This document shows, in pieces, positions 1 to 64,000 of a DNA stretch of 64,000 bases (positions are counted from its first letter, which is position 1; each line of letters starts with the position of its first letter). A program made the position numbers and the translations under genes. The stretch comes from Pseudobacteroides sp. (GTDB lineage Bacteria; Bacillota; Clostridia; Acetivibrionales; DSM-2933), in contig NZ_DATCTU010000033.1 in the NCBI RefSeq assembly GCF_036567765.1, positions 62,001-126,000 of the forward strand. The letters are read 5' to 3'. Below the pieces are notes generated by a model. That model saw nothing but the letters and a program-made list of their open reading frames with translations. It had not been told where the DNA came from and did no database searches.

Positions 1-426
1 GGAATGCAGACCAAAAAGTGGGATAGCATCGGTGAAAGCTTGATAATGTACGGGTTTGAAAAAGATATAGAAAGATATAAGCTGTATTCATATGGAACGG
101 AGTTTAAAGAGCTTGCCAGCAACTTTAACTTATCTTATTGGGAAAAGTTTGAAAGCGGACTGTTTGTAAGCGGTACAAATAATGATACTAATACAAAAAA
201 CCTTTATAAATTTAAAGATAGTAACCCTGTATCTATTAACGACAAAATTTTGGTTACTAAAATGATAAAAGTAAACGGAAATTACTTTCTGATAGATTCC
301 ACAAATATGGATGAAAGTACTAAAACATATGGTAAAAGAGTATTGTACATATATGATGATTCAAATGGTAAGTTTATAGAAATGAAAGTGGACTTAAGAA
401 TTACAGATATGATATTTATTAATTAA
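1..426 (+). CDS. C-terminal part of an unrecognised protein (cut by window edge)
   Basis: The reading frame is open from base 1 (gga is an in-frame Gly codon) and ends at a TAA at 424-426. The Met at base 4 has no ribosome binding site in view, so the gene almost certainly begins before the window. The visible 140 residues are rich in Tyr, Lys, Asn and Asp and look like alternating beta strands (repeated short hydrophobic stretches such as KRVLYIYDDSNGKFIEM), as in a beta-propeller or lipoprotein tail. I do not recognise the family. Confidence 0.5.
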   Translation, partial: GMQTKKWDSIGESLIMYGFEKDIERYKLYSYGTEFKELASNFNLSYWEKFESGLFVSGTNNDTNTKNLYKFKDSNPVSINDKILVTKMIKVNGNYFLIDSTNMDESTKTYGKRVLYIYDDSNGKFIEMKVDLRITDMIFIN

Positions 427-774
427 AGTATAAAGTAAATAGTATTTGATAAGTTTAAAAATATACAATGTTTCGATCAATGAGATAGTGATTATTATAA
501 TGGTTTGTTTAGGCTGCTGACATATGTTTAATGGAAGCAGCCTTATTATTTTATTCAACCTGAGCATTTGGAAGATTAATACTTTTAATATGCTATGAAA
601 CGTAATATATAAATATCATATTGAGCGAACTTCCTTCCTATCAAGTAAAATAAAAATTCTCCTTAGTACAGAGCAATAAACTGCCGATAACTATTATAAT
701 AGTGGATTTTGGGGCTCCTTGCTTCCATAAAATATTAGCTGCTATAAACAGTTAAGCTGGTAGGAGAGGATTTA
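427..774. other. Intergenic region, 348 bp
   Basis: No plausible gene. It holds a hairpin downstream of the first gene (512-542), a perfect 14-bp palindrome ACTATTATAATAGT at 690-703, and the ribosome binding site of the next gene (ggagagga, 763-770). The palindrome contains TATAAT (695-700), but I see no good -35 box 17 bp before it. Confidence 0.5.
512..550 (+). terminator. Probable terminator after the first gene
   Basis: GGCTGCT (512-518) pairs with AGCAGCC (536-542), a 7-bp stem with a 17-nt loop, followed by TTATTATTTTATT. The loop is long, so confidence is moderate. Confidence 0.5.
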
Positions 775-2358
775 ATGGAAGAGGTAATATATGAAGACCA
801 TTTTATAAAAATTACAAAAGAAAATGAAGAGTTTTTCATTGAATCCTTCTCTAAAGGAATGACAATGGATGCTTTTAAGCAGATTATTGCCGAATATCCC
901 GAGATGCAGATTACTAGTTTTATGGCAGTTAAAAGTGCTGTACTTTTTTCCCCTGTGAAGAAGACAAAGTTTGCTGATGTAAAGGAAAGGGTTGTTGTTG
1001 AAATATCTGATGATGGTCTTAAAGCATATATCACATTGTTTGTATTGGATAATGAATTAAATAATGGGACAAATACCAAACTTTTAAAAGAAATTTTGAA
1101 AAAGCTCAGCGATAAAGGTGTTGTTTTTGGGATAAAACAGGATGCCTTACTGGATGTGCTGCCAAACCATACTAAAATACTAATAGCTGAAGGCATTGAG
1201 CCTGTAAACGGTGGGGACTCCGAAATAAGAATGTATGAGATAAATGAGCCAAAGCCTAGTGTAACAGATAACGACAAGGTAAACCATTATGAATTAAGTC
1301 TTATTAACCATGTAAAGGGGGGCGATTGGCTTGGGGAAAGAATTGACCCTTCTCCCGGTGTTCCGGGAAAATCCGTTAGGGGAACCATTATAATGGCTAT
1401 GACTGGGAAAAAATATCCACTTCTTTATGACAAAAATTCAGTTAGGGAGAGTTATGAGGGTGGAGTTACCCGTTTGTATGCTCTAAGGAGCGGTGCTGTC
1501 AATTATATGGGGGATAAAATAAGTGTATCAAACCACCTTGAGCTGCCTGAAAACGTAGATTTTAAAACCGGCAATATAGATTTTGACGGATTTCTTACTG
1601 TAAAAGGCTCGGTTGAGGATAACTTTTCTGTAGTAGCGGACAAGGATATTGAGATTTTAGGCGTTTATGGCGTAGGAAGCATAAGGGAAATTGTCAGCCG
1701 TGAAGGAAGTGTATATATTAAAGGGGGAATTGCAGGTAAGAATAAGGCTATTATAAAGTCCTATAAAGATATTTATACCAAGTTTGTATCTGATGCGGTA
1801 ATTATCTGTGAAGGACGTGTACATATAGGCTATTACTGTATTAACAGTACAATAATAGCGAGAGAGGTTATCGTGGACTCGCCAAAGGGACAGATTATAG
1901 GCGGAAATATTCAGGCCGAATACAAGGTTGTAGCTACTGCAATAGGGTCTCCAAGCGAAGCTAAGACACAAATCAGCGTAAAGGGTTTTAATAGGGCAGC
2001 CCTAAAGGGTAGCTTTGAAAAGATTGAGCTGAACATACAAAAATTAAAAGAAGATTTAATTAAGGCCAAGCAGGAGATGTCTCTATATTCCGTAGCCTCT
2101 CTTAGCAGTGAACAGATGCTAGCCCTTGAAAGGATTAAGGAGCGTTATTTCGATATAAAAAATCGTTTGAAGTATAATGAGGATGAAAAAAAAGCAACAG
2201 CAAATTATTTACGGACAAAGGGAGAAGGGGAGATTACCATACTTAAGAAGGCGTATCCAAATACAGTGATTGATATAAAGAAACATGTGCGAGAAATAAA
2301 AGAAGTAATCCTTGGTACAACCTTTTATTATCAAAATGATGGGATTAATGAGCTGTAG
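775..2358 (+). CDS. FapA / DUF342 family polymer-forming protein
   Basis: A 527-residue protein of the FapA (DUF342) family. The hallmark is the segment near residue 183 with GDWLGERIDPSPGVPG, followed by a long stretch of short strands typical of the parallel beta-helix in this family (about 190-400), and a charged coiled-coil-like segment at about 410-480. There is no signal peptide, so it is probably cytoplasmic. Family members are linked to flagellar or envelope assembly, but the exact role is not known. ATG 775 follows ggagagga by 4 nt. It is the first gene of a run (775-8970) with spacings of 11 nt or less and two overlaps, so it is probably co-transcribed with the GAF protein and the YhaO/YhaN pair. 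Confidence 0.8.
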   Translation: MEEVIYEDHFIKITKENEEFFIESFSKGMTMDAFKQIIAEYPEMQITSFMAVKSAVLFSPVKKTKFADVKERVVVEISDDGLKAYITLFVLDNELNNGTNTKLLKEILKKLSDKGVVFGIKQDALLDVLPNHTKILIAEGIEPVNGGDSEIRMYEINEPKPSVTDNDKVNHYELSLINHVKGGDWLGERIDPSPGVPGKSVRGTIIMAMTGKKYPLLYDKNSVRESYEGGVTRLYALRSGAVNYMGDKISVSNHLELPENVDFKTGNIDFDGFLTVKGSVEDNFSVVADKDIEILGVYGVGSIREIVSREGSVYIKGGIAGKNKAIIKSYKDIYTKFVSDAVIICEGRVHIGYYCINSTIIAREVIVDSPKGQIIGGNIQAEYKVVATAIGSPSEAKTQISVKGFNRAALKGSFEKIELNIQKLKEDLIKAKQEMSLYSVASLSSEQMLALERIKERYFDIKNRLKYNEDEKKATANYLRTKGEGEITILKKAYPNTVIDIKKHVREIKEVILGTTFYYQNDGINEL

Positions 2359-2369
2359 GGAGGATAAAC

Positions 2370-4307
2370 ATGGAGTATAACCAAATTTTAAGCCGAATTG
2401 AGCAGGAAAATAAAGAGAGACTTCTATCCACTAAAATATTCAGGTATTCCGGCATAATTAAAGCCATTGAGTTTTTTTCCCAAAGATTGACCTTCGAACA
2501 GATAGTCGATGGAGCCTTTGATTTTACAAATGAGCTTTTAACCATAGAGCATTCTGCAATATTTTCTCTACAGGGCAAAGACTTTGTAGCAAGAAATGTT
2601 AAAGGTGATAGTAATGGTATTGCCAGGATAAAAAATACCAAGGAGCTTTCCAACTTGCCTAAGTATTACGGTTATCTTCTTTATGAGCAGGATGTACTTA
2701 ATAAATACTTTGATGAAGCCATAATCAAAGCATATAATGTTACTATGGTTATTCCACTAATTATAGATGATTTCCTGTTTGGATTTATATTTATCTCTAA
2801 CAAAGCTATGGGACAGCTTGAAAGTGAAGACTTCATAATAGCAGAAGCATTGATGAAGTTATTTAATAATGCCCTTGAGAATCATAAGAGGTTTGAAGAC
2901 CTTCAGGATATGAACAGGGAATTAGATGAAAAGGTGTTTAATCTCTTTGCAATAAATCAGTCATCTAAAGCCCTCTTAAGCGAGTTGAACTTAAATGCAC
3001 TCTACAATCTTTCCATAGATGTTTTTTCTGAACTTACCCAAAGTTCCATAACAGGATTTGTTATCTATGATGAGATGAGTGAAGACTACAAACTGAAGGC
3101 GTTCAAGGATATTCATTTTAAGGATGCGGATTTTATTATTGGATTAAACGCTAGAGGACAAGCGACAGTCGATGCATCTAGGGTTATACTGGATATGGAT
3201 GAAAAGGAATCTATAGACTATTTTAACACTTTATTTGTTGAAGGCCTTGATTCAATTAAATTTTTAGAAAGCAAGTTTATAATACTTATTATAAAATATA
3301 ATAAAGTTCTGGGATTTGTATCTCTAGGTCCAACAACAACAGGAGTTCCTTATAATAAAGGTGTTTTTGAGCTGACTGAAAGCCTTGCATCAGCTGCATA
3401 TATTGCACTTTCAAATGCTCAGTTTTTTAAAAAGGTAAATGATCAGAAAAAGCTTTTGGAGAACAAGCTTTCAGATCTTATTTCACTAAACAGTCTTATG
3501 AAAAATGTTAACAGCTCCAAGGACATTGACACGCTTTTTGACTTGACACTTAAGACCCTAAATTTATCCTTTGATGTTGAAAAAGCAATGGTGACACTTT
3601 ATGATGAGGATAAAAACACATTCAAAATTCAAAATTGTCTAAACATAAAAACCAGTAAGAAGAAAATTAATATTGGAACATGCTGGAAAAAGGTGATGGA
3701 GGGTGATACTGTATTTGATGCGAGAGAAATAGCTCCACTTAAGTATATTAAAAAATCCCTTGTAGATGAGATAGGTAAATGCTCGGGTATTCTTATAATT
3801 CCAATTTTTCTTGAAAAGCTGGAATTGGAAATATTAGGAGCCATAATTGTTTTCAAATATAAGGACTCACTGATTTGTGATGATGAGTATATGCTGATAT
3901 TAGAAACCATAGCAGGGCATATAGCTCCTGTGATTTCATGTATGAATACAGCGGAAAAAAATAAAAAGGTAACCTGTCCCGATTACAATTACCTGTTTAA
4001 GGCGGACCTTGAAAAGGAAATGAATGAGGCACAGAATCTTTTTATCGAACTTAATGTGGTTTACTTTGAGGATAAAAATTTTAAATCACTATTTGAAAAT
4101 AATCCATTTATTGATAAAATAAAAGAAAAATTCATTAAGGTTTTTCCAATTTCAAATAATAATTTATTTGCGATTACAAATGAGCCTTATGAAGATGTGA
4201 AAGAAAAAATTGTTAAGCTGAAGGAAATATATAATTTTGATTCACGGATATTCGTGTTTGGAAAGGATTTTAAAAGCTATAAACAGTTTACCGGGTGTTT
4301 TGAATGA
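2370..4307 (+). CDS. Triple GAF-domain protein
   Basis: 645 residues. Three GAF-like modules can be read from the repeated pattern of a helix, then 'lxxlyxlslxvfsel', then a strand-rich core: about 35-175, 190-350 and 367-527. A roughly 110-residue tail follows that resembles a degenerate output domain. I see no GGDEF, EAL, kinase or HTH motif, so it looks like a sensor without a recognised effector. GAF domains bind cyclic nucleotides or other small molecules or mediate dimerisation; the ligand cannot be read here. The start at 2370 follows gggaggataaac, 11 nt after the FapA-like gene. Its TGA overlaps the next gene's ATG (ATGA at 4304-4307), indicating translational coupling. Confidence 0.7.
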   Translation: MEYNQILSRIEQENKERLLSTKIFRYSGIIKAIEFFSQRLTFEQIVDGAFDFTNELLTIEHSAIFSLQGKDFVARNVKGDSNGIARIKNTKELSNLPKYYGYLLYEQDVLNKYFDEAIIKAYNVTMVIPLIIDDFLFGFIFISNKAMGQLESEDFIIAEALMKLFNNALENHKRFEDLQDMNRELDEKVFNLFAINQSSKALLSELNLNALYNLSIDVFSELTQSSITGFVIYDEMSEDYKLKAFKDIHFKDADFIIGLNARGQATVDASRVILDMDEKESIDYFNTLFVEGLDSIKFLESKFIILIIKYNKVLGFVSLGPTTTGVPYNKGVFELTESLASAAYIALSNAQFFKKVNDQKKLLENKLSDLISLNSLMKNVNSSKDIDTLFDLTLKTLNLSFDVEKAMVTLYDEDKNTFKIQNCLNIKTSKKKINIGTCWKKVMEGDTVFDAREIAPLKYIKKSLVDEIGKCSGILIIPIFLEKLELEILGAIIVFKYKDSLICDDEYMLILETIAGHIAPVISCMNTAEKNKKVTCPDYNYLFKADLEKEMNEAQNLFIELNVVYFEDKNFKSLFENNPFIDKIKEKFIKVFPISNNNLFAITNEPYEDVKEKIVKLKEIYNFDSRIFVFGKDFKSYKQFTGCFE

Positions 4308-5443
4308 ATAAACTTAAATTTCTGCACTGCTCCGATATACATCTTGATATGACGTTTACTACATTGGGAGCCGACACAAAGAGATCCTCCGACAGACGGC
4401 AGGATCTTAAGGAAGTTGTATCCTGTATTGTGGGCTTGGCAAAAAATGAGAAGGTCCATATGATTCTAATTTGCGGGGATTTGTACGAGCATGCCTATAT
4501 AAGACGCTCAACAATTAACTACGTCAATGAGCTTTTTAAAAGCATACCAGATATAAAGGTCATCATGATACCTGGAAATCATGACCCTTATGCATCAAAC
4601 TCCTTTTATCAAAACTACTCTTGGGCGGATAATGTTTATATTTTATCACCCCAAAATAGTTTTTTTTGTTTTAAAGATATAAATGCATGTGTTTTTGGAA
4701 TGGGATTTGAAAACAGTAACAGGATAGAACCGGCTATCCCGCAGATATCCATTAACCCCGAGTATTTTAATATTTTAATGCTTCATGGTACTGTAGACAT
4801 GAATTTTGGCAAAACTGTTTTAAATCCCGTGTCAAGTAGCAGTTTAGCTGGATCGGGTATGGATTATATAGCACTTGGACATTTTCACAAGAAGACTTCT
4901 GACATCGGGGGCCATGGAAGGGTATTTAACCCCGGCAGTCCTGAACCTTTAGGATTTGACGAGGAAGGTGAACATGGCGTATTTTTATGCACTTTATACA
5001 TGGATGCTTATGGTAATAGAAAAAGGCTTGAATATGAATTTGTCAGGACTTCTAAAAGGCAGTACTATAATCTGGAACTGGATATTTCAGGCTTTAATAC
5101 AGATGAGCAGATATTGGAAGCTCTAAAGGAGCAGATAAATAATGTTCCTTTAACCAGCCTTATTAATATATGTTTAAAGGGCTTTACAGAAAACGATTTC
5201 AACCCAAACATAAGGTACATAGAGGAATGTTTGAATGAAAGGATATTTTATATTAAACTGGCAGATGCTACAAGTCCTTCTTACAATGTAGGTGAAATAT
5301 CCCATGAGCCAGGCCTTAGGGGATTGTTTGTCCGGAAAATGCTTAAAAAGATAGAAGAAGAGAAGGACGATGAAGTTAGAGCAAGGCTAAAAAAATCTTT
5401 GGATCTGGGACTTAAAGCCTTGGAGAAAGGTAAGATAGATTGA
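4304..5443 (+). CDS. Metallophosphoesterase, YhaO/SbcD-like DNA exonuclease subunit
   Basis: 379 residues with all the motifs of the calcineurin-like/Mre11 phosphoesterase fold: CSDIHLD (9-15), GDLYEH (about 58), GNHDPY (about 91), LHGTVD (about 160) and GHFHKK (about 191), giving the expected Asp, His and Asn ligands for two metal ions. This family cuts DNA with a partner SMC-like ATPase. The next gene is exactly such an ATPase and overlaps this one by a base, which is the YhaO-YhaN arrangement of Bacillus. I infer a cytoplasmic DNA end-processing complex. The start overlaps the GAF gene's stop by ATGA. Confidence 0.88.
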   Translation: MNKLKFLHCSDIHLDMTFTTLGADTKRSSDRRQDLKEVVSCIVGLAKNEKVHMILICGDLYEHAYIRRSTINYVNELFKSIPDIKVIMIPGNHDPYASNSFYQNYSWADNVYILSPQNSFFCFKDINACVFGMGFENSNRIEPAIPQISINPEYFNILMLHGTVDMNFGKTVLNPVSSSSLAGSGMDYIALGHFHKKTSDIGGHGRVFNPGSPEPLGFDEEGEHGVFLCTLYMDAYGNRKRLEYEFVRTSKRQYYNLELDISGFNTDEQILEALKEQINNVPLTSLINICLKGFTENDFNPNIRYIEECLNERIFYIKLADATSPSYNVGEISHEPGLRGLFVRKMLKKIEEEKDDEVRARLKKSLDLGLKALEKGKID

Positions 5444-8022
5444 TGAAAATAAAAAGGCTGGAACTGACAGCATTCGGTAAATTCAAAAATCACATAGTGG
5501 AATTTGACGAGGGTTTAAATTTAATATTTGGGGAAAATGAGGCTGGTAAAACAACTCTGCAAAATTTCATAAAATATATGTTATATGGTGTTAAAGGTTC
5601 TAAACAGTTAAAGGGGTATGATAATCCAAAAAGATACAAGCCCTGGAAGGACAGCGGATTTTCCGGCACAATGGAATATGCTCTTGACAATGGCCCGGTA
5701 ATAACGGTCAATAGGAACTTTGAGGATAATAGTGTAAGGGTCTATGACTCTTTTTTTAATGATATAACGAATACTTTTGAGATGGGGAAAAACAAAAGCG
5801 TATTATTTGCCCAAAAACATTTGGGGATAAATGAGGTATGCTTCGAAAAGACTGTTTTTGTAAGGCAGGCAGGTGCACTGGTGGATGTTGCAGGCCTCAG
5901 TGAGCTTAAGAATATGCTTATAAACCTTGCACAGACGGGTTTTGAGGATGTTTCCTTCATAAAGGCAGAGAAAGCATTAAAGGAGGCTATAAAGAAACAT
6001 ACAGGAAATGCCAGGAGTTCAGATATGTCTCTTGACAGGATTAATGCCAGATTGATGGAGCTTAAAGCTGCAAAGGCAGGAATGGAAAGAGAAAGAGACA
6101 GGCTTATGCTGCTGGATAAGGAACTTAAAGAACAACATGCTCACCTGGAAATGCTTAAAAGTGCCATGAATGGTATTTATGATACAAGGTCTTATTTGAA
6201 GCTGAGAAGGGATTTGAAAACCGCAAAAGCTAGAGAAAACGATCTCAAAGATATTTTGAGCAGAATCAAAACACTTGAGGCTGAGAAAGCTTTGCTGCAG
6301 CGAAATACTGAAGGGGCTGATGCTGGTGAAAGCACGTATTCAACGCTCAGGATGCTTTCAATTGATGAACTGGAGGAACTAATAAATGACTGTAGGTGCT
6401 ACCTGGATTATGGTGAAGAGCTGAAGATTCAAAAAGAAAGATTTTGCAAGAAGAAAGGGGAGCTGGAAGAGGCGGAAAGCTCCATAGATAGAATAGCCGC
6501 ATTTAAGCATCTTGGCAGCAATGTGGATGAAGAAATGCTGGAATTGAATATTAAAGTTGACAATATAAAAAAACAAATTAATAATATAAGAGGAGAATCC
6601 TTTTTTGAAAGTAGTGTTAAAAATGGCCTGAGCCTGTATAATAGGAAAAAAAGCCTAGGCGTTTATGGAGTTGCCATTATATTGTGCATAATACTGGCGG
6701 TTCTATTTACTGGCGGTTTTTTTATAAATCCATTGCTTCTAGTAGGGGGGCCTGTTTTTTCAGCAATTGCCATAGTCCTTTACGTAATGAAACACAATCA
6801 TCAAAAAGTGGATTTGCCAGAATTGGAAAAAAAGGAGAGCAACCCATTAGAAGCAGAGATGAATAAGCTTGAGGAGAGAATTGAATCCATACTCCTTACA
6901 GTTAAAGTGGCGTCAATTGAAGAATTCTTCAGACTTCATGCTTTGTACAAGAGCAGTGTGATCTATTTTAACGATTTGAATAATGATCTTTGCATGCTTG
7001 AAGGGAAGCTCATTTCCATTGAAAAGCAGCAGAATGCATCGTGGAACAATATACAGGAGAAGCTTTACCGGGCAGGCATTGATATAGCACAAGAGTACAT
7101 AAATACGGAATTCTTTAATATAGTTAAAAATGTATATAGCAAAAAGATGTCACAGAATTCCGACAGGCAATACAGGGAATCAAGAAAAGCAGATATATTA
7201 TTAGAGCATGAAAAATGTATTGAAAAGGCTGCACAGATTACGGGTAGTACCTCAATAATGCGACCTGATGATGTTTATAATGAGCTCAATAGAATAACAC
7301 AAAATGTGAGCATAATTGAGAAAGACTGTGCGTTGTATGAAGAAAAAGGAGTGAGCATATTATCCAGTGAGGCTTCCTTGAATGACCTTGATGAGTCACT
7401 GGATAAATCCCAAAAGACACATGAGCAAGAGCTTCAGGAAACTCTCTTAAGGATAAAAGAAATTGAAACTATTTTAAAAAATTCCTTGAAGGATGAGGAA
7501 CTTCAGAGAACGGTGGAAGAGATAAATGAATTGGAAACAAGGAAGGATGACCTTGAAAGCCTATTGTATTCACTTAAAACTGCTCATGAAACCCTTAATG
7601 AAGCAAGTGTGGAAATCCACAGGGATTTTGTTCCTGCATTGAATGATAAAACCGGGTATATACTAAGGAAAATGACAGGAAATAAATATGAAAAGCTTAA
7701 ACTTGATGACAATCTTGTTATAAGGCTTGTGGAGCCGCAAACTGGAGCTGTAATATCACTTGATATGCTGAGTTATGGAACGGTTGAACAGGTTTATCTT
7801 GCATTAAGAATTGCAGCATCGGAGCTTTTAATGGGAGAGACCTTGCCTCTTATGCTGGATGAGGTATTTTCCTTTTACGATGATAAAAGGATTGCAGGAA
7901 CTTTGGAAATGCTTAAAGGTATATCAGCAGGGAGGCAAATAATTCTTTTTACCTGCAAGGAATGGGAGATGGATAAGATTTGCCAAATGTGCCAAAGCGG
8001 TATTAATGTTATCAAGCTGTAA
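5443..8022 (+). CDS. YhaN-like AAA/SMC-type ATPase
   Basis: About 859 residues. The N terminus has a Walker A loop (GENEAGKTT, about 31-39). Two long coiled-coil arms flank a hydrophobic segment at about 407-450 that looks like two membrane passes. The C terminus has an ABC signature LSYGTVEQV (about 776) and a Walker B LPLMLDEVF (about 804-812). The split head with central coiled coil is the Rad50/SbcC plan, and the mid-protein membrane hairpin is typical of YhaN. I place the start at ATG 5443, which shares its A with the upstream TGA; the codon before it is TTG. Together with the metallophosphoesterase it should form a DNA repair nuclease near the membrane. Confidence 0.85.
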   Translation: MKIKRLELTAFGKFKNHIVEFDEGLNLIFGENEAGKTTLQNFIKYMLYGVKGSKQLKGYDNPKRYKPWKDSGFSGTMEYALDNGPVITVNRNFEDNSVRVYDSFFNDITNTFEMGKNKSVLFAQKHLGINEVCFEKTVFVRQAGALVDVAGLSELKNMLINLAQTGFEDVSFIKAEKALKEAIKKHTGNARSSDMSLDRINARLMELKAAKAGMERERDRLMLLDKELKEQHAHLEMLKSAMNGIYDTRSYLKLRRDLKTAKARENDLKDILSRIKTLEAEKALLQRNTEGADAGESTYSTLRMLSIDELEELINDCRCYLDYGEELKIQKERFCKKKGELEEAESSIDRIAAFKHLGSNVDEEMLELNIKVDNIKKQINNIRGESFFESSVKNGLSLYNRKKSLGVYGVAIILCIILAVLFTGGFFINPLLLVGGPVFSAIAIVLYVMKHNHQKVDLPELEKKESNPLEAEMNKLEERIESILLTVKVASIEEFFRLHALYKSSVIYFNDLNNDLCMLEGKLISIEKQQNASWNNIQEKLYRAGIDIAQEYINTEFFNIVKNVYSKKMSQNSDRQYRESRKADILLEHEKCIEKAAQITGSTSIMRPDDVYNELNRITQNVSIIEKDCALYEEKGVSILSSEASLNDLDESLDKSQKTHEQELQETLLRIKEIETILKNSLKDEELQRTVEEINELETRKDDLESLLYSLKTAHETLNEASVEIHRDFVPALNDKTGYILRKMTGNKYEKLKLDDNLVIRLVEPQTGAVISLDMLSYGTVEQVYLALRIAASELLMGETLPLMLDEVFSFYDDKRIAGTLEMLKGISAGRQIILFTCKEWEMDKICQMCQSGINVIKL

Positions 8023-8037
8023 TAGAGTGGGGTAAAA

Positions 8038-8970
8038 ATGAGTAAAAAAGTTATATTTATGATTTTAATTTTAACGATGGCATTCAGCGGATGTGGGAAA
8101 AAAGAAAAGAGTGCCAATTCAGGTGCAGGTTTTTCCGGTACCTTTACAACAGGAAAAGCCTGGAACAACATAGGAGTTATAACTGAAACAATTGTGGATT
8201 TATTTAAAGAGGCTACTGTTCAGTCGGAAAAGGTAACACAGGTTTTGTACAATCAGCCGGTCAATATAATAGAGACTAAGGAATCCTGGTCAAAGGTAGA
8301 GGCTGTGGATGGGCTACAGGGGTGGATAAAGACTAGGTACATAACTAGTGAGACGTCCTCACTTGATGAAGATAACTCCGAACCTAGGATTATAGTTACT
8401 GTCAGAAAAGCGAATGTTCTGTCTCAGGTTGCAAACGGATCGCTTATTAAGGATGTTGTCATGGGTACCGAGTTTTCAGTAATAAATAGTGTTCAGGACT
8501 GGTATGAAATTGCTTTACCGGATGATAAAACAGGATGGATCAGTGAAAATGGTACTATTCATATAGATGCCGGGAAAAAAGTGGAGAAGACTTCTGCCCA
8601 ATCATTTGTTGCTACTGCACTAAAATTCAAGGGAACGGTTTTTCTTCAGGGAGGAATAAGTGCCTGGGGTATAGATAGTGCAGGCCTTGCATATATTTGC
8701 AGCAGGATAAATGGAATTGAGCTTCCAAGGAGTATAGACAAGCAATACAAAATGGGTAGGGCCATTGATATCAGCAAAGAAAAACCCATTGCAGGAGATC
8801 TTGTTTTTTTCAGCTCAAACGAACACAGGAAAGATATATCGATGGTGGGCATTTTTGTCAATAATACCCAGTTTCTACTAGCTAGCAAAACCGATTATTC
8901 TGTAGCAGTGCATGAATCTGAGGAGGATTATTTTAAGCAGCGTTTTATCGGTGTAAGTCGAATCTTTTAG
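8038..8970 (+). CDS. SH3b lipoprotein with an inactivated NlpC/P60-type domain
   Basis: A lipoprotein: the hydrophobic signal ends in a lipobox with Cys19 (AFSGC). Two bacterial SH3 domains follow (about 45-105 and 115-175), each closing with the GWI motif, then a domain laid out like NlpC/P60 (about 185-310). In active enzymes this has DCSG and a downstream HVGI. Here those positions read IDSAG (Ser214 for the Cys) and SMVGI (Met269 for the His), so peptidoglycan hydrolysis is unlikely. I infer a cell-wall-binding pseudoenzyme. It starts 15 nt after the YhaN-like gene behind gagtgggg and may be the last gene of that operon. Confidence 0.78.
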   Translation: MSKKVIFMILILTMAFSGCGKKEKSANSGAGFSGTFTTGKAWNNIGVITETIVDLFKEATVQSEKVTQVLYNQPVNIIETKESWSKVEAVDGLQGWIKTRYITSETSSLDEDNSEPRIIVTVRKANVLSQVANGSLIKDVVMGTEFSVINSVQDWYEIALPDDKTGWISENGTIHIDAGKKVEKTSAQSFVATALKFKGTVFLQGGISAWGIDSAGLAYICSRINGIELPRSIDKQYKMGRAIDISKEKPIAGDLVFFSSNEHRKDISMVGIFVNNTQFLLASKTDYSVAVHESEEDYFKQRFIGVSRIF

Positions 8971-9141
8971 CACGTAAAGAAGGATTTTATTAAGCTTCTA
9001 TAGAATATCTATATAATCTAAATATATTGCAAAATACAACTTTCATAAGCAATGAATTTGAAGCTTATGCATTAGCGTTGCCAAATTGGAAACAATACAA
9101 ATTGAATATATGATGTAACATCTGCATATTGGGGTGATAAA

Positions 9142-9732
9142 ATGTTGAAGACGGACAAGATCGTTTTAATTAGCCACTACTCAGCAGTAAAGCCATTTAG
9201 ATGTGACATAATAGATGCAAGTGATTCATCAATTACTCTCCGGTTAACAAAGCAATTTTCTATTCTGAACTTTCTTGAGGGAGACCCTGCAGTCATCATG
9301 ATAAAAGAACAAAATAATTTAATAAATATTGGATGCAATGTTACATCGATAGACTCCAAAGCAAATATAATAAAATTGCGAATTGATACTATAGAACCGG
9401 GCTCAGAAATGAGACTTCATGAAAGAAAACCGGTCTCTTTATATGCAGATGTTAGGCAAAAAGGCAAAGATAAGAAATATATTGCAGTGATAAAGGATAT
9501 AAGTGCATTTGGAATTAAAATATACTCGAAGGAATCATTTTATGTTAATGATATTCTCCAAATTGACTTGTATATGCAGCAGAAAATAATATTTTTAAAA
9601 GCCGTAATATTAAGAAAAATTCCACATAAGGATTTTTTTGAATATGGTATGAGAATAGAATATGAAAGCTATGAAACATTAAATTTCATTCAAACGTATA
9701 TTAAAAACCTGTCTGAAGATCATCCTTTATAA
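9142..9732 (+). CDS. PilZ-domain c-di-GMP receptor (YcgR-like)
   Basis: 196 residues. The N-terminal half (about 1-85) resembles the YcgR N-terminal (PilZN-type) barrel. The C-terminal PilZ domain keeps both c-di-GMP contact motifs: RLHER (RxxxR, about 91-95) and DISAFG (DxSxxG, about 119-124). It should therefore bind cyclic di-GMP and act on motility or envelope functions, partner unknown. ATG 9142 follows ttggggtgataaa. It stands alone, 171 bp after the lipoprotein gene; the gap includes an inverted repeat (CATAAGC 9044-9050, GCTTATG 9063-9069). Confidence 0.82.
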   Translation: MLKTDKIVLISHYSAVKPFRCDIIDASDSSITLRLTKQFSILNFLEGDPAVIMIKEQNNLINIGCNVTSIDSKANIIKLRIDTIEPGSEMRLHERKPVSLYADVRQKGKDKKYIAVIKDISAFGIKIYSKESFYVNDILQIDLYMQQKIIFLKAVILRKIPHKDFFEYGMRIEYESYETLNFIQTYIKNLSEDHPL

Positions 9733-9821
9733 TTTACAATAAAGTTTTTATTTATATTTACTTAGGATGCTTCATAATATATTATTATAAAGAAATAATA
9801 TATTGAAAGAGGCATGCACTG

Positions 9822-10466
9822 ATGAAGAATATGGAGCAACTTAGTGTTAAGGAACTTTGGGACCTTGTAACAGCAGTATACGAAAAAGAAAAACCGGACT
9901 ATAAATCATATCTGAATCCGGCGGTTGAATTGAAAGAAGTCAGTACTATCGAAGAAAAGATGGGGATCCAGTTACCCGATGAATTAAAGTCACTTTACTT
10001 ATGTAACAACGGTGAAAAAGAAAACCTTGAAGGAAGCATTCTTGGCCTAAGATTTCTTTCTGTAGGTGAAATGTTTCTTAGTTGGTGTGATTGGCTATAT
10101 GTATTAAAGGACAAGGAGCTTATGAAGGCCTGTGAAAAAGAAGCAGAATCTGTTCCGGAAAATGCTGTCAGGAAAGTTTATGTCAATAGAAAGTGGATAC
10201 CATTCGCACATGACCAGGAAGGAAACTATATAGGTATTGACCTAGATCCTGATGAAAATGGTACCGTTGGTCAGATTATAAATTATGGCAGCGATGAAAA
10301 CAGGAAATATGTGATAGCAAAAAGCCTTAGAGAGTTTCTGTTTATAATGGTGAAAGTCCTTGAAAGCAGCATGCCTTCAATAAAAACAAGGTACAAGAGA
10401 GTTGTTATAAAGGTGTGGGAAGATAACCCGATACAAATGATTATTGACAAAAGGAATAAAAATTAA
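9822..10466 (+). CDS. SMI1/KNR4 (SUKH) family protein
   Basis: 214 residues. The opening helix, the segment EKMGIQLPDELKSLYLCNNG and later WIPFAHDQEGNYIGIDLDP are the core of the SUKH superfamily, which includes yeast Smi1/Knr4 and many bacterial immunity proteins against nuclease toxins. Here it stands alone with no toxin gene next to it, so it could be an orphan immunity protein or a housekeeping member. ATG 9822 has a gaaagagg sequence 9 nt upstream; a second in-frame ATG lies at 9831. Confidence 0.75.
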   Translation: MKNMEQLSVKELWDLVTAVYEKEKPDYKSYLNPAVELKEVSTIEEKMGIQLPDELKSLYLCNNGEKENLEGSILGLRFLSVGEMFLSWCDWLYVLKDKELMKACEKEAESVPENAVRKVYVNRKWIPFAHDQEGNYIGIDLDPDENGTVGQIINYGSDENRKYVIAKSLREFLFIMVKVLESSMPSIKTRYKRVVIKVWEDNPIQMIIDKRNKN

Positions 10467-10481
10467 AAAATAAATATATAA

Positions 10482-10530
10482 CATCCGCTGTAATTCTCTT
10501 ATATAAAGTTGTATGAGATGACAGCGGATG
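10482..10530 (-). terminator. Terminator-like hairpin between convergent units
   Basis: CATCCGCTGT (10482-10491) pairs with ACAGCGGATG (10521-10530), a perfect 10-bp outer stem. Read on the minus strand it is followed by a T-rich run (about 10445-10480), so it should end the ABC transporter operon. Confidence 0.6.
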
Positions 10531-10550
10531 CTGCATTTATATCAGGAAAA

Positions 10551-10760
10551 TCAAGGTGTTTTATTGTCTATATCAAATAATGATCTGTATTTATCGAACT
10601 GTATCATGGGAAGCCAGGGCCAGCTTGAATTAACTACTTTATTACTGATCTCCTCGGTATGAAGCCTTTCTCTGGCATCTTCGATGCTGCTTATTGGATA
10701 AAGTGTTGACAAAAGAGATAATACTGCAAAAAACAATAAAACGATAAAAGCTTTTTTCAT
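10551..10760 (-). CDS. Small single-pass membrane protein of the ABC operon
   Basis: 69 residues beginning MKKAFIVLLFFAVLSLLS, an N-terminal membrane segment or uncleaved signal, followed by a polar tail with SSWPWLPMIQF. I do not recognise it. The start at 10760 follows ggaggtgagtcaat and overlaps the permease stop by one base (TAATG), so it is translated with the permease and is probably an accessory part of the transporter. A longer frame upstream is open but would lie inside the permease gene without a ribosome site. Confidence 0.6.
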   Translation of the reverse strand: MKKAFIVLLFFAVLSLLSTLYPISSIEDARERLHTEEISNKVVNSSWPWLPMIQFDKYRSLFDIDNKTP

Positions 10761-11494
10761 TATTGACTCACCTCCATGCTTTTTAATGGCAGGTAACTTA
10801 AAATCTGCAATATAAGGGCACATCCAATAAGCTTTACAGCCAGCAGCGGAGCCGACTGTTCACCTGCAAAAAACATTATTATGCCAAATAACAGGTTTCT
10901 GCCAAAGGGAAAAATTAATAATATTGCTATAGCTGTGGAAAGGGTTATTATGCTCTTAAGACCATATCTGAAAATAACTATGAATAATAAGTAGGTAAAA
11001 ACTGTGAGTGCTACTATATATAAAACCGACATAATAAAGCCTATACTGAAGGAATCGAAGGTAATTTGATTTATATAAACAAAATCCTTGTAAATAGACT
11101 TAAGTATTAAGGAGGATAGAATTTCTAATAAATAGGCATTACATGTAATTAATAAAAGGATAAACGTATTTATACAAAAAACTATAAAGTTACCCAATGT
11201 ATATATTTTTCTGTTGATTGGAAATAAAAACTTTGTTTTAAGAATTTTCTTTTGGGAAATTAATATTGAAGATATAAGCATGACAATATAAGCAACACCA
11301 GAGCCTACAACCAGGGGTCCCCCATTATTGGAGCTATCTTGCCCTGTTGATAGCATAATTACCTGAAGAACTATAGCTATAAAAAGGTTTGCGAAAATTA
11401 TACAAGCACCTGTTATATAAGTTCTCTTGGAAACAAGAAGCTCACTTAAAATATAACCCTTCAATGATCTCATCTCGTTGTTAGTTAAAAGCAT
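10760..11494 (-). CDS. ABC transporter permease
   Basis: 244 residues with about six hydrophobic membrane segments and no other domain, the size and pattern of ABC-2-type permeases paired with YtrA-type regulators. I start it at ATG 11494, inside the end of the ATPase gene and behind gaaagggtgg, because the upstream extension (MYIYGQQATERVV) lacks a ribosome site and is charged. Substrate unknown. Operon order is GntR regulator, ATPase, permease, small membrane protein. Confidence 0.75.
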   Translation of the reverse strand: MLLTNNEMRSLKGYILSELLVSKRTYITGACIIFANLFIAIVLQVIMLSTGQDSSNNGGPLVVGSGVAYIVMLISSILISQKKILKTKFLFPINRKIYTLGNFIVFCINTFILLLITCNAYLLEILSSLILKSIYKDFVYINQITFDSFSIGFIMSVLYIVALTVFTYLLFIVIFRYGLKSIITLSTAIAILLIFPFGRNLLFGIIMFFAGEQSAPLLAVKLIGCALILQILSYLPLKSMEVSQ

Positions 11495-12374
11495 CAAAAC
11501 CACCCTTTCCGTTGCTTGTTGTCCATATATATACATCCTCTATGGAAGCTTTGCTTACATCCACATTGTTTTCTTTGAGGTAACTGAAATCTTCTTTAGA
11601 CAAGTTGTTTTCAATGCCTGCAATGAAGCCTGCACCAAAAGTTTCTGTTTTCAGAATATTCTTGCCTTTTATAAATGGCTCAACTATTTCTTTTTTTCCA
11701 TTCAGGATAATACCATAACTTTGCAATTCTTCAATACTTTTATGAAAAACAAGCCTGCCGCCGTGGATTAACACCATTTCTTCCAGCATGTTTTCCAGCT
11801 CGCTCATCAGGTGGCTTGAGATAATAAGGGTTCTTGGATTCTCCACATAATCCTTTATCAAAATATTGTAGAATTCTTTTCTTACAGTAACATCAAGACC
11901 AAGGGTTGGTTCATCCATAAGTGTAAGGGGTGCTCTGCAAGCTAGGCTCATTATAATATTAAACTGAGTTTTCATACCTCTTGATAGCTTTTTATATTTT
12001 TTCCTGCCATCAAGGTTAAAATATCGTATAAGCTTATCTGCATATGCACCATCCCAATTTTGATAAAAAAGCTTTCCGAGGCTTAATATATCATTGAGGG
12101 TAAGGGATTCATCATATTGAATTTCCTCATCTATAAATGTCAGCTTTGACAATACATCAATATTATCAAAAGGCTTGCTGCCAAATATGCTTATGGAGCC
12201 GGAGGTTGGTCTTAAATATCCTGCACATGTTTTCAGGAAGGTAGTTTTGCCTGCCCCGTTTCTTCCAATAAGACCTATTATTTTATTTTCACCAAGGTAA
12301 AGATCAATTGAGTCAAGGGCTTTCTTATCCTTATATGTCTTTGTTAATTGGTTACAGATTATAACGTCACTCAT
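11481..12374 (-). CDS. ABC transporter ATP-binding protein
   Basis: 297 residues with Walker A GRNGAGKTT (about 36-44), a signature LSRGM in place of LSGGQ, Walker B LTLMDEPTLGLD, and an H-loop in ISSHLMSE. The C-terminal roughly 80 residues form an extra domain, as in bacitracin or acetoin efflux-type ATPases. The start is ATG 12374, one base after the regulator's stop. That stop lies within the strong ribosome site gaaggagggg, so the two genes are coupled. The alternative start 18 bases upstream lies inside the regulator gene and is rejected. Confidence 0.88.
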   Translation of the reverse strand: MSDVIICNQLTKTYKDKKALDSIDLYLGENKIIGLIGRNGAGKTTFLKTCAGYLRPTSGSISIFGSKPFDNIDVLSKLTFIDEEIQYDESLTLNDILSLGKLFYQNWDGAYADKLIRYFNLDGRKKYKKLSRGMKTQFNIIMSLACRAPLTLMDEPTLGLDVTVRKEFYNILIKDYVENPRTLIISSHLMSELENMLEEMVLIHGGRLVFHKSIEELQSYGIILNGKKEIVEPFIKGKNILKTETFGAGFIAGIENNLSKEDFSYLKENNVDVSKASIEDVYIWTTSNGKGGFDAFN

Positions 12375-12375
12375 G

Positions 12376-12747
12376 TTACTCCCCTCCTTCAAATCTGTCT
12401 ATCATGCTTTTTAATTCTTCCCGTGAGATTCCCAACTTTTGTGCCTCGTGAATAATTTCCTTGAGAAGACTGGATAAAAAGTTTTGTTTTCTTTTATTTT
12501 GAATTATATTCATTGCATTTTCCGAGACATGCATACCTAAACCCCTTTTCTTATATAAAATTCCCTCAGAGACCAGGAGATTAATTCCCTTTGCGGCAGT
12601 GGCAGGATTAATGTTGAACTGCCTAGCTATCTGATATTGGGAATAGGCCTGGTCATCGACAGTCAGTAAACCGTTTAATATATCATCCTCAATACCTTCG
12701 GCAATCTGAAGATATATAGGCTTAATACTGCCTTGATCAATTTTCAT
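12376..12747 (-). CDS. GntR-family (YtrA-type) repressor
   Basis: 123 residues. The N-terminal winged helix-turn-helix starts PIYLQIAEGIEDDILNGLL and continues SQYQIARQFNINPATAAKGINLL, the classic GntR fold. The C-terminal tail is only about 45 residues, which marks the short YtrA subfamily that controls neighbouring ABC exporters. It is first in the operon, behind aggtggtga, and is likely to repress its own operon until an inducer, probably an envelope-active compound, appears. The upstream region contains a direct repeat ATGTAATGTA near 12775-12785 that could be part of the operator. Confidence 0.85.
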   Translation of the reverse strand: MKIDQGSIKPIYLQIAEGIEDDILNGLLTVDDQAYSQYQIARQFNINPATAAKGINLLVSEGILYKKRGLGMHVSENAMNIIQNKRKQNFLSSLLKEIIHEAQKLGISREELKSMIDRFEGGE

Positions 12748-12895
12748 TACATCACCACCTATGCTGCATTAGTTATGTAATGTAGTATATCACCCGTGAG
12801 GTCGATAGTCAATATGCTATATAAATTTTGTGGTAATAATATAAATATAAATTATAAATAGTGATAAAATTATAAGTATAAAGGGAGGTTTCGCT

Positions 12896-13099
12896 ATGAT
12901 TATGAATTTATTCTTCGGTATACTTATGGCTGCCGCATTTTTGCTCGTAACATTCTTCGGACTTGGACCGGTTTTGTTAGCAGACGGACCAGACAGTGAG
13001 AGAGTGGCAACTTTGGCAGTTGTTATTCTTATTTATGCTGTACTTGTAACAATCTCAGTGGTATTTATAAGAAAGAGAAGGGTAAAGAGTGGGAATTAA
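12896..13099 (+). CDS. Small two-pass membrane protein
   Basis: 67 residues with two hydrophobic segments (about 3-30 and 38-58) and a basic C terminus RKRRVKSGN, so the C terminus is likely cytoplasmic. ATG 12896 is preceded by gggagg with 6-nt spacing. Family not recognised. It is divergent from the GntR operon and followed by an inverted repeat. Confidence 0.6.
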   Translation: MIMNLFFGILMAAAFLLVTFFGLGPVLLADGPDSERVATLAVVILIYAVLVTISVVFIRKRRVKSGN

Positions 13100-13129
13100 A
13101 GTTCGAATTATTCTTAGGTCGGTTTAAAG

Positions 13130-13163
13130 TACCCGGAGACCGCTGCCGAGGAAACTCCGGGTA
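13130..13163 (+). terminator. GC-rich hairpin downstream of the small membrane gene
   Basis: TACCCGGAG (13130-13138) and CTCCGGGTA (13155-13163) form a 9-bp stem with a 16-nt loop. There is no T run after it, so it may be a processing or mRNA-stability hairpin and not a true terminator. Most of the rest of 13164-13343 is featureless AT-rich DNA. Confidence 0.4.
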
Positions 13164-13343
13164 TATTACCGAAAATACGAAAATGTCGCTAATAAAAATA
13201 CAAGGAGATATTTAAAGTATTTCTAATTATAATACAATATATACCAATGTGATACTGAAATTTTTGTTATAATACTGGATAAAATTGTTATGCTTCTTAA
13301 ATGAATATGAAATAGCACAAAATTGTCATATTACTAAAAGGGG

Positions 13344-13403
13344 TTGACAAAGTACTATAAAAAGGGTATTCTGTAATTAGAATATTTCGATATGCGAAGT
13401 ATT
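13344..13403 (+). promoter_or_regulatory. marR promoter and operator
   Basis: TTGACA (13344-13349), 17 bp, TATTCT (13367-13372) form a near-consensus sigma-A promoter. Immediately downstream, over the expected start site, lies a 23-bp dyad at 13381-13403 with half sites AATATTTCG and CGAAGTATT. The same dyad recurs before the ArsA gene at 13965-13987, which marks it as the MarR protein's operator. Confidence 0.8.
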
Positions 13404-13423
13404 CTGCAAAAGGAGATTGGTTC

Positions 13424-13909
13424 ATGCAAATAAACTCTACTATATTTGATTTGATTTTTAATAATATAAATAAGATTTTTTATCCTAGGGATATTATTAA
13501 TATAGATTTGGAGCTATCCAAGTCTGAAATAGTTCTCCTTTTACAGCTTGAAAAACAGGGCGAGCTCATGATGTCAAAGGTATCGGACAGCCTTAATGTT
13601 CCAATGAGTACAGCAACAGGTATAGTTGAAAGGCTGGTTAAAAGCAGCTATGTATTAAGGGATAAAAGTGAAAATGACAGGAGAATTGTCGTAATAAAGC
13701 TGACAGACAAAGGAAAAAGTCTGGTCTCAAAGATACATACCCTTGCATTAGGATATATAGATGACATTTGCAGTGAGCTTGAACCTGAAGAAATTGATAT
13801 GCTTATAAAAATATTTTATAAGGTAATACATGTAGTAGAGAGGAAAAAAGCCTCAGACCGCAAGCCTAAGGATAATGGAAATGAGATAAGAAAAATTCAA
13901 ATAGATTGA
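13424..13909 (+). CDS. MarR-family transcriptional regulator
   Basis: 161 residues with the MarR winged helix: SEIVLLLQLEKQGELMMSKVSDSLNVPMSTATGIVERL, then the wing ENDRRIVVIKLTDKGK with the conserved DRR. A basic tail of about 25 residues is longer than in most relatives. The start at 13424 follows aaaaggagattgg. The dyad over its own promoter, repeated before the downstream ArsA gene, indicates autoregulation and control of the ArsA operon. The ligand is unknown. Confidence 0.88.
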   Translation: MQINSTIFDLIFNNINKIFYPRDIINIDLELSKSEIVLLLQLEKQGELMMSKVSDSLNVPMSTATGIVERLVKSSYVLRDKSENDRRIVVIKLTDKGKSLVSKIHTLALGYIDDICSELEPEEIDMLIKIFYKVIHVVERKKASDRKPKDNGNEIRKIQID

Positions 13910-13933
13910 CGATAAAATTTAAGCTAATAATCA

Positions 13934-13952
13934 GGCCCTTTTTAAAAGGGCC
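13934..13952. other. Stem-loop GGCCCTTTT/AAAAGGGCC
   Basis: A 19-nt near-perfect palindrome just after marR. No T run follows on the plus strand, so it may weaken rather than stop read-through into the ArsA gene. Confidence 0.45.
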
Positions 13953-13964
13953 AAAATTAAAAAA

Positions 13965-14027
13965 AATACTTCGATAGGCGAAATATTGGATTAGCGAAAT
14001 AGCGAGTATTAAAGTTTTTATTATAAT
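13965..14027 (+). promoter_or_regulatory. Second MarR operator and -10 box before the ArsA gene
   Basis: The 23-bp site at 13965-13987 has half sites AATACTTCG and CGAAATATT and differs from the marR site at only three positions by my count. A partial third copy (GCGAAATAGCGAGTATT) follows at about 13993-14010. TATAAT lies at 14022-14027 with no good -35, so the promoter may need the regulator or be weak. Confidence 0.7.
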
Positions 14028-14062
14028 GTTACTTTAACTACCAACAAAAGGAGTGAACCGTT

Positions 14063-15238
14063 ATGAGAATTATTGTTTACACAGGCAAAGGCGGAGTGGG
14101 AAAAACAAGTATAGCCGCAGCTACAGCTTTGAGATCGGCAAGAAAAGGGCTTAAGACGCTAATAATAAGCACAGATGCAGCACACAGTCTTGGGGATTCC
14201 CTAGATATTGAGCTGGGATCGGAACCCGTTAAAATTGAAGAGAACCTCTGGGCTCAAGAGATTGATACTGTTCATGAAATTGAAAAGGGATGGGGGAAGG
14301 TTCAGGAATACCTGACCATGCTTTTCACATCCAAATCGGTGAAAGATATTTCAACAGAAGAACTAACAGTATTTCCTGGGATGGACGAACTGCTGAGCCT
14401 CATAAGAATTCTGGAACATTACAAGAAAGGTTTTTTTGACCTCATTGTAATAGACTGTGCTCCTACTGGTGAAACCCTGGCACTTTTAAGCTATCCTGAT
14501 CTTTTCAGGTGGTGGATGGATAAACTTTTTCCGATTAAAAGAAAGGCAATTAACCTCACCAGGCCTGTAATAGAGCCCTTATTAGGGATACCCATGCCTT
14601 CGGATGGAGTTATGGGTGAAATTGAAAACATATTCAATCAATTGGATGAAATGAAAAAAATATTTACAGACCGGAAGTCCACCAGCATCAGAATAGTTGT
14701 GAATCCTGAAAAAATGGTTATCAAAGAGGCAAAGAGAAGCTTTACCTATCTCAATATATATAACTTCAATGTTGATGCAATTGTTGTAAACAGGGTTATA
14801 CCCAGTGACATAACGGACAGCTATTTTACGCTTTGGAAGGAAATTCAAAGCAGCTATATTGAAGAAGCTCGGCAATGCTTCTCGCCTATTCCAATAATGT
14901 ATGCACCGCTTTTTGAAAAGGAAATAGTGGGGGTGGATATGTTGGAAAGGCTTGGAGAAAAGGTTTTTGCAGACCTTAGTCCTGAAGGGATATTATACAA
15001 CATAAAAACTCAGACAATTGAGAAAAGCGGAAAAAACTATTTATTAAAAATAAATATGCCCTTTTGTGAAAAGAGTGATCTAAGCCTGGCTCAAAAGGCG
15101 GATGAACTCATAATAAGGGCGGGCAGAATTAAGAGAAATATTACTCTTCCCAAAACATTGCAGTACCTTTCAATCACATCGGCAAAGTTTGAGCAGGACA
15201 CTTTAAATATTGTGTTTGGTGGTGAAAAGAATGGATAA
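14063..15238 (+). CDS. ArsA/Get3-family ATPase
   Basis: 391 residues. The N-terminal deviant P-loop GKGGVGKTS (8-16) and the DCAPTGETL switch (about 131) define the ArsA/GET3 branch of SIMIBI NTPases. The C-terminal about 75 residues (INMPFCEKSDLSLAQKADELII) match the small HSP20-like domain found on many bacterial ArsA homologues. There is no arsB or arsC nearby, and the regulator is MarR and not ArsR, so arsenite export is unlikely. A chaperone or targeting role is inference. It is followed by an overlapping small gene. The start follows aaaggagtgaaccgtt. Confidence 0.85.
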   Translation: MRIIVYTGKGGVGKTSIAAATALRSARKGLKTLIISTDAAHSLGDSLDIELGSEPVKIEENLWAQEIDTVHEIEKGWGKVQEYLTMLFTSKSVKDISTEELTVFPGMDELLSLIRILEHYKKGFFDLIVIDCAPTGETLALLSYPDLFRWWMDKLFPIKRKAINLTRPVIEPLLGIPMPSDGVMGEIENIFNQLDEMKKIFTDRKSTSIRIVVNPEKMVIKEAKRSFTYLNIYNFNVDAIVVNRVIPSDITDSYFTLWKEIQSSYIEEARQCFSPIPIMYAPLFEKEIVGVDMLERLGEKVFADLSPEGILYNIKTQTIEKSGKNYLLKINMPFCEKSDLSLAQKADELIIRAGRIKRNITLPKTLQYLSITSAKFEQDTLNIVFGGEKNG

Positions 15239-15449
15239 TAAGAGATTAATCAAGGAGATTGTGAAGCTTGAAATATTGAAAACAAAGCTTATACTGGATA
15301 TTCTGCCGGGACAGCTGGGAAGCCATGCTAAGATGGGATTCGATTCATTCTTAGAGGCGTTGAGTGATGTGACGAAAGATTATGTTGATAAGCATCCGAA
15401 GGAAGGTAAGCCTAAAGAAGACCAACTTAACAGGGTAAATATTGAGTGA
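15231..15449 (+). CDS. Small protein coupled to the ArsA-type ATPase
   Basis: 72 residues, MDNKRLIKEIVKLEILKTKL at the N terminus, mostly helical, with a conserved-looking ILPGQLGSHAKMGFDSFLEAL and an acidic/basic tail. The ATG at 15231 overlaps the ArsA stop (ATGGATAA), so the two proteins are probably made together and may interact. I do not recognise the family. Confidence 0.65.
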   Translation: MDNKRLIKEIVKLEILKTKLILDILPGQLGSHAKMGFDSFLEALSDVTKDYVDKHPKEGKPKEDQLNRVNIE

Positions 15450-15562
15450 GGTTTTGATATAATTGAATTACAATTCATCTCCGGTTTTACCCTATTTTAT
15501 CAAGAGGCATTATTCAATAGGATTTACCATTGATAAATTGAGGACTGTTTTCTGCCAAATAA

Positions 15563-15615
15563 AGAGTAAAAGCATTAAGTAAGACCTATAAGTTAATACT
15601 TAATGCTTTTACTTT
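15563..15615. terminator. Bidirectional terminator between convergent genes
   Basis: GTAAAAGCATTAAGTA (15566-15581) pairs perfectly with TACTTAATGCTTTTAC (15597-15612), a 16-bp stem with a 15-nt loop, extended by A/T pairs. It serves the ArsA operon from one side and the glycosyltransferase from the other. Confidence 0.75.
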
Positions 15616-15634
15616 ATCTAGGTTCACAAGAGGT

Positions 15635-16855
15635 TCAGTAAGCCCAAGGCTGATTATCGGGACTTGATATATTAAGTGTATTTTTACTCTGGGATATGGA
15701 GTTTTTTTGAAGTTCTGGTTTTACATGGCTGTGTTCTTCTTTAAATGCCAGGGACATTTCTGCAAGTAGACCTGCAATTTTTTCTGTTGCATCAGGTTTT
15801 GCAAGAAACTTGGCCATTTCTTTCATATGGCACATTCTTAAGGGATTGTCTATTAGCTGGTGTAGTATATTTTCAAGATCACCCTTTTTAATAGCTCTTG
15901 CAGCTGCTCCTATGTTAGAAAGAAATTGTGCGTTTCTTTCTTCCTGACCTGGGATAGGAGAGATAAGAAGCAGAGGTATGTTTTTGGTCAATGCCTCAGA
16001 AACCGTCATTCCTCCGGGCTTTGTTATCAATATATCCGACATTTCCATATAATCTGAAATCTTATCAGTATACCCTATAATATGGATGCACTTTTCGGAG
16101 TTTTTTGAATATCTTTCAAGCTGACTGCGAAGCTTATTATTTGTGCCTGTTATAACCACAATTTGGATATCTCTCTTTAATTTTAATAGAGACAGGAAAG
16201 TATTCTTTATATTACCAAATCCTAGACTGCCACCCATTATGAGTATTGTAGGCTTGTTTTTCATACCATATTTTGATAGAAGCTTGTGCTTGTCGTTATT
16301 TTGATAAAAGCTCGTCCCTACAGGGATTCCTAATGGATGAATTATATCGCTTGAAATACCTTTATTTATAAGCTCGGTTTTGATAAAGTCGTTAGCCACT
16401 ACATAGGCAGACACATACTCATGTACCCAATAGGAATGGGTTGTGTAGTCTGTTATAACAGATATTGTGGGGGTCTTAAGCCTGCTCTTTTTATGAAGCG
16501 TTGACAGTATCTGGAGTGGGATAAAATTGGTGCATGCAATAACCGATGGATTAAATTCATCTATTAGCTCCATCAGCTTTATAGCCAAAAACCTGTTTAG
16601 CATGCTTCCAAAATTGTATCTACTTCCTATCGGCTCGGATAATGAGTAATACTTGTCATAGATTCTTGGAGACATTTTAAGAATGCTCAAGTACCCACCA
16701 ACAATGATTCTATCCAATAAAGGGCTTATGTATTTATATGTATCGATAATCATTATATTGGAGTCAGGGTATTTTAATTTAATCTGCTCACTAATTGCTT
16801 CAGCTGCTTTAATATGTCCTGCTCCAGCAGAGACTGTAAGTATAAGTATTTTCAT
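15635..16855 (-). CDS. Diacylglycerol glycosyltransferase-like (MGDG synthase/UgtP family)
   Basis: 406 residues from the ATG at 16855. The N terminus, MKILILTVSAGAGHIKAAEA, with the GAGH motif, is the signature of the MGDG synthase/UgtP family, which transfers hexose to diacylglycerol on the cytoplasmic face of the membrane. The C-terminal GT-B half has ILIMGGSLGFGN and the nucleotide-sugar site ILITKPGGMTVSEALTKNIPLLL. The 30-residue upstream extension of the frame is AT-rich and rejected; aagggg lies 10 nt before 16855. Glycolipid synthesis for membrane or lipoteichoic acid anchors is the likely role. Confidence 0.82.
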   Translation of the reverse strand: MKILILTVSAGAGHIKAAEAISEQIKLKYPDSNIMIIDTYKYISPLLDRIIVGGYLSILKMSPRIYDKYYSLSEPIGSRYNFGSMLNRFLAIKLMELIDEFNPSVIACTNFIPLQILSTLHKKSRLKTPTISVITDYTTHSYWVHEYVSAYVVANDFIKTELINKGISSDIIHPLGIPVGTSFYQNNDKHKLLSKYGMKNKPTILIMGGSLGFGNIKNTFLSLLKLKRDIQIVVITGTNNKLRSQLERYSKNSEKCIHIIGYTDKISDYMEMSDILITKPGGMTVSEALTKNIPLLLISPIPGQEERNAQFLSNIGAAARAIKKGDLENILHQLIDNPLRMCHMKEMAKFLAKPDATEKIAGLLAEMSLAFKEEHSHVKPELQKNSISQSKNTLNISSPDNQPWAY

Positions 16856-17034
16856 TCGAATCAAACCCCTTATTAAATTGATTTTAATCGGTATTAACAT
16901 TTTTATTTTTCTCTGAAAATAAAAAAATATCATAAAATATTGCATTTTGTTTAAAAATACATATGAATATATTTTTAAATGTCTAGGAAATAAAAGTTTT
17001 ATATGCTAATTCAATTTGGACAGGAGGTATTATT

Positions 17035-18426
17035 TTGGGCATTAGAGATAAACTGTTAGATTTTAAGCGAAGGTTATCCGATAGAAAAATGTATAGTATT
17101 GTTATCGTTATTATTGGTGCATTAGGGGTTTGGGGAATGTATCAGTACAAGCACTCCGGCAATCTGAGGCAGGAACTGGATAACCAGTATAACAGGGCTT
17201 TTTTCGATATGGCAGGCTATGTAAGAAATGTTGAGGTGCTTTTGGTTAAATCACTTATAACCTCATCACCCCAAAAAACAGCATCAACATTGCAGGAGGC
17301 GTGGAGACAGGCCAATCTTGCACAGTACAATTTGGGGCAGTTGCCCATTTCATCGGGAATTTTGGCAAACACATCAAAGTTCCTTACCCAGGTAGGGGAT
17401 TTTTCATACTCTATGAACAACCAGAACCTGCAGGGAAAGCCTTTATCCGACAAACAATACAAAACTTTGGAGCAGCTCCATGATTATGCAGTGAAGCTGG
17501 GGTCAAGCCTGGGCAACCTGCAAGGAGAACTCTCTGCGGGGCGATTAAAATGGGGAGAGCTCTCTAAAAAAGGAGCCAGTGTATTTAAAAGAACCTCGAC
17601 TACACTGCCGTCTAAGGAGTTTGAAAATATTGATAAAACTTTTCAAGCGTACCCGACTCTTATTTATGACGGTCCTTTTTCCGACCATATAGCAAGTGCA
17701 CAACCAAGAGGCATTACAGGAAATATGCTTACAGTACAACAAGCAAAGCAAAAGGTTTCAGAGCTATTTAAATACAAAAACGTAAAGGCTATAACTCAAA
17801 CAGATAAGGTAAAGTCCGATACCATAAAAACCTATGGTTTTAGGGTTACATTCAACGGTGTTCCTGATGATCAGGCTGCTAATGTGGATGTTACTCAAAG
17901 GGGTGGGCATGTATACTGGATGCTTATGAACAGACCTACGGAAAAAGCCAAGCTCAATATAGACGAAGCAAAGGCAGCCGGGAAAAAATACCTTGAAAAG
18001 CTTGGTTATAGCAGCATGGAGGATACTTATTACATTAAGGAGGACAATACTGCAACCATAAACTATGCGTACAAACAGAATAATGTCATAGTCTATCCCG
18101 ACCTTATCAAAGTAAAGATAGCTCTTGATAATGGTGAAATTGTTGGTGTTGAAAGCAAGGGGTACCTTTTTTCTCATATGACAAGAAGCATACCACAGCC
18201 TAAGGTGACTGAGCAGCAGGCACGGAGTATGATAAATAAAAAGATGCAGGTTTTATCTTCTGGTTTGGCTATAATACCAACAGACTACAAAACAGAGCTG
18301 TTTACTTATGAGTTTAAGGGAAAACTAGGTAATAATAATTTTCTTGTATATATAAACGCGGAAACAGGAAGAGAAGAAAATATCCTAATGATTGTTGATA
18401 CTGACAGGGGTATTCTGACTTTCTGA
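17035..18426 (+). CDS. ypeB: Germination protein YpeB
   Basis: 463 residues with a TTG start (17035) 6 nt after caggagg. One N-terminal membrane anchor (about 20-40) is followed by the long helical YpeB region (NNQYNRAFFDMAGYVRNVE type) and C-terminal PepSY/YpeB repeats. YpeB normally protects and localises the cortex-lytic enzyme SleB in the spore inner membrane. The usual sleB gene is not adjacent: upstream is an oppositely oriented glycosyltransferase. It is therefore monocistronic here and ends at a clear terminator. Confidence 0.88.
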   Translation: MGIRDKLLDFKRRLSDRKMYSIVIVIIGALGVWGMYQYKHSGNLRQELDNQYNRAFFDMAGYVRNVEVLLVKSLITSSPQKTASTLQEAWRQANLAQYNLGQLPISSGILANTSKFLTQVGDFSYSMNNQNLQGKPLSDKQYKTLEQLHDYAVKLGSSLGNLQGELSAGRLKWGELSKKGASVFKRTSTTLPSKEFENIDKTFQAYPTLIYDGPFSDHIASAQPRGITGNMLTVQQAKQKVSELFKYKNVKAITQTDKVKSDTIKTYGFRVTFNGVPDDQAANVDVTQRGGHVYWMLMNRPTEKAKLNIDEAKAAGKKYLEKLGYSSMEDTYYIKEDNTATINYAYKQNNVIVYPDLIKVKIALDNGEIVGVESKGYLFSHMTRSIPQPKVTEQQARSMINKKMQVLSSGLAIIPTDYKTELFTYEFKGKLGNNNFLVYINAETGREENILMIVDTDRGILTF

Positions 18427-18491
18427 TTACTGGGTATATAGATTTATAAATATAACCTCTGTCAATAAGAATTAAATAAATTACAAAAAAC

Positions 18492-18517
18492 CGGGCTCAT
18501 TGCCCGTTTTTTATTTT
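18492..18517 (+). terminator. Terminator of ypeB
   Basis: CGGGC (18492-18496) and GCCCG (18502-18506) with a 5-nt loop, an A run before and TTTTTTATTTT after: a textbook intrinsic terminator. Confidence 0.85.
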
Positions 18518-18693
18518 CTCACGACAACAATCAATGATGGAAAATTTCAGACTATTTTATTATGTCTGGGGAGTTATGGTGTTACTATATGTTTATAATA
18601 CTCCGATATTAGGTATATGTCGGTTTTGTCCTTGCATAAATTTTGCCATAGTTGTATTATAATTAATAAAAATACTTTATGGAGGATTTCCTT

Positions 18694-19770
18694 GTGAATG
18701 AAAACAGTTTTGAAAAAGAAGATGTAAATAGTGGGATGTCTCATGAAGGGACACGCAGAACATTTAGCAAGCCTACCATCAAGGAAGCAAGTGTATTGTT
18801 CTCTATTGCACTTATAATATTTATGCTGCTTAGCAATCTTATAGTAAGACTTCCTGTTGGAGATTATTATATCAAGGCTATATCAGCGGAGATACTATTG
18901 GTTTTGCTGCCGCCTATTATATTCCTGTTCCACAAAAAGTACGATATAAGGAAAGTACTTCGTCTAAATAAGATAAGCTTCATTAACATTGTATTAATAG
19001 TATTCATAACTTGCTTTTCAATACCAGTGGTGGGTATATTGAATTTTGCCAATATGCTTATAATTAAATTGATATTTGGCAGCATAAATTTACCTCAGGT
19101 AAATATACCTGACGTAGTAACTCTTGTAAAGGGTTTTATTGTAATAGGTATGTCAGCGGCAGTATGCGAGGAAGTCCTTTTTAGGGGAGTTATATTGCGG
19201 GGATATGAAAAGCTTGGTAATACCAAAGCAATTATTATTACTGCCTTTTTATTTGGGTTGATGCATCATGATTTTCAAAGGTTTTTAGGAACATTTCTTT
19301 TGGGTATACTCATGGGTTTTTTGGTGTACAGGGCAGATTCCATATATGCAGGGATGGTAGCACATTTTACAAATAATTCTCTTGTTGTATTGCTGTCATA
19401 TGGGCTTGGGAAACTTTCAACGCTGGGAAAAATAGCAGGAGCTAATGGTGGGACGTCAGATGGAGATCAAAGTCTTTCCATGTTTTTAGCAATGCCTAAG
19501 ATTCAGCTTATAACCACACTTGGAATATTCGCAGTAATGTTTGTTTGCTTTTTGGCAGCTTTAGGCGGCCTGGTTTATGCATTTATGAAAACTACCACAG
19601 TACCATCAGATACAGATTTTGAGACCCGAGATGAAAGCAAGGTAAAAGGTTTGCTGTGGATCATACCGGGCGTTGCTGTAATAGTCTTGATTTATTTGCT
19701 TCAGGGTGTTTCCATGGCGGGGATGGAAAATGAGTTTTTAAGAAGCATAATAAAAGTATTGGGGCTATAA
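18694..19770 (+). CDS. CPBP-family intramembrane metalloprotease
   Basis: 358 residues and about eight membrane segments. The catalytic motifs of the CPBP (Abi/CAAX protease) family are present: EEVLFR (about 159-164), FGLMHHDF (about 188-195) and GMVAHFTNNS (about 218-227). These membrane proteases process prenylated proteins or peptides in some systems; the substrate is unknown here. I choose GTG 18694 because ggagg lies 8 nt upstream. The ATG at 18679 would overlap that ribosome site. Confidence 0.85.
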   Translation: MNENSFEKEDVNSGMSHEGTRRTFSKPTIKEASVLFSIALIIFMLLSNLIVRLPVGDYYIKAISAEILLVLLPPIIFLFHKKYDIRKVLRLNKISFINIVLIVFITCFSIPVVGILNFANMLIIKLIFGSINLPQVNIPDVVTLVKGFIVIGMSAAVCEEVLFRGVILRGYEKLGNTKAIIITAFLFGLMHHDFQRFLGTFLLGILMGFLVYRADSIYAGMVAHFTNNSLVVLLSYGLGKLSTLGKIAGANGGTSDGDQSLSMFLAMPKIQLITTLGIFAVMFVCFLAALGGLVYAFMKTTTVPSDTDFETRDESKVKGLLWIIPGVAVIVLIYLLQGVSMAGMENEFLRSIIKVLGL

Positions 19771-19785
19771 ATAGCCCCTTGGTAT
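19761..19785 (+). terminator. Terminator overlapping the CPBP stop codon
   Basis: GGGGCTA (19761-19767) pairs with TAGCCCC (19772-19778); the stop codon lies in the loop. A T-rich but interrupted tail follows. Confidence 0.65.
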
Positions 19786-19820
19786 ACTTTATTATTATTT
19801 GATGCTGCCTCTATTTGCAG

Positions 19821-20081
19821 TTATTTTTTGCGAAATAATTTTGAAGCGATTAATATTATTCCAATTCCATAGAGAACAATGTTATAAACTATTATGGTGA
19901 TAATTAAATCAAAAAGGATCCACACAAGTAAAAATTGTTTTAATGAGTCAAAGTAGTCAATCAGGAATTCAATCTTAAAGACCCACAACATCACCCCAAT
20001 TATAAATATAGCTGCAAATATAACAGCAGGTATAATTAAATTGCTTAAAAGATCTTTTAAAACTGACTTTAAACCATTCAT
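19821..20081 (-). CDS. Small membrane protein after dnaI
   Basis: 86 residues with two long hydrophobic stretches (about 10-35 and 45-80), probably two or three membrane passes, ending SKLFRKK. It starts 5 nt after the DnaI-like stop with aaagga just before the ATG, so it is the last gene of the primosome operon. No family recognised. Confidence 0.55.
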   Translation of the reverse strand: MNGLKSVLKDLLSNLIIPAVIFAAIFIIGVMLWVFKIEFLIDYFDSLKQFLLVWILFDLIITIIVYNIVLYGIGIILIASKLFRKK

Positions 20082-20086
20082 ATCCT

Positions 20087-21142
20087 TTATTCCATTCCGT
20101 TTTTAACTTGCTTTATTATTCTTTGAGGTTTTGTTTTGCCTCTGATGTCTTCTCCGGTAAACTTAATAAAGGAAAAACCGCCTATTATTCGTGAGGCTAC
20201 CCTCTCGGTATAGTAGTCATATAGTTTGCCGGGCTCAATGTTTGTAGATATTATGATTTTACACGGCCTTGAAAGATTATTGAGCTGTCTTATGTTCAAA
20301 ATATTTAAAAACTCTGCATACCTGGCAGTTGTTTGGGATTCAGTTCCCAAATCGTCTATTATAAGAAGGTCGGTATCAAAGATGCTGCTGTACTTTGTAT
20401 CCTCATCCCCTTCGTCTTTTAATGACTTAAGTTTGAAACTGCTTATTGTGTCAAAGAGTATGGGGGCGGTATGATAAAGTACGGTACCGCCTCTTTTAAG
20501 TATTTCTGAAGCAATGCAACTGGCCATAAAGGTTTTGCCTATACCTGTGGGACCGCAGAAATACAAATTTTTCTCGTCTGGATCTGAAAAGTTATCTATA
20601 AATTTGAGGCACTTTTCCTTTATACCTAGGATGTGATCTCGAGGAGATTTTTTGATCCCATATTTTTCTTCATCTACGTCATCAGGAAACAAGGTTTCAT
20701 CAAAGCACTCAAAGTTTTCACTCTCTGTGAGCTTAAGATTGGATTTTTCAAAGCTTAGGGCAACAAATTGCTGCTTAAAGCAGGCACAGCTTTCGAAACC
20801 ATGAGCACCTTCAATATACCCCATATCCTTGCAAAGGCTGCATTCATAGACAGCCTCGAGATAATCTCTGGAATAGCCCATCTGTACTAGTAGAGCCTCC
20901 CGTTCGGCCTTCAATGAATCAATATTCCTTGTCAGTTCATCAACAGCTTGGAGGTATGAGTTTTCGGAAAGCAGAATCATTTTATTGTATTTCAAACCAA
21001 GCTTGTTTATTTCGTCTTCAATTTCCATCAGCCGGGGTACCTTTTGGTAGAGCCCATTGCGCCGTTCTGTAAGGTTATCATAAGCGAGCCTTTGCTTTTT
21101 GTCATATTCATTTTTAAGTATACTATATAAGTTTTTTCTCAT
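20087..21142 (-). CDS. Helicase loader, DnaI/DnaC type
   Basis: 351 residues. A coiled N-terminal region is followed by a Cys cluster (CSLCKDMG and CACF, about 101-123) that matches the zinc-binding site of DnaI, then an AAA+ ATPase with Walker A CGPTGIGKT (about 198-206) and Walker B LLIIDDLGTE. It loads the replicative helicase during initiation. It follows the DnaD-like gene by 17 nt with ggagg 4 nt before ATG, the usual clostridial dnaD-dnaI pair. Confidence 0.88.
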   Translation of the reverse strand: MRKNLYSILKNEYDKKQRLAYDNLTERRNGLYQKVPRLMEIEDEINKLGLKYNKMILLSENSYLQAVDELTRNIDSLKAEREALLVQMGYSRDYLEAVYECSLCKDMGYIEGAHGFESCACFKQQFVALSFEKSNLKLTESENFECFDETLFPDDVDEEKYGIKKSPRDHILGIKEKCLKFIDNFSDPDEKNLYFCGPTGIGKTFMASCIASEILKRGGTVLYHTAPILFDTISSFKLKSLKDEGDEDTKYSSIFDTDLLIIDDLGTESQTTARYAEFLNILNIRQLNNLSRPCKIIISTNIEPGKLYDYYTERVASRIIGGFSFIKFTGEDIRGKTKPQRIIKQVKNGME

Positions 21143-21159
21143 AAAACCTCCAGAAAGGT

Positions 21160-22134
21160 TTAAATTTCTTCATACAAATTTTCGAAGTAATCCTTGTCGT
21201 ACTTTCGCTGGTTGAAGTTGGAATGCTGAGGCACTTCCGAGACCTTGTACTGCTGCTTCATACTTTGCTTTCTCGCATTGTCATAGGCCAGTATTTCATC
21301 CTTAGTCTTAAGGTTGTTATTGTACCAGTCAGTTATAATTGAGTTGAGATATTCAAAGCTTGGATTAGCCTTTTTAGGCGTTTTTTTAAGGGCCAATTCA
21401 ATTATCTCAAAATCATATTTGTACTTCTCAACCCATTTTTCAACATATTCGCTTTCATATTCGGTAAGGTTTCTTCCAAGACCAAGTTTTTTCACAATTT
21501 TGCCCCGGATGCTCTTAAACCTCTCATACTGCAAAGAATAATTATCAAGATCAATTGAATTGCGAACATTTTTGCTTTTCCAGCTGTCAGCTACCTTTAC
21601 TATGTAGTTTTTGGTAAGCCCGTTATGCTCATAACAATATTGAAAGAGTGCAAACATTACATCATCCTCAAAATTGTATTTATCAAACCATGCATCAATA
21701 TCAGTATACCATGATGGGGGCATTACCCCTTGGAAAAATTTGTTGTTTATAGACTTAATTATCGCATTCCTGGATTTATTTCTCTCGGAACTAAGAATGG
21801 CTTCTTCAGGAGTTGAAGTTTGCTTAAGTCTATATATTTTTTTGATTTCTTTTTCTTTCAGGTCGCTGATGGTGATGCTGCTGCTGTTTTCCTTCCTTGT
21901 AATAACGCCTATACTTTCCAGGTATATCAGTGAATCCTTTACTTTGTTTAAATCAATGCCAAGCTTTTTTGAAAGATCCTTGGCAGAAGCATATTTATTA
22001 TACTTGCTAAGGAACAAGCAGTGCACAAATATTTTAACACAATCCCCATCCATTGAGGGCATGTACTCATTTATAAAAATATCCGGAACAAGCGTATCTG
22101 AATAGAGGATTGATTTATACGACTCAAAAAACAT
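21160..22134 (-). CDS. DnaD/DnaB-type replication initiation protein
   Basis: 324 residues. The N-terminal part (about 1-100) is a winged-helix (AKDLSKKLGIDLNKVKDSLIYLESIGVITR). Two DnaD-like C-terminal (DDBH2) segments follow, the first around FFQGVMPPSWYTDIDAWFDKY and the second ending SFEYLNSIITDWYNNNLKT, the latter carrying the YxxxIxxxW-like motif of this family. It acts with DnaI to load helicase at the origin or at restarted forks. gaagggaag precedes the ATG. Confidence 0.83.
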   Translation of the reverse strand: MFFESYKSILYSDTLVPDIFINEYMPSMDGDCVKIFVHCLFLSKYNKYASAKDLSKKLGIDLNKVKDSLIYLESIGVITRKENSSSITISDLKEKEIKKIYRLKQTSTPEEAILSSERNKSRNAIIKSINNKFFQGVMPPSWYTDIDAWFDKYNFEDDVMFALFQYCYEHNGLTKNYIVKVADSWKSKNVRNSIDLDNYSLQYERFKSIRGKIVKKLGLGRNLTEYESEYVEKWVEKYKYDFEIIELALKKTPKKANPSFEYLNSIITDWYNNNLKTKDEILAYDNARKQSMKQQYKVSEVPQHSNFNQRKYDKDYFENLYEEI

Positions 22135-22331
22135 AATATCTTCCCTTCATTGGTACTTTTCATATATTTAATGTTTCTCAACAGTATTACCATTATATCA
22201 TATAGGATAAAAGTAGCAAAGCTTTACCATGTTTCCGGGAAAGCTATAAAATTTGATTTATGCAGCTATTTATGATTTTTGCGGTAATAAATAAATATTA
22301 ATAAAAAAACAAAAAAAAATTTAAAAAGGGG

Positions 22332-22360
22332 TTGACTTATATATAAAAAGGGTCTATAAT
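22332..22360 (+). promoter_or_regulatory. tRNA-Val promoter
   Basis: TTGACT (22332-22337), 17 bp, TATAAT (22355-22360), 24 bp before the tRNA. Confidence 0.85.
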
Positions 22361-22383
22361 AACATCTGCACGGTGAATTTGAC

Positions 22384-22459
22384 GGGTGCTTAGCTCAGCT
22401 GGGAGAGCATCTGCCTTACAAGCAGAGGGTCATAGGTTCGAGCCCTATAGTGCCCACCA
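22384..22459 (+). tRNA. tRNA-Val (UAC)
   Basis: 76 nt with the cloverleaf intact: acceptor GGGTGCT/AGTGCCC (with two G-U pairs), D arm GCTC/GAGC, anticodon stem TCTGC/GCAGA with loop CTTACAA (anticodon TAC), T arm ATAGG-TTCGAGC-CCTAT, and encoded ACCA end. Single-gene unit with its own promoter and terminator. Confidence 0.95.
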
Positions 22460-22463
22460 ATTA

Positions 22464-22497
22464 AAAAACAGTTTACTTCTTGAAGTAAACTGTTTTT
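22464..22497 (+). terminator. tRNA-Val terminator
   Basis: CAGTTTACTTC and GAAGTAAACTG form an 11-bp stem with a 2-nt loop, an A run before and TTTTTG after. It also suits the minus-strand MerR gene ending at 22514. Confidence 0.85.
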
Positions 22498-22513
22498 GTT
22501 TATGTCTGGGATA

Positions 22514-23458
22514 TTACAGTATATCCTGGGGTATTTGAATATTTCCAGTTTCATCATAATATAGACCCAAATCGGCATTAAGTTTATTAAGTATTTCTTG
22601 ATATTTGTCATAATCACTGCTGATTATTCTAAGATTTCTCACAAATCGGTCATAATACCCTTCGGATAAAAGACTGTTTTTTAAATCCAAGTTTGTTTGC
22701 CATGTCTTTTGACGATTTTCAATAAATTCCTTATTTTGATTCAGGGACCTTATTGAATCTATAATTTTTGTTTTGTATTCTTCCAGCTCTTGGGGAGTAT
22801 AATTAATAATGGCCTGTATTTCTTTATTTTGCTCCTTTGCGATTTCTAAAAGAGTATCTTCAGGAATACAGTCCAGATTTTTACCGAATTCATCTGGATA
22901 CTTAAATGGCTCAGACTTATCCAAGAAACTTACAATTTCACCCCATGCCTTTTCTTTATCCTTGCTATCTATAGGGTCGTTTAAAAAGGGGGAAAAATGA
23001 AGTATGAGCATCTTTCCAAAAGAACCGGGAAATATTTTTAGTAGTTGTCTTTTGACATAACCCGATTTGGTCTTGTCTTCATATTCAAAATGATCCCTAA
23101 GGCTTTTCAATTTAGTCATAAAATCATTAGAATTTTTAATGTTGTTATCTGCAATAATCTCGTTGATTAAATCTTTGCTCTTTTCAAGGGTTTTAATGGT
23201 TTTGTCTATTTTGTCAAGATGGGAAGTAAGGACTCCAATAATGCTGTCAGGTGAGTTAATAAGCTCTTTTATGTTATCAATGCTAAGCCCAAGCTGCCTT
23301 AACAGTGAAATTTTTATTAACCTGTCTATATCCTTTGAACTAAAATTCCTATAGCCATTTTCAGGATTAGCTGCAGGATTTATAAGGCCTTCTTCCTCAT
23401 AGAAACGTATTGCCCTCTTTGTAAGCCCTGTCTCTTTTATAGCTTCGCTAATAGTCAT
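22514..23458 (-). CDS. MerR-family regulator with a large effector domain
   Basis: 314 residues from ATG 23458 (ggag 8-10 nt upstream). The N-terminal MerR winged helix is clear: MTISEAIKETGLTKRAIRFY, then EEEGLINPAANPENGYRNFS and LLRQLGLSIDNIKELI, with a dimerisation helix to about residue 100. The remaining about 210 residues are mostly helical and unrecognised, and contain no cysteine that would suggest a metal sensor. It is probably autoregulated through the 19-bp-spacer promoter at 23579-23609. Confidence 0.85.
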   Translation of the reverse strand: MTISEAIKETGLTKRAIRFYEEEGLINPAANPENGYRNFSSKDIDRLIKISLLRQLGLSIDNIKELINSPDSIIGVLTSHLDKIDKTIKTLEKSKDLINEIIADNNIKNSNDFMTKLKSLRDHFEYEDKTKSGYVKRQLLKIFPGSFGKMLILHFSPFLNDPIDSKDKEKAWGEIVSFLDKSEPFKYPDEFGKNLDCIPEDTLLEIAKEQNKEIQAIINYTPQELEEYKTKIIDSIRSLNQNKEFIENRQKTWQTNLDLKNSLLSEGYYDRFVRNLRIISSDYDKYQEILNKLNADLGLYYDETGNIQIPQDIL

Positions 23459-23578
23459 ATAATCATCTCCTGTCTCTATATTAAAAGTGTTAGCAATCTT
23501 ACATTTGGCAGAGCAAATATCGATTGATTTTCTGGGATTCTCCAAAGACAAATGTAATACATTTATTGCTTTTAATAT

Positions 23579-23609
23579 AGAGTAACGTATAACCTAAGGT
23601 AACAGTCAA
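23579..23609 (-). promoter_or_regulatory. MerR-type promoter with 19-bp spacer
   Basis: On the minus strand, TTGACT (23609-23604) and TACTCT (23584-23579) are 19 bp apart, and the spacer contains the dyad ACCTTAGGT. Over-long spacers with a central dyad are the hallmark of MerR-activated promoters. The 5' leader would be about 110-120 nt. The -35 overlaps the end of the upstream gene. Confidence 0.75.
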
Positions 23610-23905
23610 GCACCAAAAAATACGGTTCCTAAAGTCCAGTATAAAAATGGGAGTATAAACAATATGGAATTCATCACCATTCCAAGCTTGCCTGTTCTAC
23701 CAAGGGATCTTTTAAGTGAAATGCCGGCAAGAATAAAACCTAATAAAGATGGTAGAGACATTAATAACGGCATACCCTGAAGCTTTTGAAGCGGTGTTAT
23801 GTTAAAAAGCCAGTTTAATATTAAAAGAAATATTGCAGCAGGCATGAGAGTGGATAAAAACCCCAATACTTTACTGTGTTTTTGTTGTAATTCATTGCTT
23901 CTCAT
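23606..23905 (-). CDS. Small multi-pass membrane protein
   Basis: 99 residues with three hydrophobic segments (about 18-37, 45-62 and 76-97) and a basic N terminus. aaaggag precedes ATG 23905. It lies upstream of and co-oriented with the MerR gene, but the MerR promoter overlaps its end, so the two need not be one operon. Family not recognised. Confidence 0.55.
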   Translation of the reverse strand: MRSNELQQKHSKVLGFLSTLMPAAIFLLILNWLFNITPLQKLQGMPLLMSLPSLLGFILAGISLKRSLGRTGKLGMVMNSILFILPFLYWTLGTVFFGA

Positions 23906-23975
23906 AATATATTTGCTCCTTTTGTCAGATTTCAGTGAATTTTAGAAAGTGGATTAAATTTCTTTGAAAAAAGTG

Positions 23976-24004
23976 TTGACACATTATTATTCACCTGCTA
24001 TACT
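23976..24004 (+). promoter_or_regulatory. tRNA-Thr promoter
   Basis: TTGACA (23976-23981), 17 bp, TATACT (23999-24004). Confidence 0.85.
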
Positions 24005-24068
24005 ATCATAGTGTCAGCGGTTTATGCAAGGTTTTTAAATCGAAATAAACTGTTATACAAGCAAATAT

Positions 24069-24144
24069 GCTGGTGTAGCTCAGCAGGTAGAGCAGCTGAC
24101 TTGTAATCAGCAGGTCGGGGGTTCGATTCCGTCCACCAGCTCCA
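24069..24144 (+). tRNA. tRNA-Thr (UGU)
   Basis: 76 nt: acceptor GCTGGTG/CACCAGC, D arm GCTC/GAGC, anticodon loop CTTGTAA (anticodon TGT) on stem GCTGA/TCAGC, T arm with GTTCGATTC, encoded TCCA. Own promoter and terminator. Confidence 0.95.
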
Positions 24145-24145
24145 A

Positions 24146-24176
24146 ACCTCACAATCTAACGGTTGTGGGGTTTTTT
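24146..24176 (+). terminator. tRNA-Thr terminator
   Basis: CCTCACAA pairs with TTGTGGGG (one G-U pair) followed by TTTTTT. Confidence 0.85.
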
Positions 24177-24269
24177 GCTGCGTAAAGAAATAAATTTTAA
24201 ATATTTGTTTATGAAATTTAACATTGGGTATATATTATTTAACAAACAATATGAGAGGAGGCGTTTCAT

Positions 24270-24371
24270 ATGATGGTATGTTCACCTGAATGGAATGAAT
24301 GTAAAGAAATGACTTTTGAAGATGAAGAAGAAGGTTTGGATGAAACATCTGGAAAGAGAAAGACTAAATAA
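24270..24371 (+). CDS. 33-residue acidic peptide in its own transcription unit
   Basis: ATG 24270 is preceded by a perfect gaggagg with 8-nt spacing. The frame encodes MMVCSPEWNECKEM, then the acidic run FEDEEEGLDET and ends SGKRKTK. A strong terminator follows 25 nt after the stop, and a possible promoter (TTGTTT 24205, TATATA 24229) lies upstream. Two Cys residues (4, 11) are present. No known family is recognised. The signals around it argue that it is real. Confidence 0.6.
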   Translation: MMVCSPEWNECKEMTFEDEEEGLDETSGKRKTK

Positions 24372-24395
24372 GCTTATTAAATTCAAAAAATAATG

Positions 24396-24426
24396 AAAAT
24401 ACACGGTTTATCATCGTGTATTTTTT
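24396..24426 (+). terminator. Terminator of the 33-residue gene
   Basis: AAAATACACG and CGTGTATTTT enclose a 9-nt loop and run into TTTTTT. Confidence 0.85.
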
Positions 24427-24533
24427 GATGTCTAGCTAGGAAATCCACGATCAAAGTTACAAAATCACTTGGTGATCTTGTCCATGTCCAGATCGAAATG
24501 AGCTTATTGGATAATAATAACATAAAATAATGC

Positions 24534-24562
24534 TTGAAAATTTTTTAGTAATCTTGTATAAT
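24534..24562 (+). promoter_or_regulatory. tRNA-Arg promoter
   Basis: TTGAAA (24534-24539), 17 bp, TATAAT (24557-24562). Confidence 0.85.
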
Positions 24563-24587
24563 ATATAAGTCTTAATTTTTATCTCAT

Positions 24588-24664
24588 GTGCCCATAGCTC
24601 AGCAGGATAGAGCGTCGGTTTCCTAAACCGCAGGCCGGAGGTTCGAATCCTCTTGGGCACACCA
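24588..24664 (+). tRNA. tRNA-Arg (CCU)
   Basis: 77 nt: acceptor GTGCCCA/TGGGCAC, D arm GCTC/GAGC, anticodon stem CGGTT/AACCG with loop TCCTA containing anticodon CCT, T arm GGAGG-TTCGAAT-CCTCT (one mismatch), encoded ACCA. Confidence 0.94.
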
Positions 24665-24667
24665 TGA

Positions 24668-24697
24668 AAAGCCGCTTACCGGAATGGTAGGCGGTTT
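24668..24697 (+). terminator. tRNA-Arg terminator
   Basis: CCGCTTACC (24672-24680) pairs with GGTAGGCGG (24685-24693) with one wobble pair, then TTTTG. Confidence 0.75.
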
Positions 24698-24810
24698 TGT
24701 TATATGTTGGGAAAGGTTGACATAAAAATATTATGGGGACTAAAGAATGCATGATCAACTTTTTGGGAGCCTGCGAGTCAGGCCTTCATAATGCATAGGG
24801 ACCATAAATC

Positions 24811-24845
24811 AAAAATGACATTCTGGCTGCCAGAATGTCATTTTT
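24811..24845. terminator. Strong bidirectional terminator
   Basis: AAAAATGACATTCTGG, loop ctg, and its exact complement ending in TTTTT. A 16-bp stem. It ends the hypB unit on the minus strand. Confidence 0.85.
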
Positions 24846-24866
24846 ATAAAAACGTAAACCACGGTA

Positions 24867-25520
24867 CTAAGATGCACTGTTATGCCTTTCTATTAACCAG
24901 TCAACCAGCGAGTCAACACCCTCGCCTGTCCTGCACGATACTTCTATTACAGTGGCTTTCTGGCTCAAGGCTTGTACTCCTTTATAGAACATGTCTTTAT
25001 CAAAATCAATATATGGCATTAGATCGGTCTTATTGAGGACAATTATATCAGCAGCTTCAAACATGGAAGTATACTTAAAGGGCTTGTCATGGCCTTCAGG
25101 AACGCTGGCTATGACCATTTTAATGCTTTCTCCAAGGTCAAAGGTTGAAGGGCATACAAGGTTACCTACATTTTCTATAAAAACAATAGAATTATCTTGA
25201 ATTTTAAGGTCAGGCATAACTGTCTTTATCATATTTGCATCAAGATGGCAACCGCCTCCGGTATTTATTTGTATGACCGGAATCCCAAGAGCGTCGACTT
25301 TTTCTGCATCAATGCTTGAGGCTATATCACCCTCAATTACCCCAAGACCTACCTTGTCTTTAAGTGTATCAATAATCTTCAAAATTGTGCTGGTCTTGCC
25401 GGCACCTGGGGATGCCATAACATTTATGACTGTAATATGTTTTTCGCTGAATGACTTTCTGTTGTCTTCAGCGATCTGCTGATTTGCATGCATTATATTT
25501 TTTAAAACTTTTATTTCCAT
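24867..25520 (-). CDS. hypB: Hydrogenase/urease nickel-insertion GTPase HypB
   Basis: 217 residues. The P-loop ASPGAGKTST, the metal-site segment GGGCHLDANM, the ENVGNLVCP motif and the G4 box LNKTDL are diagnostic of HypB. The protein delivers nickel to [NiFe]-hydrogenase with HypA. The N-terminal His-rich stretch found in some HypB proteins is missing, as in simple forms. hypA and hydrogenase structural genes are not in the window. ggaggacctt precedes ATG. It is 19 nt downstream of the TRIC-like gene and likely co-transcribed with it. Confidence 0.93.
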   Translation of the reverse strand: MEIKVLKNIMHANQQIAEDNRKSFSEKHITVINVMASPGAGKTSTILKIIDTLKDKVGLGVIEGDIASSIDAEKVDALGIPVIQINTGGGCHLDANMIKTVMPDLKIQDNSIVFIENVGNLVCPSTFDLGESIKMVIASVPEGHDKPFKYTSMFEAADIIVLNKTDLMPYIDFDKDMFYKGVQALSQKATVIEVSCRTGEGVDSLVDWLIERHNSAS

Positions 25521-25539
25521 AAGGTCCTCCTTCGTTTCC

Positions 25540-26172
25540 TTATGATTTGCCGTTTTGAAATAGCTTGCCGTCTGTTTTTAGCACAGGCAGGTTAATATTA
25601 AAATACATTGATATGATTCTAACAGCAAAAACAATAAGGATGCATAGATACAAATTTATTATGCTATCCAGATTATTATACAGGATATAAAACGAAAAAG
25701 CACCAATAATAGAAGCTAATGCATATATTTCACCCCTAAATATTAATGGAACTTCATTTACCATAATATCTCGTACTATGCCGCCCCCTACTCCTGTTAA
25801 AACAGAAATGAATATTATCCCTATAAGGGGCACTTTCAGAAGTATACATTGATAAGCAGTGAGTATGGTAAAGGTGCCAAGTCCCAGTGCATCAAAAATT
25901 TGTATGAAGGTGGAAAGTCTGGTTATAAACCTATAAAGTAAGCATGTTAGTATGGTGGAAATTACTATGGTTGTCATATATTTTGAGTCTGTAAAAAGCA
26001 CCGGCATGCCCCTATTAAGTATGACATCTCTTATAAGCCCTCCACCGCAAGCGGTAAAGACTCCAAGCACAAACAGGCCGAAGAAATCAAGCTTGCTTTT
26101 AATTCCCATCAGTATACCAGATATGGCAAAAGCCGCTGTTCCGGCAATATCCATAATATCTATAAAAACCAT
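25540..26172 (-). CDS. TRIC-type (UPF0126) membrane channel protein
   Basis: 210 residues with about seven membrane segments. Two inverted-repeat halves each hold a glycine motif followed by RD: CGGGLIRDVI and GVGGGIVRDIM. This pattern is typical of the trimeric intracellular cation channel family (YadS/YvgT, UPF0126), thought to conduct K+ or other cations. ATG 26172 has agggtg 7 nt upstream and is preferred over the TTG two codons earlier. Pairing with hypB may be chance. Confidence 0.85.
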   Translation of the reverse strand: MVFIDIMDIAGTAAFAISGILMGIKSKLDFFGLFVLGVFTACGGGLIRDVILNRGMPVLFTDSKYMTTIVISTILTCLLYRFITRLSTFIQIFDALGLGTFTILTAYQCILLKVPLIGIIFISVLTGVGGGIVRDIMVNEVPLIFRGEIYALASIIGAFSFYILYNNLDSIINLYLCILIVFAVRIISMYFNINLPVLKTDGKLFQNGKS

Positions 26173-26431
26173 AGGCAATCACCCTGTCTTTTTAAATTGA
26201 GAATTGCAGAGCCACATATAAATAAAATTATATTTTATTTGAATAAATTAAGTCAATGTTGCTTTTAGGAATAAAAATAAATGTCAGTTTATAAAAAATG
26301 CTAGTGCCTTTTATAATATACTATATTATAATATTGTATAAGCTTATCGCCAATTCAAAACTATACTTTAGTTATTCAGCAAAGTTTTATCGATGTTGAA
26401 TCAAAAAATTTTCGAAGGGTAATATTAAAAT

Positions 26432-27499
26432 ATGCATAACATTGTGCAAAAGTACTATAAAAGTGCATTAAAACTATTATTTATAGTAATATTTTTAGGT
26501 ATTGTTTATATATCTGTTACTTACCTGATACCTTTTTTTGCCCCTTTTGTTATAGGAATACTCTTAGCATTAATAAATGAGCCGCTGATAAAGCTCATGG
26601 AAAAAAAGATGAAGCTTCCAAGGAGGATTTCAGCACTTATTTCCCTGCTCTTTACAATCGTGGTTATAGGGGTGCTGCTAACTATCGGTCTTGTGAAAAT
26701 TTATAATGAGCTTCTGATATTTAAGGACAATGTAACAAATTATGTTAATAACACATCCGATCAGATAAACGACTATTTAAAAAGATTGGAGACCATTTAC
26801 AACAAGCTTCCACCAGGGATTTCCGGTGCCATAAACGAAAATGTGAACAGCCTGGCACCAAGGGTACAGGAGATAATCTCCTCAATAGTTACGTACCTAA
26901 TTAACACTATTTCATCAATACCAAAGCTGACGGTATTTTTGATTGTATCTATTTTGTCTGCATACTTTGTAAGTAGTGACAGGAAGAAGATATATGAATT
27001 TTTCAGCAAGCAGTTTCCCGAAAGCTGGAGAAACAATTTTCTTGACGTAAAGTCAGGAACTTTTACTGCACTTTTTGGCTATGTAAGAGCACTGCTTATA
27101 CTTATGTTCATTACATTTGCAGAGGTCAGCATAGGACTTACCATCCTAGGTGCACCATATGCCCTTCTAATGGGTTTTATTGCAGGCCTTTCCGACGCTG
27201 TGCCCATTCTTGGGACAGGAGTAGTGATGGTTCCGTGGATAGCCTGGAACGCTATTATAGGAGATTACAGAATGGTGGTGGGGCTTTCGATAATATATGT
27301 TCTAGGCGTCTTGATAAGGCAAATACTTGAACCTAAGATCATTGGTGATCAGATTGGACTGCATCCGCTGGTTACGCTTATTGCAATGTATGTTGGATTA
27401 AGCTTTTTTGGAATTATAGGAATGTTTGTGGGTCCTGTTTCAATTATAATACTTAAAAAGCTTCAGGATTCAGGTGCTGTTAGGTTTTGGAATGAATAA
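26432..27499 (+). CDS. ytvI: AI-2E family transporter, sporulation protein YtvI type
   Basis: 355 residues with about eight membrane segments in the AI-2E (PerM) pattern: two or three N-terminal passes, a soluble helical stretch (about 85-150), then the conserved block around GFIAGLSDAVPILGTG and the C-terminal ILEPKIIGDQIGLHPL. It most resembles the YtvI sporulation branch. Its transport substrate is unknown. A gaagggtaat sequence precedes ATG 26432. Confidence 0.8.
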   Translation: MHNIVQKYYKSALKLLFIVIFLGIVYISVTYLIPFFAPFVIGILLALINEPLIKLMEKKMKLPRRISALISLLFTIVVIGVLLTIGLVKIYNELLIFKDNVTNYVNNTSDQINDYLKRLETIYNKLPPGISGAINENVNSLAPRVQEIISSIVTYLINTISSIPKLTVFLIVSILSAYFVSSDRKKIYEFFSKQFPESWRNNFLDVKSGTFTALFGYVRALLILMFITFAEVSIGLTILGAPYALLMGFIAGLSDAVPILGTGVVMVPWIAWNAIIGDYRMVVGLSIIYVLGVLIRQILEPKIIGDQIGLHPLVTLIAMYVGLSFFGIIGMFVGPVSIIILKKLQDSGAVRFWNE

Positions 27500-27520
27500 G
27501 GGCCAATTCTAACTGGCCCT
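27499..27520. terminator. Hairpin filling the gap between convergent stop codons
   Basis: AGGGCCA (27499-27505) and TGGCCCT (27514-27520) form a 7-bp GC-rich stem exactly between the ytvI and prmC stops. T tails are weak on both sides. Confidence 0.55.
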
Positions 27521-28435
27521 CTAATTGTCCCGGACACCGGCAACTACCCTGGCTATACCGGACAAATCATTATATATTGTCACATTAGAGGACATTTCAC
27601 CCATAAGTGCTTTAACAGCAAGGGCTTGATTATAACCTGTTTCAAAGGCTAAAAGCCCTCCTTTTGGCAACAGTGAGCTGCTCTTCTTTATTATTTCTCT
27701 GTAAAAGTCCAGACCGTCCTCACCGCCGTCCAATGCATTTTTGGGTTCATAATCCCGAACTTCCTTTTGAAGTAAAGATATTTCAATTGAAGGGATGTAG
27801 GGCGGATTGGAAACTATAATATCAAAGCAGTGAGAAGTTTCAATTTGCGGCTCGGAGGGGCAAAAACCCTTTAAGACATTTGTGTCGTTACTAAGAATAT
27901 CTATCTCCACAAAAGCAATCTTATCCTTTACGCCATTGGCTTGTGCATTATATCTGGCTGTTTCAAGTGCATCTGGTGATATATCCAAAGCTGTAACAAG
28001 ACAGTTTTTTATATAGTATGCAAGGCTTATTGCTATACACCCTGAACCTGTGCCAATATCAAGGATTCTTAAGTTTTTATCAGGAGTTTTTTCGGCGTGC
28101 TCAATCACCGTTTCCACCAGTATTTCAGTATCCTGCCTAGGGATAAGCACATCTTCAGTAACCTTAAAGTCTAGTGACATAAACTCCTGGTGCCCCGTTA
28201 TATATTGGAGTGGGTATCCTTCCGACCTTCTTTTAATACACTCAAGATATTTTGCGGATACGTCAGGGCTTATTATCTGGTCCCCTCTTGAATACAAAAA
28301 GGCCCTGTCCATTTTAAGCAAATTGCAAAGCATAACCCCGGCTTCAAAAACCGGGGCTTTATTAGCAGCTTTCTTCAAGCTGGTTATTCCTATATCAAAT
28401 AATTCTTTTAACGTAATATTACCATTTATCTGCAT
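27521..28435 (-). CDS. prmC: Release-factor glutamine methyltransferase PrmC
   Basis: 304 residues. The N-terminal helical domain is followed by a Rossmann methyltransferase with DIGTGSGCIAISLA and the substrate-Gln motif NPPYIP. The enzyme methylates the GGQ glutamine of RF1/RF2. ATG 28435 has gagg 6 nt upstream and is preferred over the TTG four codons earlier. It overlaps the end of the DUF1385 gene by 17 nt. The order rpmE, DUF1385, prmC is the usual clostridial cluster; prfA, often next, is not here. Confidence 0.92.
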   Translation of the reverse strand: MQINGNITLKELFDIGITSLKKAANKAPVFEAGVMLCNLLKMDRAFLYSRGDQIISPDVSAKYLECIKRRSEGYPLQYITGHQEFMSLDFKVTEDVLIPRQDTEILVETVIEHAEKTPDKNLRILDIGTGSGCIAISLAYYIKNCLVTALDISPDALETARYNAQANGVKDKIAFVEIDILSNDTNVLKGFCPSEPQIETSHCFDIIVSNPPYIPSIEISLLQKEVRDYEPKNALDGGEDGLDFYREIIKKSSSLLPKGGLLAFETGYNQALAVKALMGEMSSNVTIYNDLSGIARVVAGVRDN

Positions 28436-29363
28436 CAGAATCCTCAACTAAAACATTTTTTAATGCTGTGATGGCCACTTCGATTTGTTGATCATCAGGC
28501 TCTCTTGTGGTGAACTTCTGAAGTGCAAGGCCTGGAGCACTTACAATGGCCATAAACCTTGAATCACTTCTGCCTGCAAACTTTATAACCTCGTATGAGA
28601 GGCCTGCAACCAAAGGAATAAGGATTATTCTTGACAGCACTCTCCATAAAAGTGTGCCCCAACCTGTAAATGAGAAAACTATTATACTTACTATCATTAC
28701 TACAAACATGAAGGCGGTACCGCATCGAGGATGCCTTGTTGTGAATTTTTTTACGTTTTCAACAGTAAGTTCTTGTCCGCTTTCGTAGCAATGAATTGTT
28801 TTATGCTCTGCACCGTGATACTGGAAAACCCTTTTGATATCCTTCATGTTGGATATCAGTGCGATATACCCTACAAACAGAACTATCCTTATAACACCTT
28901 CAAAAAGGTGAAGACCAATAAGGCCCGAGGTAGTATCCTTGTTGAAATGCAGCAGACCCGCCAAAAAGCTTGGCAGCAGCATAAAAAGTCCAATAACAAA
29001 TATCATTGATATGAATACTGAAAAGTAAATAACAACGTCAAAAAACTTGTCGCCAAATATCTTCTCAAAGAAAGCGTCAACCTTTGACGGTTTTGCTTCT
29101 TTTCCGCCCTCTTCTTCAACTTCTACAAACTCTGCGGAATACAAAAGAGCCCTCATTCCTATAATCATAGATTCCAACATGCCAACGGCTCCGCGGATTA
29201 TTGGAAGCTTAAAAAAACTGTGCTTTTTCGCAAGTGTTTTTAGAGGTTTTTTATCTATAATTATTTCTCCGTCTGATTTTCTTATTGCTATTGCAATATC
29301 ATCAGGGCCTCTCATCATAACGCCTTCGATGAGGGCTTCTCCGCCTATACTGGTTTTTTTCAT
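28419..29363 (-). CDS. DUF1385 (YqhQ-like) membrane protein
   Basis: 314 residues. The DUF1385 hallmarks are the N-terminal GGEALIEGVMMRGPD, RGAVGMLESMIIGMRAL, the YHGAEHKTIHCYE motif near the middle and about five membrane segments. Function is unknown, though the family is highly conserved beside rpmE and prmC in clostridia. ggaggtcata precedes the ATG. Confidence 0.9.
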   Translation of the reverse strand: MKKTSIGGEALIEGVMMRGPDDIAIAIRKSDGEIIIDKKPLKTLAKKHSFFKLPIIRGAVGMLESMIIGMRALLYSAEFVEVEEEGGKEAKPSKVDAFFEKIFGDKFFDVVIYFSVFISMIFVIGLFMLLPSFLAGLLHFNKDTTSGLIGLHLFEGVIRIVLFVGYIALISNMKDIKRVFQYHGAEHKTIHCYESGQELTVENVKKFTTRHPRCGTAFMFVVMIVSIIVFSFTGWGTLLWRVLSRIILIPLVAGLSYEVIKFAGRSDSRFMAIVSAPGLALQKFTTREPDDQQIEVAITALKNVLVEDSDADKW

Positions 29364-29417
29364 TATGACCTCCGGTAATAAATATATCTCTGTATATTTC
29401 TAAAGTTAATTTTGCCC

Positions 29418-29453
29418 ATAAAAATAAAAGGCTGAAAAATATATCTCAGCCTT
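29418..29453 (-). terminator. Terminator of rpmE
   Basis: On the minus strand AAGGCTGA and TCAGCCTT (with a 10-nt loop) are followed by TTATTTTTATG. It separates rpmE from the DUF1385 gene, so read-through would be partial. Confidence 0.75.
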
Positions 29454-29489
29454 AGTTTAACATGTTTATAAAGTTTTTTCAAACATAAA

Positions 29490-29699
29490 TTAAGCTTTAT
29501 CAACAATTCCAAACTTTTTCTTAAACTTGTCAACACGTCCACCAGTATCGATGAGCTTTTGTTTACCAGTAAAAAAAGGATGGCATTTTGAACAAATTTC
29601 AACATGAAGACTTCCCTTAGTTGAACCTGTTGTGAATGTTTCTCCGCACGCACATTTTACTGCAGCCTGCTCATATTTTGGATGAATTCCTTCCTTCAT
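29490..29699 (-). CDS. rpmE: Ribosomal protein bL31, zinc form
   Basis: 69 residues: [20 protein letters not shown], then [19 protein letters not shown]. Four cysteines (CAC and CSKC) make the zinc-binding ('C+') type. gaaggtga precedes ATG 29699; the upstream seven codons are not part of the gene. Confidence 0.95.
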
Positions 29700-29905
29700 T
29701 ATATTCACCTTCTTTCGCATATAACTTTATATGATAATATTCATTGTGATCATCATTGGTCTGTTGAACTCAAAGAGACAAAAAACATTTTAACATAAAA
29801 ATAAAACTTGTGCAAGCATTATTTTCCTAAATTATAATAAACTCTACCATATCTATATATTATAATTCCATTTATTAATGTCTAGAAAGCTAATTGCTAT
29901 AAATC

Positions 29906-30940
29906 TTATCTCCTTAATGCCTTACTTTCTGCATTTGCACTTTCTTCTATTGCTTCGAAGTTGTCCAAAGCCTTTCCTGTACCTAATGCAACACATGAGA
30001 TTGCATCATCTGCTATGAGAACATTGATACCTGTTTTTTCCTGCAATAGCTTGTCCAACCCGTATATGAGACTGCCTCCACCCGTCATTACTATCCCTCT
30101 GTCACTAATATCTGCAGCCAATTCAGGGGGTGTCCTTTCGAGGACAGAGTGAACCGCTTCCACAACACTTGAAATAGGCTCCTCAAGTGCTTCCATAATC
30201 TCAGTTGATGTAATGGTTATTGTTTTTGGAAGCCCTGATATGAGATTACGTCCTCTGATATCCATTGTCACTTCCTGCACCCTTGGGTAAACCGTACCAA
30301 CATGGATTTTAAGCTCTTCTGCAGTACGCTCTCCAATCATAATGTTATGCTTTTTGCGCATGTATCTTACTATTGCCTCATCAAATTTGTCGCCGGCAAT
30401 CTTTATAGATGAGCTTACAACAGTTCCGCCAAGGGATATTACTGCGATATCTGTGGTACCGCCGCCAATATCTACTACCATACTCCCACATGCTTTTGCA
30501 ATGTCTATGCCAGCCCCTATCGCTGCAGCTATGGGCTCCTCTATAAGATATGTCTTTCTGGCACCGGCTTGCATCGCTGCATCTATAACAGCTCTTTTTT
30601 CTACTTCTGTGACCCCGCTGGGAACGCAAACCATTATTCTTGGCTTAAACAGCTTAAAAGCCTTGTTACCGCATACTTTATTTATAAAATATTTCAGCAT
30701 TCTCTCAGTTATGTCATAATCAGAGATTACACCCTCTCTCAAGGGTCTTATGGCAACAATATTACCCGGTGTCCTGCCGAGCATTTTTCTAGCGTCTTCA
30801 CCAACTGCAAGAAGCCTGTTTGTGTTTTTATCTATTGCAACAACGGAAGGTTCTTTCAGTACAATACCCTTGCCCTTTATGTAAACCAAAACGCTTGCTG
30901 TCCCCAGGTCAATACCTATATCTTGTCCGAAACCAAACAA
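29906..30940 (-). CDS. mbl: MreB/Mbl rod-shape actin homologue
   Basis: 344 residues with the actin-fold phosphate motifs DIGIDLGTASVLVY and VVDIGGGTTDIAVISLGG. The start is TTG 30940, giving MFGFGQDIGIDLG, the canonical MreB opening, with gggag 7-8 nt upstream. The in-frame ATG six codons earlier overlaps that ribosome site. In clostridia this gene typically follows spoIIID, and here it follows the 3' half of the split spoIIID, which supports identifying that locus as the original spoIIID. It organises lateral wall synthesis. Confidence 0.92.
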   Translation of the reverse strand: MFGFGQDIGIDLGTASVLVYIKGKGIVLKEPSVVAIDKNTNRLLAVGEDARKMLGRTPGNIVAIRPLREGVISDYDITERMLKYFINKVCGNKAFKLFKPRIMVCVPSGVTEVEKRAVIDAAMQAGARKTYLIEEPIAAAIGAGIDIAKACGSMVVDIGGGTTDIAVISLGGTVVSSSIKIAGDKFDEAIVRYMRKKHNIMIGERTAEELKIHVGTVYPRVQEVTMDIRGRNLISGLPKTITITSTEIMEALEEPISSVVEAVHSVLERTPPELAADISDRGIVMTGGGSLIYGLDKLLQEKTGINVLIADDAISCVALGTGKALDNFEAIEESANAESKALRR

Positions 30941-31067
30941 AATGCATCTCCCTTTCAATATAATTTCATATTAATATTATCACACTATTTTAATATTGCA
31001 ATATTTTTTGAGGAATGATTGAATAATTAGGAAAAAATTCTGTGAGAAAAAATTAATGTATAAGATA

Positions 31068-31089
31068 AAAAGCCTGATATCAGGCTTTT
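31068..31089 (-). terminator. Terminator at the end of spoIIID
   Basis: A perfect 22-bp palindrome, AAAAGCCTGAT and its complement, overlapping the spoIIID stop codon (31088-31090), followed on the minus strand by TTTTTATC. Confidence 0.75.
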
Positions 31090-31240
31090 ATTCATCCTTT
31101 TTATCTTCCTGCCTGTATTTTGATTTTGTTGCCTGACCGCCTCTTATATGCCTTTCGGCTTTGTTTTCCTCAAGAATGATCCTGACATCATTTGCAAGGT
31201 TATGATTTACCAGAACAAGTCGTTCGGTAACATCTTTGTG
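31088..31240 (-). pseudogene. spoIIID: spoIIID, 3' portion (codons 38-87), separated by the mobile element
   Basis: The minus-strand frame encodes HKDVTERLVLVNHNLANDV, then RIILEENKAERHIRGG and QATKSKYRQEDKKDE, 50 residues ending in TAA. This is the second half of the SpoIIID helix-turn-helix and the conserved basic tail of this mother-cell regulator. It has no start codon here: upstream sequence becomes the recombinase gene. Fused through the ACA core (31239-31241) to the N-terminal part at 51768-51878 it restores GISKSTV-HKDVTERL in frame. It is interrupted rather than decayed: I see no other defect. Confidence 0.88.
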
Positions 31241-32834
31241 TGCCGTCATTCGTCATTGGAACTATATCATCTAATGGAATTTCATATATCTCTAAAGGAA
31301 CTTCAACGTTTAGATTATTCTTATTGTCTACTTTTAAAACTATTTTTAGTACACCATCAGGATACACTGTTATCCTTTCTATAATTTGTTTTAAGAATGA
31401 GTTGTCCAATGCTTCACTTAAACATATGTGTTCAACCTTAGACATATAACTTGTTACTAAACTATCAATATCTACCGACAGTTTAAACATTGTCCTTGAT
31501 GTACCTTGTGCTAATTTTAATTGATTTAATTTTTCTGTTAGTGTTGATACTTCATATTTCAATTCGTCAATTCCTATTATGTCTTTCTTATACATTTCTT
31601 TATTCTTCTCTATTTCTTTATTTAGGCGAGTAATCTCAGCTTGTATTTGCTTATTATCCTTTTCAGCTATAGTATTCTTATTATGTTGAATAATTAAATT
31701 CTTAATCTCTTTGCTTATTGCTTTGATAGTCTTTGGTTTATTAATTAAAAATTGATTTAGAAACTGTAGTAAAGCATTATGTAATTCGTCTTCATCTACT
31801 ACTATATTGTTGATGCAGGCATTAACCCCTCTCGCATTCCGAATACTACATGTCCACCATTTATATGTCTTACCTTCTGCTGAATACTTCCTTTGACATC
31901 TTCTGAAACTATAACCACACTCTGAACATTTAATTAAGTTAGACAATGGATATTTAACACTATCACGTTTATTCATTAAATTAAATGATTCTTTTCTGCT
32001 TTCAAGTATTTCCTGTGCTCGATAAAATAGCTCATCAGATATAATTCTTATCTCAGGTTTTTCAACAGTAATATATTCTTCATTTGAGTATCGTTTTCTT
32101 TTGCCTGTTATATAGTCAGCAACCTCACTTTTGTGATTAACTATTTTTCCAATATAAACAGCATTTCTTAGTATTTGCGTAATAACAACTTGAGACCATT
32201 TATTTTTCTTGTTCTTTTTTGTACGTATATTACAATCATTTAGGTGTCCAGCTATTCTGGCTGTGCCCCAACTTTCATTAACATATAAATCAAATATTTT
32301 TTGTACTACACCTACCTCAATCTGATTAGGAACTAGAGTATGTTTATCAATCCTATCAAAACCAAATACAAAATTAGGTACTATTCCATCTTTTGCAGCA
32401 AGTGCTTTTCCAAACTTTACCTTTCTTGATAATCTTGCGGACTCTTCTTGTGCAAATGCTATCTGCATAGTAAGGTTAAGTTCAGTTTCTTCTTTTAATG
32501 TTTCTTGTCCATAACTTACGAATATTACATTAATACCTCTTAATTTTAATTCCCTTATAGAAACAAGAAAGTCAACAGTGTTTCTACTAAATCTTGTAAT
32601 ATCCTTGACAAGTATCGCTTCGAATGACCCTTTCCTTGCTTCGTCCATCATTCTCAAGAAATCATCTCTCTTTGTCATTGCTTTTCCAGAGATACCTTCG
32701 TCATAATATATATGAAAAAGTTCATAGTTTGGATGACTATTTACCAAGTCATTAAAAAACTTTATTTGGTTTTCAAGGCTCTCCAACTGTTCTTTTTTCT
32801 TTGTAGAAACTCGACAATAGCATGCTACTCTCAT
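31200..32834 (-). CDS. Large serine recombinase of the element
   Basis: 544 residues. The N-terminal resolvase domain has CRVSTKKKEQ with catalytic Ser10 and the DITRFSRNT arginine motif. The recombinase domain (about 165-270) starts FGFDRI. A zinc ribbon, CSECGYSFRR with the second pair around WWTCSI and ACINN, and a coiled coil (about 370-450) complete the family plan. It should cut at both spoIIID junctions and join the core. The last 12 residues (after DGT) are read from host spoIIID DNA; in the excised circle the same frame would end in a different 17-residue tail. No own promoter is obvious upstream. Confidence 0.92.
   Translation of the reverse strand: MRVACYCRVSTKKKEQLESLENQIKFFNDLVNSHPNYELFHIYYDEGISGKAMTKRDDFLRMMDEARKGSFEAILVKDITRFSRNTVDFLVSIRELKLRGINVIFVSYGQETLKEETELNLTMQIAFAQEESARLSRKVKFGKALAAKDGIVPNFVFGFDRIDKHTLVPNQIEVGVVQKIFDLYVNESWGTARIAGHLNDCNIRTKKNKKNKWSQVVITQILRNAVYIGKIVNHKSEVADYITGKRKRYSNEEYITVEKPEIRIISDELFYRAQEILESRKESFNLMNKRDSVKYPLSNLIKCSECGYSFRRCQRKYSAEGKTYKWWTCSIRNARGVNACINNIVVDEDELHNALLQFLNQFLINKPKTIKAISKEIKNLIIQHNKNTIAEKDNKQIQAEITRLNKEIEKNKEMYKKDIIGIDELKYEVSTLTEKLNQLKLAQGTSRTMFKLSVDIDSLVTSYMSKVEHICLSEALDNSFLKQIIERITVYPDGVLKIVLKVDNKNNLNVEVPLEIYEIPLDDIVPMTNDGTQRCYRTTCSGKS
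31226..31254 (-). other. Left attachment junction (element / spoIIID 3' half)
   Basis: Minus-strand sequence GACGGC-ACA-CAAAGATG: element DNA to the left of the core, spoIIID (CAC AAA GAT G, His-Lys-Asp) to the right. The core ACA is at 31239-31241. The recombinase frame runs through it. Confidence 0.78.
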
Positions 32835-32964
32835 ATGACACCTTCTTCACTTTGCATTCCATATACTAAGTACTACGTTCCATTTAATAATTATTATAAA
32901 ATACAAAAGGAGTATATTCAATATACCCCTTTAAAAATCCTATTATATTCACTTACATCGCAAC

Positions 32965-33126
32965 CTACATGGCTTTTTCACATTTTTCAAGGTCTATTAA
33001 CATTCTTTGAAACTCAGGTTTTTCAAATATCTGTTTTGCAATATTCTTAATAAGTATTTCCTCTAAAAACTTACTGGCACTTTCAGAAGAAACAATTTTT
33101 ATTTTAAGTTTATTTTTCTTATACAT
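32965..33126 (-). CDS. Small charged protein next to the recombinase
   Basis: 53 residues beginning MYKKNKLKIKIVSSESASKF, helical and basic at the N terminus, acidic later (MLIDLEKCEKAM at the end). An agggggaac ribosome site precedes ATG 33126, and the frame's 21-codon upstream extension lacks one. Position just upstream of the recombinase makes a directionality factor conceivable, but nothing in the sequence proves it. Confidence 0.5.
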   Translation of the reverse strand: MYKKNKLKIKIVSSESASKFLEEILIKNIAKQIFEKPEFQRMLIDLEKCEKAM

Positions 33127-33901
33127 TGTAATCGTTCCCCCTATAGTACAGTTTATAGGAGGACAACCTAGTATTATTACAATTTTCAAAAAAATTAATA
33201 TTGTTCCTATTTAGTAAAGCAGCAGTAGTATACTTCAAAATACAGTTGATAACATTCATTATTATACCTCCGCATCAGTTTTGAGACTGATATATGGAGT
33301 TCTTTACTTAAGTCAAATTAATTTTCAAGTTACTGTACACGGAACTTTATACTTTGAGTGTTTCCACTGCAATTAACTGTATTGAATTTATATATATACG
33401 GAATTACTCAACATACACACAAATTCCCGTATATGGATGACTGCTGTATTGAGTTCATGTATGCGTTACTCAATATATCACACTTTCTACATTCCTACTC
33501 ACTAGCTATAAAACCTGTCACACTCATAGGTTCCTTCTTTATCAAAAGTTCCTTTGTTCTTTTAAACTCGTAATATAGCATCTCTAGAGACTTTCAACTT
33601 CAATATACAAAATACTTATGTCAGGCAAATACTGTAAAAACACATTAAAAATCTTAAAAAACATCGGGATGAACAATACCAATTCTTCTTAGTGTTCATA
33701 TCAATTTATCTATCTTAAACTTCAATTTGCTTGCTTAGGCTTTAATTTATAAACAATTTTCAACATGTCAATCATTGTGTATTTGAAATTATCATGAATA
33801 AATATCGCCTTCCCTTTAGATTCAACATTTTAAAGACCTATTATTAATATGTAATAGAAAAGATTGTCGGACAATTTTATACTCCACTTTTTATTATAAT
33901 G
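33127..33901. repeat. Non-coding stretch with an imperfect repeat and an inverted repeat
   Basis: 775 bp without a credible gene. An imperfect direct repeat (CTGTATTGA...TTACTCA) occurs at 33377-33410 and 33444-33472. An inverted repeat, ATATACGGAATT (33394-33405) with AATTCCCGTATAT (33422-33434), lies across the first copy. These could be regulator or recombinase-accessory sites. The remainder is featureless AT-rich sequence. Confidence 0.45.
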
Positions 33902-34831
33902 TTACCCCATAGGTTTACAACCATCGAATGAGAAGTTCGTGATTATTTTTTCAGTGACTGTTTTGCTAAAGCCTGACTTTCTCTTCATTCTATAACTGAC
34001 ATGGAAAATACGCTTACTTCGGTATAAATTATAAATTGCAGTATTAGCATAATAAGAAAGAATAAATTTGCCCTTAATGTTACGCAACATATCCGCAAGT
34101 AAATTATGCTGTTCAAGACACACTTCATCATAATATCCTTCCTTAGAATAATAAGGTGGGTCACAATAGAATAAGGTATTAGGACTATCGTATTTCTTAA
34201 TTATATAAGAAAAGTCTCTATTGAATATAGAAACATTTTCTAATCTTTCAGACAAAGAATTAATAAGTGAAAGCCTGTTCTGATAAGTTTTTGAAAAATT
34301 CTTTCCAACTTGATGCCTTAAACTTTGTTTATTGCCATATATAGTAGTCGCAGTAAGGTAAAAATAATTTACCGCATCCTCAAGAGGACTTGCAAAATCA
34401 ATAACCTGCTTTTGCTCTTTCAATATCGAGTCGGCAATAAATAACTCTTTACATTTTAAATAGAATTCTAAAGGTTGTTTTTTCAGCACAGTAAACAAGT
34501 TACAAAGGCGTCCGTTTAAATCATTATATACTTCAACCTTGCTTTCCTGTTTTGCTAATAATACAGCACCAGTACCGCCAAATGGTTCAACATATGTAAC
34601 ATGTTCGGGCATTATCTTAATTATTCTTGAAGCCAGTGTTTTAGACTTCGTGCCTAATATAGAAAACAAGGGCTTTACTTTAATATGTTCTGCCGGCTTC
34701 GGAGCTAGAACTTCTCGAATAGCCAATGTTATAGCTTCACTGGTATTGTCAGTCAAATACTTCTTTTGCAAATTTTCAATTATCAACGGATTTGCACGAA
34801 AACTATACTTTTGTGTTTTAGTCTTGTTCAT
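33902..34831 (-). CDS. Dam-type (D12 class) adenine methyltransferase with RHH-like N terminus
   Basis: 309 residues. The D12 class motifs are present: EPFGGTG (82-88, AdoMet site) and CDPPYYS (DPPY at 224-227, catalytic), with LNGRLCNLF and the helical specificity region between. The first 45 residues (KYSFRANPLIIENLQKKYL then TSEAITLAIREVL) look like a ribbon-helix-helix DNA-binding fold, an uncommon addition. No endonuclease partner is adjacent, so it may be an orphan methylase that marks or regulates the element. aagggg lies about 16 nt before the ATG. Confidence 0.85.
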   Translation of the reverse strand: MNKTKTQKYSFRANPLIIENLQKKYLTDNTSEAITLAIREVLAPKPAEHIKVKPLFSILGTKSKTLASRIIKIMPEHVTYVEPFGGTGAVLLAKQESKVEVYNDLNGRLCNLFTVLKKQPLEFYLKCKELFIADSILKEQKQVIDFASPLEDAVNYFYLTATTIYGNKQSLRHQVGKNFSKTYQNRLSLINSLSERLENVSIFNRDFSYIIKKYDSPNTLFYCDPPYYSKEGYYDEVCLEQHNLLADMLRNIKGKFILSYYANTAIYNLYRSKRIFHVSYRMKRKSGFSKTVTEKIITNFSFDGCKPMG

Positions 34832-34884
34832 TTACTTAGATTAACCCCTTATAGGTCTGGATTTTGTGAATAACTTAATGATTT

Positions 34885-35796
34885 TTAGTTTTCAATAATC
34901 CTAAAGTCTAAATTATTTAAATTTATTATAGGAAATTTTACATAATCACTATTCTGTTCGTTTAAAATTGGCTTGCTGTATATGTAAAAAACTGCCCTTT
35001 GCCTAGACTTTGCCAACTCACTAAGCATATCCAGCCATATATTCTTTCGATAGTTTTCATTAATTATAGAGTTGGCTAAAAATATAGAACCTTTTAATTC
35101 AACCCCATCCTTAAGTATCGTATTTTTAAATGTAACTGAATAGGAATCGCTTTTGGAAATCTTGAAAATAGTTGCTTCACCCCAATATATTCTGGGATAT
35201 TTATCAATATGGCTAAAATCAAGTCCCTCAACAGGTTTGAACATTTCACCATATTGAATATTTACACCTTTTTTATTTATACAAATACAGTGTTTGTCTA
35301 AAGTACACTCAGATAAGTATATTTCGTACTTTGAAACTAATGGCTTAATTGTATTATACTCAGGCTGTCTTGTTACATTCTCTGACCTTTGAATATATGT
35401 CCGCTTCTTTCTTTCAATATGAGTTGCTTCTTTGTCATCGCCATCTGAACTTTTACTTTGAGCTGTTTTCTTTGGTTTATCCGATAAAAATATATCAGTC
35501 TGAGAATCTATATACTTATTTCCAATACCCAATCTACTGTCAGGAACTTTTATTGTTCCATCTTTATTTTCTGAAAGCTCACAATCTGGATGGTGTTTGC
35601 CAACAAGTCGGAAATGCGGTAGTTTTTTCATTGCATATCTTGGTTTATCAATGTTTGCACATGTTAGCTTAGCAGAGCATTTGTAATCTGGGCACTCAAA
35701 ATTTCTTTTATCCTTAATAACCCCTGACCAATAAAGGTCATACGCTTTCTCAGCATCAACAATTTGTTCACAATCCAAACTATATGCCTCGTCCAT
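34885..35796 (-). CDS. CoiA-like Cys/His protein
   Basis: 303 residues from ATG 35796 (gaggtgt upstream). The N-terminal part has a Cys/His constellation, FECPDYKCSAKLTCAN, then HFRLVGKHHPDCEL, as in the N-terminal domain of CoiA-like proteins and related predicted DNA-processing proteins. The middle (about 85-135) is low complexity with KKTAQSKSSDGDDKEA. The C-terminal about 160 residues are mixed alpha/beta and unrecognised. The usual CoiA nuclease motif is not evident to me. It is 53 nt upstream of the methylase gene and probably co-transcribed. Confidence 0.5.
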   Translation of the reverse strand: MDEAYSLDCEQIVDAEKAYDLYWSGVIKDKRNFECPDYKCSAKLTCANIDKPRYAMKKLPHFRLVGKHHPDCELSENKDGTIKVPDSRLGIGNKYIDSQTDIFLSDKPKKTAQSKSSDGDDKEATHIERKKRTYIQRSENVTRQPEYNTIKPLVSKYEIYLSECTLDKHCICINKKGVNIQYGEMFKPVEGLDFSHIDKYPRIYWGEATIFKISKSDSYSVTFKNTILKDGVELKGSIFLANSIINENYRKNIWLDMLSELAKSRQRAVFYIYSKPILNEQNSDYVKFPIINLNNLDFRIIEN

Positions 35797-36162
35797 ATTG
35801 TTACACCTCATTTCATAGAATTGTTAAGTACTTGGAATTATTTTATCATATACAATTCAGTTACACTATATATAAAGATGTTAATACACATACAAAACAT
35901 ATTAAAACGACAAAAAGAAAAACTATTAACGTTTTGTAAATACTGTTAAAAGAAAATAATTACAGGTTTAAACGTTTTTATAAAAACATATTTCAATTTT
36001 TATCTAACTTATTTCAATTATATAAAGAGTTGTTTCGATTTCAGCGTATCTTAAAACGATTTTAACCTGTAAAACAAGAAAAATTTAGAGGGTGGATATT
36101 TGTTGTAATCCACCCTCTCCATCAATTACAAATCTTATTGAAATTCTATTACAGCTATCTCT
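35797..36162. other. Intergenic region, 366 bp
   Basis: No gene. Contains the terminator of the upstream surface-protein operon (36087-36118) and an AT-rich stretch that must hold the promoter of the CoiA-like/methylase pair; I could not pick a convincing -35/-10 pair. Confidence 0.5.
36081..36118 (-). terminator. Terminator of the surface-protein operon
   Basis: AGAGGGTGGAT and ATCCACCCTCT form an 11-bp perfect stem with a 10-nt loop; on the minus strand it is followed by AAATTTTTCTTGTTTT. Confidence 0.8.
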
Positions 36163-38226
36163 TTACCCTAATTTAAAAGTAAAGTAAAGCCATTCTACTA
36201 GGGCATAAATTGTCCCACTTATTATAAATATACCCAATAACACTCCACCCATAAATATAAATATCATCGTCTTTAGTCTTATGAACCTCTTACCGCTACC
36301 TACGAATGGAGTAGTTGAATTTGCGTCAGGTGCAACATTTAGTCGTCCAAAAGTCAATGTAGGTAAAAACTTAAACTCTATTATATTATTTACCATGTCT
36401 CCAAAAAAGGCTAAGAGTAGAAATACTGAGTATACTATAATTAATATACCTACAAATGTTATAAACCCTCTGTAACCCTCAGCAAACTTAAAGGCTGATT
36501 TACTCTCCATTTCTTGCTTCATTACTGATAGTCTTTGCATTTCTTCCCAACTGAGGCTTTTATCCCAATTTTCAGGAAATAAACCTCTTAGCGTGGCAAC
36601 TATTTCCCTCATAGGTATTTGGTGCTCCGCTAAAAAGTCCTTTGCTTCGCTTGTCTCCAACCACTTTAATAATTGAGTATCATTGGCATAATATGTGTCA
36701 AGAACCACACAATACCCAACTTGCTCATTATATTCTATATCCAACCCCTGTTCACCTGAAGGTAATGTTGTTAACAAATATTTTAACTTCATATCATAAT
36801 ATGTTTTAAAATACTCCACTCCAGAATCTAACGTGTCTTGATCTATATTTTCAAACTTATTAAACCTTATAGTTCTACCTGTTGGTAGTAAAATGCCGCT
36901 CCTAGACCTAACTGCTTCCTTAAATGAAGTAATTACAAGTGAAGGTGTACCCCAATCTGCAATAGCTTTATCTGACTTAGCTTTTTGTGGTTGGATGTAA
37001 ATGTAATCCCTGCTTAAACCGTACTTAGCATAGTCTCCTAGTTCTTCATCTCGACCATTAGGATTAGTTTTATACAGTTTACTTGTACCTATATCAATTT
37101 TAAGATTATCTGAAAGCTTTACATCTTCTGAAAAACTATAACTACCATTATTGTTAATTAATTTTGCAGGTACAGAAACAGGGTATCTCATATTAACCAT
37201 AAAATTTGGGTCTTTCTTTTCACCGTTGAACAAAACATCCTGATATCCTCCAGAATCTTTCAAAATTTCTTTTGTAGACTTTGTTAGTCCTCTAGGCTCA
37301 GTGTTTTTTACAAAGTACTGATAGTCAGGATTGATAGCAATATAACTTCCTTTGTATGCTTCATTTACTTTAACAATATCAGTCTTTATATCCTTAGATT
37401 CACCGTAAAATGGATGTATGTGCCTGTTAAACACAAATGATCCGGAGTTCTTACTTTTTATCTGTTGCAAAGGGTCTCCGTCAGAACCTATAAAATCAGA
37501 TAAGCTCATTCTTTTATTAGGTGTAACGTCATATATTGAAAATGCATATGGTACTGCCGACCACCCCGTTGCTTCTTTACCTAACTTAGCCATGTTAAAT
37601 AACTCTTCATTAGTAACAACTGAATCACTTCCAGAAGAAGGCGACCTGTTACCAATTTCAAATGGGTAAGTAGTACCACCAATAACCATTTCAAATGTAG
37701 GCATACCAATTGTACAGTCAGTACATATTTTCTTTGTTACTTGGTTTTCACCAAAGCCTTCAACTTCTTCTGTAAAACTATTAGAACGTAACCGCTTCAT
37801 ACTCGGAGTTTGTAAACTACTAAAGTAGTTAAAAAAGTTACCTATCGAGCCTAAATTAACCTGAGTTATAGAGTCCATACCCCTTGAGAACTCATTAGTA
37901 ACATAACCTGTCATGTCACCTATAAAAGTCTTATTTAAACCCTGCAAGCTAGCTGTTGACTCGTGAACTCCACCGTTTCTTACCTCTTTTATTACATTTT
38001 TACTTCCGCTTTTTTCAATTATGTAATGTGGCTCTGACGATGAGTTCTCGTAATACCATATATTTTGTTGTGAGTTATACTCATGCTTTTTATTGTACGA
38101 TGAACTTCCATGTCCTGCACCTTCAAGTTCACTATAGTACATTTTATAAGGCTCACTACCTACTGCAAAGCAAGTACTACCTAAAAGCAATAATGCAATA
38201 AATAATAGGACAAAAAACTTCTTCAT
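36163..38226 (-). CDS. Exported membrane-anchored protein of the surface operon
   Basis: 687 residues. A signal peptide (MKKFFVLLFIALLLLGSTCFA) is followed by a long extracellular region rich in Ser, Gly, Asn and Tyr, with a short metal-like Cys pair (CTDC, around residue 168). Two C-terminal membrane segments (about 590-615 and 660-685) flank a roughly 45-residue loop, so the protein is exported and tethered. No family recognised. aaggaggagg precedes ATG 38226. It is the last gene of the unit that begins at 44763. Confidence 0.6.
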   Translation of the reverse strand: MKKFFVLLFIALLLLGSTCFAVGSEPYKMYYSELEGAGHGSSSYNKKHEYNSQQNIWYYENSSSEPHYIIEKSGSKNVIKEVRNGGVHESTASLQGLNKTFIGDMTGYVTNEFSRGMDSITQVNLGSIGNFFNYFSSLQTPSMKRLRSNSFTEEVEGFGENQVTKKICTDCTIGMPTFEMVIGGTTYPFEIGNRSPSSGSDSVVTNEELFNMAKLGKEATGWSAVPYAFSIYDVTPNKRMSLSDFIGSDGDPLQQIKSKNSGSFVFNRHIHPFYGESKDIKTDIVKVNEAYKGSYIAINPDYQYFVKNTEPRGLTKSTKEILKDSGGYQDVLFNGEKKDPNFMVNMRYPVSVPAKLINNNGSYSFSEDVKLSDNLKIDIGTSKLYKTNPNGRDEELGDYAKYGLSRDYIYIQPQKAKSDKAIADWGTPSLVITSFKEAVRSRSGILLPTGRTIRFNKFENIDQDTLDSGVEYFKTYYDMKLKYLLTTLPSGEQGLDIEYNEQVGYCVVLDTYYANDTQLLKWLETSEAKDFLAEHQIPMREIVATLRGLFPENWDKSLSWEEMQRLSVMKQEMESKSAFKFAEGYRGFITFVGILIIVYSVFLLLAFFGDMVNNIIEFKFLPTLTFGRLNVAPDANSTTPFVGSGKRFIRLKTMIFIFMGGVLLGIFIISGTIYALVEWLYFTFKLG

Positions 38227-38242
38227 TTAAACCTCCTCCTTA

Positions 38243-38437
38243 TTAGTTAGTTGTAATTCTTGATAAAGAAAAAATAACGTTATTGTGCTCCACTGTTTTT
38301 CCTTCTTTCAAATCTGCTATAAGTTTTTCAGTCTCAATTTCAGTAAAAAACTCCTGCAATAGATATGAAAAGAAATTTAAAGAAATTTCCATGATCTTAC
38401 CAGTTTTTTTGATAACTTCAACAAAATACAATTCCAT
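38243..38437 (-). CDS. Small soluble protein of the surface operon
   Basis: 64 residues, no signal or membrane segment, helical with an acidic middle (FFTEIETEKLIADLKEGKTV). aggaggatg precedes ATG 38437. It lies 16 nt upstream of the 687-residue gene. Unknown family. Confidence 0.5.
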   Translation of the reverse strand: MELYFVEVIKKTGKIMEISLNFFSYLLQEFFTEIETEKLIADLKEGKTVEHNNVIFSLSRITTN

Positions 38438-38459
38438 AAAACATCCTCCTAATATTGTT

Positions 38460-38687
38460 TTATTTTAAACATATAGTAGACAAAAAGAGTGCATAAGTCA
38501 GCAAAAAGTAGAGTATAGTGCTTATAATAAGCACTATTGATAGAATAAAAATGTATTTGTGTTTTACATTAGGAACTTTGTTTGTAAATATATTTGCTAT
38601 AATGAGACTCAACGAAGTGGTTACAAGCGGAGAAAAAATTCCGATTGGTTGAATACTAATTGCACTTAAATATTCTAAAAAATTCAT
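38460..38687 (-). CDS. Small two-pass membrane protein of the surface operon
   Basis: 75 residues from ATG 38687 (ggaggtgttaact upstream). Two hydrophobic segments (about 13-35 and 46-70) are joined by a short basic loop NKVPNVKHK. The size and topology recall small pilin-like or channel subunits, but I cannot assign a family. It starts 15 nt after the 1376-residue gene. Confidence 0.55.
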   Translation of the reverse strand: MNFLEYLSAISIQPIGIFSPLVTTSLSLIIANIFTNKVPNVKHKYIFILSIVLIISTILYFLLTYALFLSTICLK

Positions 38688-38702
38688 AGTTAACACCTCC
38701 AA

Positions 38703-41700
38703 CTAGTATCGCATATCATTTATTGATGCGTCAGGTATGATAAACCTCGTGTTAGGCAATTCGCCACTTATAATAGGTTTAGCGTTTTGCTGACTACCAG
38801 TAAACGGAGTTGGTACGTAATTGTTCTTAAGTAACACTTTGTAAGTTATAAACGCTCCATACCCGTTAGAGAATAAGTTGTTCCTGTTAGAAGGTGCTTT
38901 CGGTCCCCATGTAATGTTTAATTTATCAGATGCAGTTACAGAGTTAATTGTAAAGGTTGATGTGTACTTGTTAATAACTACACCTGTTGTGTCCTCGTTA
39001 TACCAACCTACTGGATTTGAACCACTCTTTGACTCCAGTGCTTGCTTTAATGTTTCTTCAATACGCATTGACCTTGCACCGCCAGTACGTAAGTCGTTAG
39101 GTAACCCACCCCAGTCTGTCACAACCCCGTTATGGAACTTTATATTGTAGCTATCGGATAAGACAGGGTTAGTTGACTTTGCAGGAGTGTATCTAGTGTT
39201 CATTTGATACTCCTTACCGTTAACATTAATGTACATGTTAGGAGACAGAACACTTTCAACCTTGGTCGCAAAAGAACTGTGAACGTCCGCAGAATTATAA
39301 GTAGTATTACCCCATGCTTGCTTTACGTTGTGCCCGTTAATGTTAGTACTTATATCCATAGTGTATGAAGTTAACGTAAATTTGAAATTGTTATTAGCCG
39401 CAACTCTTAGGTTACCACCAGAGTAAATAACAGGACTTCCACTAAACCCTGCAATTTTACTTTGTAAGGCTCTAGCTCGGCTGTCAACTGCAATAGTGTC
39501 ACTGTCAACCTTACCCTCACCACTGCTACTTAATGCCACACTAAAGTAACCAGTAGGGTAAAAATCTCTCATTGTCTCACCCATCATGTAGTTGTTAACC
39601 CAAGCTCCACCTGACGATGACTGGTACTTCATCAGTACTTCGGGGCGTACATGTAACTTACTGTTAGACACGTCAGTAAACCATAACTCCCCGTTATTAA
39701 ATGCTCCTGTTTGTATGTCGTTTTCAGTAGCATCAGCAGGTGCTGGAACTATTGACTTTGGAGTCCATTTATCGAGAGTTGTAGCTATACCATACGCAGG
39801 TAAATCAGTAACGTCCAATGTACTATTAGAGTTCTTTGAACCACAACCGTAACTATGATGATATGAAACAGAACTTGTGAAGTCTCCTACACTAACTGTG
39901 TCATAAGCATTTTTTATAGTAGAACTGTTAGGTGTGCCATGAATTCTTCCACCATTCGGCGATAAGCCACCCTTAAACCCTAAGCCTTGTAAGTAAGTCG
40001 GTAAAGGTTGCACCCAATCAGCATTAGTAGGTAAATCCTCAAAAGCATCTGAACTTCTCGCTAACATAAAACTCATATTAGGTGTAACTGAAGTTATACC
40101 TAAACTTGTTCCAGTCTTACTCCATTCACCTGATAGTACATAACTTAAAATATCTTTAGCTGAAGTCATGTTAGGTTTTACTGAGTATGACCAATTGTTA
40201 ACCGAGTGTGTTGTGGTATGGTAATTAGTATGCGAATAACCATCCTCGTGAGTACAAGTGTGCCCTGGACAGTCACTGCACGAAGGTAAGCTAGCAGAAG
40301 GTGAAACGCTTGACAACCCTCCAGATTTAGCTAAACTACCCCACCACTTTGCTAACTCTTGCTGATTAATGTCAGCGTCAGTTGCATCTACCTTAGTTAA
40401 GTCAGGATTTTCAACTTCCATAACTATAGCTTCAAAACCGTTGAATTTTCCTCCAGTCATTGAACAAACCCCTTGAACTAAGGTATCTGCTGGAACTTTC
40501 TTTACAAAGTCAGCACCTGTAGCTGTCTTAACTGAACTTTCATTTACCAATTTGTAGTCGTAAACTCCTGACGTTTTACAAGCGTTAGAGATTAACTTAC
40601 CTATGTCAGTTGGAGACTTAGCCTTGGTAGGATCTGACCAACCTATTACAAAAGTGTTTGCGTTAGATGGTAAATTAGCATGTCGTGGTGAGACTGGTAC
40701 AACCCCATTGACTGGAAAATTACCATTCTTAGTTCCAACTGTCTGTGTTACACCGTTTTCTCTTAACATCGACCAACTAATCTTAAATGGAACTCTTGTA
40801 ACTTGAGTCTTAATTGCAAATATTACAGGTACTGCACCACTGTACTTACTTACCGTAACATCAGCACCTTGAGCATTCTTAACAGTAACAGAGCTTGCTA
40901 AAGGTATGACATTTAAACCCGAACTAATATTTGCCCATAAAGCTGAAAATAACTTAGAGCTAAAAACTGCTTCTCCGTTTGGGATTACCTCTTCTAACCC
41001 GATGGTAGCAAATCTTGTGCCTACACTTATATCCCCTGCTGGCAACCCCGAAGCTGTCACCGCCTTTTTATTATCAGTCTCCTTTAATTCGTTTACATAA
41101 GACTGAATGCCTGACCGAATAGTATTAAACACATCAGCAGATTCGAAGTTAAACTTACCCTGACCAATGTAAAATCCGCTCTCCAACGTATCCTTTGTCA
41201 TTTTCGGCTTGAGATTGGTGAAACTAGCTGCGATTTTATTTGTCATGTTAGATGTGTTTCCAACCTTAAGATTAGCTGTACCTATGGCGAAACCGCTAGG
41301 TAACAAAGCGTCTTTAAATGTAATGTAACCAAATGCAAAAGCAGTTATATCAGCATCCTTGTAAGGCTCATTAGACATTAGTTCAGACATTGTTTTTTCA
41401 TGATAATCGTCCAAACTTGTGAATGATACTGATGTGTAAGATAAATTGTTTGACTTAGTATACCTGTAACCCGACATTCCAATAGTTAGTTTTCCTTCTT
41501 GTACATAGTCAGAGAAATTATTTGACCCCAGTAACACTGCTCTTGAACTATTGCCCATCTTCATTTTCACTGGAGAAGATAGTAAAGTCATTACCGATTT
41601 GTCCTGTACAATGTTTAATGCTTCTTGTAACGAAGGATTATCAACAGATCCGACAAGAGAAGCAAAAGGGTTGTTATACAAAGCAGTTATAGTATTAATA

Positions 41701-42833
41701 TCTTCTGGTAATCCCTCTGCAAATGTGGCACTGTTAGTATTATATTTCCAAGTACCGTCAGCATTTAAGTCCATTAGACCACCGATTTTTACTGATCGTA
41801 CAACAGAGGTAGTGTTGGCAATATCCTGAACGTAGATTAAAGAAAAGCCACCGACTCGACCATCATCATTATGGAGTTTTGGTCGCATTACATCATTTAA
41901 CATGTAGGTATTGCCAGCACCTTTTATAACAAGTGACTTTGCCCATGCAAATCTTACCCCATAATTGAACCAGTACTTGTTGTAAGTGATTTCTGATATT
42001 TTTCTGCTTTCGTAAGGCAGAATATCGTTTAACCCCTCTAAATTTGGCTCATAAAGCTTAGCCAAATCGTACATTACCTTAGCGTATTCTGTCCCTGAAA
42101 ACCAGTAGGAGTTACCTCCAGTTAACTTGTTGGGTGGATGAATAGTTATAATAGGCTCAATACAAAGTGCCCAGTCTCTTTGTATTGTTCTGTTACCGCT
42201 ACCATCTACCTGCGTAAAGTCAGATAAAAAACTTGTTAGTAAACTGTTCCCTGCAAAAGCTGATTGGATGTACTTAATGTAATCATCCAAAATCTCGGAA
42301 TTTGTATCTTTATTACTTCCAAATAACTTATCTACTAAGCCGTCATTTGGACTGGCAGACCCCTTACCTCCTGAATAATCTATCCAAGGATTACTTCCTA
42401 GTGTGTATCCGTTAGACTGGTGCTCTTTAACCATTTTAATAAACTTATTGCTTGTTGACACATTGTTTATATAGTGTGGTGTTAGTATATCAAACTTAAT
42501 CTTTTTATCTGAACTGTCTACACGTGAATTATAAGCCGCTCCTTTTACATGGACTGGAACATCTTCTGTGAAGTATAAAGCTAAAGGCAGATATTTTAAT
42601 CTTTTAAAGTCGTTAATATACTCTTCATTCCTTTTAAAATCAACTGGGTAAATTCTTACTCCAGTTATAGTAGATACATACCAGTCAACATTTATATCTG
42701 TTTTTCCTGATATTGTAGAACCACTAGGTGAACTATCTACACTTGGAAATACTTGTAATGCTGTAACAGGAACGCATATAGTTAACAACATAATAGCAAT
42801 TAAACATATACAAACTTTACTTTTTAAGCTCAT
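38703..42833 (-). CDS. Giant exported protein (1376 residues), unknown family
   Basis: A signal peptide (MSLKSKVCICLIAIMLLTIC, cleavage likely near VTALQ) precedes a very long, Ser/Thr/Asn/Gly-rich extracellular chain without a membrane anchor or cell-wall sorting motif. Near residue 850 sits a compact Cys/His cluster, CSDCPGHTCTHEDGYSH, that could bind zinc or form disulphides, followed by a His-rich segment. A second CGSK site lies near residue 1025. The C terminus is beta-rich. I infer a cell-surface or matrix protein working with the SLH protein encoded upstream. aaaggggtt precedes the ATG. It is the largest gene of the element. Confidence 0.6.
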   Translation of the reverse strand: MSLKSKVCICLIAIMLLTICVPVTALQVFPSVDSSPSGSTISGKTDINVDWYVSTITGVRIYPVDFKRNEEYINDFKRLKYLPLALYFTEDVPVHVKGAAYNSRVDSSDKKIKFDILTPHYINNVSTSNKFIKMVKEHQSNGYTLGSNPWIDYSGGKGSASPNDGLVDKLFGSNKDTNSEILDDYIKYIQSAFAGNSLLTSFLSDFTQVDGSGNRTIQRDWALCIEPIITIHPPNKLTGGNSYWFSGTEYAKVMYDLAKLYEPNLEGLNDILPYESRKISEITYNKYWFNYGVRFAWAKSLVIKGAGNTYMLNDVMRPKLHNDDGRVGGFSLIYVQDIANTTSVVRSVKIGGLMDLNADGTWKYNTNSATFAEGLPEDINTITALYNNPFASLVGSVDNPSLQEALNIVQDKSVMTLLSSPVKMKMGNSSRAVLLGSNNFSDYVQEGKLTIGMSGYRYTKSNNLSYTSVSFTSLDDYHEKTMSELMSNEPYKDADITAFAFGYITFKDALLPSGFAIGTANLKVGNTSNMTNKIAASFTNLKPKMTKDTLESGFYIGQGKFNFESADVFNTIRSGIQSYVNELKETDNKKAVTASGLPAGDISVGTRFATIGLEEVIPNGEAVFSSKLFSALWANISSGLNVIPLASSVTVKNAQGADVTVSKYSGAVPVIFAIKTQVTRVPFKISWSMLRENGVTQTVGTKNGNFPVNGVVPVSPRHANLPSNANTFVIGWSDPTKAKSPTDIGKLISNACKTSGVYDYKLVNESSVKTATGADFVKKVPADTLVQGVCSMTGGKFNGFEAIVMEVENPDLTKVDATDADINQQELAKWWGSLAKSGGLSSVSPSASLPSCSDCPGHTCTHEDGYSHTNYHTTTHSVNNWSYSVKPNMTSAKDILSYVLSGEWSKTGTSLGITSVTPNMSFMLARSSDAFEDLPTNADWVQPLPTYLQGLGFKGGLSPNGGRIHGTPNSSTIKNAYDTVSVGDFTSSVSYHHSYGCGSKNSNSTLDVTDLPAYGIATTLDKWTPKSIVPAPADATENDIQTGAFNNGELWFTDVSNSKLHVRPEVLMKYQSSSGGAWVNNYMMGETMRDFYPTGYFSVALSSSGEGKVDSDTIAVDSRARALQSKIAGFSGSPVIYSGGNLRVAANNNFKFTLTSYTMDISTNINGHNVKQAWGNTTYNSADVHSSFATKVESVLSPNMYINVNGKEYQMNTRYTPAKSTNPVLSDSYNIKFHNGVVTDWGGLPNDLRTGGARSMRIEETLKQALESKSGSNPVGWYNEDTTGVVINKYTSTFTINSVTASDKLNITWGPKAPSNRNNLFSNGYGAFITYKVLLKNNYVPTPFTGSQQNAKPIISGELPNTRFIIPDASINDMRY

Positions 42834-42851
42834 GATTTTAACCCCTTTCTT

Positions 42852-44156
42852 TTAGTTATCTAAACTATCTCCCCAATATTTGCCTATTGTTTTGGATATA
42901 TTAAATACTACTGTTAAAGCCTCGGCACGAGTTAAAGTCTTCAAAGCTCCAACTTGGCCGTTACCGAATCCATTTATAATGCCTCTCTTGTTTAACTCGA
43001 ATATGCTCATGTACAACGGCAATGGCAGTGAGGATTTGTTAACACTTGCATCGAAAACCACTTTACTGACAGACCTTCCATTTAAATAATCCTTAAGATT
43101 GGTTGAAACACGCTTACTACTGCCTACAACACCTGTTTCATCCTCAACAACTGAAGTGATGTACTTAGTTTCTATATTAATCTGCATGTCACTAAATATA
43201 CTTTTATAATCATTTGGCTTACTCCAATCAGCAAAGTAACCTGTTCTATACTTGCTATTATTGTTAGCCTCTATACCACCCCACAGTCTCCAACAACGTG
43301 CAGTGATATATGCCATCTCCGCTCTGGTTATAGGTTTGGCTAATTCTTCTTTACTGTATAACCCATATAGAGGACTAGCTGAAGTCACTACAAAATAATT
43401 ATAGGCTTGTCTATACCAATCCGTTTTGGTGACAATTCCATCAATAGAAGCCTTATCAAGGGTATCTCCATATTTATATTCGCCATCTCTACCTGTTGCA
43501 CAAAAATATAACATCTTTAAAAATTCGGCTCTTGTCACTTCGGCAGTTCCGTCAAAGAATAATTTAGCATCTATTGACCTCCCACCGATCATTCCACTTG
43601 CTACACCTAAACCTACGTACTTGGCATACCACTCGTTACCTGTAAAATCAGGTTTACCAGTGCTAGGATTGGTGTAAGGGAATGCTCTTTTTACAGCTTC
43701 ATTTACCTGACTTTGTATTCTAGGGTTGCTTATAATATCAAGTATGGTAGCTCCCTTATTAACCCCCTGCGGTAAGGACTCTAATGACTTTGTATTATAC
43801 TTACTGCTGTGAAAGCTTTCCCCATACCTTATGGCCATCATTGATAATGGGTCTAAATTGCACTTTTGGTCTAATGTCAGCATGGAGTACTTCGCCCACG
43901 CAGTTTGGTTGAAATAATCAGCAATAGGTGTTAACTGTTTTGATACTTTTACTCTTCCTTCTGGTAAGTTATCCTGCCATGAACCGTCAGACCATATAGT
44001 TCCTCCTGAACCGTAGTCAGATATGCCTCTTTTTTCTGTTGTTCCTGTATTTACCAATTTCACACTATCAAGCCCTGCTGTTTGAGCCAAAACTGACGAA
44101 GTCGGAAATAAAAAAGTAGTTACTATAAGTGTAGTTGCAACAATTGTTCTTATCAT
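42852..44156 (-). CDS. Exported SLH-domain protein
   Basis: 434 residues with a signal peptide (MIRTIVATTLIVTTFLFPTS...LAQ). Three S-layer homology motifs can be seen, each with the characteristic TRAE: VTRAEFLKMLYF, PITRAEMAYITARCW and TLTRAEALTVVFNISK. The spacing between repeats is longer than usual because of insertions. SLH domains bind pyruvylated secondary wall polymers, so this protein probably anchors the operon's products to the cell wall. ttagggggtttt-type purine-rich sequence precedes the ATG. Confidence 0.8.
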   Translation of the reverse strand: MIRTIVATTLIVTTFLFPTSSVLAQTAGLDSVKLVNTGTTEKRGISDYGSGGTIWSDGSWQDNLPEGRVKVSKQLTPIADYFNQTAWAKYSMLTLDQKCNLDPLSMMAIRYGESFHSSKYNTKSLESLPQGVNKGATILDIISNPRIQSQVNEAVKRAFPYTNPSTGKPDFTGNEWYAKYVGLGVASGMIGGRSIDAKLFFDGTAEVTRAEFLKMLYFCATGRDGEYKYGDTLDKASIDGIVTKTDWYRQAYNYFVVTSASPLYGLYSKEELAKPITRAEMAYITARCWRLWGGIEANNNSKYRTGYFADWSKPNDYKSIFSDMQINIETKYITSVVEDETGVVGSSKRVSTNLKDYLNGRSVSKVVFDASVNKSSLPLPLYMSIFELNKRGIINGFGNGQVGALKTLTRAEALTVVFNISKTIGKYWGDSLDN

Positions 44157-44169
44157 TTTAAAACCCCCT

Positions 44170-44763
44170 TTAGTTATTTTGAAAAAACTGATTAAACAAT
44201 TTAACTTTTAATGTGGTAAGCTCAGAAGGTACAGAAAATAGCTCACTTACTAAAAAAGCCAGTTTATCCTCATTTAGTACTTCGAGCTCCTTCTGTATTT
44301 CCCGAAAAGTTTGCTTGCGTAAAAAACTAATTTCCGCAGTTAATTCATCAAAGCAATATGCTCTGCTGTGAGTATTTGGTATTAGGGGAAATACACCTGG
44401 TTGAAAGTACATACTTGGATTGACGTTACATTTGACTAAGAAAAATTGAAATTCAGCTGCTAAAAACTCTTCTTCTGAACCATCAGCTATTAAGTGGATT
44501 AAATTGCTTCCAATAACATTACGAATTACTTGTGAAGCTCTTGCTAATAATAACCGCACTCCACTTGTGCTGATACCAAGACTGTCTGCTGCTTTTGAAT
44601 TTCCATGCTGTAAAGCTATGCTTACCTTTTTGGCAAACTTACGATTCTGAGTCCAACTTCCACTTGAAATGTAATCTTGAATTTCTTGTAGAAGCTCTAC
44701 CCTTTCTAAAGATAAGTCTTTTCTTGCTAGTGCATCTTTCAACTCTCTAAAAATTGACTTCAA
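44170..44763 (-). CDS. Sigma-factor-like HTH protein, first gene of the surface operon
   Basis: 197 residues with a TTG start at 44763, 7 nt after aggaggtg. The central segment SIALQHGNSKAADSLGISTSG and VRLLLARASQVIRNVIG reads like a sigma-70 region 4 helix-turn-helix. The rest is helical and unrecognised. It is 13 nt upstream of the SLH gene, so I infer a dedicated regulator of the surface operon. It could equally be a phage-type late regulator. Confidence 0.55.
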   Translation of the reverse strand: MKSIFRELKDALARKDLSLERVELLQEIQDYISSGSWTQNRKFAKKVSIALQHGNSKAADSLGISTSGVRLLLARASQVIRNVIGSNLIHLIADGSEEEFLAAEFQFFLVKCNVNPSMYFQPGVFPLIPNTHSRAYCFDELTAEISFLRKQTFREIQKELEVLNEDKLAFLVSELFSVPSELTTLKVKLFNQFFQNN

Positions 44764-44817
44764 CTCTTGACACCTCCTGAATTAATTAATTTAATGACTT
44801 TTATGTAACTTTTTTGC

Positions 44818-44866
44818 AAAAAGCAACACAAGAAGCAAATTTAAAAAGATAAATGTGTTGCTTTTT
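44818..44866 (-). promoter_or_regulatory. Terminator-like hairpin in the surface operon leader
   Basis: AAAAAGCAACACA (44818-44830) and TGTGTTGCTTTTT (44854-44866) are perfect complements over 13 bp with a 23-nt loop. On the minus strand it ends in TTTTTGC only about 55 nt before the first gene. With no gene just upstream, this looks like an attenuator or transcription-blocking element. Confidence 0.6.
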
Positions 44867-45252
44867 CAAAAATTATATTTTCAGGTTAGACGCATAGAAA
44901 CTAAAGTCACTAAAAGTTACAAAAATTATTAAAAAACTTTCAAATAAATATAACTTTTTCTTTTGTATCTTTTCATTCAAAAATATTTTGTATCAGAAAA
45001 TTAGTCACAAAGATTAATTTTTTATATTCTATTTTTTTTATAAACGCAGAAATTTAAGGACTTTTCAGCTAAAAAATATTTGTTACGCTAAATTAACCTA
45101 AAATAAGTCACAAATTCAGTCACAAGATTTCTACTACATCGTAACCAAATTTTATGAAAATAATTCCTGTAACAAATCTACTGTACTGTCTAAATTCTTT
45201 GTAGACTGAGTTTACAAAACGCTGTGTCATGTAAATTCAAGAAGAAATGGAC

Positions 45253-45286
45253 ACAAAAAAAACAGGTGATTGCTTTGTCACCTGTT
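45253..45286 (-). terminator. Terminator of the toxin/immunity-like pair
   Basis: AACAGGTGA and TCACCTGTT (9-bp stem, 8-nt loop) followed on the minus strand by TTTTTTTTG. Confidence 0.85.
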
Positions 45287-45330
45287 CCAATACCGCATTC
45301 TACTATATTAAATTCAAATATACAATATGA

Positions 45331-45666
45331 CTATTTGTTTTCTTCATCAATCATCTTAAGTGCAGTTGCGATTTGTGGGAAATCGTTTTGTCTACAATTA
45401 TTATCTGTTATTTCCTTTAGTGTAAACTGCTCAATCTTGCCGCCAACTTGCCTTTCATATTCAAATACTTTTTTATTATAAGTTACAACGACACCATATT
45501 CATTCATTTCTTCATCTTCCATAAAAGAAACTAATAATAATTCGGCTATGTCAAACCCCTTTTCAATTAATATAGACCTAAGTTCATCCCAATCTGAATC
45601 AGTCCTAATGTAATCCGTTAACTCATTAATATCCTGTATATAATTCTTTTCTTGTGTAGTAAACAT
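45331..45666 (-). CDS. Probable immunity protein
   Basis: 111 residues, acidic, soluble, beginning MFTTQEKNYIQDINELTDYI and predicted to be mixed alpha/beta (YGVVVTYNKKVFEYERQVGG). It lies 18 nt downstream of the deaminase-like toxin gene with its own taggaggggtt site, followed by a strong terminator. No family recognised. Small acidic proteins directly downstream of polymorphic toxins are usually their immunity proteins, and this is the basis of the call. Confidence 0.5.
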   Translation of the reverse strand: MFTTQEKNYIQDINELTDYIRTDSDWDELRSILIEKGFDIAELLLVSFMEDEEMNEYGVVVTYNKKVFEYERQVGGKIEQFTLKEITDNNCRQNDFPQIATALKMIDEENK

Positions 45667-45684
45667 AAATAACCCCTCCTAAAA

Positions 45685-46641
45685 TCACTTTTTTAATGGT
45701 GTAACCATTTTATTCAATAGACCTTTTGACATAGCGACTTCTTGACAGACTGGACACATGTCCCTTGTTGCTCCCATTGCTAAAATTTCTACTTCTTGTT
45801 CTTCTGCTGCTCTCATCAAAGATTGTTCTGCGTCATTAAGGCGGTTAATACTATCACCTTCAGGTACTTTATTCTTAATAACCCTGTCATTTTTACGAAT
45901 ATCAGTACGTACTATGCCTTTTTGTCCTGCGGAGCTAACCCAAAATTCTTTTTTACCATCTTTGGTTCTAACAAGTGCTACACCAAAAGTTGTCCTCTTT
46001 TTTTCTTCCTCTGACATAACATTTTTAATATCATCAACTCTTGCTTGCACTGCACGCTTGTCTTCCAGTGTAGGAGCTTGATTATTAAATTGCATTTCTT
46101 TCTTACTTGCAATAAGCCGATCAGTGAAACTGATTCCACCTACAGTAGTTTTTCCAAGACTTTTATCTTCTAATACTTGTTCTTCCTGTGTTTGAGGTAA
46201 AATCTTAGTTCCTTTAATCTCTGGAGACTTCATTTCTGCTTTGGCTGTCTGCTGTGCAGATGAAGTGCATTCAACATCAGTTCCAGCTAACTGCCTAACA
46301 AAAAGCGAAAAGTATCCAACCCCTGTATTATTTGAGAACCGTTCCGAGTAGTCTACTACAAAAGCTTTGGAAAAGTTAACCTTTCGTACCACTTGATTGG
46401 ACTGGGTTTCCTCAACAGTTATGTCCTTATAACAATTAGGGTCAGTTGCTGGAATTAATGCCCACTCATAAAGTGGTATTGTCTTTTCGTCTGCGTCGAT
46501 TTTACCATTAATTATCATAGAGTTTATTGGGTAAGTTCTTCTACTGGTATAATCATCTGATGGTGGTTCTACATAAAAAGTGACAGATTGCACACATTTC
46601 TCTAAGGTTATACTGCCTAAAATAGATACCTTAAAATTCAT
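45685..46641 (-). CDS. TssD/Hcp-like N terminus fused to a deaminase-like C terminus
   Basis: 318 residues. The first about 125 residues have the strand pattern and landmarks of TssD/Hcp-like tube proteins of Firmicutes and Bacteroidetes (TIPLYEWALIP, then RKVNFSKAFVVDYSERF). A low-complexity linker follows (about 130-210). The C terminus ends NDAEQSLMRAA (Asp270-Ala-Glu272), then CPVC (Cys296, Cys299), the layout of the cytidine deaminase fold used in polymorphic toxins. The usual zinc His of HAE is Asp here. I infer an effector delivered by a contractile or tube system, or a vestige of one. No sheath or baseplate genes are nearby. Confidence 0.55.
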   Translation of the reverse strand: MNFKVSILGSITLEKCVQSVTFYVEPPSDDYTSRRTYPINSMIINGKIDADEKTIPLYEWALIPATDPNCYKDITVEETQSNQVVRKVNFSKAFVVDYSERFSNNTGVGYFSLFVRQLAGTDVECTSSAQQTAKAEMKSPEIKGTKILPQTQEEQVLEDKSLGKTTVGGISFTDRLIASKKEMQFNNQAPTLEDKRAVQARVDDIKNVMSEEEKKRTTFGVALVRTKDGKKEFWVSSAGQKGIVRTDIRKNDRVIKNKVPEGDSINRLNDAEQSLMRAAEEQEVEILAMGATRDMCPVCQEVAMSKGLLNKMVTPLKK

Positions 46642-46718
46642 TATGTCCCCTCACTATCAATATTTAATTTATCAATCCTCCCTAGTCAGTATAAATTTTA
46701 ACATATATAGAAACAAAA

Positions 46719-47285
46719 TCATACAGTTTTTTCAAGCTCTTTCACTAACTTGTAAAAGGTACTCTTCTTTAAATTTAAAAGTCTCATAGCTTCTACTGCC
46801 TGTATATCGTTTTTCTTCCAATCCTGATAAACTTTACAAAAGTCTTTCGGATACTCTGTTTTAGGTCTTCCTAAATGCTTTCCCTTAGCTTTAGCAATGG
46901 CAATGCCTTCCTTTTGCCTTTGGAGAATATACTCCCTTTCAAGTTCAGCTAAAGCACCAAAAAGTGTAAGTACAAACTTGCCTTGTGGTGTGTTTGTGTC
47001 AATGCTCTCCTTTAAACTAACAAGTCCAACCCCCTTTTCTTGTAATTGTTCAACTATAAAAAGAAGGTCTTTTGTACTTCTAGCAAGTCTGCTGATACTC
47101 TCAATGTAAAGAATATCACCTTCACGAATATAGTCCAACATCTTTTTAAGTTCTGCTCTATCTGTATCCTTTCCACTTACCTTTTCAAGAAAAACTTTTT
47201 CAACCCCTATTTCTTGTAAGGCAAATTCCTGTCTATCTGTATTTTGCTCATATGAACTTACACGAATATAACCTATCTTGGACAT
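46719..47285 (-). CDS. Small serine recombinase (resolvase/invertase)
   Basis: 188 residues. All catalytic features are present: IRVSSYEQ with Ser10, ISRLARSTKDL with both arginines, EREYI, and a C-terminal Hin-type helix-turn-helix (about 140-185, AVEAMRLLNLKKSTFYKLV). It could resolve multimers of the excised circle or invert a segment. I saw no obvious pair of inverted crossover sites beside it. agaggggg precedes ATG 47285. Confidence 0.88.
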   Translation of the reverse strand: MSKIGYIRVSSYEQNTDRQEFALQEIGVEKVFLEKVSGKDTDRAELKKMLDYIREGDILYIESISRLARSTKDLLFIVEQLQEKGVGLVSLKESIDTNTPQGKFVLTLFGALAELEREYILQRQKEGIAIAKAKGKHLGRPKTEYPKDFCKVYQDWKKNDIQAVEAMRLLNLKKSTFYKLVKELEKTV

Positions 47286-47672
47286 TTTATACAGCCCCCT
47301 CTATTCAAATTTATTATTTATCGTTTATATAAAAATGTCCGTAAAATTCACTTATATTTATCGAACGTTTAAAAAAGCAATAATAAACCTTTATAGACTT
47401 GAATTTGCGACGTTTATTATAGCTTACTTTTGTAGCCACTGGTCTGCATTCACAAATCACAAATCAACCGCCAAAATTGCCCTTTAAAACCGCTTATTTA
47501 CTTTCTGAAGAAAACTACCCAAAAACAAAATAAAAACCCCTACGGGCAAATTAACGAAACCGTAAAGGCAAATAGACCACGAACGAGGATATTAATTTTA
47601 AACATAACTAACCGCCCATGCAATGTAGGCTCTTATAGCTCGCTCTAAACTACTGAATTTATTCAAAGGCAA
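47286..47672. other. Intergenic region, 387 bp
   Basis: No convincing gene, terminator or promoter. There is no ribosome-site-led frame on either strand. Confidence 0.45.
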
Positions 47673-47831
47673 CTACCACATTAAACTCTCTTCATCCCAA
47701 TTAGTACCACAACATGGTGTCTGTTCCCCATCTTCTGCACAATTTATACACAAAATGTCACCACAAAAAGGACATTTCTTATACTTTTCATCCTTCTCAA
47801 TAGTACGTCCGCAACTATCACAAGTTAACAT
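47673..47831 (-). CDS. Small zinc-ribbon protein
   Basis: 52 residues: MLTCDSCGRTIEKDEKYKKC, then PFCGDILCINCAEDGEQ and TPCCGTNWDEESLMW. CxxC pairs at 4/7, 20/23 and 28/31, and Cys40-Cys41, make one or two zinc-ribbon knuckles. aaggagatg lies 8 nt before ATG 47831. It follows the HipA-like kinase gene by 61 nt on the same strand. Too short for standard gene finding but well supported. Confidence 0.65.
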   Translation of the reverse strand: MLTCDSCGRTIEKDEKYKKCPFCGDILCINCAEDGEQTPCCGTNWDEESLMW

Positions 47832-47892
47832 ACTTAATCATCTCCTTATTTATACTTGTTACCCCTCCAATTTATAGAATACACCGTCACGC

Positions 47893-49020
47893 TTAAGACT
47901 TATCCAATAAAACCCCAGCTCGATGTCTTACTAACTGGGTTAAGACTGATAAACGCTCTTCCGATAAGTTGTAATTTGAATGTCTCTTAAATTCGAAGCC
48001 TAATAACTTCCTCAATCTGCCTCTTTGGGTAGAAGTCAAATAACCCCTCACTACGTCCAAGTTTGTCGCAGGAATAAATGCAAAGGTCATTTGCCTTGAC
48101 TGCAAATACTCGTCCAAGTTCAGCAAATCACTGTCAAGTCCGTAATTTAGCAACGACACCCCATTGTCAAATATAGGTGCAACATCTAACAGTTCGCCAG
48201 TTGTGTTGCTTCTTATAAACCCGAAATTATTAAAGTGCCTATCCTCATTTATTACTACAGCGTCAAAAGCCATTAGGTCAAGTAGCTTGTTTTTAGTATT
48301 GTCACTTGAGTTGGAAAGTATTTCTGATACTGGCATGTTCCCAAAAACATCAAAAGCCGAAATAAAAGAGAGACTCTCAGAAGTAAATAATTTACAGGTT
48401 GAACATAAAACCCCCTTCCACCGCTCAAGGTCATATGTCACAGCATCCAACCCCATAGCTAAGGCTACCTGACTGGCATAATACTCCGAGTAGGGTTCTT
48501 TGCCCGCATTAGAATACCCTTCTGTCCCAGCTTTGTATAACAAAACCTCGTTGTTAATCCTTCTCCAACACTTTCTCAACATTCCATTCGTTGTAGGCTC
48601 AGGCGAACTTATAACCCCACTTACTTTGGTAATGTGCCCTGTAAACGCAGATAATGCTAAAACCTCAGAAAAGTTATTGTCGTATAGGTTGTAGTCCTTC
48701 CATAAGTAGCTAGAATCATGAGGGACTACCCAATAATCATCTACAAGACTTAACCCTAGTGTGATACCTAATAGAGATATTAGTCTAGGCTCGTTATTTC
48801 CTACTAACGAGCCTAAAATACTCTCGACAAATGCCCTGTTCTTAGGTACAAATCTGTGCTGTAACCAAGAAATTAGGGTATCCACTTTAAAGTTGTATGG
48901 TAATAGTACGTCGTTAACCAATATGTTGTTTACTTGATAAGTAATCTCACCAAGTGCATTCCATGATAAATTGAAGTCGATTAACGCTATGTCCTTCTTT
49001 TTAAGAATAAAATGTCTCAT
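47893..49020 (-). CDS. HipA/CtkA-like protein kinase
   Basis: 375 residues. The kinase lobe shows a nucleotide-binding segment around EVLLYKAGTEGYSNAGKEPY (about 155-175), the catalytic loop NEDRHFNNFG (about 256-265, with Asp-Arg-His and Asn) and the metal-binding FDNG (about 285). These are the HipA-family catalytic signatures. The N-terminal about 130 residues differ from E. coli HipA. ggag precedes ATG 49020. Together with the small upstream gene it may act as a toxin-type or signalling kinase. Confidence 0.75.
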   Translation of the reverse strand: MRHFILKKKDIALIDFNLSWNALGEITYQVNNILVNDVLLPYNFKVDTLISWLQHRFVPKNRAFVESILGSLVGNNEPRLISLLGITLGLSLVDDYWVVPHDSSYLWKDYNLYDNNFSEVLALSAFTGHITKVSGVISSPEPTTNGMLRKCWRRINNEVLLYKAGTEGYSNAGKEPYSEYYASQVALAMGLDAVTYDLERWKGVLCSTCKLFTSESLSFISAFDVFGNMPVSEILSNSSDNTKNKLLDLMAFDAVVINEDRHFNNFGFIRSNTTGELLDVAPIFDNGVSLLNYGLDSDLLNLDEYLQSRQMTFAFIPATNLDVVRGYLTSTQRGRLRKLLGFEFKRHSNYNLSEERLSVLTQLVRHRAGVLLDKS

Positions 49021-49076
49021 AAATACACTCCTGCTTGACTGAACTAGTATAATCTTTCGGTGGATTTGAAATCAAA

Positions 49077-49283
49077 CTACTTCTTTCGATATTTCTGAGC
49101 AGATACTACGAATCCTAGACGCTCAACATCAGGTATTTTACCGCTTTCAACATCAACAGATAACCACGTTCCCAATAATGCAGGTGGCATGGTAATGATG
49201 TCACGCAAGTAAAATTCGCTACCCGACTCTAAATCATCAATCCTGCGAATCACCTGTTTATATAGTTCTTCATATGTGCCCAT
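49077..49283 (-). CDS. DUF1413-like small protein, partner of the HipA-like kinase
   Basis: 68 residues: MGTYEELYKQVIRRIDDLES, then FYLRDIITMPPALLGTWLS and a basic end. The pattern ELYxQVxxRIxxLxxGxxFxLRD matches DUF1413-type proteins, small proteins often found beside HipA-like genes. It is 56 nt upstream of the kinase and likely its antitoxin or substrate adaptor. aggaggattatt precedes the ATG. Confidence 0.6.
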   Translation of the reverse strand: MGTYEELYKQVIRRIDDLESGSEFYLRDIITMPPALLGTWLSVDVESGKIPDVERLGFVVSAQKYRKK

Positions 49284-49386
49284 AATAATCCTCCTAGTCC
49301 ACTTAAATTTATTATATATGTAATATGTATTCAGTTTAACATATAGTTAATAACTGTTGCACTTTTAGTAATACCACTTATACTTG

Positions 49387-49729
49387 TCACATTTTGTACT
49401 GCAAAGGCGACACCGCTAACAATATTATTCGCAAGTTACCCTTCGAATTTAACGAGAAATATGATGTCTCTAGAAAATATTTTTTGTTAAACAACCAAAG
49501 TGGGTTTTCTATTCCGTACTTGTCACATAGAAAATTAACGGATGCTACAACAGATGTTGCCTGAATTTGGGTAAACTTACTGAAATTCAAGCTCTTTTTC
49601 CACTGCAAGTATCCTTTCAGCATAACTTGTTTTGGTACTGTAAAATATGTCTAAAAAATCTCCAAAACAAATCCAGAAGTTGCCGAAATTGTCGTTGGAT
49701 TGTAACACCATATCATTTAAGTTAATCAT
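49387..49729 (-). pseudogene. Frame-shifted HipA-module partner gene
   Basis: A first frame starts at ATG 49729 (aagggg upstream) and gives MINLNDMVLQSNDNFGNFW to LAVEKELEFQ before a stop at 49577. A second frame then continues FSKFTQIQATSVVASVNFLC, with YFSLNSKGNLRIILLAVSP near its end at 49387. Read together through a shift near 49580-49620 they resemble one roughly 115-residue protein of the kind encoded upstream of DUF1413/HipA-like pairs (…W.F...YFL..PYF.LN.KG.LR..LL..SP). The end is also shorter than I would expect. A sequencing slip or programmed frameshift are alternatives. Confidence 0.5.
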
Positions 49730-49797
49730 CAGAACCCCTTATTATTTCTAATGTTTAACTATATGTTTATTTATTATAATAAGTATACAAATTAAAA

Positions 49798-50010
49798 TCA
49801 TAAACCGCAAGATTTTAGCGACACAATAACAAAAACTGGTATCCAAAGTAAAAAGCCAGCTTTTATAACTGTACTATATTTCGTATGAGACACAGAACGA
49901 TTCCCAAGAGTTCGTTGAAATATCGCAAAGATTAAACTAAAAATAAATGTGCATCCAAAAGAAATTACCCCTGAACAGATTAAAATATTTGCAAATGACA
50001 TGTTATCCAA
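49798..50010 (-). CDS. Small two-pass membrane protein
   Basis: 70 residues, TTG start at 50010 with aaggagg 8 nt upstream. Two hydrophobic segments (about 8-31 and 50-68) flank a polar loop with RTLGNRSVSHTKY. It is the first minus-strand gene leaving the repressor switch, so it probably starts the lytic-like direction of the element. Family not recognised. Confidence 0.55.
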   Translation of the reverse strand: MDNMSFANILICSGVISFGCTFIFSLIFAIFQRTLGNRSVSHTKYSTVIKAGFLLWIPVFVIVSLKSCGL

Positions 50011-50040
50011 TGTGCAGTCCTCCTTTTATATGTTGCTATA

Positions 50041-50143
50041 AATGTAATTTCCACTTATAGTTTAATTTAGTAGCAATAAAATTACAAGTATAAATTACAC
50101 TTATAATTATATCAACATTTAATATATTAGTGTAATTTACACT
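50041..50143. promoter_or_regulatory. Three-operator switch between divergent genes
   Basis: Three copies of a 15-bp dyad built on AGTGTAA and TTACACT with one central base: 50129-50143 (perfect), 50087-50101 (one mismatch) and 50041-50055 (two mismatches). They are 46 and 42 bp apart, about four helical turns, between the XRE repressor (plus) and the minus-strand genes. This is the layout of a phage-like repressor switch. Confidence 0.75.
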
Positions 50144-50198
50144 TATGTTGTGTTTTAACGACCAGTAAAACTTGTTACAGTTTACTGGGGTGATAAAA

Positions 50199-50534
50199 AT
50201 GCAAATTGACTATAAAAAACTTGGCAGTAGAATTCGTATTGTAAGAGAAAAGAAAAGGTTAACTCAAGAACAACTTGCTGAAATGGTAGAACTGTCAAAT
50301 AACTATATAAGTAATATTGAGTTAAACCGTTCTATACCAAGCCTTGATACATTAGTCAAAATTTGCAATGCTTTGGAGGTTACACCTGACTATATTTTAA
50401 TTGATTCAATTTATACATCAAAAGAATATATAAAAGACGAAATTGCGAAGAATCTTAACAAGTGCAACGAAAAAAGCATAAAAATTATATCAAAGTTTAT
50501 TAGTCTGATCCTTGAAGAACAAGATTTACCATAA
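50199..50534 (+). CDS. XRE-family repressor of the element
   Basis: 111 residues from ATG 50199 (ggggtgat 6 nt upstream). The N-terminal helix-turn-helix is LGSRIRIVREKKRLTQEQLA, then ELSNNYISNIELNRSIPSLD and ICNALEVTPDYIL, a standard cI/Xre fold. The C-terminal about 40 residues are helical and probably dimerise. It is the only plus-strand gene in the element and faces three matching operators, so it is the likely master repressor. No LexA-type cleavage domain is present. Confidence 0.85.
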   Translation: MQIDYKKLGSRIRIVREKKRLTQEQLAEMVELSNNYISNIELNRSIPSLDTLVKICNALEVTPDYILIDSIYTSKEYIKDEIAKNLNKCNEKSIKIISKFISLILEEQDLP

Positions 50535-50603
50535 AGTGAGCTTAAATACAAAAATAACCCCTCTACTTAACTGTAGCGGAGTTATTCAAGTGGATGTGAT
50601 ATT

Positions 50604-51296
50604 CTACTTCTTGGTACTATTTATAATACCAGCATCCGTTAATAGTTCATGAAATGCGTATTGGCTGTAAGCATACCATTTACAAGCATTAGTTCCTCCG
50701 TAGTTTATACTATCAGAGTGTTTACAAGCAACAGGAGTGACGTCTTTCTGAAATAACCCCTGTGAACCAAAAAGCTGTATAACCTTGTTCATAAACATAT
50801 CAAATGTATCAATTACCCTATAATAACAAGTATCATTGTATTTTGCATAACGTCCATTACAAAATGAAGTTGTTTGCTTTTCAAGTTCCGCAAGTAATTT
50901 TATAAATTCAAAAACAAAGTCTCCTCTTATTGTTGATGTATCTATATACGGTTCTGAAATAGATTTAAAAAATATACCTTGGCTTCTTAAAAAACTGATA
51001 AACTCTAATAGTTCTTGGACAGATGATGCCATACTTTTAATGTCCATAGCAACCACAACATCTCCCTTATTTAGTACTTGAAGCAAAGAGGCATACCCTG
51101 GCAAGTCAGCATTTATTGGTAACTGTACATATTTCCGTATATTTTTATCAACAAATATGTTCTGTTTTGGTACTATTGCTAATAATGCAATAACCTTTTC
51201 ATTTAAAATCTTTTCGTTATTCTCCTTTGCTAACTTCATTTGATAATATGTAGCCTGTGGCAATATAAAAGTTCGAACATACCCATACATTTTCAT
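50604..51296 (-). CDS. Catalytically dead serine-recombinase-like protein
   Basis: 230 residues. The chain follows a resolvase domain (GYVR; LLQVLNKGDVVVAMDI; VQELLEFISFLRSQGIFFKS; DTSTIRGDFVFEFIKLLAELE). The catalytic Ser position is Phe10, and the RLxRS arginine motif reads SMASS. A roughly 40-residue insertion follows the first strand. The C-terminal about 80 residues hold two Cys and differ from the Hin-type HTH. Strand transfer is therefore unlikely. It lies 149 bp from the element-borne SpoIIID gene, so a role in controlling excision is possible. Confidence 0.75.
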   Translation of the reverse strand: MKMYGYVRTFILPQATYYQMKLAKENNEKILNEKVIALLAIVPKQNIFVDKNIRKYVQLPINADLPGYASLLQVLNKGDVVVAMDIKSMASSVQELLEFISFLRSQGIFFKSISEPYIDTSTIRGDFVFEFIKLLAELEKQTTSFCNGRYAKYNDTCYYRVIDTFDMFMNKVIQLFGSQGLFQKDVTPVACKHSDSINYGGTNACKWYAYSQYAFHELLTDAGIINSTKK

Positions 51297-51392
51297 AAAT
51301 AATTCACTCCAGTCATATTTTTATTTTATAGTGTTGACTATAAAGGAATATGTCACTGAATAAAGTACCCAACGTCTTAAAAATAAAGACTT

Positions 51393-51432
51393 AAAAAAAA
51401 GTCACCATGAGTAACCCCTCATAGAGACTTTT
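51393..51432 (-). terminator. Terminator of the element-borne spoIIID
   Basis: On the minus strand AAAAGTC...ATGAG and CTCAT...GACTTTT form a two-part stem, then TTTTAAG. It closes a short unit that begins at the host spoIIID promoter. Confidence 0.75.
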
Positions 51433-51444
51433 ATAAAACAATTA

Positions 51445-51696
51445 TTAGGTACTTATTTTGTATTTATTACGTGTTGCATTTCCACCCCTGATATGTCTTT
51501 CAGCTTTATTAATTTCTAAAATGATTTTTACTTCTTCTGCAAGCTGCGGATATAAATCCATGAGTCGTTCAACAATGTCCTTATGAACTGTGGACTTACT
51601 AATGCCGAAATTTTTTGCCGTATCTCTAACGGTAGCTTTATTAGCTATGGTATAATTAGCTAGAGACAAAACCCTTTCACTTATATACTCTTTCAT
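51445..51696 (-). CDS. Intact SpoIIID paralogue carried by the element
   Basis: 83 residues: MKEYISERVLSLANYTIANK, then GISKSTVHKDIVERLMDLY and AERHIRGGNATRNKYKIST. All SpoIIID landmarks are present, including the recognition helix GISKSTVHKD, identical to the host protein, and the basic tail AERHIRGG. By hand alignment about 54 of 83 residues match the reconstructed host SpoIIID. ATG 51696 overlaps the TGA of the truncated host frame (ATGA) and has aaggggg 10 nt upstream. Transcription should come from the host spoIIID promoter. I infer that it supplies SpoIIID function while the host gene is split. Confidence 0.88.
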   Translation of the reverse strand: MKEYISERVLSLANYTIANKATVRDTAKNFGISKSTVHKDIVERLMDLYPQLAEEVKIILEINKAERHIRGGNATRNKYKIST

Positions 51697-51878
51697 AGTC
51701 GTTTTTCCCCCTTAATCAATTTTGAAGAAAAATGACCAATTCCTTTCCTTTTTATAAGTGCTGTTTGTACAGTACTTTTGCTTATACCAAACTTTTTTGC
51801 AGCTGCTCTAACGGTTGCCTTGTTTTCAATAATAAAATTGGCCAAATCTACAGCACGCTCTTCTATGTACTCCTTCAA
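51693..51878 (-). pseudogene. spoIIID: spoIIID, 5' portion (codons 1-37) with an element-encoded tail
   Basis: The native start is probably TTG 51878, 9 nt after agggggg. Codons 1-37 read MKEYIEERAVDLANFIIENK then FGISKSTV, the N-terminal half of SpoIIID, up to the ACA core at 51766-51768. Beyond it the frame enters the element and adds QTALIKRKGIGHFSSKLIKG-EKRL, 24 foreign residues, ending at 51693. The hybrid lacks the rest of the helix-turn-helix and the basic tail and is probably inactive. The longer frame from GTG 51899 has no ribosome site. Confidence 0.85.
51752..51782 (-). other. Right attachment junction (spoIIID 5' half / element)
   Basis: Minus-strand sequence AGTACTGT-ACA-AACAGCAC: spoIIID (Ser-Thr-Val) before the core, element after. 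The core ACA is at 51766-51768. A longer shared ACAAA exists when shifted, but that register would not restore the reading frame. Confidence 0.78.
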
Positions 51879-52200
51879 TTCAGAATTCCCCCCTGTCACA
51901 CCTTTGTTGGTAAAATATGTATAGCATTGAAATTGTATATGGAATTATTGGTGATAAATCCTATGGTATATTTATGCTTTAAGAAGGCCATATATGAAAA
52001 GATTTGTTAAAAACCTTAAATATGAAAGATACAATGACTATACAATGATTGTACATATACCATGCAACTTATTGTCTGTAGACTTATAAGCAGAATTTTA
52101 ATAACATATATTGGAGGATATATATATAATTACATAAAAATCAATTGATTTTTATGAGGTATTAAATGTAGTGGAATTTTATTACTAGGGGGTGCAGATT
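51879..52200. other. Divergent promoter region, spoIIID / restriction genes
   Basis: 322 bp with no gene. Toward spoIIID (minus strand) there are sigma-E-like words, TATACAAT and CTATACATA, about 40-65 bp before the TTG start. Toward the endonuclease gene there is TATAAT (52125-52130) and a 24-bp palindrome just after it. Confidence 0.45.
52133..52156 (+). promoter_or_regulatory. 24-bp perfect palindrome before the restriction gene
   Basis: CATAAAAATCAA followed by its exact complement, 44 bp before the endonuclease ATG and 2 bp after a TATAAT. It sits where an operator for the C-type regulator would be expected. Confidence 0.6.
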
Positions 52201-53061
52201 ATGAAGAAATGGGAGATATTTGAGCAAAATGCAGCTGGGTATATTAGAGAGGTTTGTAAGGATAATAATTTAGGGGTAACCGTGACCCAAGGCGGAGGCG
52301 CCAATAGTAATGAGGCTGATATAATAATAAGTAAAGACGGTAACGTTGTTTTTACTGTAGAGTCAAAGCTGTCTCCTTCTCAAGGCGGCCAGTTTGTTAT
52401 AGTAAATTCAGGCAGTTCTTATACATTCTCTCCGGGTAATAAGCTTGATTGCAGTTACCAGAGTGCACAGGATATTATAGGTTATCTAAATACAAACTAC
52501 GGAAAGTTTAATAATGTGGTACAGTCTGCTATAAACATAGAGTGTCTCAGCAGCACCCTGATAAGTTGGGTTATAAATCATTACAAGGCAAAAGAAAGTA
52601 AATTTGTTATAACATCTACAAAACCTGATGGTAATATGATACTTATACCTATCGATAGTCTGGGAATATATTTTGAAGTAACTGCTTGTCTTAGAAGGAA
52701 AAAAAGCGGGTCAGCCCATCTGCCTAAAATGGAATTCGGAAGGGCAGAAAGAGAACTCAAGGATTATTTAAAAAGAATTGGAAATGGCGTCCGAGAATTC
52801 AAAATGGAAGGCAATAAGGCGGTTTTAACATTAAAGAACCCTGTAGATCTTGCCAAAAGTCAGTGCTACTTGGGTCCTGATCTTTTCTTGTCTAAACAGA
52901 GCTCAACGAGATATTATATTAAGAAGAGAAGTGGTACCAACAATGAGACAGTAGTTTTCTCGCTAAGATATACCGGAGAAGACAGAGAGCAAGGTAAAGA
53001 GCTTCTAGTAGTAGAAATAAGGAACAGACTAAGTGAGATGGATCAGATAGGGAGGATATAA
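52201..53061 (+). CDS. Type II restriction endonuclease, PD-(D/E)XK type
   Basis: 286 residues. The catalytic core reads EADIIISKDG...VVFTVESK: Asp40, then Glu54-x-Lys56, the (D)-(E)xK pattern. The rest matches no enzyme I can name, so the target sequence is unknown. ATG 52201 has aggggg 8 nt upstream and is preferred over GTG 52192. The regulator gene follows after 4 nt, and a cytosine-C5 methylase converges from the other side. That context makes the restriction role convincing. Confidence 0.78.
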   Translation: MKKWEIFEQNAAGYIREVCKDNNLGVTVTQGGGANSNEADIIISKDGNVVFTVESKLSPSQGGQFVIVNSGSSYTFSPGNKLDCSYQSAQDIIGYLNTNYGKFNNVVQSAINIECLSSTLISWVINHYKAKESKFVITSTKPDGNMILIPIDSLGIYFEVTACLRRKKSGSAHLPKMEFGRAERELKDYLKRIGNGVREFKMEGNKAVLTLKNPVDLAKSQCYLGPDLFLSKQSSTRYYIKKRSGTNNETVVFSLRYTGEDREQGKELLVVEIRNRLSEMDQIGRI

Positions 53062-53065
53062 AAAA

Positions 53066-53287
53066 GTGGGAAGTGGTATATGTGGGAAGTTCGGAGTTAA
53101 TGTCAGGAAGTACAGGAATGAAAAGGGCTTTTCCCAGGAGAAACTGGCAGAAATAACAGGGCTTCACAGAACATATATTTCTGATGTTGAAAGAGGCACT
53201 CGGAGCATATCTTTAGATAATATTGAAAAACTGGCAAATGCTTTAGAGATTCAAGTGTACAAGCTTTTTGTATTTGAAAACATCTGA
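53066..53287 (+). CDS. XRE-type controller (C) protein of the restriction system
   Basis: 73 residues: FGVNVRKYRNEKGFSQEKLA, then GLHRTYISDVERGTRSISLD and LANALEIQVYKLF. This is a minimal helix-turn-helix with the size and sequence of restriction-modification C proteins, which time endonuclease expression. GTG start, 10 nt after ggagg. It follows the endonuclease gene by 4 nt. It probably binds the palindrome at 52133-52156. Confidence 0.82.
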   Translation: MGSGICGKFGVNVRKYRNEKGFSQEKLAEITGLHRTYISDVERGTRSISLDNIEKLANALEIQVYKLFVFENI

Positions 53288-53334
53288 TGTTGTTTGCCAG
53301 TTCTAAGAAAAAATAACATTTATGAACTCAGCAT

Positions 53335-54330
53335 CTAGGGAATTATGTCTTCGTGGTTTTTAACAAAGTCCCTCAGCCCATCAAGTTGTACAACGTTTTT
53401 TAATATAGACTTGAGAACCGGAATTGCAACGCTGTTTCCAAACTGCTTATAGGCCTGCCCATCAGAAACGGGAATTATAAAGTCGGCTGGGAAGCCTTGA
53501 ACAAGGCAGCATTCTCGTGGTGCAAGCTTGCGTACCCTGCCGTTTATCAGATACGCCCCTGTTTTTGCAGCTGCACCTCCGCCGTGGGCAGATAAAGTCA
53601 CTGCATGACCATATGGGCTGTAAATTCTTTCGCCTTGCCCGCCCTTGTTGATTGTTCCTATCCGTAAGGGTTTTGCTGCATGGTTTTGCTCCAAATTGTA
53701 ATATAAAACCATATCATTTCTGTCAATCACATATTTGTCGGTTTCATTATCAGGAAGAAGTATGTCACATAAATAAGTATAGCTGCCCGATGGTTCAGGA
53801 AACTGGTAATAATCTACACCTAGATCTTTTCTGAAACACAGCATGTATACCCTTTCTCTAAATTGAGGAACGCTGTAGTGGCCTGCGTTGAGAACCTTGT
53901 AAAAGACATTGTAACCAAGGTCATTGAGTATATCCAGCATATGTTTAAAGGTTTTTCCGCTGTCATGGCGGACAAGGTTTTTCACATTCTCAAGAAATAG
54001 CATCAAGGGCTTGTGATATTCAGTTATCCGGGCTATTTCAAAAAACAGGGTACCCCTTGTATCCTCAAAGCCTCTCTGCTTCCCGCTTATACTGAATGCC
54101 TGGCAAGGAAAGCCTCCGCACAGTATGTCATGGGAGGGTATCTCATGGCTCTTAATAAGGGTGATATCTCCGAAAGGCTTTTCACCATAATTAGCTTCAT
54201 ATGTAATACAGGCTTGTTCATCTATTTCTGAGGAAAACACGCACTTTCCTCCATAATACTCAAGGGCTTGCCTGAACCCTCCAATACCCGCAAACAGATC
54301 TATAAATTTTAAATCGTTAAACTTTTTCAT
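53335..54330 (-). CDS. Cytosine-C5 DNA methyltransferase
   Basis: 331 residues with all landmark motifs: I (DLFAGIGGFRQAL, 11-23), IV (GGFPCQAFS with catalytic Cys76), VI (ENV), VIII (VPQFRERVYML), IX and X (QFGNSVAIPV). The target-recognition region is about 210-250. It protects the host from the convergent endonuclease. ggagaacaata precedes the ATG. Its recognition sequence cannot be read from sequence alone. Confidence 0.92.
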   Translation of the reverse strand: MKKFNDLKFIDLFAGIGGFRQALEYYGGKCVFSSEIDEQACITYEANYGEKPFGDITLIKSHEIPSHDILCGGFPCQAFSISGKQRGFEDTRGTLFFEIARITEYHKPLMLFLENVKNLVRHDSGKTFKHMLDILNDLGYNVFYKVLNAGHYSVPQFRERVYMLCFRKDLGVDYYQFPEPSGSYTYLCDILLPDNETDKYVIDRNDMVLYYNLEQNHAAKPLRIGTINKGGQGERIYSPYGHAVTLSAHGGGAAAKTGAYLINGRVRKLAPRECCLVQGFPADFIIPVSDGQAYKQFGNSVAIPVLKSILKNVVQLDGLRDFVKNHEDIIP

Positions 54331-54521
54331 TATTGTTCTCCACGTATATTATATAAATTGGATTGAAAGTCAACTGTATAATAATATCCATTATACATTA
54401 TAGCCATAGAAGTTACGATATCAATTTCTGCACATCAGGTATTGATTTTATTTTAATATAGTAGTTAAATATAGGTAGCAAAGAAATAATGGGTTGAACT
54501 GTAATTTATAGGAGAAATAGA

Positions 54522-55475
54522 ATGGCAAAAAGGTATATATTTTTACTTATTATTTTAGTACTATCTGTAATAAGTATATCTGCAGGCACTCTGTACTCAG
54601 TAAAAACCAAGAGTGAAGGGCGGCCTTTTGATTTCAAATACACTTTTGCATTTATTCCTCAGCAAAAGCACGATCCTTTTTGGAAAGAGGTAAGGGTGGG
54701 TGTGGAAGAAGTGGCAAAGAAAGAAAACATTTCGCTGCAGGTAATGGAAAGTGATTGGACTGACGAGGAAGCGGAGCTGGATTTTTTTAATATAGCAATC
54801 CTGTCAAAGGTTGATGGAATAATTGCACACTCTTATGATAAGCCCCAATTTATTGATGTCATTAATAAAGCTGAGAACGAAGGTATCCCGGTAATTACAA
54901 TTGATACAGATTGCCCGCTTAGCAATAGGAGTGCTTATGTCGGAATAGATTATAAGTATGCAGGGGAAAGAGCAGCGGAGGCTGTGACTCAAAGTATGAG
55001 TGCAAATGCTCATATCGCAATTCTGTCACCTGACACAGGAGATGGATCAAGAACAGACGGATTTTTGGAAAAGGTCACTTCCAGTCCGGGTATAGGCATA
55101 ACTGCAAGTGTGAAGACGAGTTCAAATATCCTCGAGGCTAGGAGTGCTATAAGAAAATTATTAGTCAAACACCCGGATATCAATTATGTTTTCTGCACCA
55201 ATTACAACGATACTATCGGTGCGGCCAGAGAAATTGTTGATCTCAACAAATCCGAAAGGATCAAAATAATAGGTTCTGACTATGTTTTGAAGGATAGTAT
55301 AAACTACGAGATGGAAACTTACATCAAGACAGGGACAATTTTAGCTAATGTGATACAGGATCCTTATAGCATAGGTAAAAATGCAATGAGTAAAATGATT
55401 AATCATAAAAAAGGGAAATTAGAAAAGCCTGAAGAGGAGGGCTTCGATTTTGTTTATACAGAGTTTTCGGAATAA
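54522..55475 (+). CDS. Sugar-binding protein of a sensing system (periplasmic-binding type I)
   Basis: 317 residues. One N-terminal hydrophobic segment (about 5-25), without a lipobox Cys, suggests a membrane-tethered rather than lipid-anchored protein. The rest is the RbsB/LacI-type binding fold: FAFIPQQKHDPFWKEVRVGV, VDGIIAHSYD, VITIDTDCP, VGIDYKYAGERAAE, and IIGSD. It is directly followed by a histidine kinase and an AraC-type regulator, so it is likely to present a sugar to that kinase. A ggagaaatag site precedes the ATG. Confidence 0.8.
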   Translation: MAKRYIFLLIILVLSVISISAGTLYSVKTKSEGRPFDFKYTFAFIPQQKHDPFWKEVRVGVEEVAKKENISLQVMESDWTDEEAELDFFNIAILSKVDGIIAHSYDKPQFIDVINKAENEGIPVITIDTDCPLSNRSAYVGIDYKYAGERAAEAVTQSMSANAHIAILSPDTGDGSRTDGFLEKVTSSPGIGITASVKTSSNILEARSAIRKLLVKHPDINYVFCTNYNDTIGAAREIVDLNKSERIKIIGSDYVLKDSINYEMETYIKTGTILANVIQDPYSIGKNAMSKMINHKKGKLEKPEEEGFDFVYTEFSE

Positions 55476-55514
55476 CGAGCTTTTATTTTACTTCACATAG
55501 ATAGGGGCAAGAAA

Positions 55515-56954
55515 ATGTTTTTTAGTATTAAAACCAAACTAGTAGTGTTTTTTGTAACATTGATTTTAGCAATGAGCGTTGTAAGTTATTTTGTTTTTCT
55601 CCAGTATTCATCATTTGTTCACAACCTGAAGTCTCTTGATAATATTATGGAGGATATCAATAAAACACAATCCGATCTTGCAAATGACATCGTGCTTACA
55701 AGGTTTGTGCCTAGAAATTTTGATTCACAGGTAAGCTCCAACAAGCTGATAAACGATATAAATGACGCTTTCTATCTAAAGCTTATGGATCCTTCGGAAT
55801 ATGCAACCTATAGAAGTATTCAAGAAATGGTGCTATCCTATACCGAAGAAGCAAAGGAAGCCCTTCGTGCCAAATCAGGAAGGAATCCGGAAAAATCCCT
55901 CATACATTTTAATAAATCTGAGAAAATAGCAGGTTATATGAAGGAACAAATCAATAAGCTGGTTTCTTCCTACAGGATAGGTCTTGTCCAAAAGATGCAG
56001 AACCAGTACATTATAGTAATAACGCTTTTTGCAACAGCATTTGTAAGCATTGTTTTCTCCATTGTATTCTCAGGAAGGATAACAAGACATATAATGAATC
56101 TTACAAAGGTTGCACATATTGTTTCAGGTGGCAAATTTGATATTGAGGAGATTCCCATAACTGGAAAAGATGAAATAAGCATTCTTACGTCAGCATTTAA
56201 CACAATGATTTCCAATATAAAAAAGTTGATTTCTGAGATAAAGGAAAAGGCTGAGGTGGAAAAGAAGCTGAAACAAAAGGAAGTTGAGAATCTTGAAATA
56301 AATAATCTTCTTAAAGAGGCGGAGCTTAGAGCATTACAGGCACAAATCAACCCTCACTTTCTTTTTAATACGCTAGGCTGTGTAGCACATACTGCATTAA
56401 AGGAAGATGCTGATAAAACATATGATCTGATAATGTCGGTGGCTGACTTGTTTCGCTACAATCTCTCAAGATCCCATAAATACGGCACCTTGAGGGATGA
56501 GATAAATAATATTAAGGAGTACATAAATATACAAAAGGCTAGGTTTAATGACAAATTTGAATTTAGTGTCCAGATAGAAGATGACAGCCTGCTGGATATA
56601 ACAATACCATGCCTCAGTATCCAGCCTATTGTTGAAAATTCTTTCCTGCATGGTATAGAAAAGATAGAAAAACCGGGTATTATTAAAATAAGTGTGTTTA
56701 AGAAACAAAAAAATATTGTTGTAGAGATATGGGATACCGGTGTTGGCATGAGTGAGGCAAGGATAAAAGAAATAATGTCGGATGATCCCCTTCCGGATTT
56801 TAATGTCCCTGCAGGACACACCACAAGCCTTGGATTAAAAAACGTAATTAAGCGATTGAGATTGTTTTACCGGAAAAGGGATGTGATAGAAATAAAGAGC
56901 CAAGTGGGAGAAAGTACAAGCGTTATTCTTTATCTTCCTGCAGAAATGGAGTGA
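55515..56954 (+). CDS. YesM-type sensor histidine kinase
   Basis: 479 residues. Two membrane segments (about 8-28 and 155-180) flank an extracellular helical sensor. A HAMP linker (about 180-235) and a coiled coil follow, then the LytS/YesM-class phosphoacceptor ALQAQINPHFLFNTL and ATPase motifs SIQPIVENSFLHG (N box) and IWDTGVGMS (G box). The upstream binding protein probably docks on the extracellular domain. It starts 40 nt after the binding protein gene with aggggcaag, and ends 6 nt before the response regulator. Confidence 0.9.
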   Translation: MFFSIKTKLVVFFVTLILAMSVVSYFVFLQYSSFVHNLKSLDNIMEDINKTQSDLANDIVLTRFVPRNFDSQVSSNKLINDINDAFYLKLMDPSEYATYRSIQEMVLSYTEEAKEALRAKSGRNPEKSLIHFNKSEKIAGYMKEQINKLVSSYRIGLVQKMQNQYIIVITLFATAFVSIVFSIVFSGRITRHIMNLTKVAHIVSGGKFDIEEIPITGKDEISILTSAFNTMISNIKKLISEIKEKAEVEKKLKQKEVENLEINNLLKEAELRALQAQINPHFLFNTLGCVAHTALKEDADKTYDLIMSVADLFRYNLSRSHKYGTLRDEINNIKEYINIQKARFNDKFEFSVQIEDDSLLDITIPCLSIQPIVENSFLHGIEKIEKPGIIKISVFKKQKNIVVEIWDTGVGMSEARIKEIMSDDPLPDFNVPAGHTTSLGLKNVIKRLRLFYRKRDVIEIKSQVGESTSVILYLPAEME

Positions 56955-56960
56955 TGCATT

Positions 56961-58568
56961 ATGTATAAAATGATAATCGCTGATGATGAGTCTTTTGTAA
57001 GAGACGCTTTTAAGATGGTAATAAACAAGCATTTTCCTCAAATTAGGATTGTAGCTGAGGCACAGACAGGGAGAGAGGCTATTGAAAGAGCTTCGGAATA
57101 TAACCCCAATCTTATGATCATGGATGTTAAAATGCCGGGTATTAATGGGTTACAGGCTATATCCGAAATTAAGAAAATCAACCCTGAAACCAGGTTTATA
57201 GTTTTAACTGCATATGATTACTTTAAGTATGCTAAGGAGGCGTTGAGTCTATCTGTTGATGAATATATTTTAAAGCCAGCCAGAAAGGAAAGAATTATTG
57301 AATCGGTGGGTAAGGTGCTTGGTATTATAGAAGAGGTGAAGAGCAAGAAAAACCAGGAGTTGGAGCTCAAAGAAAGGTTAAGCAATGTGCTTCCGGTATT
57401 GGAAAGCGAATTTGCACTTTCAATGGTTTTTGGAGATGTAGAGAGAATTAATCAGATGGACTATCCAAAGCTTTTAGGTAAATCATTCGATGCAGGCTAT
57501 TCAATGGTTTTGGATTTTAATATAACCGAGAGTAAAAGCAGGGATATGATAAAAAGTATGCTAATATCAAAGGTAAGGGACCTTCTTATTATGTTCTTTA
57601 ATGCCAGAGTAGGCTATTGTATTATCAGCCCTGTCTTTTCAAGCAGGATTGCAGTTTTCTTTCCAGAGGATGGAATTAATGATATTGATGAAATCAGAAT
57701 GATTTCTATAGATCTGGCAAAAAGCCTGATTAAAAAGATTCAGGATGAACTGGAAATAATGCCTTCAGTTGGCATAGGAGGTTTGCATAAAGGCATTGGA
57801 GGCCTTATTGAGTCGTATAATGAGGCAAACCTGGCTGTAAGCTCAAAGACACAGTCAGTAAGCCATGTGGATGATATTGAAATCAAAAGGATAGATACCT
57901 CATATTCGCTGAAGCTTGAACGCCAGTTATGTGAAAAAATCCGGCAAAATGACAAGTATGATGCATTAGCAACATTTAAAGAGCTTTATTTTTCGATAAT
58001 CACATGGGAAACCAGGGATATTACAAATAAGATGTGTGAGCTTATGGTGGTTTTGACACGAATACCTCTGGAATTTGAGATGGAAAGTGCTGCAAATAGA
58101 TTTTTCGATGATACTGAAAGAAAAAAGATTTTAATGTTCGAATCAAAACAGGAGATATACGAATGGTGTGCTTCCAAAATACAACGATTGGTGAGCCATT
58201 TGGCGGACTCAAAAATTACCAATACAGAAGATGATATTATCCTAAGTGCTGCCAGATTCATTGAAACCAATTACATGCATGAAATAACATTGGAGGACGT
58301 TGCAAAAGCAGTTAATGTCAGTCCTTATTATTTAAGTAAACTTTTTAAAAGTCAGATGAGTCAGAATTTTATTGATTTTCTTACTGATTTAAGGGTAGAC
58401 GCTGCAAAGAAGAGAATACCCGACTCTAATGTGAGCATAAAGGAAATATGCTACGAGGTAGGATATAATGACCCCAATTATTTTACAAGGGTGTTCAAGA
58501 AGGTAACAGGGCAGACACCTTTAGAATATAGGCAGGCTAATAAGTCAACGGGCAGTGAGGGAAAATAA
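56961..58568 (+). CDS. YesN-type AraC response regulator
   Basis: 535 residues. The receiver domain has the acidic pair ADDES, phosphoacceptor MIMDVKMPG (about Asp54) and Lys in EYILKPARK. The middle about 270 residues are the usual YesN linker. The C-terminal AraC helix-turn-helix pair reads YYLSKLFKSQMSQNFIDFL, then ICYEVGYNDPNYFTRVFKK and GQTPLEYR. It should activate sugar-uptake or glycoside hydrolase genes when the adjacent kinase is stimulated. ATG 56961 follows ggag by 9 nt. Confidence 0.92.
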   Translation: MYKMIIADDESFVRDAFKMVINKHFPQIRIVAEAQTGREAIERASEYNPNLMIMDVKMPGINGLQAISEIKKINPETRFIVLTAYDYFKYAKEALSLSVDEYILKPARKERIIESVGKVLGIIEEVKSKKNQELELKERLSNVLPVLESEFALSMVFGDVERINQMDYPKLLGKSFDAGYSMVLDFNITESKSRDMIKSMLISKVRDLLIMFFNARVGYCIISPVFSSRIAVFFPEDGINDIDEIRMISIDLAKSLIKKIQDELEIMPSVGIGGLHKGIGGLIESYNEANLAVSSKTQSVSHVDDIEIKRIDTSYSLKLERQLCEKIRQNDKYDALATFKELYFSIITWETRDITNKMCELMVVLTRIPLEFEMESAANRFFDDTERKKILMFESKQEIYEWCASKIQRLVSHLADSKITNTEDDIILSAARFIETNYMHEITLEDVAKAVNVSPYYLSKLFKSQMSQNFIDFLTDLRVDAAKKRIPDSNVSIKEICYEVGYNDPNYFTRVFKKVTGQTPLEYRQANKSTGSEGK

Positions 58569-58569
58569 C

Positions 58570-59616
58570 ATGGGAATCACAAGATGCTCTAAAGCGGCTA
58601 TTATTTTTGCTTCTGTTTGTGTGATTGTACTTTTTATTGCAGGCTGTGCTTCAGAACAAAGAAAAGATAAAAAGGACATTAAAGTTGGCTTTTTGATAGA
58701 TGCACTGTGGGAGGAACGTTGGGGAAGAGACATGGAGCTCTTTACAAAAAATGTACAGGATTATGGGGCTCAGGTCTATGCAAAATCTGCAAGCGGCCAA
58801 AAGGATTTGCAGGAAAAGATGGCCAAAGAGCTCATAAAGCAAGAAGTTGATGTGCTTGTTGTAGTGCCCAACAGCAGCATATCTGCCAAATCAATAGTTG
58901 ATCTTGCTCATAAAAACGGAGTAAAGGTTATTGCGTATGACAGAATGATCAGGGACTGTAATCTGGACTATTATGTATCCTTTGACAGCAGAAAGGTTGG
59001 AGAGATTCAAGCTGAGTATCTGGTAAAAAAATTCCCAAAGGGTAACTATATACTTGTGGGAGGCTCAAAGGAGGATCACAATGCCAAACTTCTCTGGGAA
59101 GGGCAGCATAAGGTGCTTGATCCTTACGTAAAACGTGGAGATATTAAAATCGTGTCTGAAACGTGGACTGAAGGTTGGAATCCGGAAATCGCATACAAAA
59201 ATGTAAGTCAGGCATTAAGGGGAAATAAATATGATATTGCAGCAGTATTAGCATCAAATGACGGTTGTGCAGGCACTGCCTTTCAGGCACTATCAGAACG
59301 TAAGCTTGCAGGCAAGGTCGGGCTTACAGGCCAGGACGCAGATATAGCCGCCTGCCAGAGAATAGTCGAGGGAACTCAATCAATGACGGTTTACAAGCCA
59401 ATAGAAAAGCTGGCTTTAAAGGCTGCAGAGATTGCTGTGATGCTTGCGAAAGGCAAGAAGGTACCAACCGAAACCCAATTAAATAATGGTATGGTTGATG
59501 TTCCATCATTTCTTATTGACCCGGCTTGCGTAGACAAAAACAATATAGATGAGATTGTCATTGGAGACGGATGGCAGAAAAAGAGGGAGGTTTACCTAAA
59601 TGTATCGGGATACTAG
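58570..59616 (+). CDS. Xylose/ribose-type substrate-binding lipoprotein
   Basis: 348 residues with a lipoprotein signal ending FIAGCASE (Cys near residue 26). The XylF-type binding fold follows: VGFLIDALWEERWGRDME, VLVVVPNSS, VIAYDRMIRD, YYVSFDSRKVGEIQAEYL, VLASNDGCAGTAFQAL and LTGQDADIAACQRI. It overlaps nothing: ATG 58570 lies 2 nt after the regulator's stop and has gaggg upstream. ABC ATPase and permease genes, normally next, are absent, so it may serve a transporter encoded elsewhere or a second sensing role. Confidence 0.85.
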   Translation: MGITRCSKAAIIFASVCVIVLFIAGCASEQRKDKKDIKVGFLIDALWEERWGRDMELFTKNVQDYGAQVYAKSASGQKDLQEKMAKELIKQEVDVLVVVPNSSISAKSIVDLAHKNGVKVIAYDRMIRDCNLDYYVSFDSRKVGEIQAEYLVKKFPKGNYILVGGSKEDHNAKLLWEGQHKVLDPYVKRGDIKIVSETWTEGWNPEIAYKNVSQALRGNKYDIAAVLASNDGCAGTAFQALSERKLAGKVGLTGQDADIAACQRIVEGTQSMTVYKPIEKLALKAAEIAVMLAKGKKVPTETQLNNGMVDVPSFLIDPACVDKNNIDEIVIGDGWQKKREVYLNVSGY

Positions 59617-59654
59617 GAATTTCAGCACAAAAACACTTTAGACCCGAACAAAGC

Positions 59655-59692
59655 CAGGTGCCTAAATATCCAAGCTGGATAAAAGGCATCTG
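59655..59692 (+). terminator. Terminator-like hairpin after the sugar-sensing operon
   Basis: CAGGTGCCT and AGGCATCTG pair with one wobble, with TATCCA/TGGATA as an inner stem. Only a weak T run follows. Confidence 0.5.
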
Positions 59693-59752
59693 TATTTATA
59701 GGTATAAAGTGCTGTGTTTTTTTATAATGTATAGCTCGGTAAAGGAGTATTT

Positions 59753-60568
59753 TTACTCCTTTGGTAAGTAATTTGCGGGATTCACAGGCTCATCGTTTTT
59801 AAGTACTTCAAAATGAAGATGGGGCTGTTCTGCTGATTCAAATACAGCAGTATTCCCAACACACCCTATAATGTCTCCAATACTGACCTTTTGGTTTGTT
59901 GAAACCATATTACTGCTTGCAAGGTTTGCATATACAGTTTTAAGCCCATTTGAGTGATCCAGCACAATCGTGATACCATACCTTGGATCATCCGTTATTT
60001 CACTCACATAACCATCTGCAACTGCTTTTACAGCAGAGCCTTTTTCACAGGCAATTTCCACATACTCGTGGGTTTGCCACTGCTCAAGTGTTTTTGAGTA
60101 CACAGGCTTATCACTTGAATAATCAACGCATATTTGTCCGAAAACGGGCATTATCATATCGAGACTTTTAGCGATATTTTTACCTGAAGCGGGTTTATCA
60201 GTGTTTTTACCGCTATTAGCCGATGGCTTGGCTGTGGGCTTTGCAGTTACAGCCGGTGTTGGACTTGGAGCCAACTTAGTAGGTGTTGCTGCCTGCAATT
60301 TGTTTTCCTCATTGCTCTTATTCGGTACAAGTTTTTCGGGACTTTTTCCAAGAATGCTGGAAGCAGGGTTGTTAATCTCATCAGAAATTTCTCCTTGAGC
60401 AATGTTTTTTACATTCCCTGTTTGTTCGGTTCCCATGGTAAAGTATACAGTAGCACCCAAAATGCAGACACATAGGGTCAAAACGATGTAAAACAATCTT
60501 TTATCAAGAAAGTTCAATATTTTTTTTCTTGTTAATTTTTTTTCGGGGAATAACTTTTTCATATTCAC
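59753..60568 (-). CDS. LytM/M23-domain protein, SpoIIQ-like
   Basis: 271 residues. A GTG start at 60568 is 8 nt from ggagg; a possible ATG follows at 60562. One membrane anchor (about 27-50) precedes a Thr/Ala/Pro/Lys-rich linker, then the LytM domain (about 150-271). Its zinc site is partly changed: HEYVE in place of HxxxD, YANL in place of YAHL, while PHLHFEV keeps both His. In clostridia a SpoIIQ-type LytM gene usually lies just upstream of spoIIID. Here the restriction and sensing genes separate the two. It probably works in forespore engulfment. Confidence 0.75.
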   Translation of the reverse strand: MNMKKLFPEKKLTRKKILNFLDKRLFYIVLTLCVCILGATVYFTMGTEQTGNVKNIAQGEISDEINNPASSILGKSPEKLVPNKSNEENKLQAATPTKLAPSPTPAVTAKPTAKPSANSGKNTDKPASGKNIAKSLDMIMPVFGQICVDYSSDKPVYSKTLEQWQTHEYVEIACEKGSAVKAVADGYVSEITDDPRYGITIVLDHSNGLKTVYANLASSNMVSTNQKVSIGDIIGCVGNTAVFESAEQPHLHFEVLKNDEPVNPANYLPKE

Positions 60569-60856
60569 AATATCCACCTCCATACTTTATTGTTACCGTC
60601 ATAAGGAACAATATACATCAAAATAAAAATTTACTAATTCTCATATGTAGGATATAATAAAATTACATGGACATAAAATAATATTACATTGAGCTGTAGT
60701 CAATATGCACATTCTATGCACTTAATTTCTCGTTAAATTCTCCAAAAACATTGATATAGGGGTATAAAGCGTTTATCAATCGTATTTATGCAGAGTGCGG
60801 TTATTATTCGCAGAGTATACTTATTACTTATTTTAATTTATGAAAGGGGAAAAATT

Positions 60857-62155
60857 ATGAAAAAGGAAAGAGGAATTAAAAAAGTTTTAAAAAGGAACAG
60901 CTTGCCGCTACTGCTTGCAATGGCCCTTATAGTTTCTGTATTTCTGGCTGTTCCTCCTTTGAAGGCATCTGCAGGAGGAGATGTTGTTTCTGCAAATGGA
61001 AGGCTTAAGGTAGTGGGGACACAGCTATGCAACCAGGCTGGCCAGCCCATTCAGTTAAAGGGCGTAAGCTCTGCAGGTCTTCAATATTATGGAGACTACA
61101 TGAATATAAACAGTATCAAATGGCTAAGGGATGACTGGGGCATTACTGTTATTAGAGCAGCACTGTACACCGCGGAAAAGGGATATATAACAAATCCGTC
61201 TTATAAGGAAAAGGTTAAGGAAATAGTAAATGCAGCAACTGAGCTTGGAATATATGTAATAATCGACTGGCATATTCTTTCCGATGGTGACCCAAACACC
61301 TATAAGGCTCAAGCAAAAGAATTCTTTGCAGAAATGTCAAGCCTATATAAAAACCACAAAAATGTTATATATGAAATTTGTAATGAGCCCAACAAGGTAC
61401 AGTGGTCATCTAGCATAAAGCCTTATGCAAATGAAGTGATTCCTGTGATAAGGGCAAATGATCCTGAAAGCGTTATTTTGGTAGGAACAGGTAACTGGAG
61501 TCAGGATGTGGATGCTGCCGCTAATGATCCCCTTTCTTTCTCAAACATACAATATGTTTGCCACTTCTATGCAGGAACACACAAGCAGTTTTTAAGAGAC
61601 AAAATAAATACTGCTTTAAGTAAGGGCTGCGGTGTTTTTGTTTCTGAGTGGGGAACAAGCCTTGCTTCCGGTACTGGAGGGGTATTTGTGGAAGAAACCA
61701 AAACCTGGATTGATTTTCTCAACAGCAAAAAAATAAGCTGGGTTAACTGGTCGCTGTGTCCGAAAGCTGAAACCTCCGCAATACTAAATGCAGGAGCAAG
61801 CACACAGGGAGGATGGACCAGCAGCGACCTAACCCAGTCAGGTAATCTGGTGAAATCACTTATGGGGGGAGGAATTCCATCAACTGCTCCCACCAACACA
61901 CCCACCCATACACCGACTAAATCACCAACCAATACTCCAACCAGCACTCCTACACCAACCAAAGCCAACACAGTAATTGAGGATATAAACGGCGACAGGG
62001 CTGTTAATATGGTGGATGTAATTCTTATTGCAAATAGCTTCAATGCGACTTTACAAGATAGCAAATACAATAGAAAATGTGATTTGAACAATGATGGAGC
62101 TATAAACATGACAGATGTAATCATGCTGGCTATTAGATTTAATTATACATACTGA
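60857..62155 (+). CDS. GH5 endoglucanase with type I dockerin (cellulosomal)
   Basis: 432 residues. A signal peptide ([22 protein letters not shown]) is followed by a GH5 catalytic domain (about 40-335) with acid/base Glu177 in YEICNEPN and nucleophile Glu264 in VSEWGTS, plus [12 protein letters not shown] Pro/Thr linker of TP repeats precedes a dockerin (about 372-432) with two calcium loops, [20 protein letters not shown] and [20 protein letters not shown]. The enzyme is exported and docks on scaffoldin cohesins to cut cellulose or related beta-glucans. ATG 60857 follows gaaagggg; the 23 codons upstream are not used. Confidence 0.93.
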
Positions 62156-62160
62156 TAGAG

Positions 62161-62198
62161 AAAGCGGGTATCTGCCGGTTTGGCAGGTACCTGCTTTT
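62161..62198 (+). terminator. Terminator of the GH5 gene
   Basis: AAGCGGGTATCTGCC and GGCAGGTACCTGCTT form a long stem with a few wobble or mismatched pairs and a 5-nt loop, then TTTTTAGG. Confidence 0.75.
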
Positions 62199-62214
62199 TA
62201 GGTTTCATTACAAT

Positions 62215-63093
62215 TTAAATGTTTACATCGTGAAGCTTATCACATTTGGAATTTGAATTGAGCTCATGATTTCCGAAATAGGACTTAATGGCACCTGCAG
62301 GGCAGTTTTTCTTGCAGTTCCCGCATCGTATGCACTCAAGACCGTTAGGGTTTTCATAGATTGTATGATCTACAGGGCATTTGCTTTTGCAGCTTCCACA
62401 GCGTGTGCATTTCGATTTGGAAACTTCCATTCTATAAAAGCTGATCTTATTGAATACCGAATAAATGGCTCCTAAAGGGCAAACAACTCTACAAAAAGGC
62501 CTTTTGGACGCCATAGACAGAATGATAACACCTATAAGTAATGCCATTTTCCATGTAAACAAAAGTCCCAGGGTCGATCTGATTCTTTCATTTGCTATAG
62601 CCAGTGGAATGCCTGCTTCCAAGGTGCCTGCCGGACAAATGAACTTACAAAAATATGGAGAACCTGAACCAATATCAAAGCTTATATATAGTGCAGGAAG
62701 TAAAATAACGGTCACAAGCAGTATAACATATTTGAGCTTTTCAAAGAGCTTGTGAATTTTTATTTTTTTAAATGGTGTCTTATACAGTATATCTTGAAAA
62801 AATCCGAAGGGGCAAATCCAACCACATACGGCCCTGCCTATAAGGGTACCTATAAATATCAAAATCCCTGCAATATATAGAGAAAATTTGAATCTAATAT
62901 CAAGGGCAATAGCCTGCATGGATCCGATAGGACATGAACCCACTGCCCCAGGACATGAATAGCAGTTTAGCCCAGGGAAGCAGATTTTTTTCAGATTTCC
63001 GGTATAAATAGTTCCTTCCAAAAAGCCCTTTAAATAAGAATTACCCAATAAGAGGGAAGTAATCTGAAACCAGTATCTTTTAATTTTAACCAA
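62215..63093 (-). CDS. Membrane-bound 4Fe-4S protein, NapH/YccM-like
   Basis: 292 residues with about five membrane segments. The loop motifs CGWICPFG and CRVVCPLG are typical of NapH/CcoG-like proteins, and an additional Cys-rich N-terminal loop holds CFPGLNCYSCPG. Two C-terminal ferredoxin clusters, CTRCGSCKSKCPVDH and CIRCGNCKKNCPAG, are complete. It probably passes electrons across the membrane. It starts at TTG 63093, 10 nt from ggag, and overlaps the small CXXC gene by 8 nt, so the two are coupled. No flavoprotein or oxidoreductase partner is adjacent. Confidence 0.85.
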   Translation of the reverse strand: MVKIKRYWFQITSLLLGNSYLKGFLEGTIYTGNLKKICFPGLNCYSCPGAVGSCPIGSMQAIALDIRFKFSLYIAGILIFIGTLIGRAVCGWICPFGFFQDILYKTPFKKIKIHKLFEKLKYVILLVTVILLPALYISFDIGSGSPYFCKFICPAGTLEAGIPLAIANERIRSTLGLLFTWKMALLIGVIILSMASKRPFCRVVCPLGAIYSVFNKISFYRMEVSKSKCTRCGSCKSKCPVDHTIYENPNGLECIRCGNCKKNCPAGAIKSYFGNHELNSNSKCDKLHDVNI

Positions 63094-63220
63094 TTCCTAT
63101 ACACTCCAGACATATTAAGACTGCTTTGCGAAACACCTGCTTCACTTCTCCGCGTAAAACAGCGTAAGCTATAAACGCTGTTGATATGATAAGAAGACTT
63201 ATTCTTATTCGGTTTTTCAT
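63086..63220 (-). CDS. Small CXXC protein (CD1871A-like)
   Basis: 44 residues: MKNRIRISLLIISTAFIAYA, then VFRKAVLICLECIGIG. One membrane segment is followed by a Cys-x-x-Cys end, which matches the small CD1871A-type CXXC proteins of clostridia. ggagatcat precedes ATG 63220. The stop overlaps the next gene's TTG, so it is co-translated with the iron-sulphur protein and probably works with it in electron transfer. Confidence 0.72.
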   Translation of the reverse strand: MKNRIRISLLIISTAFIAYAVLRGEVKQVFRKAVLICLECIGIG

Positions 63221-63461
63221 ATATGATCTCCTGTCAGTTAATGCCTGTATAAATATGATTGATGTATGGTTATTAGAATTTTTGTTTAGTGTTATGATAC
63301 TTTTACTTGATTATATTTTAACTTATTTTTTGAAGTTTGTCTTTACATGATTTTGACTCTGTAAAGTGGCAAAGGAAGACGGGTAAGAATTTTGTTGTAA
63401 ATTGTAATTTTATGGTGTAGAATTTTATTATGTTTTTATTTTTAATTAACGGAGGGTTAAA

Positions 63462-63944
63462 ATGAGCGATTTTAACACAGACTTTGAGCCGAATTCACCA
63501 GGTGGATTTGATCAGAACAGCAGCGGCTTGAATATGGTGGAAGAAACACGTGGTAATTTGTTTTTAGGATTTATTGGAGGTCTGGCTGCTGCACTTATAA
63601 GTGCAGGCGTATGGGCATTTATAACAGTCATTACTGGCTATAGGATTGGATTAATAGCTATTGGAATAGGCTTCCTGGTTGGAATGTGTGTAAGGGTTCT
63701 AGGTAAAGGCAATGCACCAATATATGGGATTATGGGTGCGGCTTTAGCCTTTCTGGGCTGCTTCTTGGGAAACATTTTTTCGTATTACGGAGCAATTTCA
63801 AATGAGTTTAATATAACAATGTCAGAGGCTTATAAAATGATAGGACTTTTTGATGTGCTTAAATTAGGGTTTAAGGTAATGGATTTGCTGTTCTATGGAT
63901 TTGCCATATATGAAGGATTTAAATTCTCAATTGTCAACAGATAA
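63462..63944 (+). CDS. Membrane protein, unknown family
   Basis: 160 residues. A polar N terminus (about 1-30, Ser/Gly/Asn/Asp-rich) is followed by about four hydrophobic segments with GLAAALISAGVWAFITVITG, IAIGIGFLVGMCVRVLGKG, and AALAFLGCFLGNIFSYYG. cggaggg lies 6 nt before ATG 63462. A second gene begins 38 nt after it on the same strand, probably in the same operon. Confidence 0.6.
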   Translation: MSDFNTDFEPNSPGGFDQNSSGLNMVEETRGNLFLGFIGGLAAALISAGVWAFITVITGYRIGLIAIGIGFLVGMCVRVLGKGNAPIYGIMGAALAFLGCFLGNIFSYYGAISNEFNITMSEAYKMIGLFDVLKLGFKVMDLLFYGFAIYEGFKFSIVNR

Positions 63945-63982
63945 TGTGGTAAGAAGCTTGGAGGATTACTGAGGGGGAAAAT

Positions 63983-64000
63983 ATGACTGGAAAGCTTGAG
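63983..64000 (+). CDS. Start of a gene cut by the window end
   Basis: gaggggg (63971-63977) and ATG 63983 begin MTGKLE before the window ends. The strong ribosome site supports a real start, but nothing can be said of the product. Confidence 0.5.

Follow-up and report, generated by a model that had tools for sequence, protein, structure and literature searches.

How does spoIIID, the gene of a mother-cell regulator, come to lie in two distant pieces, and is the DNA between them an element like skin? The best-known gene-intervening element, skin in sigK, is excised under the control of SpoIIID. An element in spoIIID places this DNA switch a step earlier and raises the problem of how excision starts before SpoIIID exists. 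An earlier note on this DNA had proposed that a 20.5-kb serine-recombinase element splits spoIIID in the window, i.e., the whole stretch of 64,000 nucleotides of Pseudobacteroides sp. analysed here.

Both halves of host spoIIID were present, separated by an insert of the proposed length. The features of the split gene and its flank are listed below.

51,766–51,899, minus strand: spoIIID 5' part, which begins at the GTG start and runs through the Val-His codons to the shared ACA (PF12116 positions 1–43)
31,098–31,241, minus strand: spoIIID 3' part, beginning with the His codon and ending with stop TAA, without its own start or promoter
31,239–31,241: core ACA on the attR side, common to both junctions, with the crossover dinucleotide CA
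51,766–51,768: core ACA on the attL side, from the empty-site alignment and the multi-locus junction comparison
31,242–51,765: inserted element of 20,524 bp, GC 33.9% against 36.3% in the flanks, from the empty-site alignment with G001
51,693–51,899, minus strand: truncated host ORF of the integrated state (68 aa), whose TGA stop overlaps the ATG of an element-borne spoIIID
29,906–30,958, minus strand: mbl, the host gene downstream of spoIIID, adjoining the 3' half and 88.7% identical to that of G001

A genome of the same genus, G001, carries an uninterrupted spoIIID in the same place and represents the exact empty site. Its alignment covers 29,892–31,241 and 51,766–52,013 of the window with an overlap of 3 bp (ACA); therefore, the insert borders could be set exactly, and the ACA that had been read at both junctions was confirmed. 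The earlier note had asked for such a comparison with a relative lacking the element. The translation of the 5' part aligns with the intact spoIIID of G001 and, as predicted, joining of the halves gave an in-frame product of 94 residues from the GTG start or approximately 87 from the LKEY start. Compared with G001, the host halves showed 12 synonymous and 0 nonsynonymous plus 15 and 2 changed codons; the constraint on the 3' half in the window may result only from recent insertion.

The recombinase was found where it had been described, at one end of the element with mbl beside the 3' half, and it runs into that half. The element encodes the following.

31,200–32,834, minus strand: large serine recombinase (544 aa; Resolvase, Recombinase and zinc-ribbon domains) that overlaps the host 3' half with its C-terminus
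32,965–33,126, minus strand: ORF of 53 aa that precedes the recombinase; candidate for the recombination directionality factor (RDF)
33,902–34,831, minus strand: cargo, D12 class adenine DNA methyltransferase
46,719–47,285, minus strand: cargo, small serine resolvase/invertase
47,893–49,020, minus strand: cargo, HipA-like kinase (weak match; PADLOC PDC-M03A)
50,604–51,296, minus strand: cargo, degenerate resolvase-like protein

The 53-aa ORF is 44–45% identical to the ORFs that directly precede the recombinase in G013 and virus contig L151. Small ORFs of one family adjoin the recombinase in 48 loci, and a related one occurs in the window, G013 and L151, suggesting a role as RDF. No convincing sigma-E promoter was detected upstream of the recombinase or the small ORF of the window. 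Conserved stretches lie upstream of the candidate RDFs of a gut group, and inspection by eye for a sigma-E promoter or a SpoIIID box in front of candidate RDFs gave a sigma-E match too weak to claim. No phage structural match was obtained for the window proteins that were compared with Pfam and PHROGs, and the element was not classed as a complete prophage.

A complete spoIIID gene, designated spoIIID-2, lies inside the element directly behind the host 5' half, and had been overlooked in the earlier note.

51,445–51,696, minus strand: spoIIID-2, complete element-borne spoIIID (83 aa), with a PF12116 match and a Shine-Dalgarno sequence (GGGGG) just upstream
51,405–51,424, minus strand: terminator-like hairpin and T run directly after spoIIID-2, by pattern match only

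The gene product belongs to the SpoIIID family by a full-length PF12116 match of 128–130 bits (129.7; cut-off 27), matches the B. subtilis SpoIIID structure 2L0K with an E value of 9e-24 and is 66% identical to the host SpoIIID. The ATG of spoIIID-2 overlaps the stop codon of the truncated host ORF as ATGA, and the most likely source of its transcription is the host spoIIID promoter. Identity to orthologues of the order did not exceed 71%, whereas those orthologues are approximately 80% alike; therefore, spoIIID-2 may do something else. A third SpoIIID-like paralogue, on another contig of the window genome (71 bits), is common to G001 and G054. No spoIIID-2 was found in the viral contigs searched, and GenBank matches labelled as phage were rejected as such because they look like ordinary bacterial contigs. 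Among the findings that would speak against its proposal, the note names a second intact host spoIIID; formally spoIIID-2 is such a copy, yet it is borne by the element and is not the host's.

Across Clostridia, the cuts made in spoIIID by one family of large serine recombinases fall on a single dinucleotide, CA in the His codon of STVH. The shared runs at 17 split loci all include this CA and intersect to exactly CA. A spoIIID half adjoins 76 of the 80 best recombinase loci. Within the order, the 6 split genomes all contain relatives of the recombinase (E ≤ 1e-60), and 0 of the 52 others do. In a sample drawn evenly from the class, 280 genomes gave some spoIIID match, and in 10 to 14 of these halves alone were present. 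Detached 3' halves are under purifying selection, with 73 open and a median dN/dS of 0.13 over 268 pairs; the 5' half was frame shifted in the split genomes G294 and G360. In virus contigs with relatives of the recombinase, attP was unsplit and lay at the 3' end of the recombinase gene, and none of seven virus records with related recombinases contained spoIIID. One locus (L081, G478), in which the recombinase extends into the left end of an element, was considered as a captured circle junction and rejected; since the left ends are only 84% identical, two tandem elements are more likely.

The window element resembles skin-like elements in being inserted in a sporulation gene with in-frame halves, in having a large serine recombinase beside one half, and in having a short direct repeat and a known empty site. 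We also asked, more narrowly than the published definition, whether any other copy of the gene is kept. The window genome has spoIIID-2, whereas 46 of 48 genomes checked with such a recombinase locus beside a half have no full-length spoIIID; the remaining 2 contain a SpoIIID-like gene of full length in addition to the halves. G447, G451 and G487 (loci L183–L185) contain full-length SpoIIID-like genes that were rejected as further element-borne replacements, as they are diverged paralogues and not behind the junction. Dozens of spore-forming Clostridia have this cut and no intact spoIIID, and therefore probably must excise the element to finish the spore. The proposal of a skin-like element in spoIIID is thus strengthened by the same cut in many Clostridia without an intact copy; however, the need for excision is weakened in the window genome, since its element has a full-length spoIIID placed for the host promoter. 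No joined attB was found in the window assembly, as expected for vegetative DNA, and neither an excised chromosome nor a circle was seen. In the same genome, a separate recombinase element interrupts sigK as well, which makes a regime of developmental excision plausible in this host. The literature that could be searched contained no description of spoIIID-intervening elements, and our best reading is that they are a widespread class of skin-like element.

From sequence we could read that the gene is split and has an empty site, that the crossover point is common to the family, that recombinase and spoIIID are associated, that most genomes lack other copies and that the detached halves are constrained, as well as the layout of spoIIID-2; we infer excision during sporulation, the role of the small ORF as RDF, and expression and function of spoIIID-2. 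We consider it likely that the family is a mobile element dedicated to spoIIID, with mother-cell excision in most relatives, and that spoIIID-2 keeps SpoIIID activity in the window while the element is integrated. The large serine recombinase would insert the element at the CA of a conserved His codon in the DNA-binding helix of SpoIIID, splitting the host gene. In relatives without another spoIIID, the recombinase and a small directionality factor would excise it in the mother cell and rebuild the gene, as for skin in sigK; most family members must probably be excised in this manner. In the integrated state, spoIIID-2 would be read from the host spoIIID promoter with translational coupling to the truncated host ORF, and SpoIIID activity would thereby survive integration, whereas in the excised circle the gene would stand 15 nt behind the recombinase stop codon. 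The replacement gene may spare the host the need for excision, or may break the circularity. More tentatively, and with some doubt, programmed rearrangement of DNA in Clostridia may centre on spoIIID as a major hub, with spoIIID-2 switched between two promoters by integration state and acting before, possibly triggering, the excision that restores host SpoIIID.

It is somewhat unlikely that the window element is simply excised like skin, with spoIIID-2 as incidental cargo and a host gene that must be rejoined in the mother cell. Both host halves are intact and conserved, the recombinase and candidate RDF are intact, and relatives without any second copy must work in this way; however, a full-length spoIIID stands in an ATGA overlap behind the host promoter. 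The same layout, with promoter, Shine-Dalgarno sequence and terminator, would suit a replacement in which spoIIID-2 took over, excision was lost or became irrelevant, and the host halves persist as remnants before decay. A possibly similar escape is found in G007, which has an intact spoIIID beside a decayed 3' half. Nevertheless, the recombinase, candidate RDF and 3' half of the window show no decay, and we regard replacement alone as unlikely.

The insertions could also be simple knock-outs in genomes that are asporogenous or sporulate without SpoIIID, as sporulation of C. difficile has no absolute requirement for SpoIIID (PMC5025042). This is improbable, because the detached halves are open with the above dN/dS across many taxa, the recombinase clade is tied to a single site, and C. 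cellulolyticum H10, probably G030, was assayed for heat-resistant spores (PMC3936895). The draft genome has 136 contigs, which could raise suspicion of an assembly artefact; yet one contig holds the insert and both flanks, a relative has the empty site, and the same split recurs elsewhere, including in the single-contig G030. Recurrence makes an artefact very unlikely, and we regard its probability as negligible.

Returning to the dedicated element with its replacement gene, the window provides a naturally occurring test of how an element that parasitizes a developmental gene compensates its host. Given the genomes with halves only, spore formers may be annotated as lacking spoIIID; a survey from 2012 ascribed absences of marked genes, including spoIIID, to frameshift or possible sequencing error (PMC3533761). 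If the hub reading is true, many gut and cellulolytic Clostridia rebuild a mother-cell regulator by DNA excision. The idea is testable at once, as the split species include cultured ones, among them Ruminiclostridium sufflavum DSM 19573, Anaerobacterium chartisolvens DSM 27016 and, if it corresponds to G030, R. cellulolyticum H10.

In C. difficile, skin lies in sigK, its recombinase is CD1231 and its RDF is CD1234, and SpoIIID itself drives excision (PMC5025042); therefore, a spoIIID element faces circularity. In both systems, a serine-recombinase element splits a mother-cell regulator and the recombinase lies directly upstream of the 3' half; the repair of the gene in frame upon excision and the small RDF encoded by skin would also have counterparts in the window, where the 53-aa ORF is the candidate RDF. 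In contrast, the target here is spoIIID, one step earlier, and the window element carries a copy of its target gene. The window recombinase is only 24.6% identical to that of the split sigK of the same genome. Other recombinase elements in mother-cell sporulation genes, i.e., gin (gerE), SPbeta (spsM), vfbin (spoVFB) and yin (yabG), are excised to rebuild the gene, as skin is, but differ in their target. Yin is reported to be unique to one strain (PMC10747680), whereas the spoIIID family covers many species. The clostridial phages phi6013, phiCP51 and phi3626 encode SpoIIID (PMC5027557); a reference title quoted in that paper gives guaA as the integration site of phi3626, and the paper describes no spoIIID copy replacing a spoIIID interrupted by the same element. 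As mobile DNA with a spoIIID gene, these phages and PHROG 11726 nevertheless resemble the window element. Some prophages and islands, such as those in icd or tRNA genes, repair their insertion gene and similarly compensate for the damage of their own integration; however, they restore a gene end by homology, whereas the window element supplies a whole diverged gene, translationally coupled behind the truncated host gene. Compared with known skin-like elements, spoIIID as the target and the self-carried replacement of the split gene appear to be what is new.

The host spoIIID gene in the window was split into two minus-strand halves, which formed a single open frame of 94 residues once joined at a shared ACA, and the 3' half adjoined mbl; both the in-frame rejoining and the position of mbl had been claimed in an earlier note. 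That note had also proposed a comparison with an element-free relative, and G001, a genus-mate in which spoIIID is uninterrupted, provided the exact empty site. Window positions 29,892–31,241 and 51,766–52,013 aligned to adjoining stretches of G001 that overlapped by 3 bases, ACA, which sets the bounds of the insert. The spoIIID-intervening element is real and exactly bounded. The split was correctly described in the note, but a complete spoIIID inside the element (spoIIID-2) had been overlooked. The features are as follows.

51,899–51,766, minus strand: host spoIIID 5' half, beginning with GTG at 51,899 and ending with the shared ACA (51,768–51,766)
51,445–51,696, minus strand: spoIIID-2, complete, 83 aa, inside the element directly behind the 5' half
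31,242–51,765: insert of 20,524 bp, bounded by the empty-site alignment with G001
31,241–31,098, minus strand: host spoIIID 3' half, His codon through stop codon, adjoining mbl

Compared with G001, the host halves showed no relaxation (codons 12 synonymous/0 nonsynonymous and 15/2), which fits continued excision or recent insertion alike. On the host side next to the element, a restriction enzyme, a small HTH regulator and a cytosine methyltransferase were encoded (52192–54330). A 318-aa cargo protein (45685–46641) carried a C-terminal deaminase-like motif, identified by eye, and a sub-threshold N-terminal match to TssD/Hcp.

The spoIIID-2 protein matched PF12116 at 129.7 bits (cut-off 27), and its best match among solved structures was B. 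subtilis SpoIIID (2L0K, E 9e-24). It was 66% identical to the host SpoIIID and at most 71% identical to orthologues of the order, whereas those orthologues were approximately 80% identical to the host protein, showing that spoIIID-2 is no recent duplicate of the host gene. The gene was preceded by a Shine–Dalgarno GGGGG and followed by a terminator-like hairpin, and its ATG overlapped the stop codon (TGA) of the truncated host ORF. In B. subtilis, spoIIID translation reportedly relies on a small upstream ORF being translated (Decatur 1997, cited in PMC5595907), which gives such coupling a precedent. Since only ~70 bp separate spoIIID-2 from the attachment site, the host spoIIID promoter is most likely what the gene depends on while integrated, and the region upstream of host spoIIID was common to the window and G001. 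In the predicted circle, the recombinase frame would stop at a TAA 15 nt before the spoIIID-2 ATG. The window element is a variant bringing its own putative replacement for the gene it breaks.

We compared attL with attR at 17 split loci. In every case the stretch common to both contained the His-codon CA of STVH, and intersecting all 17 left exactly this CA, as expected for the central dinucleotide of a serine recombinase. Beyond the CA, the element arms were imperfect inverted repeats, as is usual for attP. Seven virus-classified IMG/VR contigs (L151–L153, L154 and L157–L159, up to 125 kb) encoded family recombinases whose 3' ends adjoined an unsplit attP. The attP right arm of L151, ACTTATAAAAAGGAACGG, matched that of the window, ACTTATAAAAAGGAAAGG, and a 55-aa ORF just upstream of its recombinase was 45% identical to the window 53-aa ORF. 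The recombination module is thus common to the window element and mobile DNA, the latter probably phage. No spoIIID was found in these seven records, and no recognizable phage structural genes were found among the window-element proteins searched.

Within the order, G030, G021, G013, G029 and G032 had only two spoIIID halves and no intact copy, and recombinase relatives (E<=1e-60) occurred in exactly the six split genomes and in 0 of the other 52. PF12116 matches were present in 280 of 391 genomes sampled evenly across the class; 14 of these (the window's genome aside) lacked a full-length match, and both halves were seen in 10. The 5' half was in a shifted frame in two of the genomes with both halves, G294 (L069, C27:1-183) and G360. 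The frameshift lay in an A-rich stretch ahead of the Phe-Gly-Ile codons in these two species of one genus and may reflect a shared error, a pseudogene or a recoding site.

We then scanned named genomes using an alignment of eleven split-locus recombinases and kept the 80 best loci. A spoIIID half adjoined the recombinase in 76, so the claimed skin-like serine-recombinase element in spoIIID recurs. The loci included Blautia sp. An81, Clostridium sp. Marseille-P3244, Mordavella massiliensis, Anaerobacterium chartisolvens, Ruminiclostridium sufflavum and many uncultured gut Clostridia. A PF12116 search in 48 of these genomes found halves, mostly both, spaced about 5 kb to 60 kb when on the same contig; a full-length SpoIIID-like gene elsewhere was found in only 2 (G447 and G451). 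The family recombinases formed one tree, in which the window protein lay next to L071 (from G013), L072 and virus contigs L151–L153. Elements of a known kind have a new and widespread target in spoIIID.

Several loci departed from the simple arrangement. In L103 (G480), a family recombinase abutted a diverged SpoIIID-like 3' half in a genome that also has full-length spoIIID; perhaps a paralogue is used as target. G478 had two spoIIID elements, apparently in tandem (L181, C21; L182, C20), the first recombinase running via an attP-like site into the left end of the second element; the two left ends share 84% identity. By eye, the 65-kb element of G030 (L035, C1:3644000-3663999) encoded a 1,037-aa Cas9-like protein with neighbouring Cas1- and Cas2-like ORFs. 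In L043 (G007 C1:588661-592674), an intact spoIIID preceded RloA/RloB-like genes and a second 3' half that had decayed, and the sequence downstream of this half repeats that of the intact gene; this is perhaps an element whose recombinase was lost once the gene had been restored.

All 73 detached 3' halves collected were open, even though they lack a start and a promoter; the median dN/dS over 268 pairs was 0.13. As most of these genomes lack another copy, rejoining best explains why a detached half is under selection, and excision in the family is likely. A small ORF of one family (motif xIxFxNPN) lay beside the recombinase in 48 loci. By analogy with CD1234, the 72-aa recombination directionality factor (RDF) of the C. 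difficile skin element (PMC5025042), this ORF is a reasonable RDF candidate.

According to a 2023 paper describing yin (PMC10747680), the interrupted genes besides yabG are sigK, spsM, spoVFB and gerE. We found no report of an interrupted spoIIID in the open-licence literature on intervening elements, prophages and serine recombinases, though subscription journals may contain one. In a 2012 survey, several marked genes including spoIIID were missing in one or two genomes, which was attributed to frameshift or possible sequencing error (PMC3533761).

The sigK gene of the window's genome was also split, by a 3.7-kb element (L180, C112:33507-37969) with its own large serine recombinase, only 24.6% identical to that of the window; a 69-aa ORF lay immediately upstream of the sigK-element recombinase. 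Developmental excision is therefore probably already part of this host's life. Excision of the C. difficile skin element requires sigma-E and SpoIIID, acting through the RDF gene (PMC5025042). An element inside spoIIID cannot use SpoIIID unless it is supplied from elsewhere. Most family members must use SpoIIID-independent control, and the window member could use spoIIID-2.
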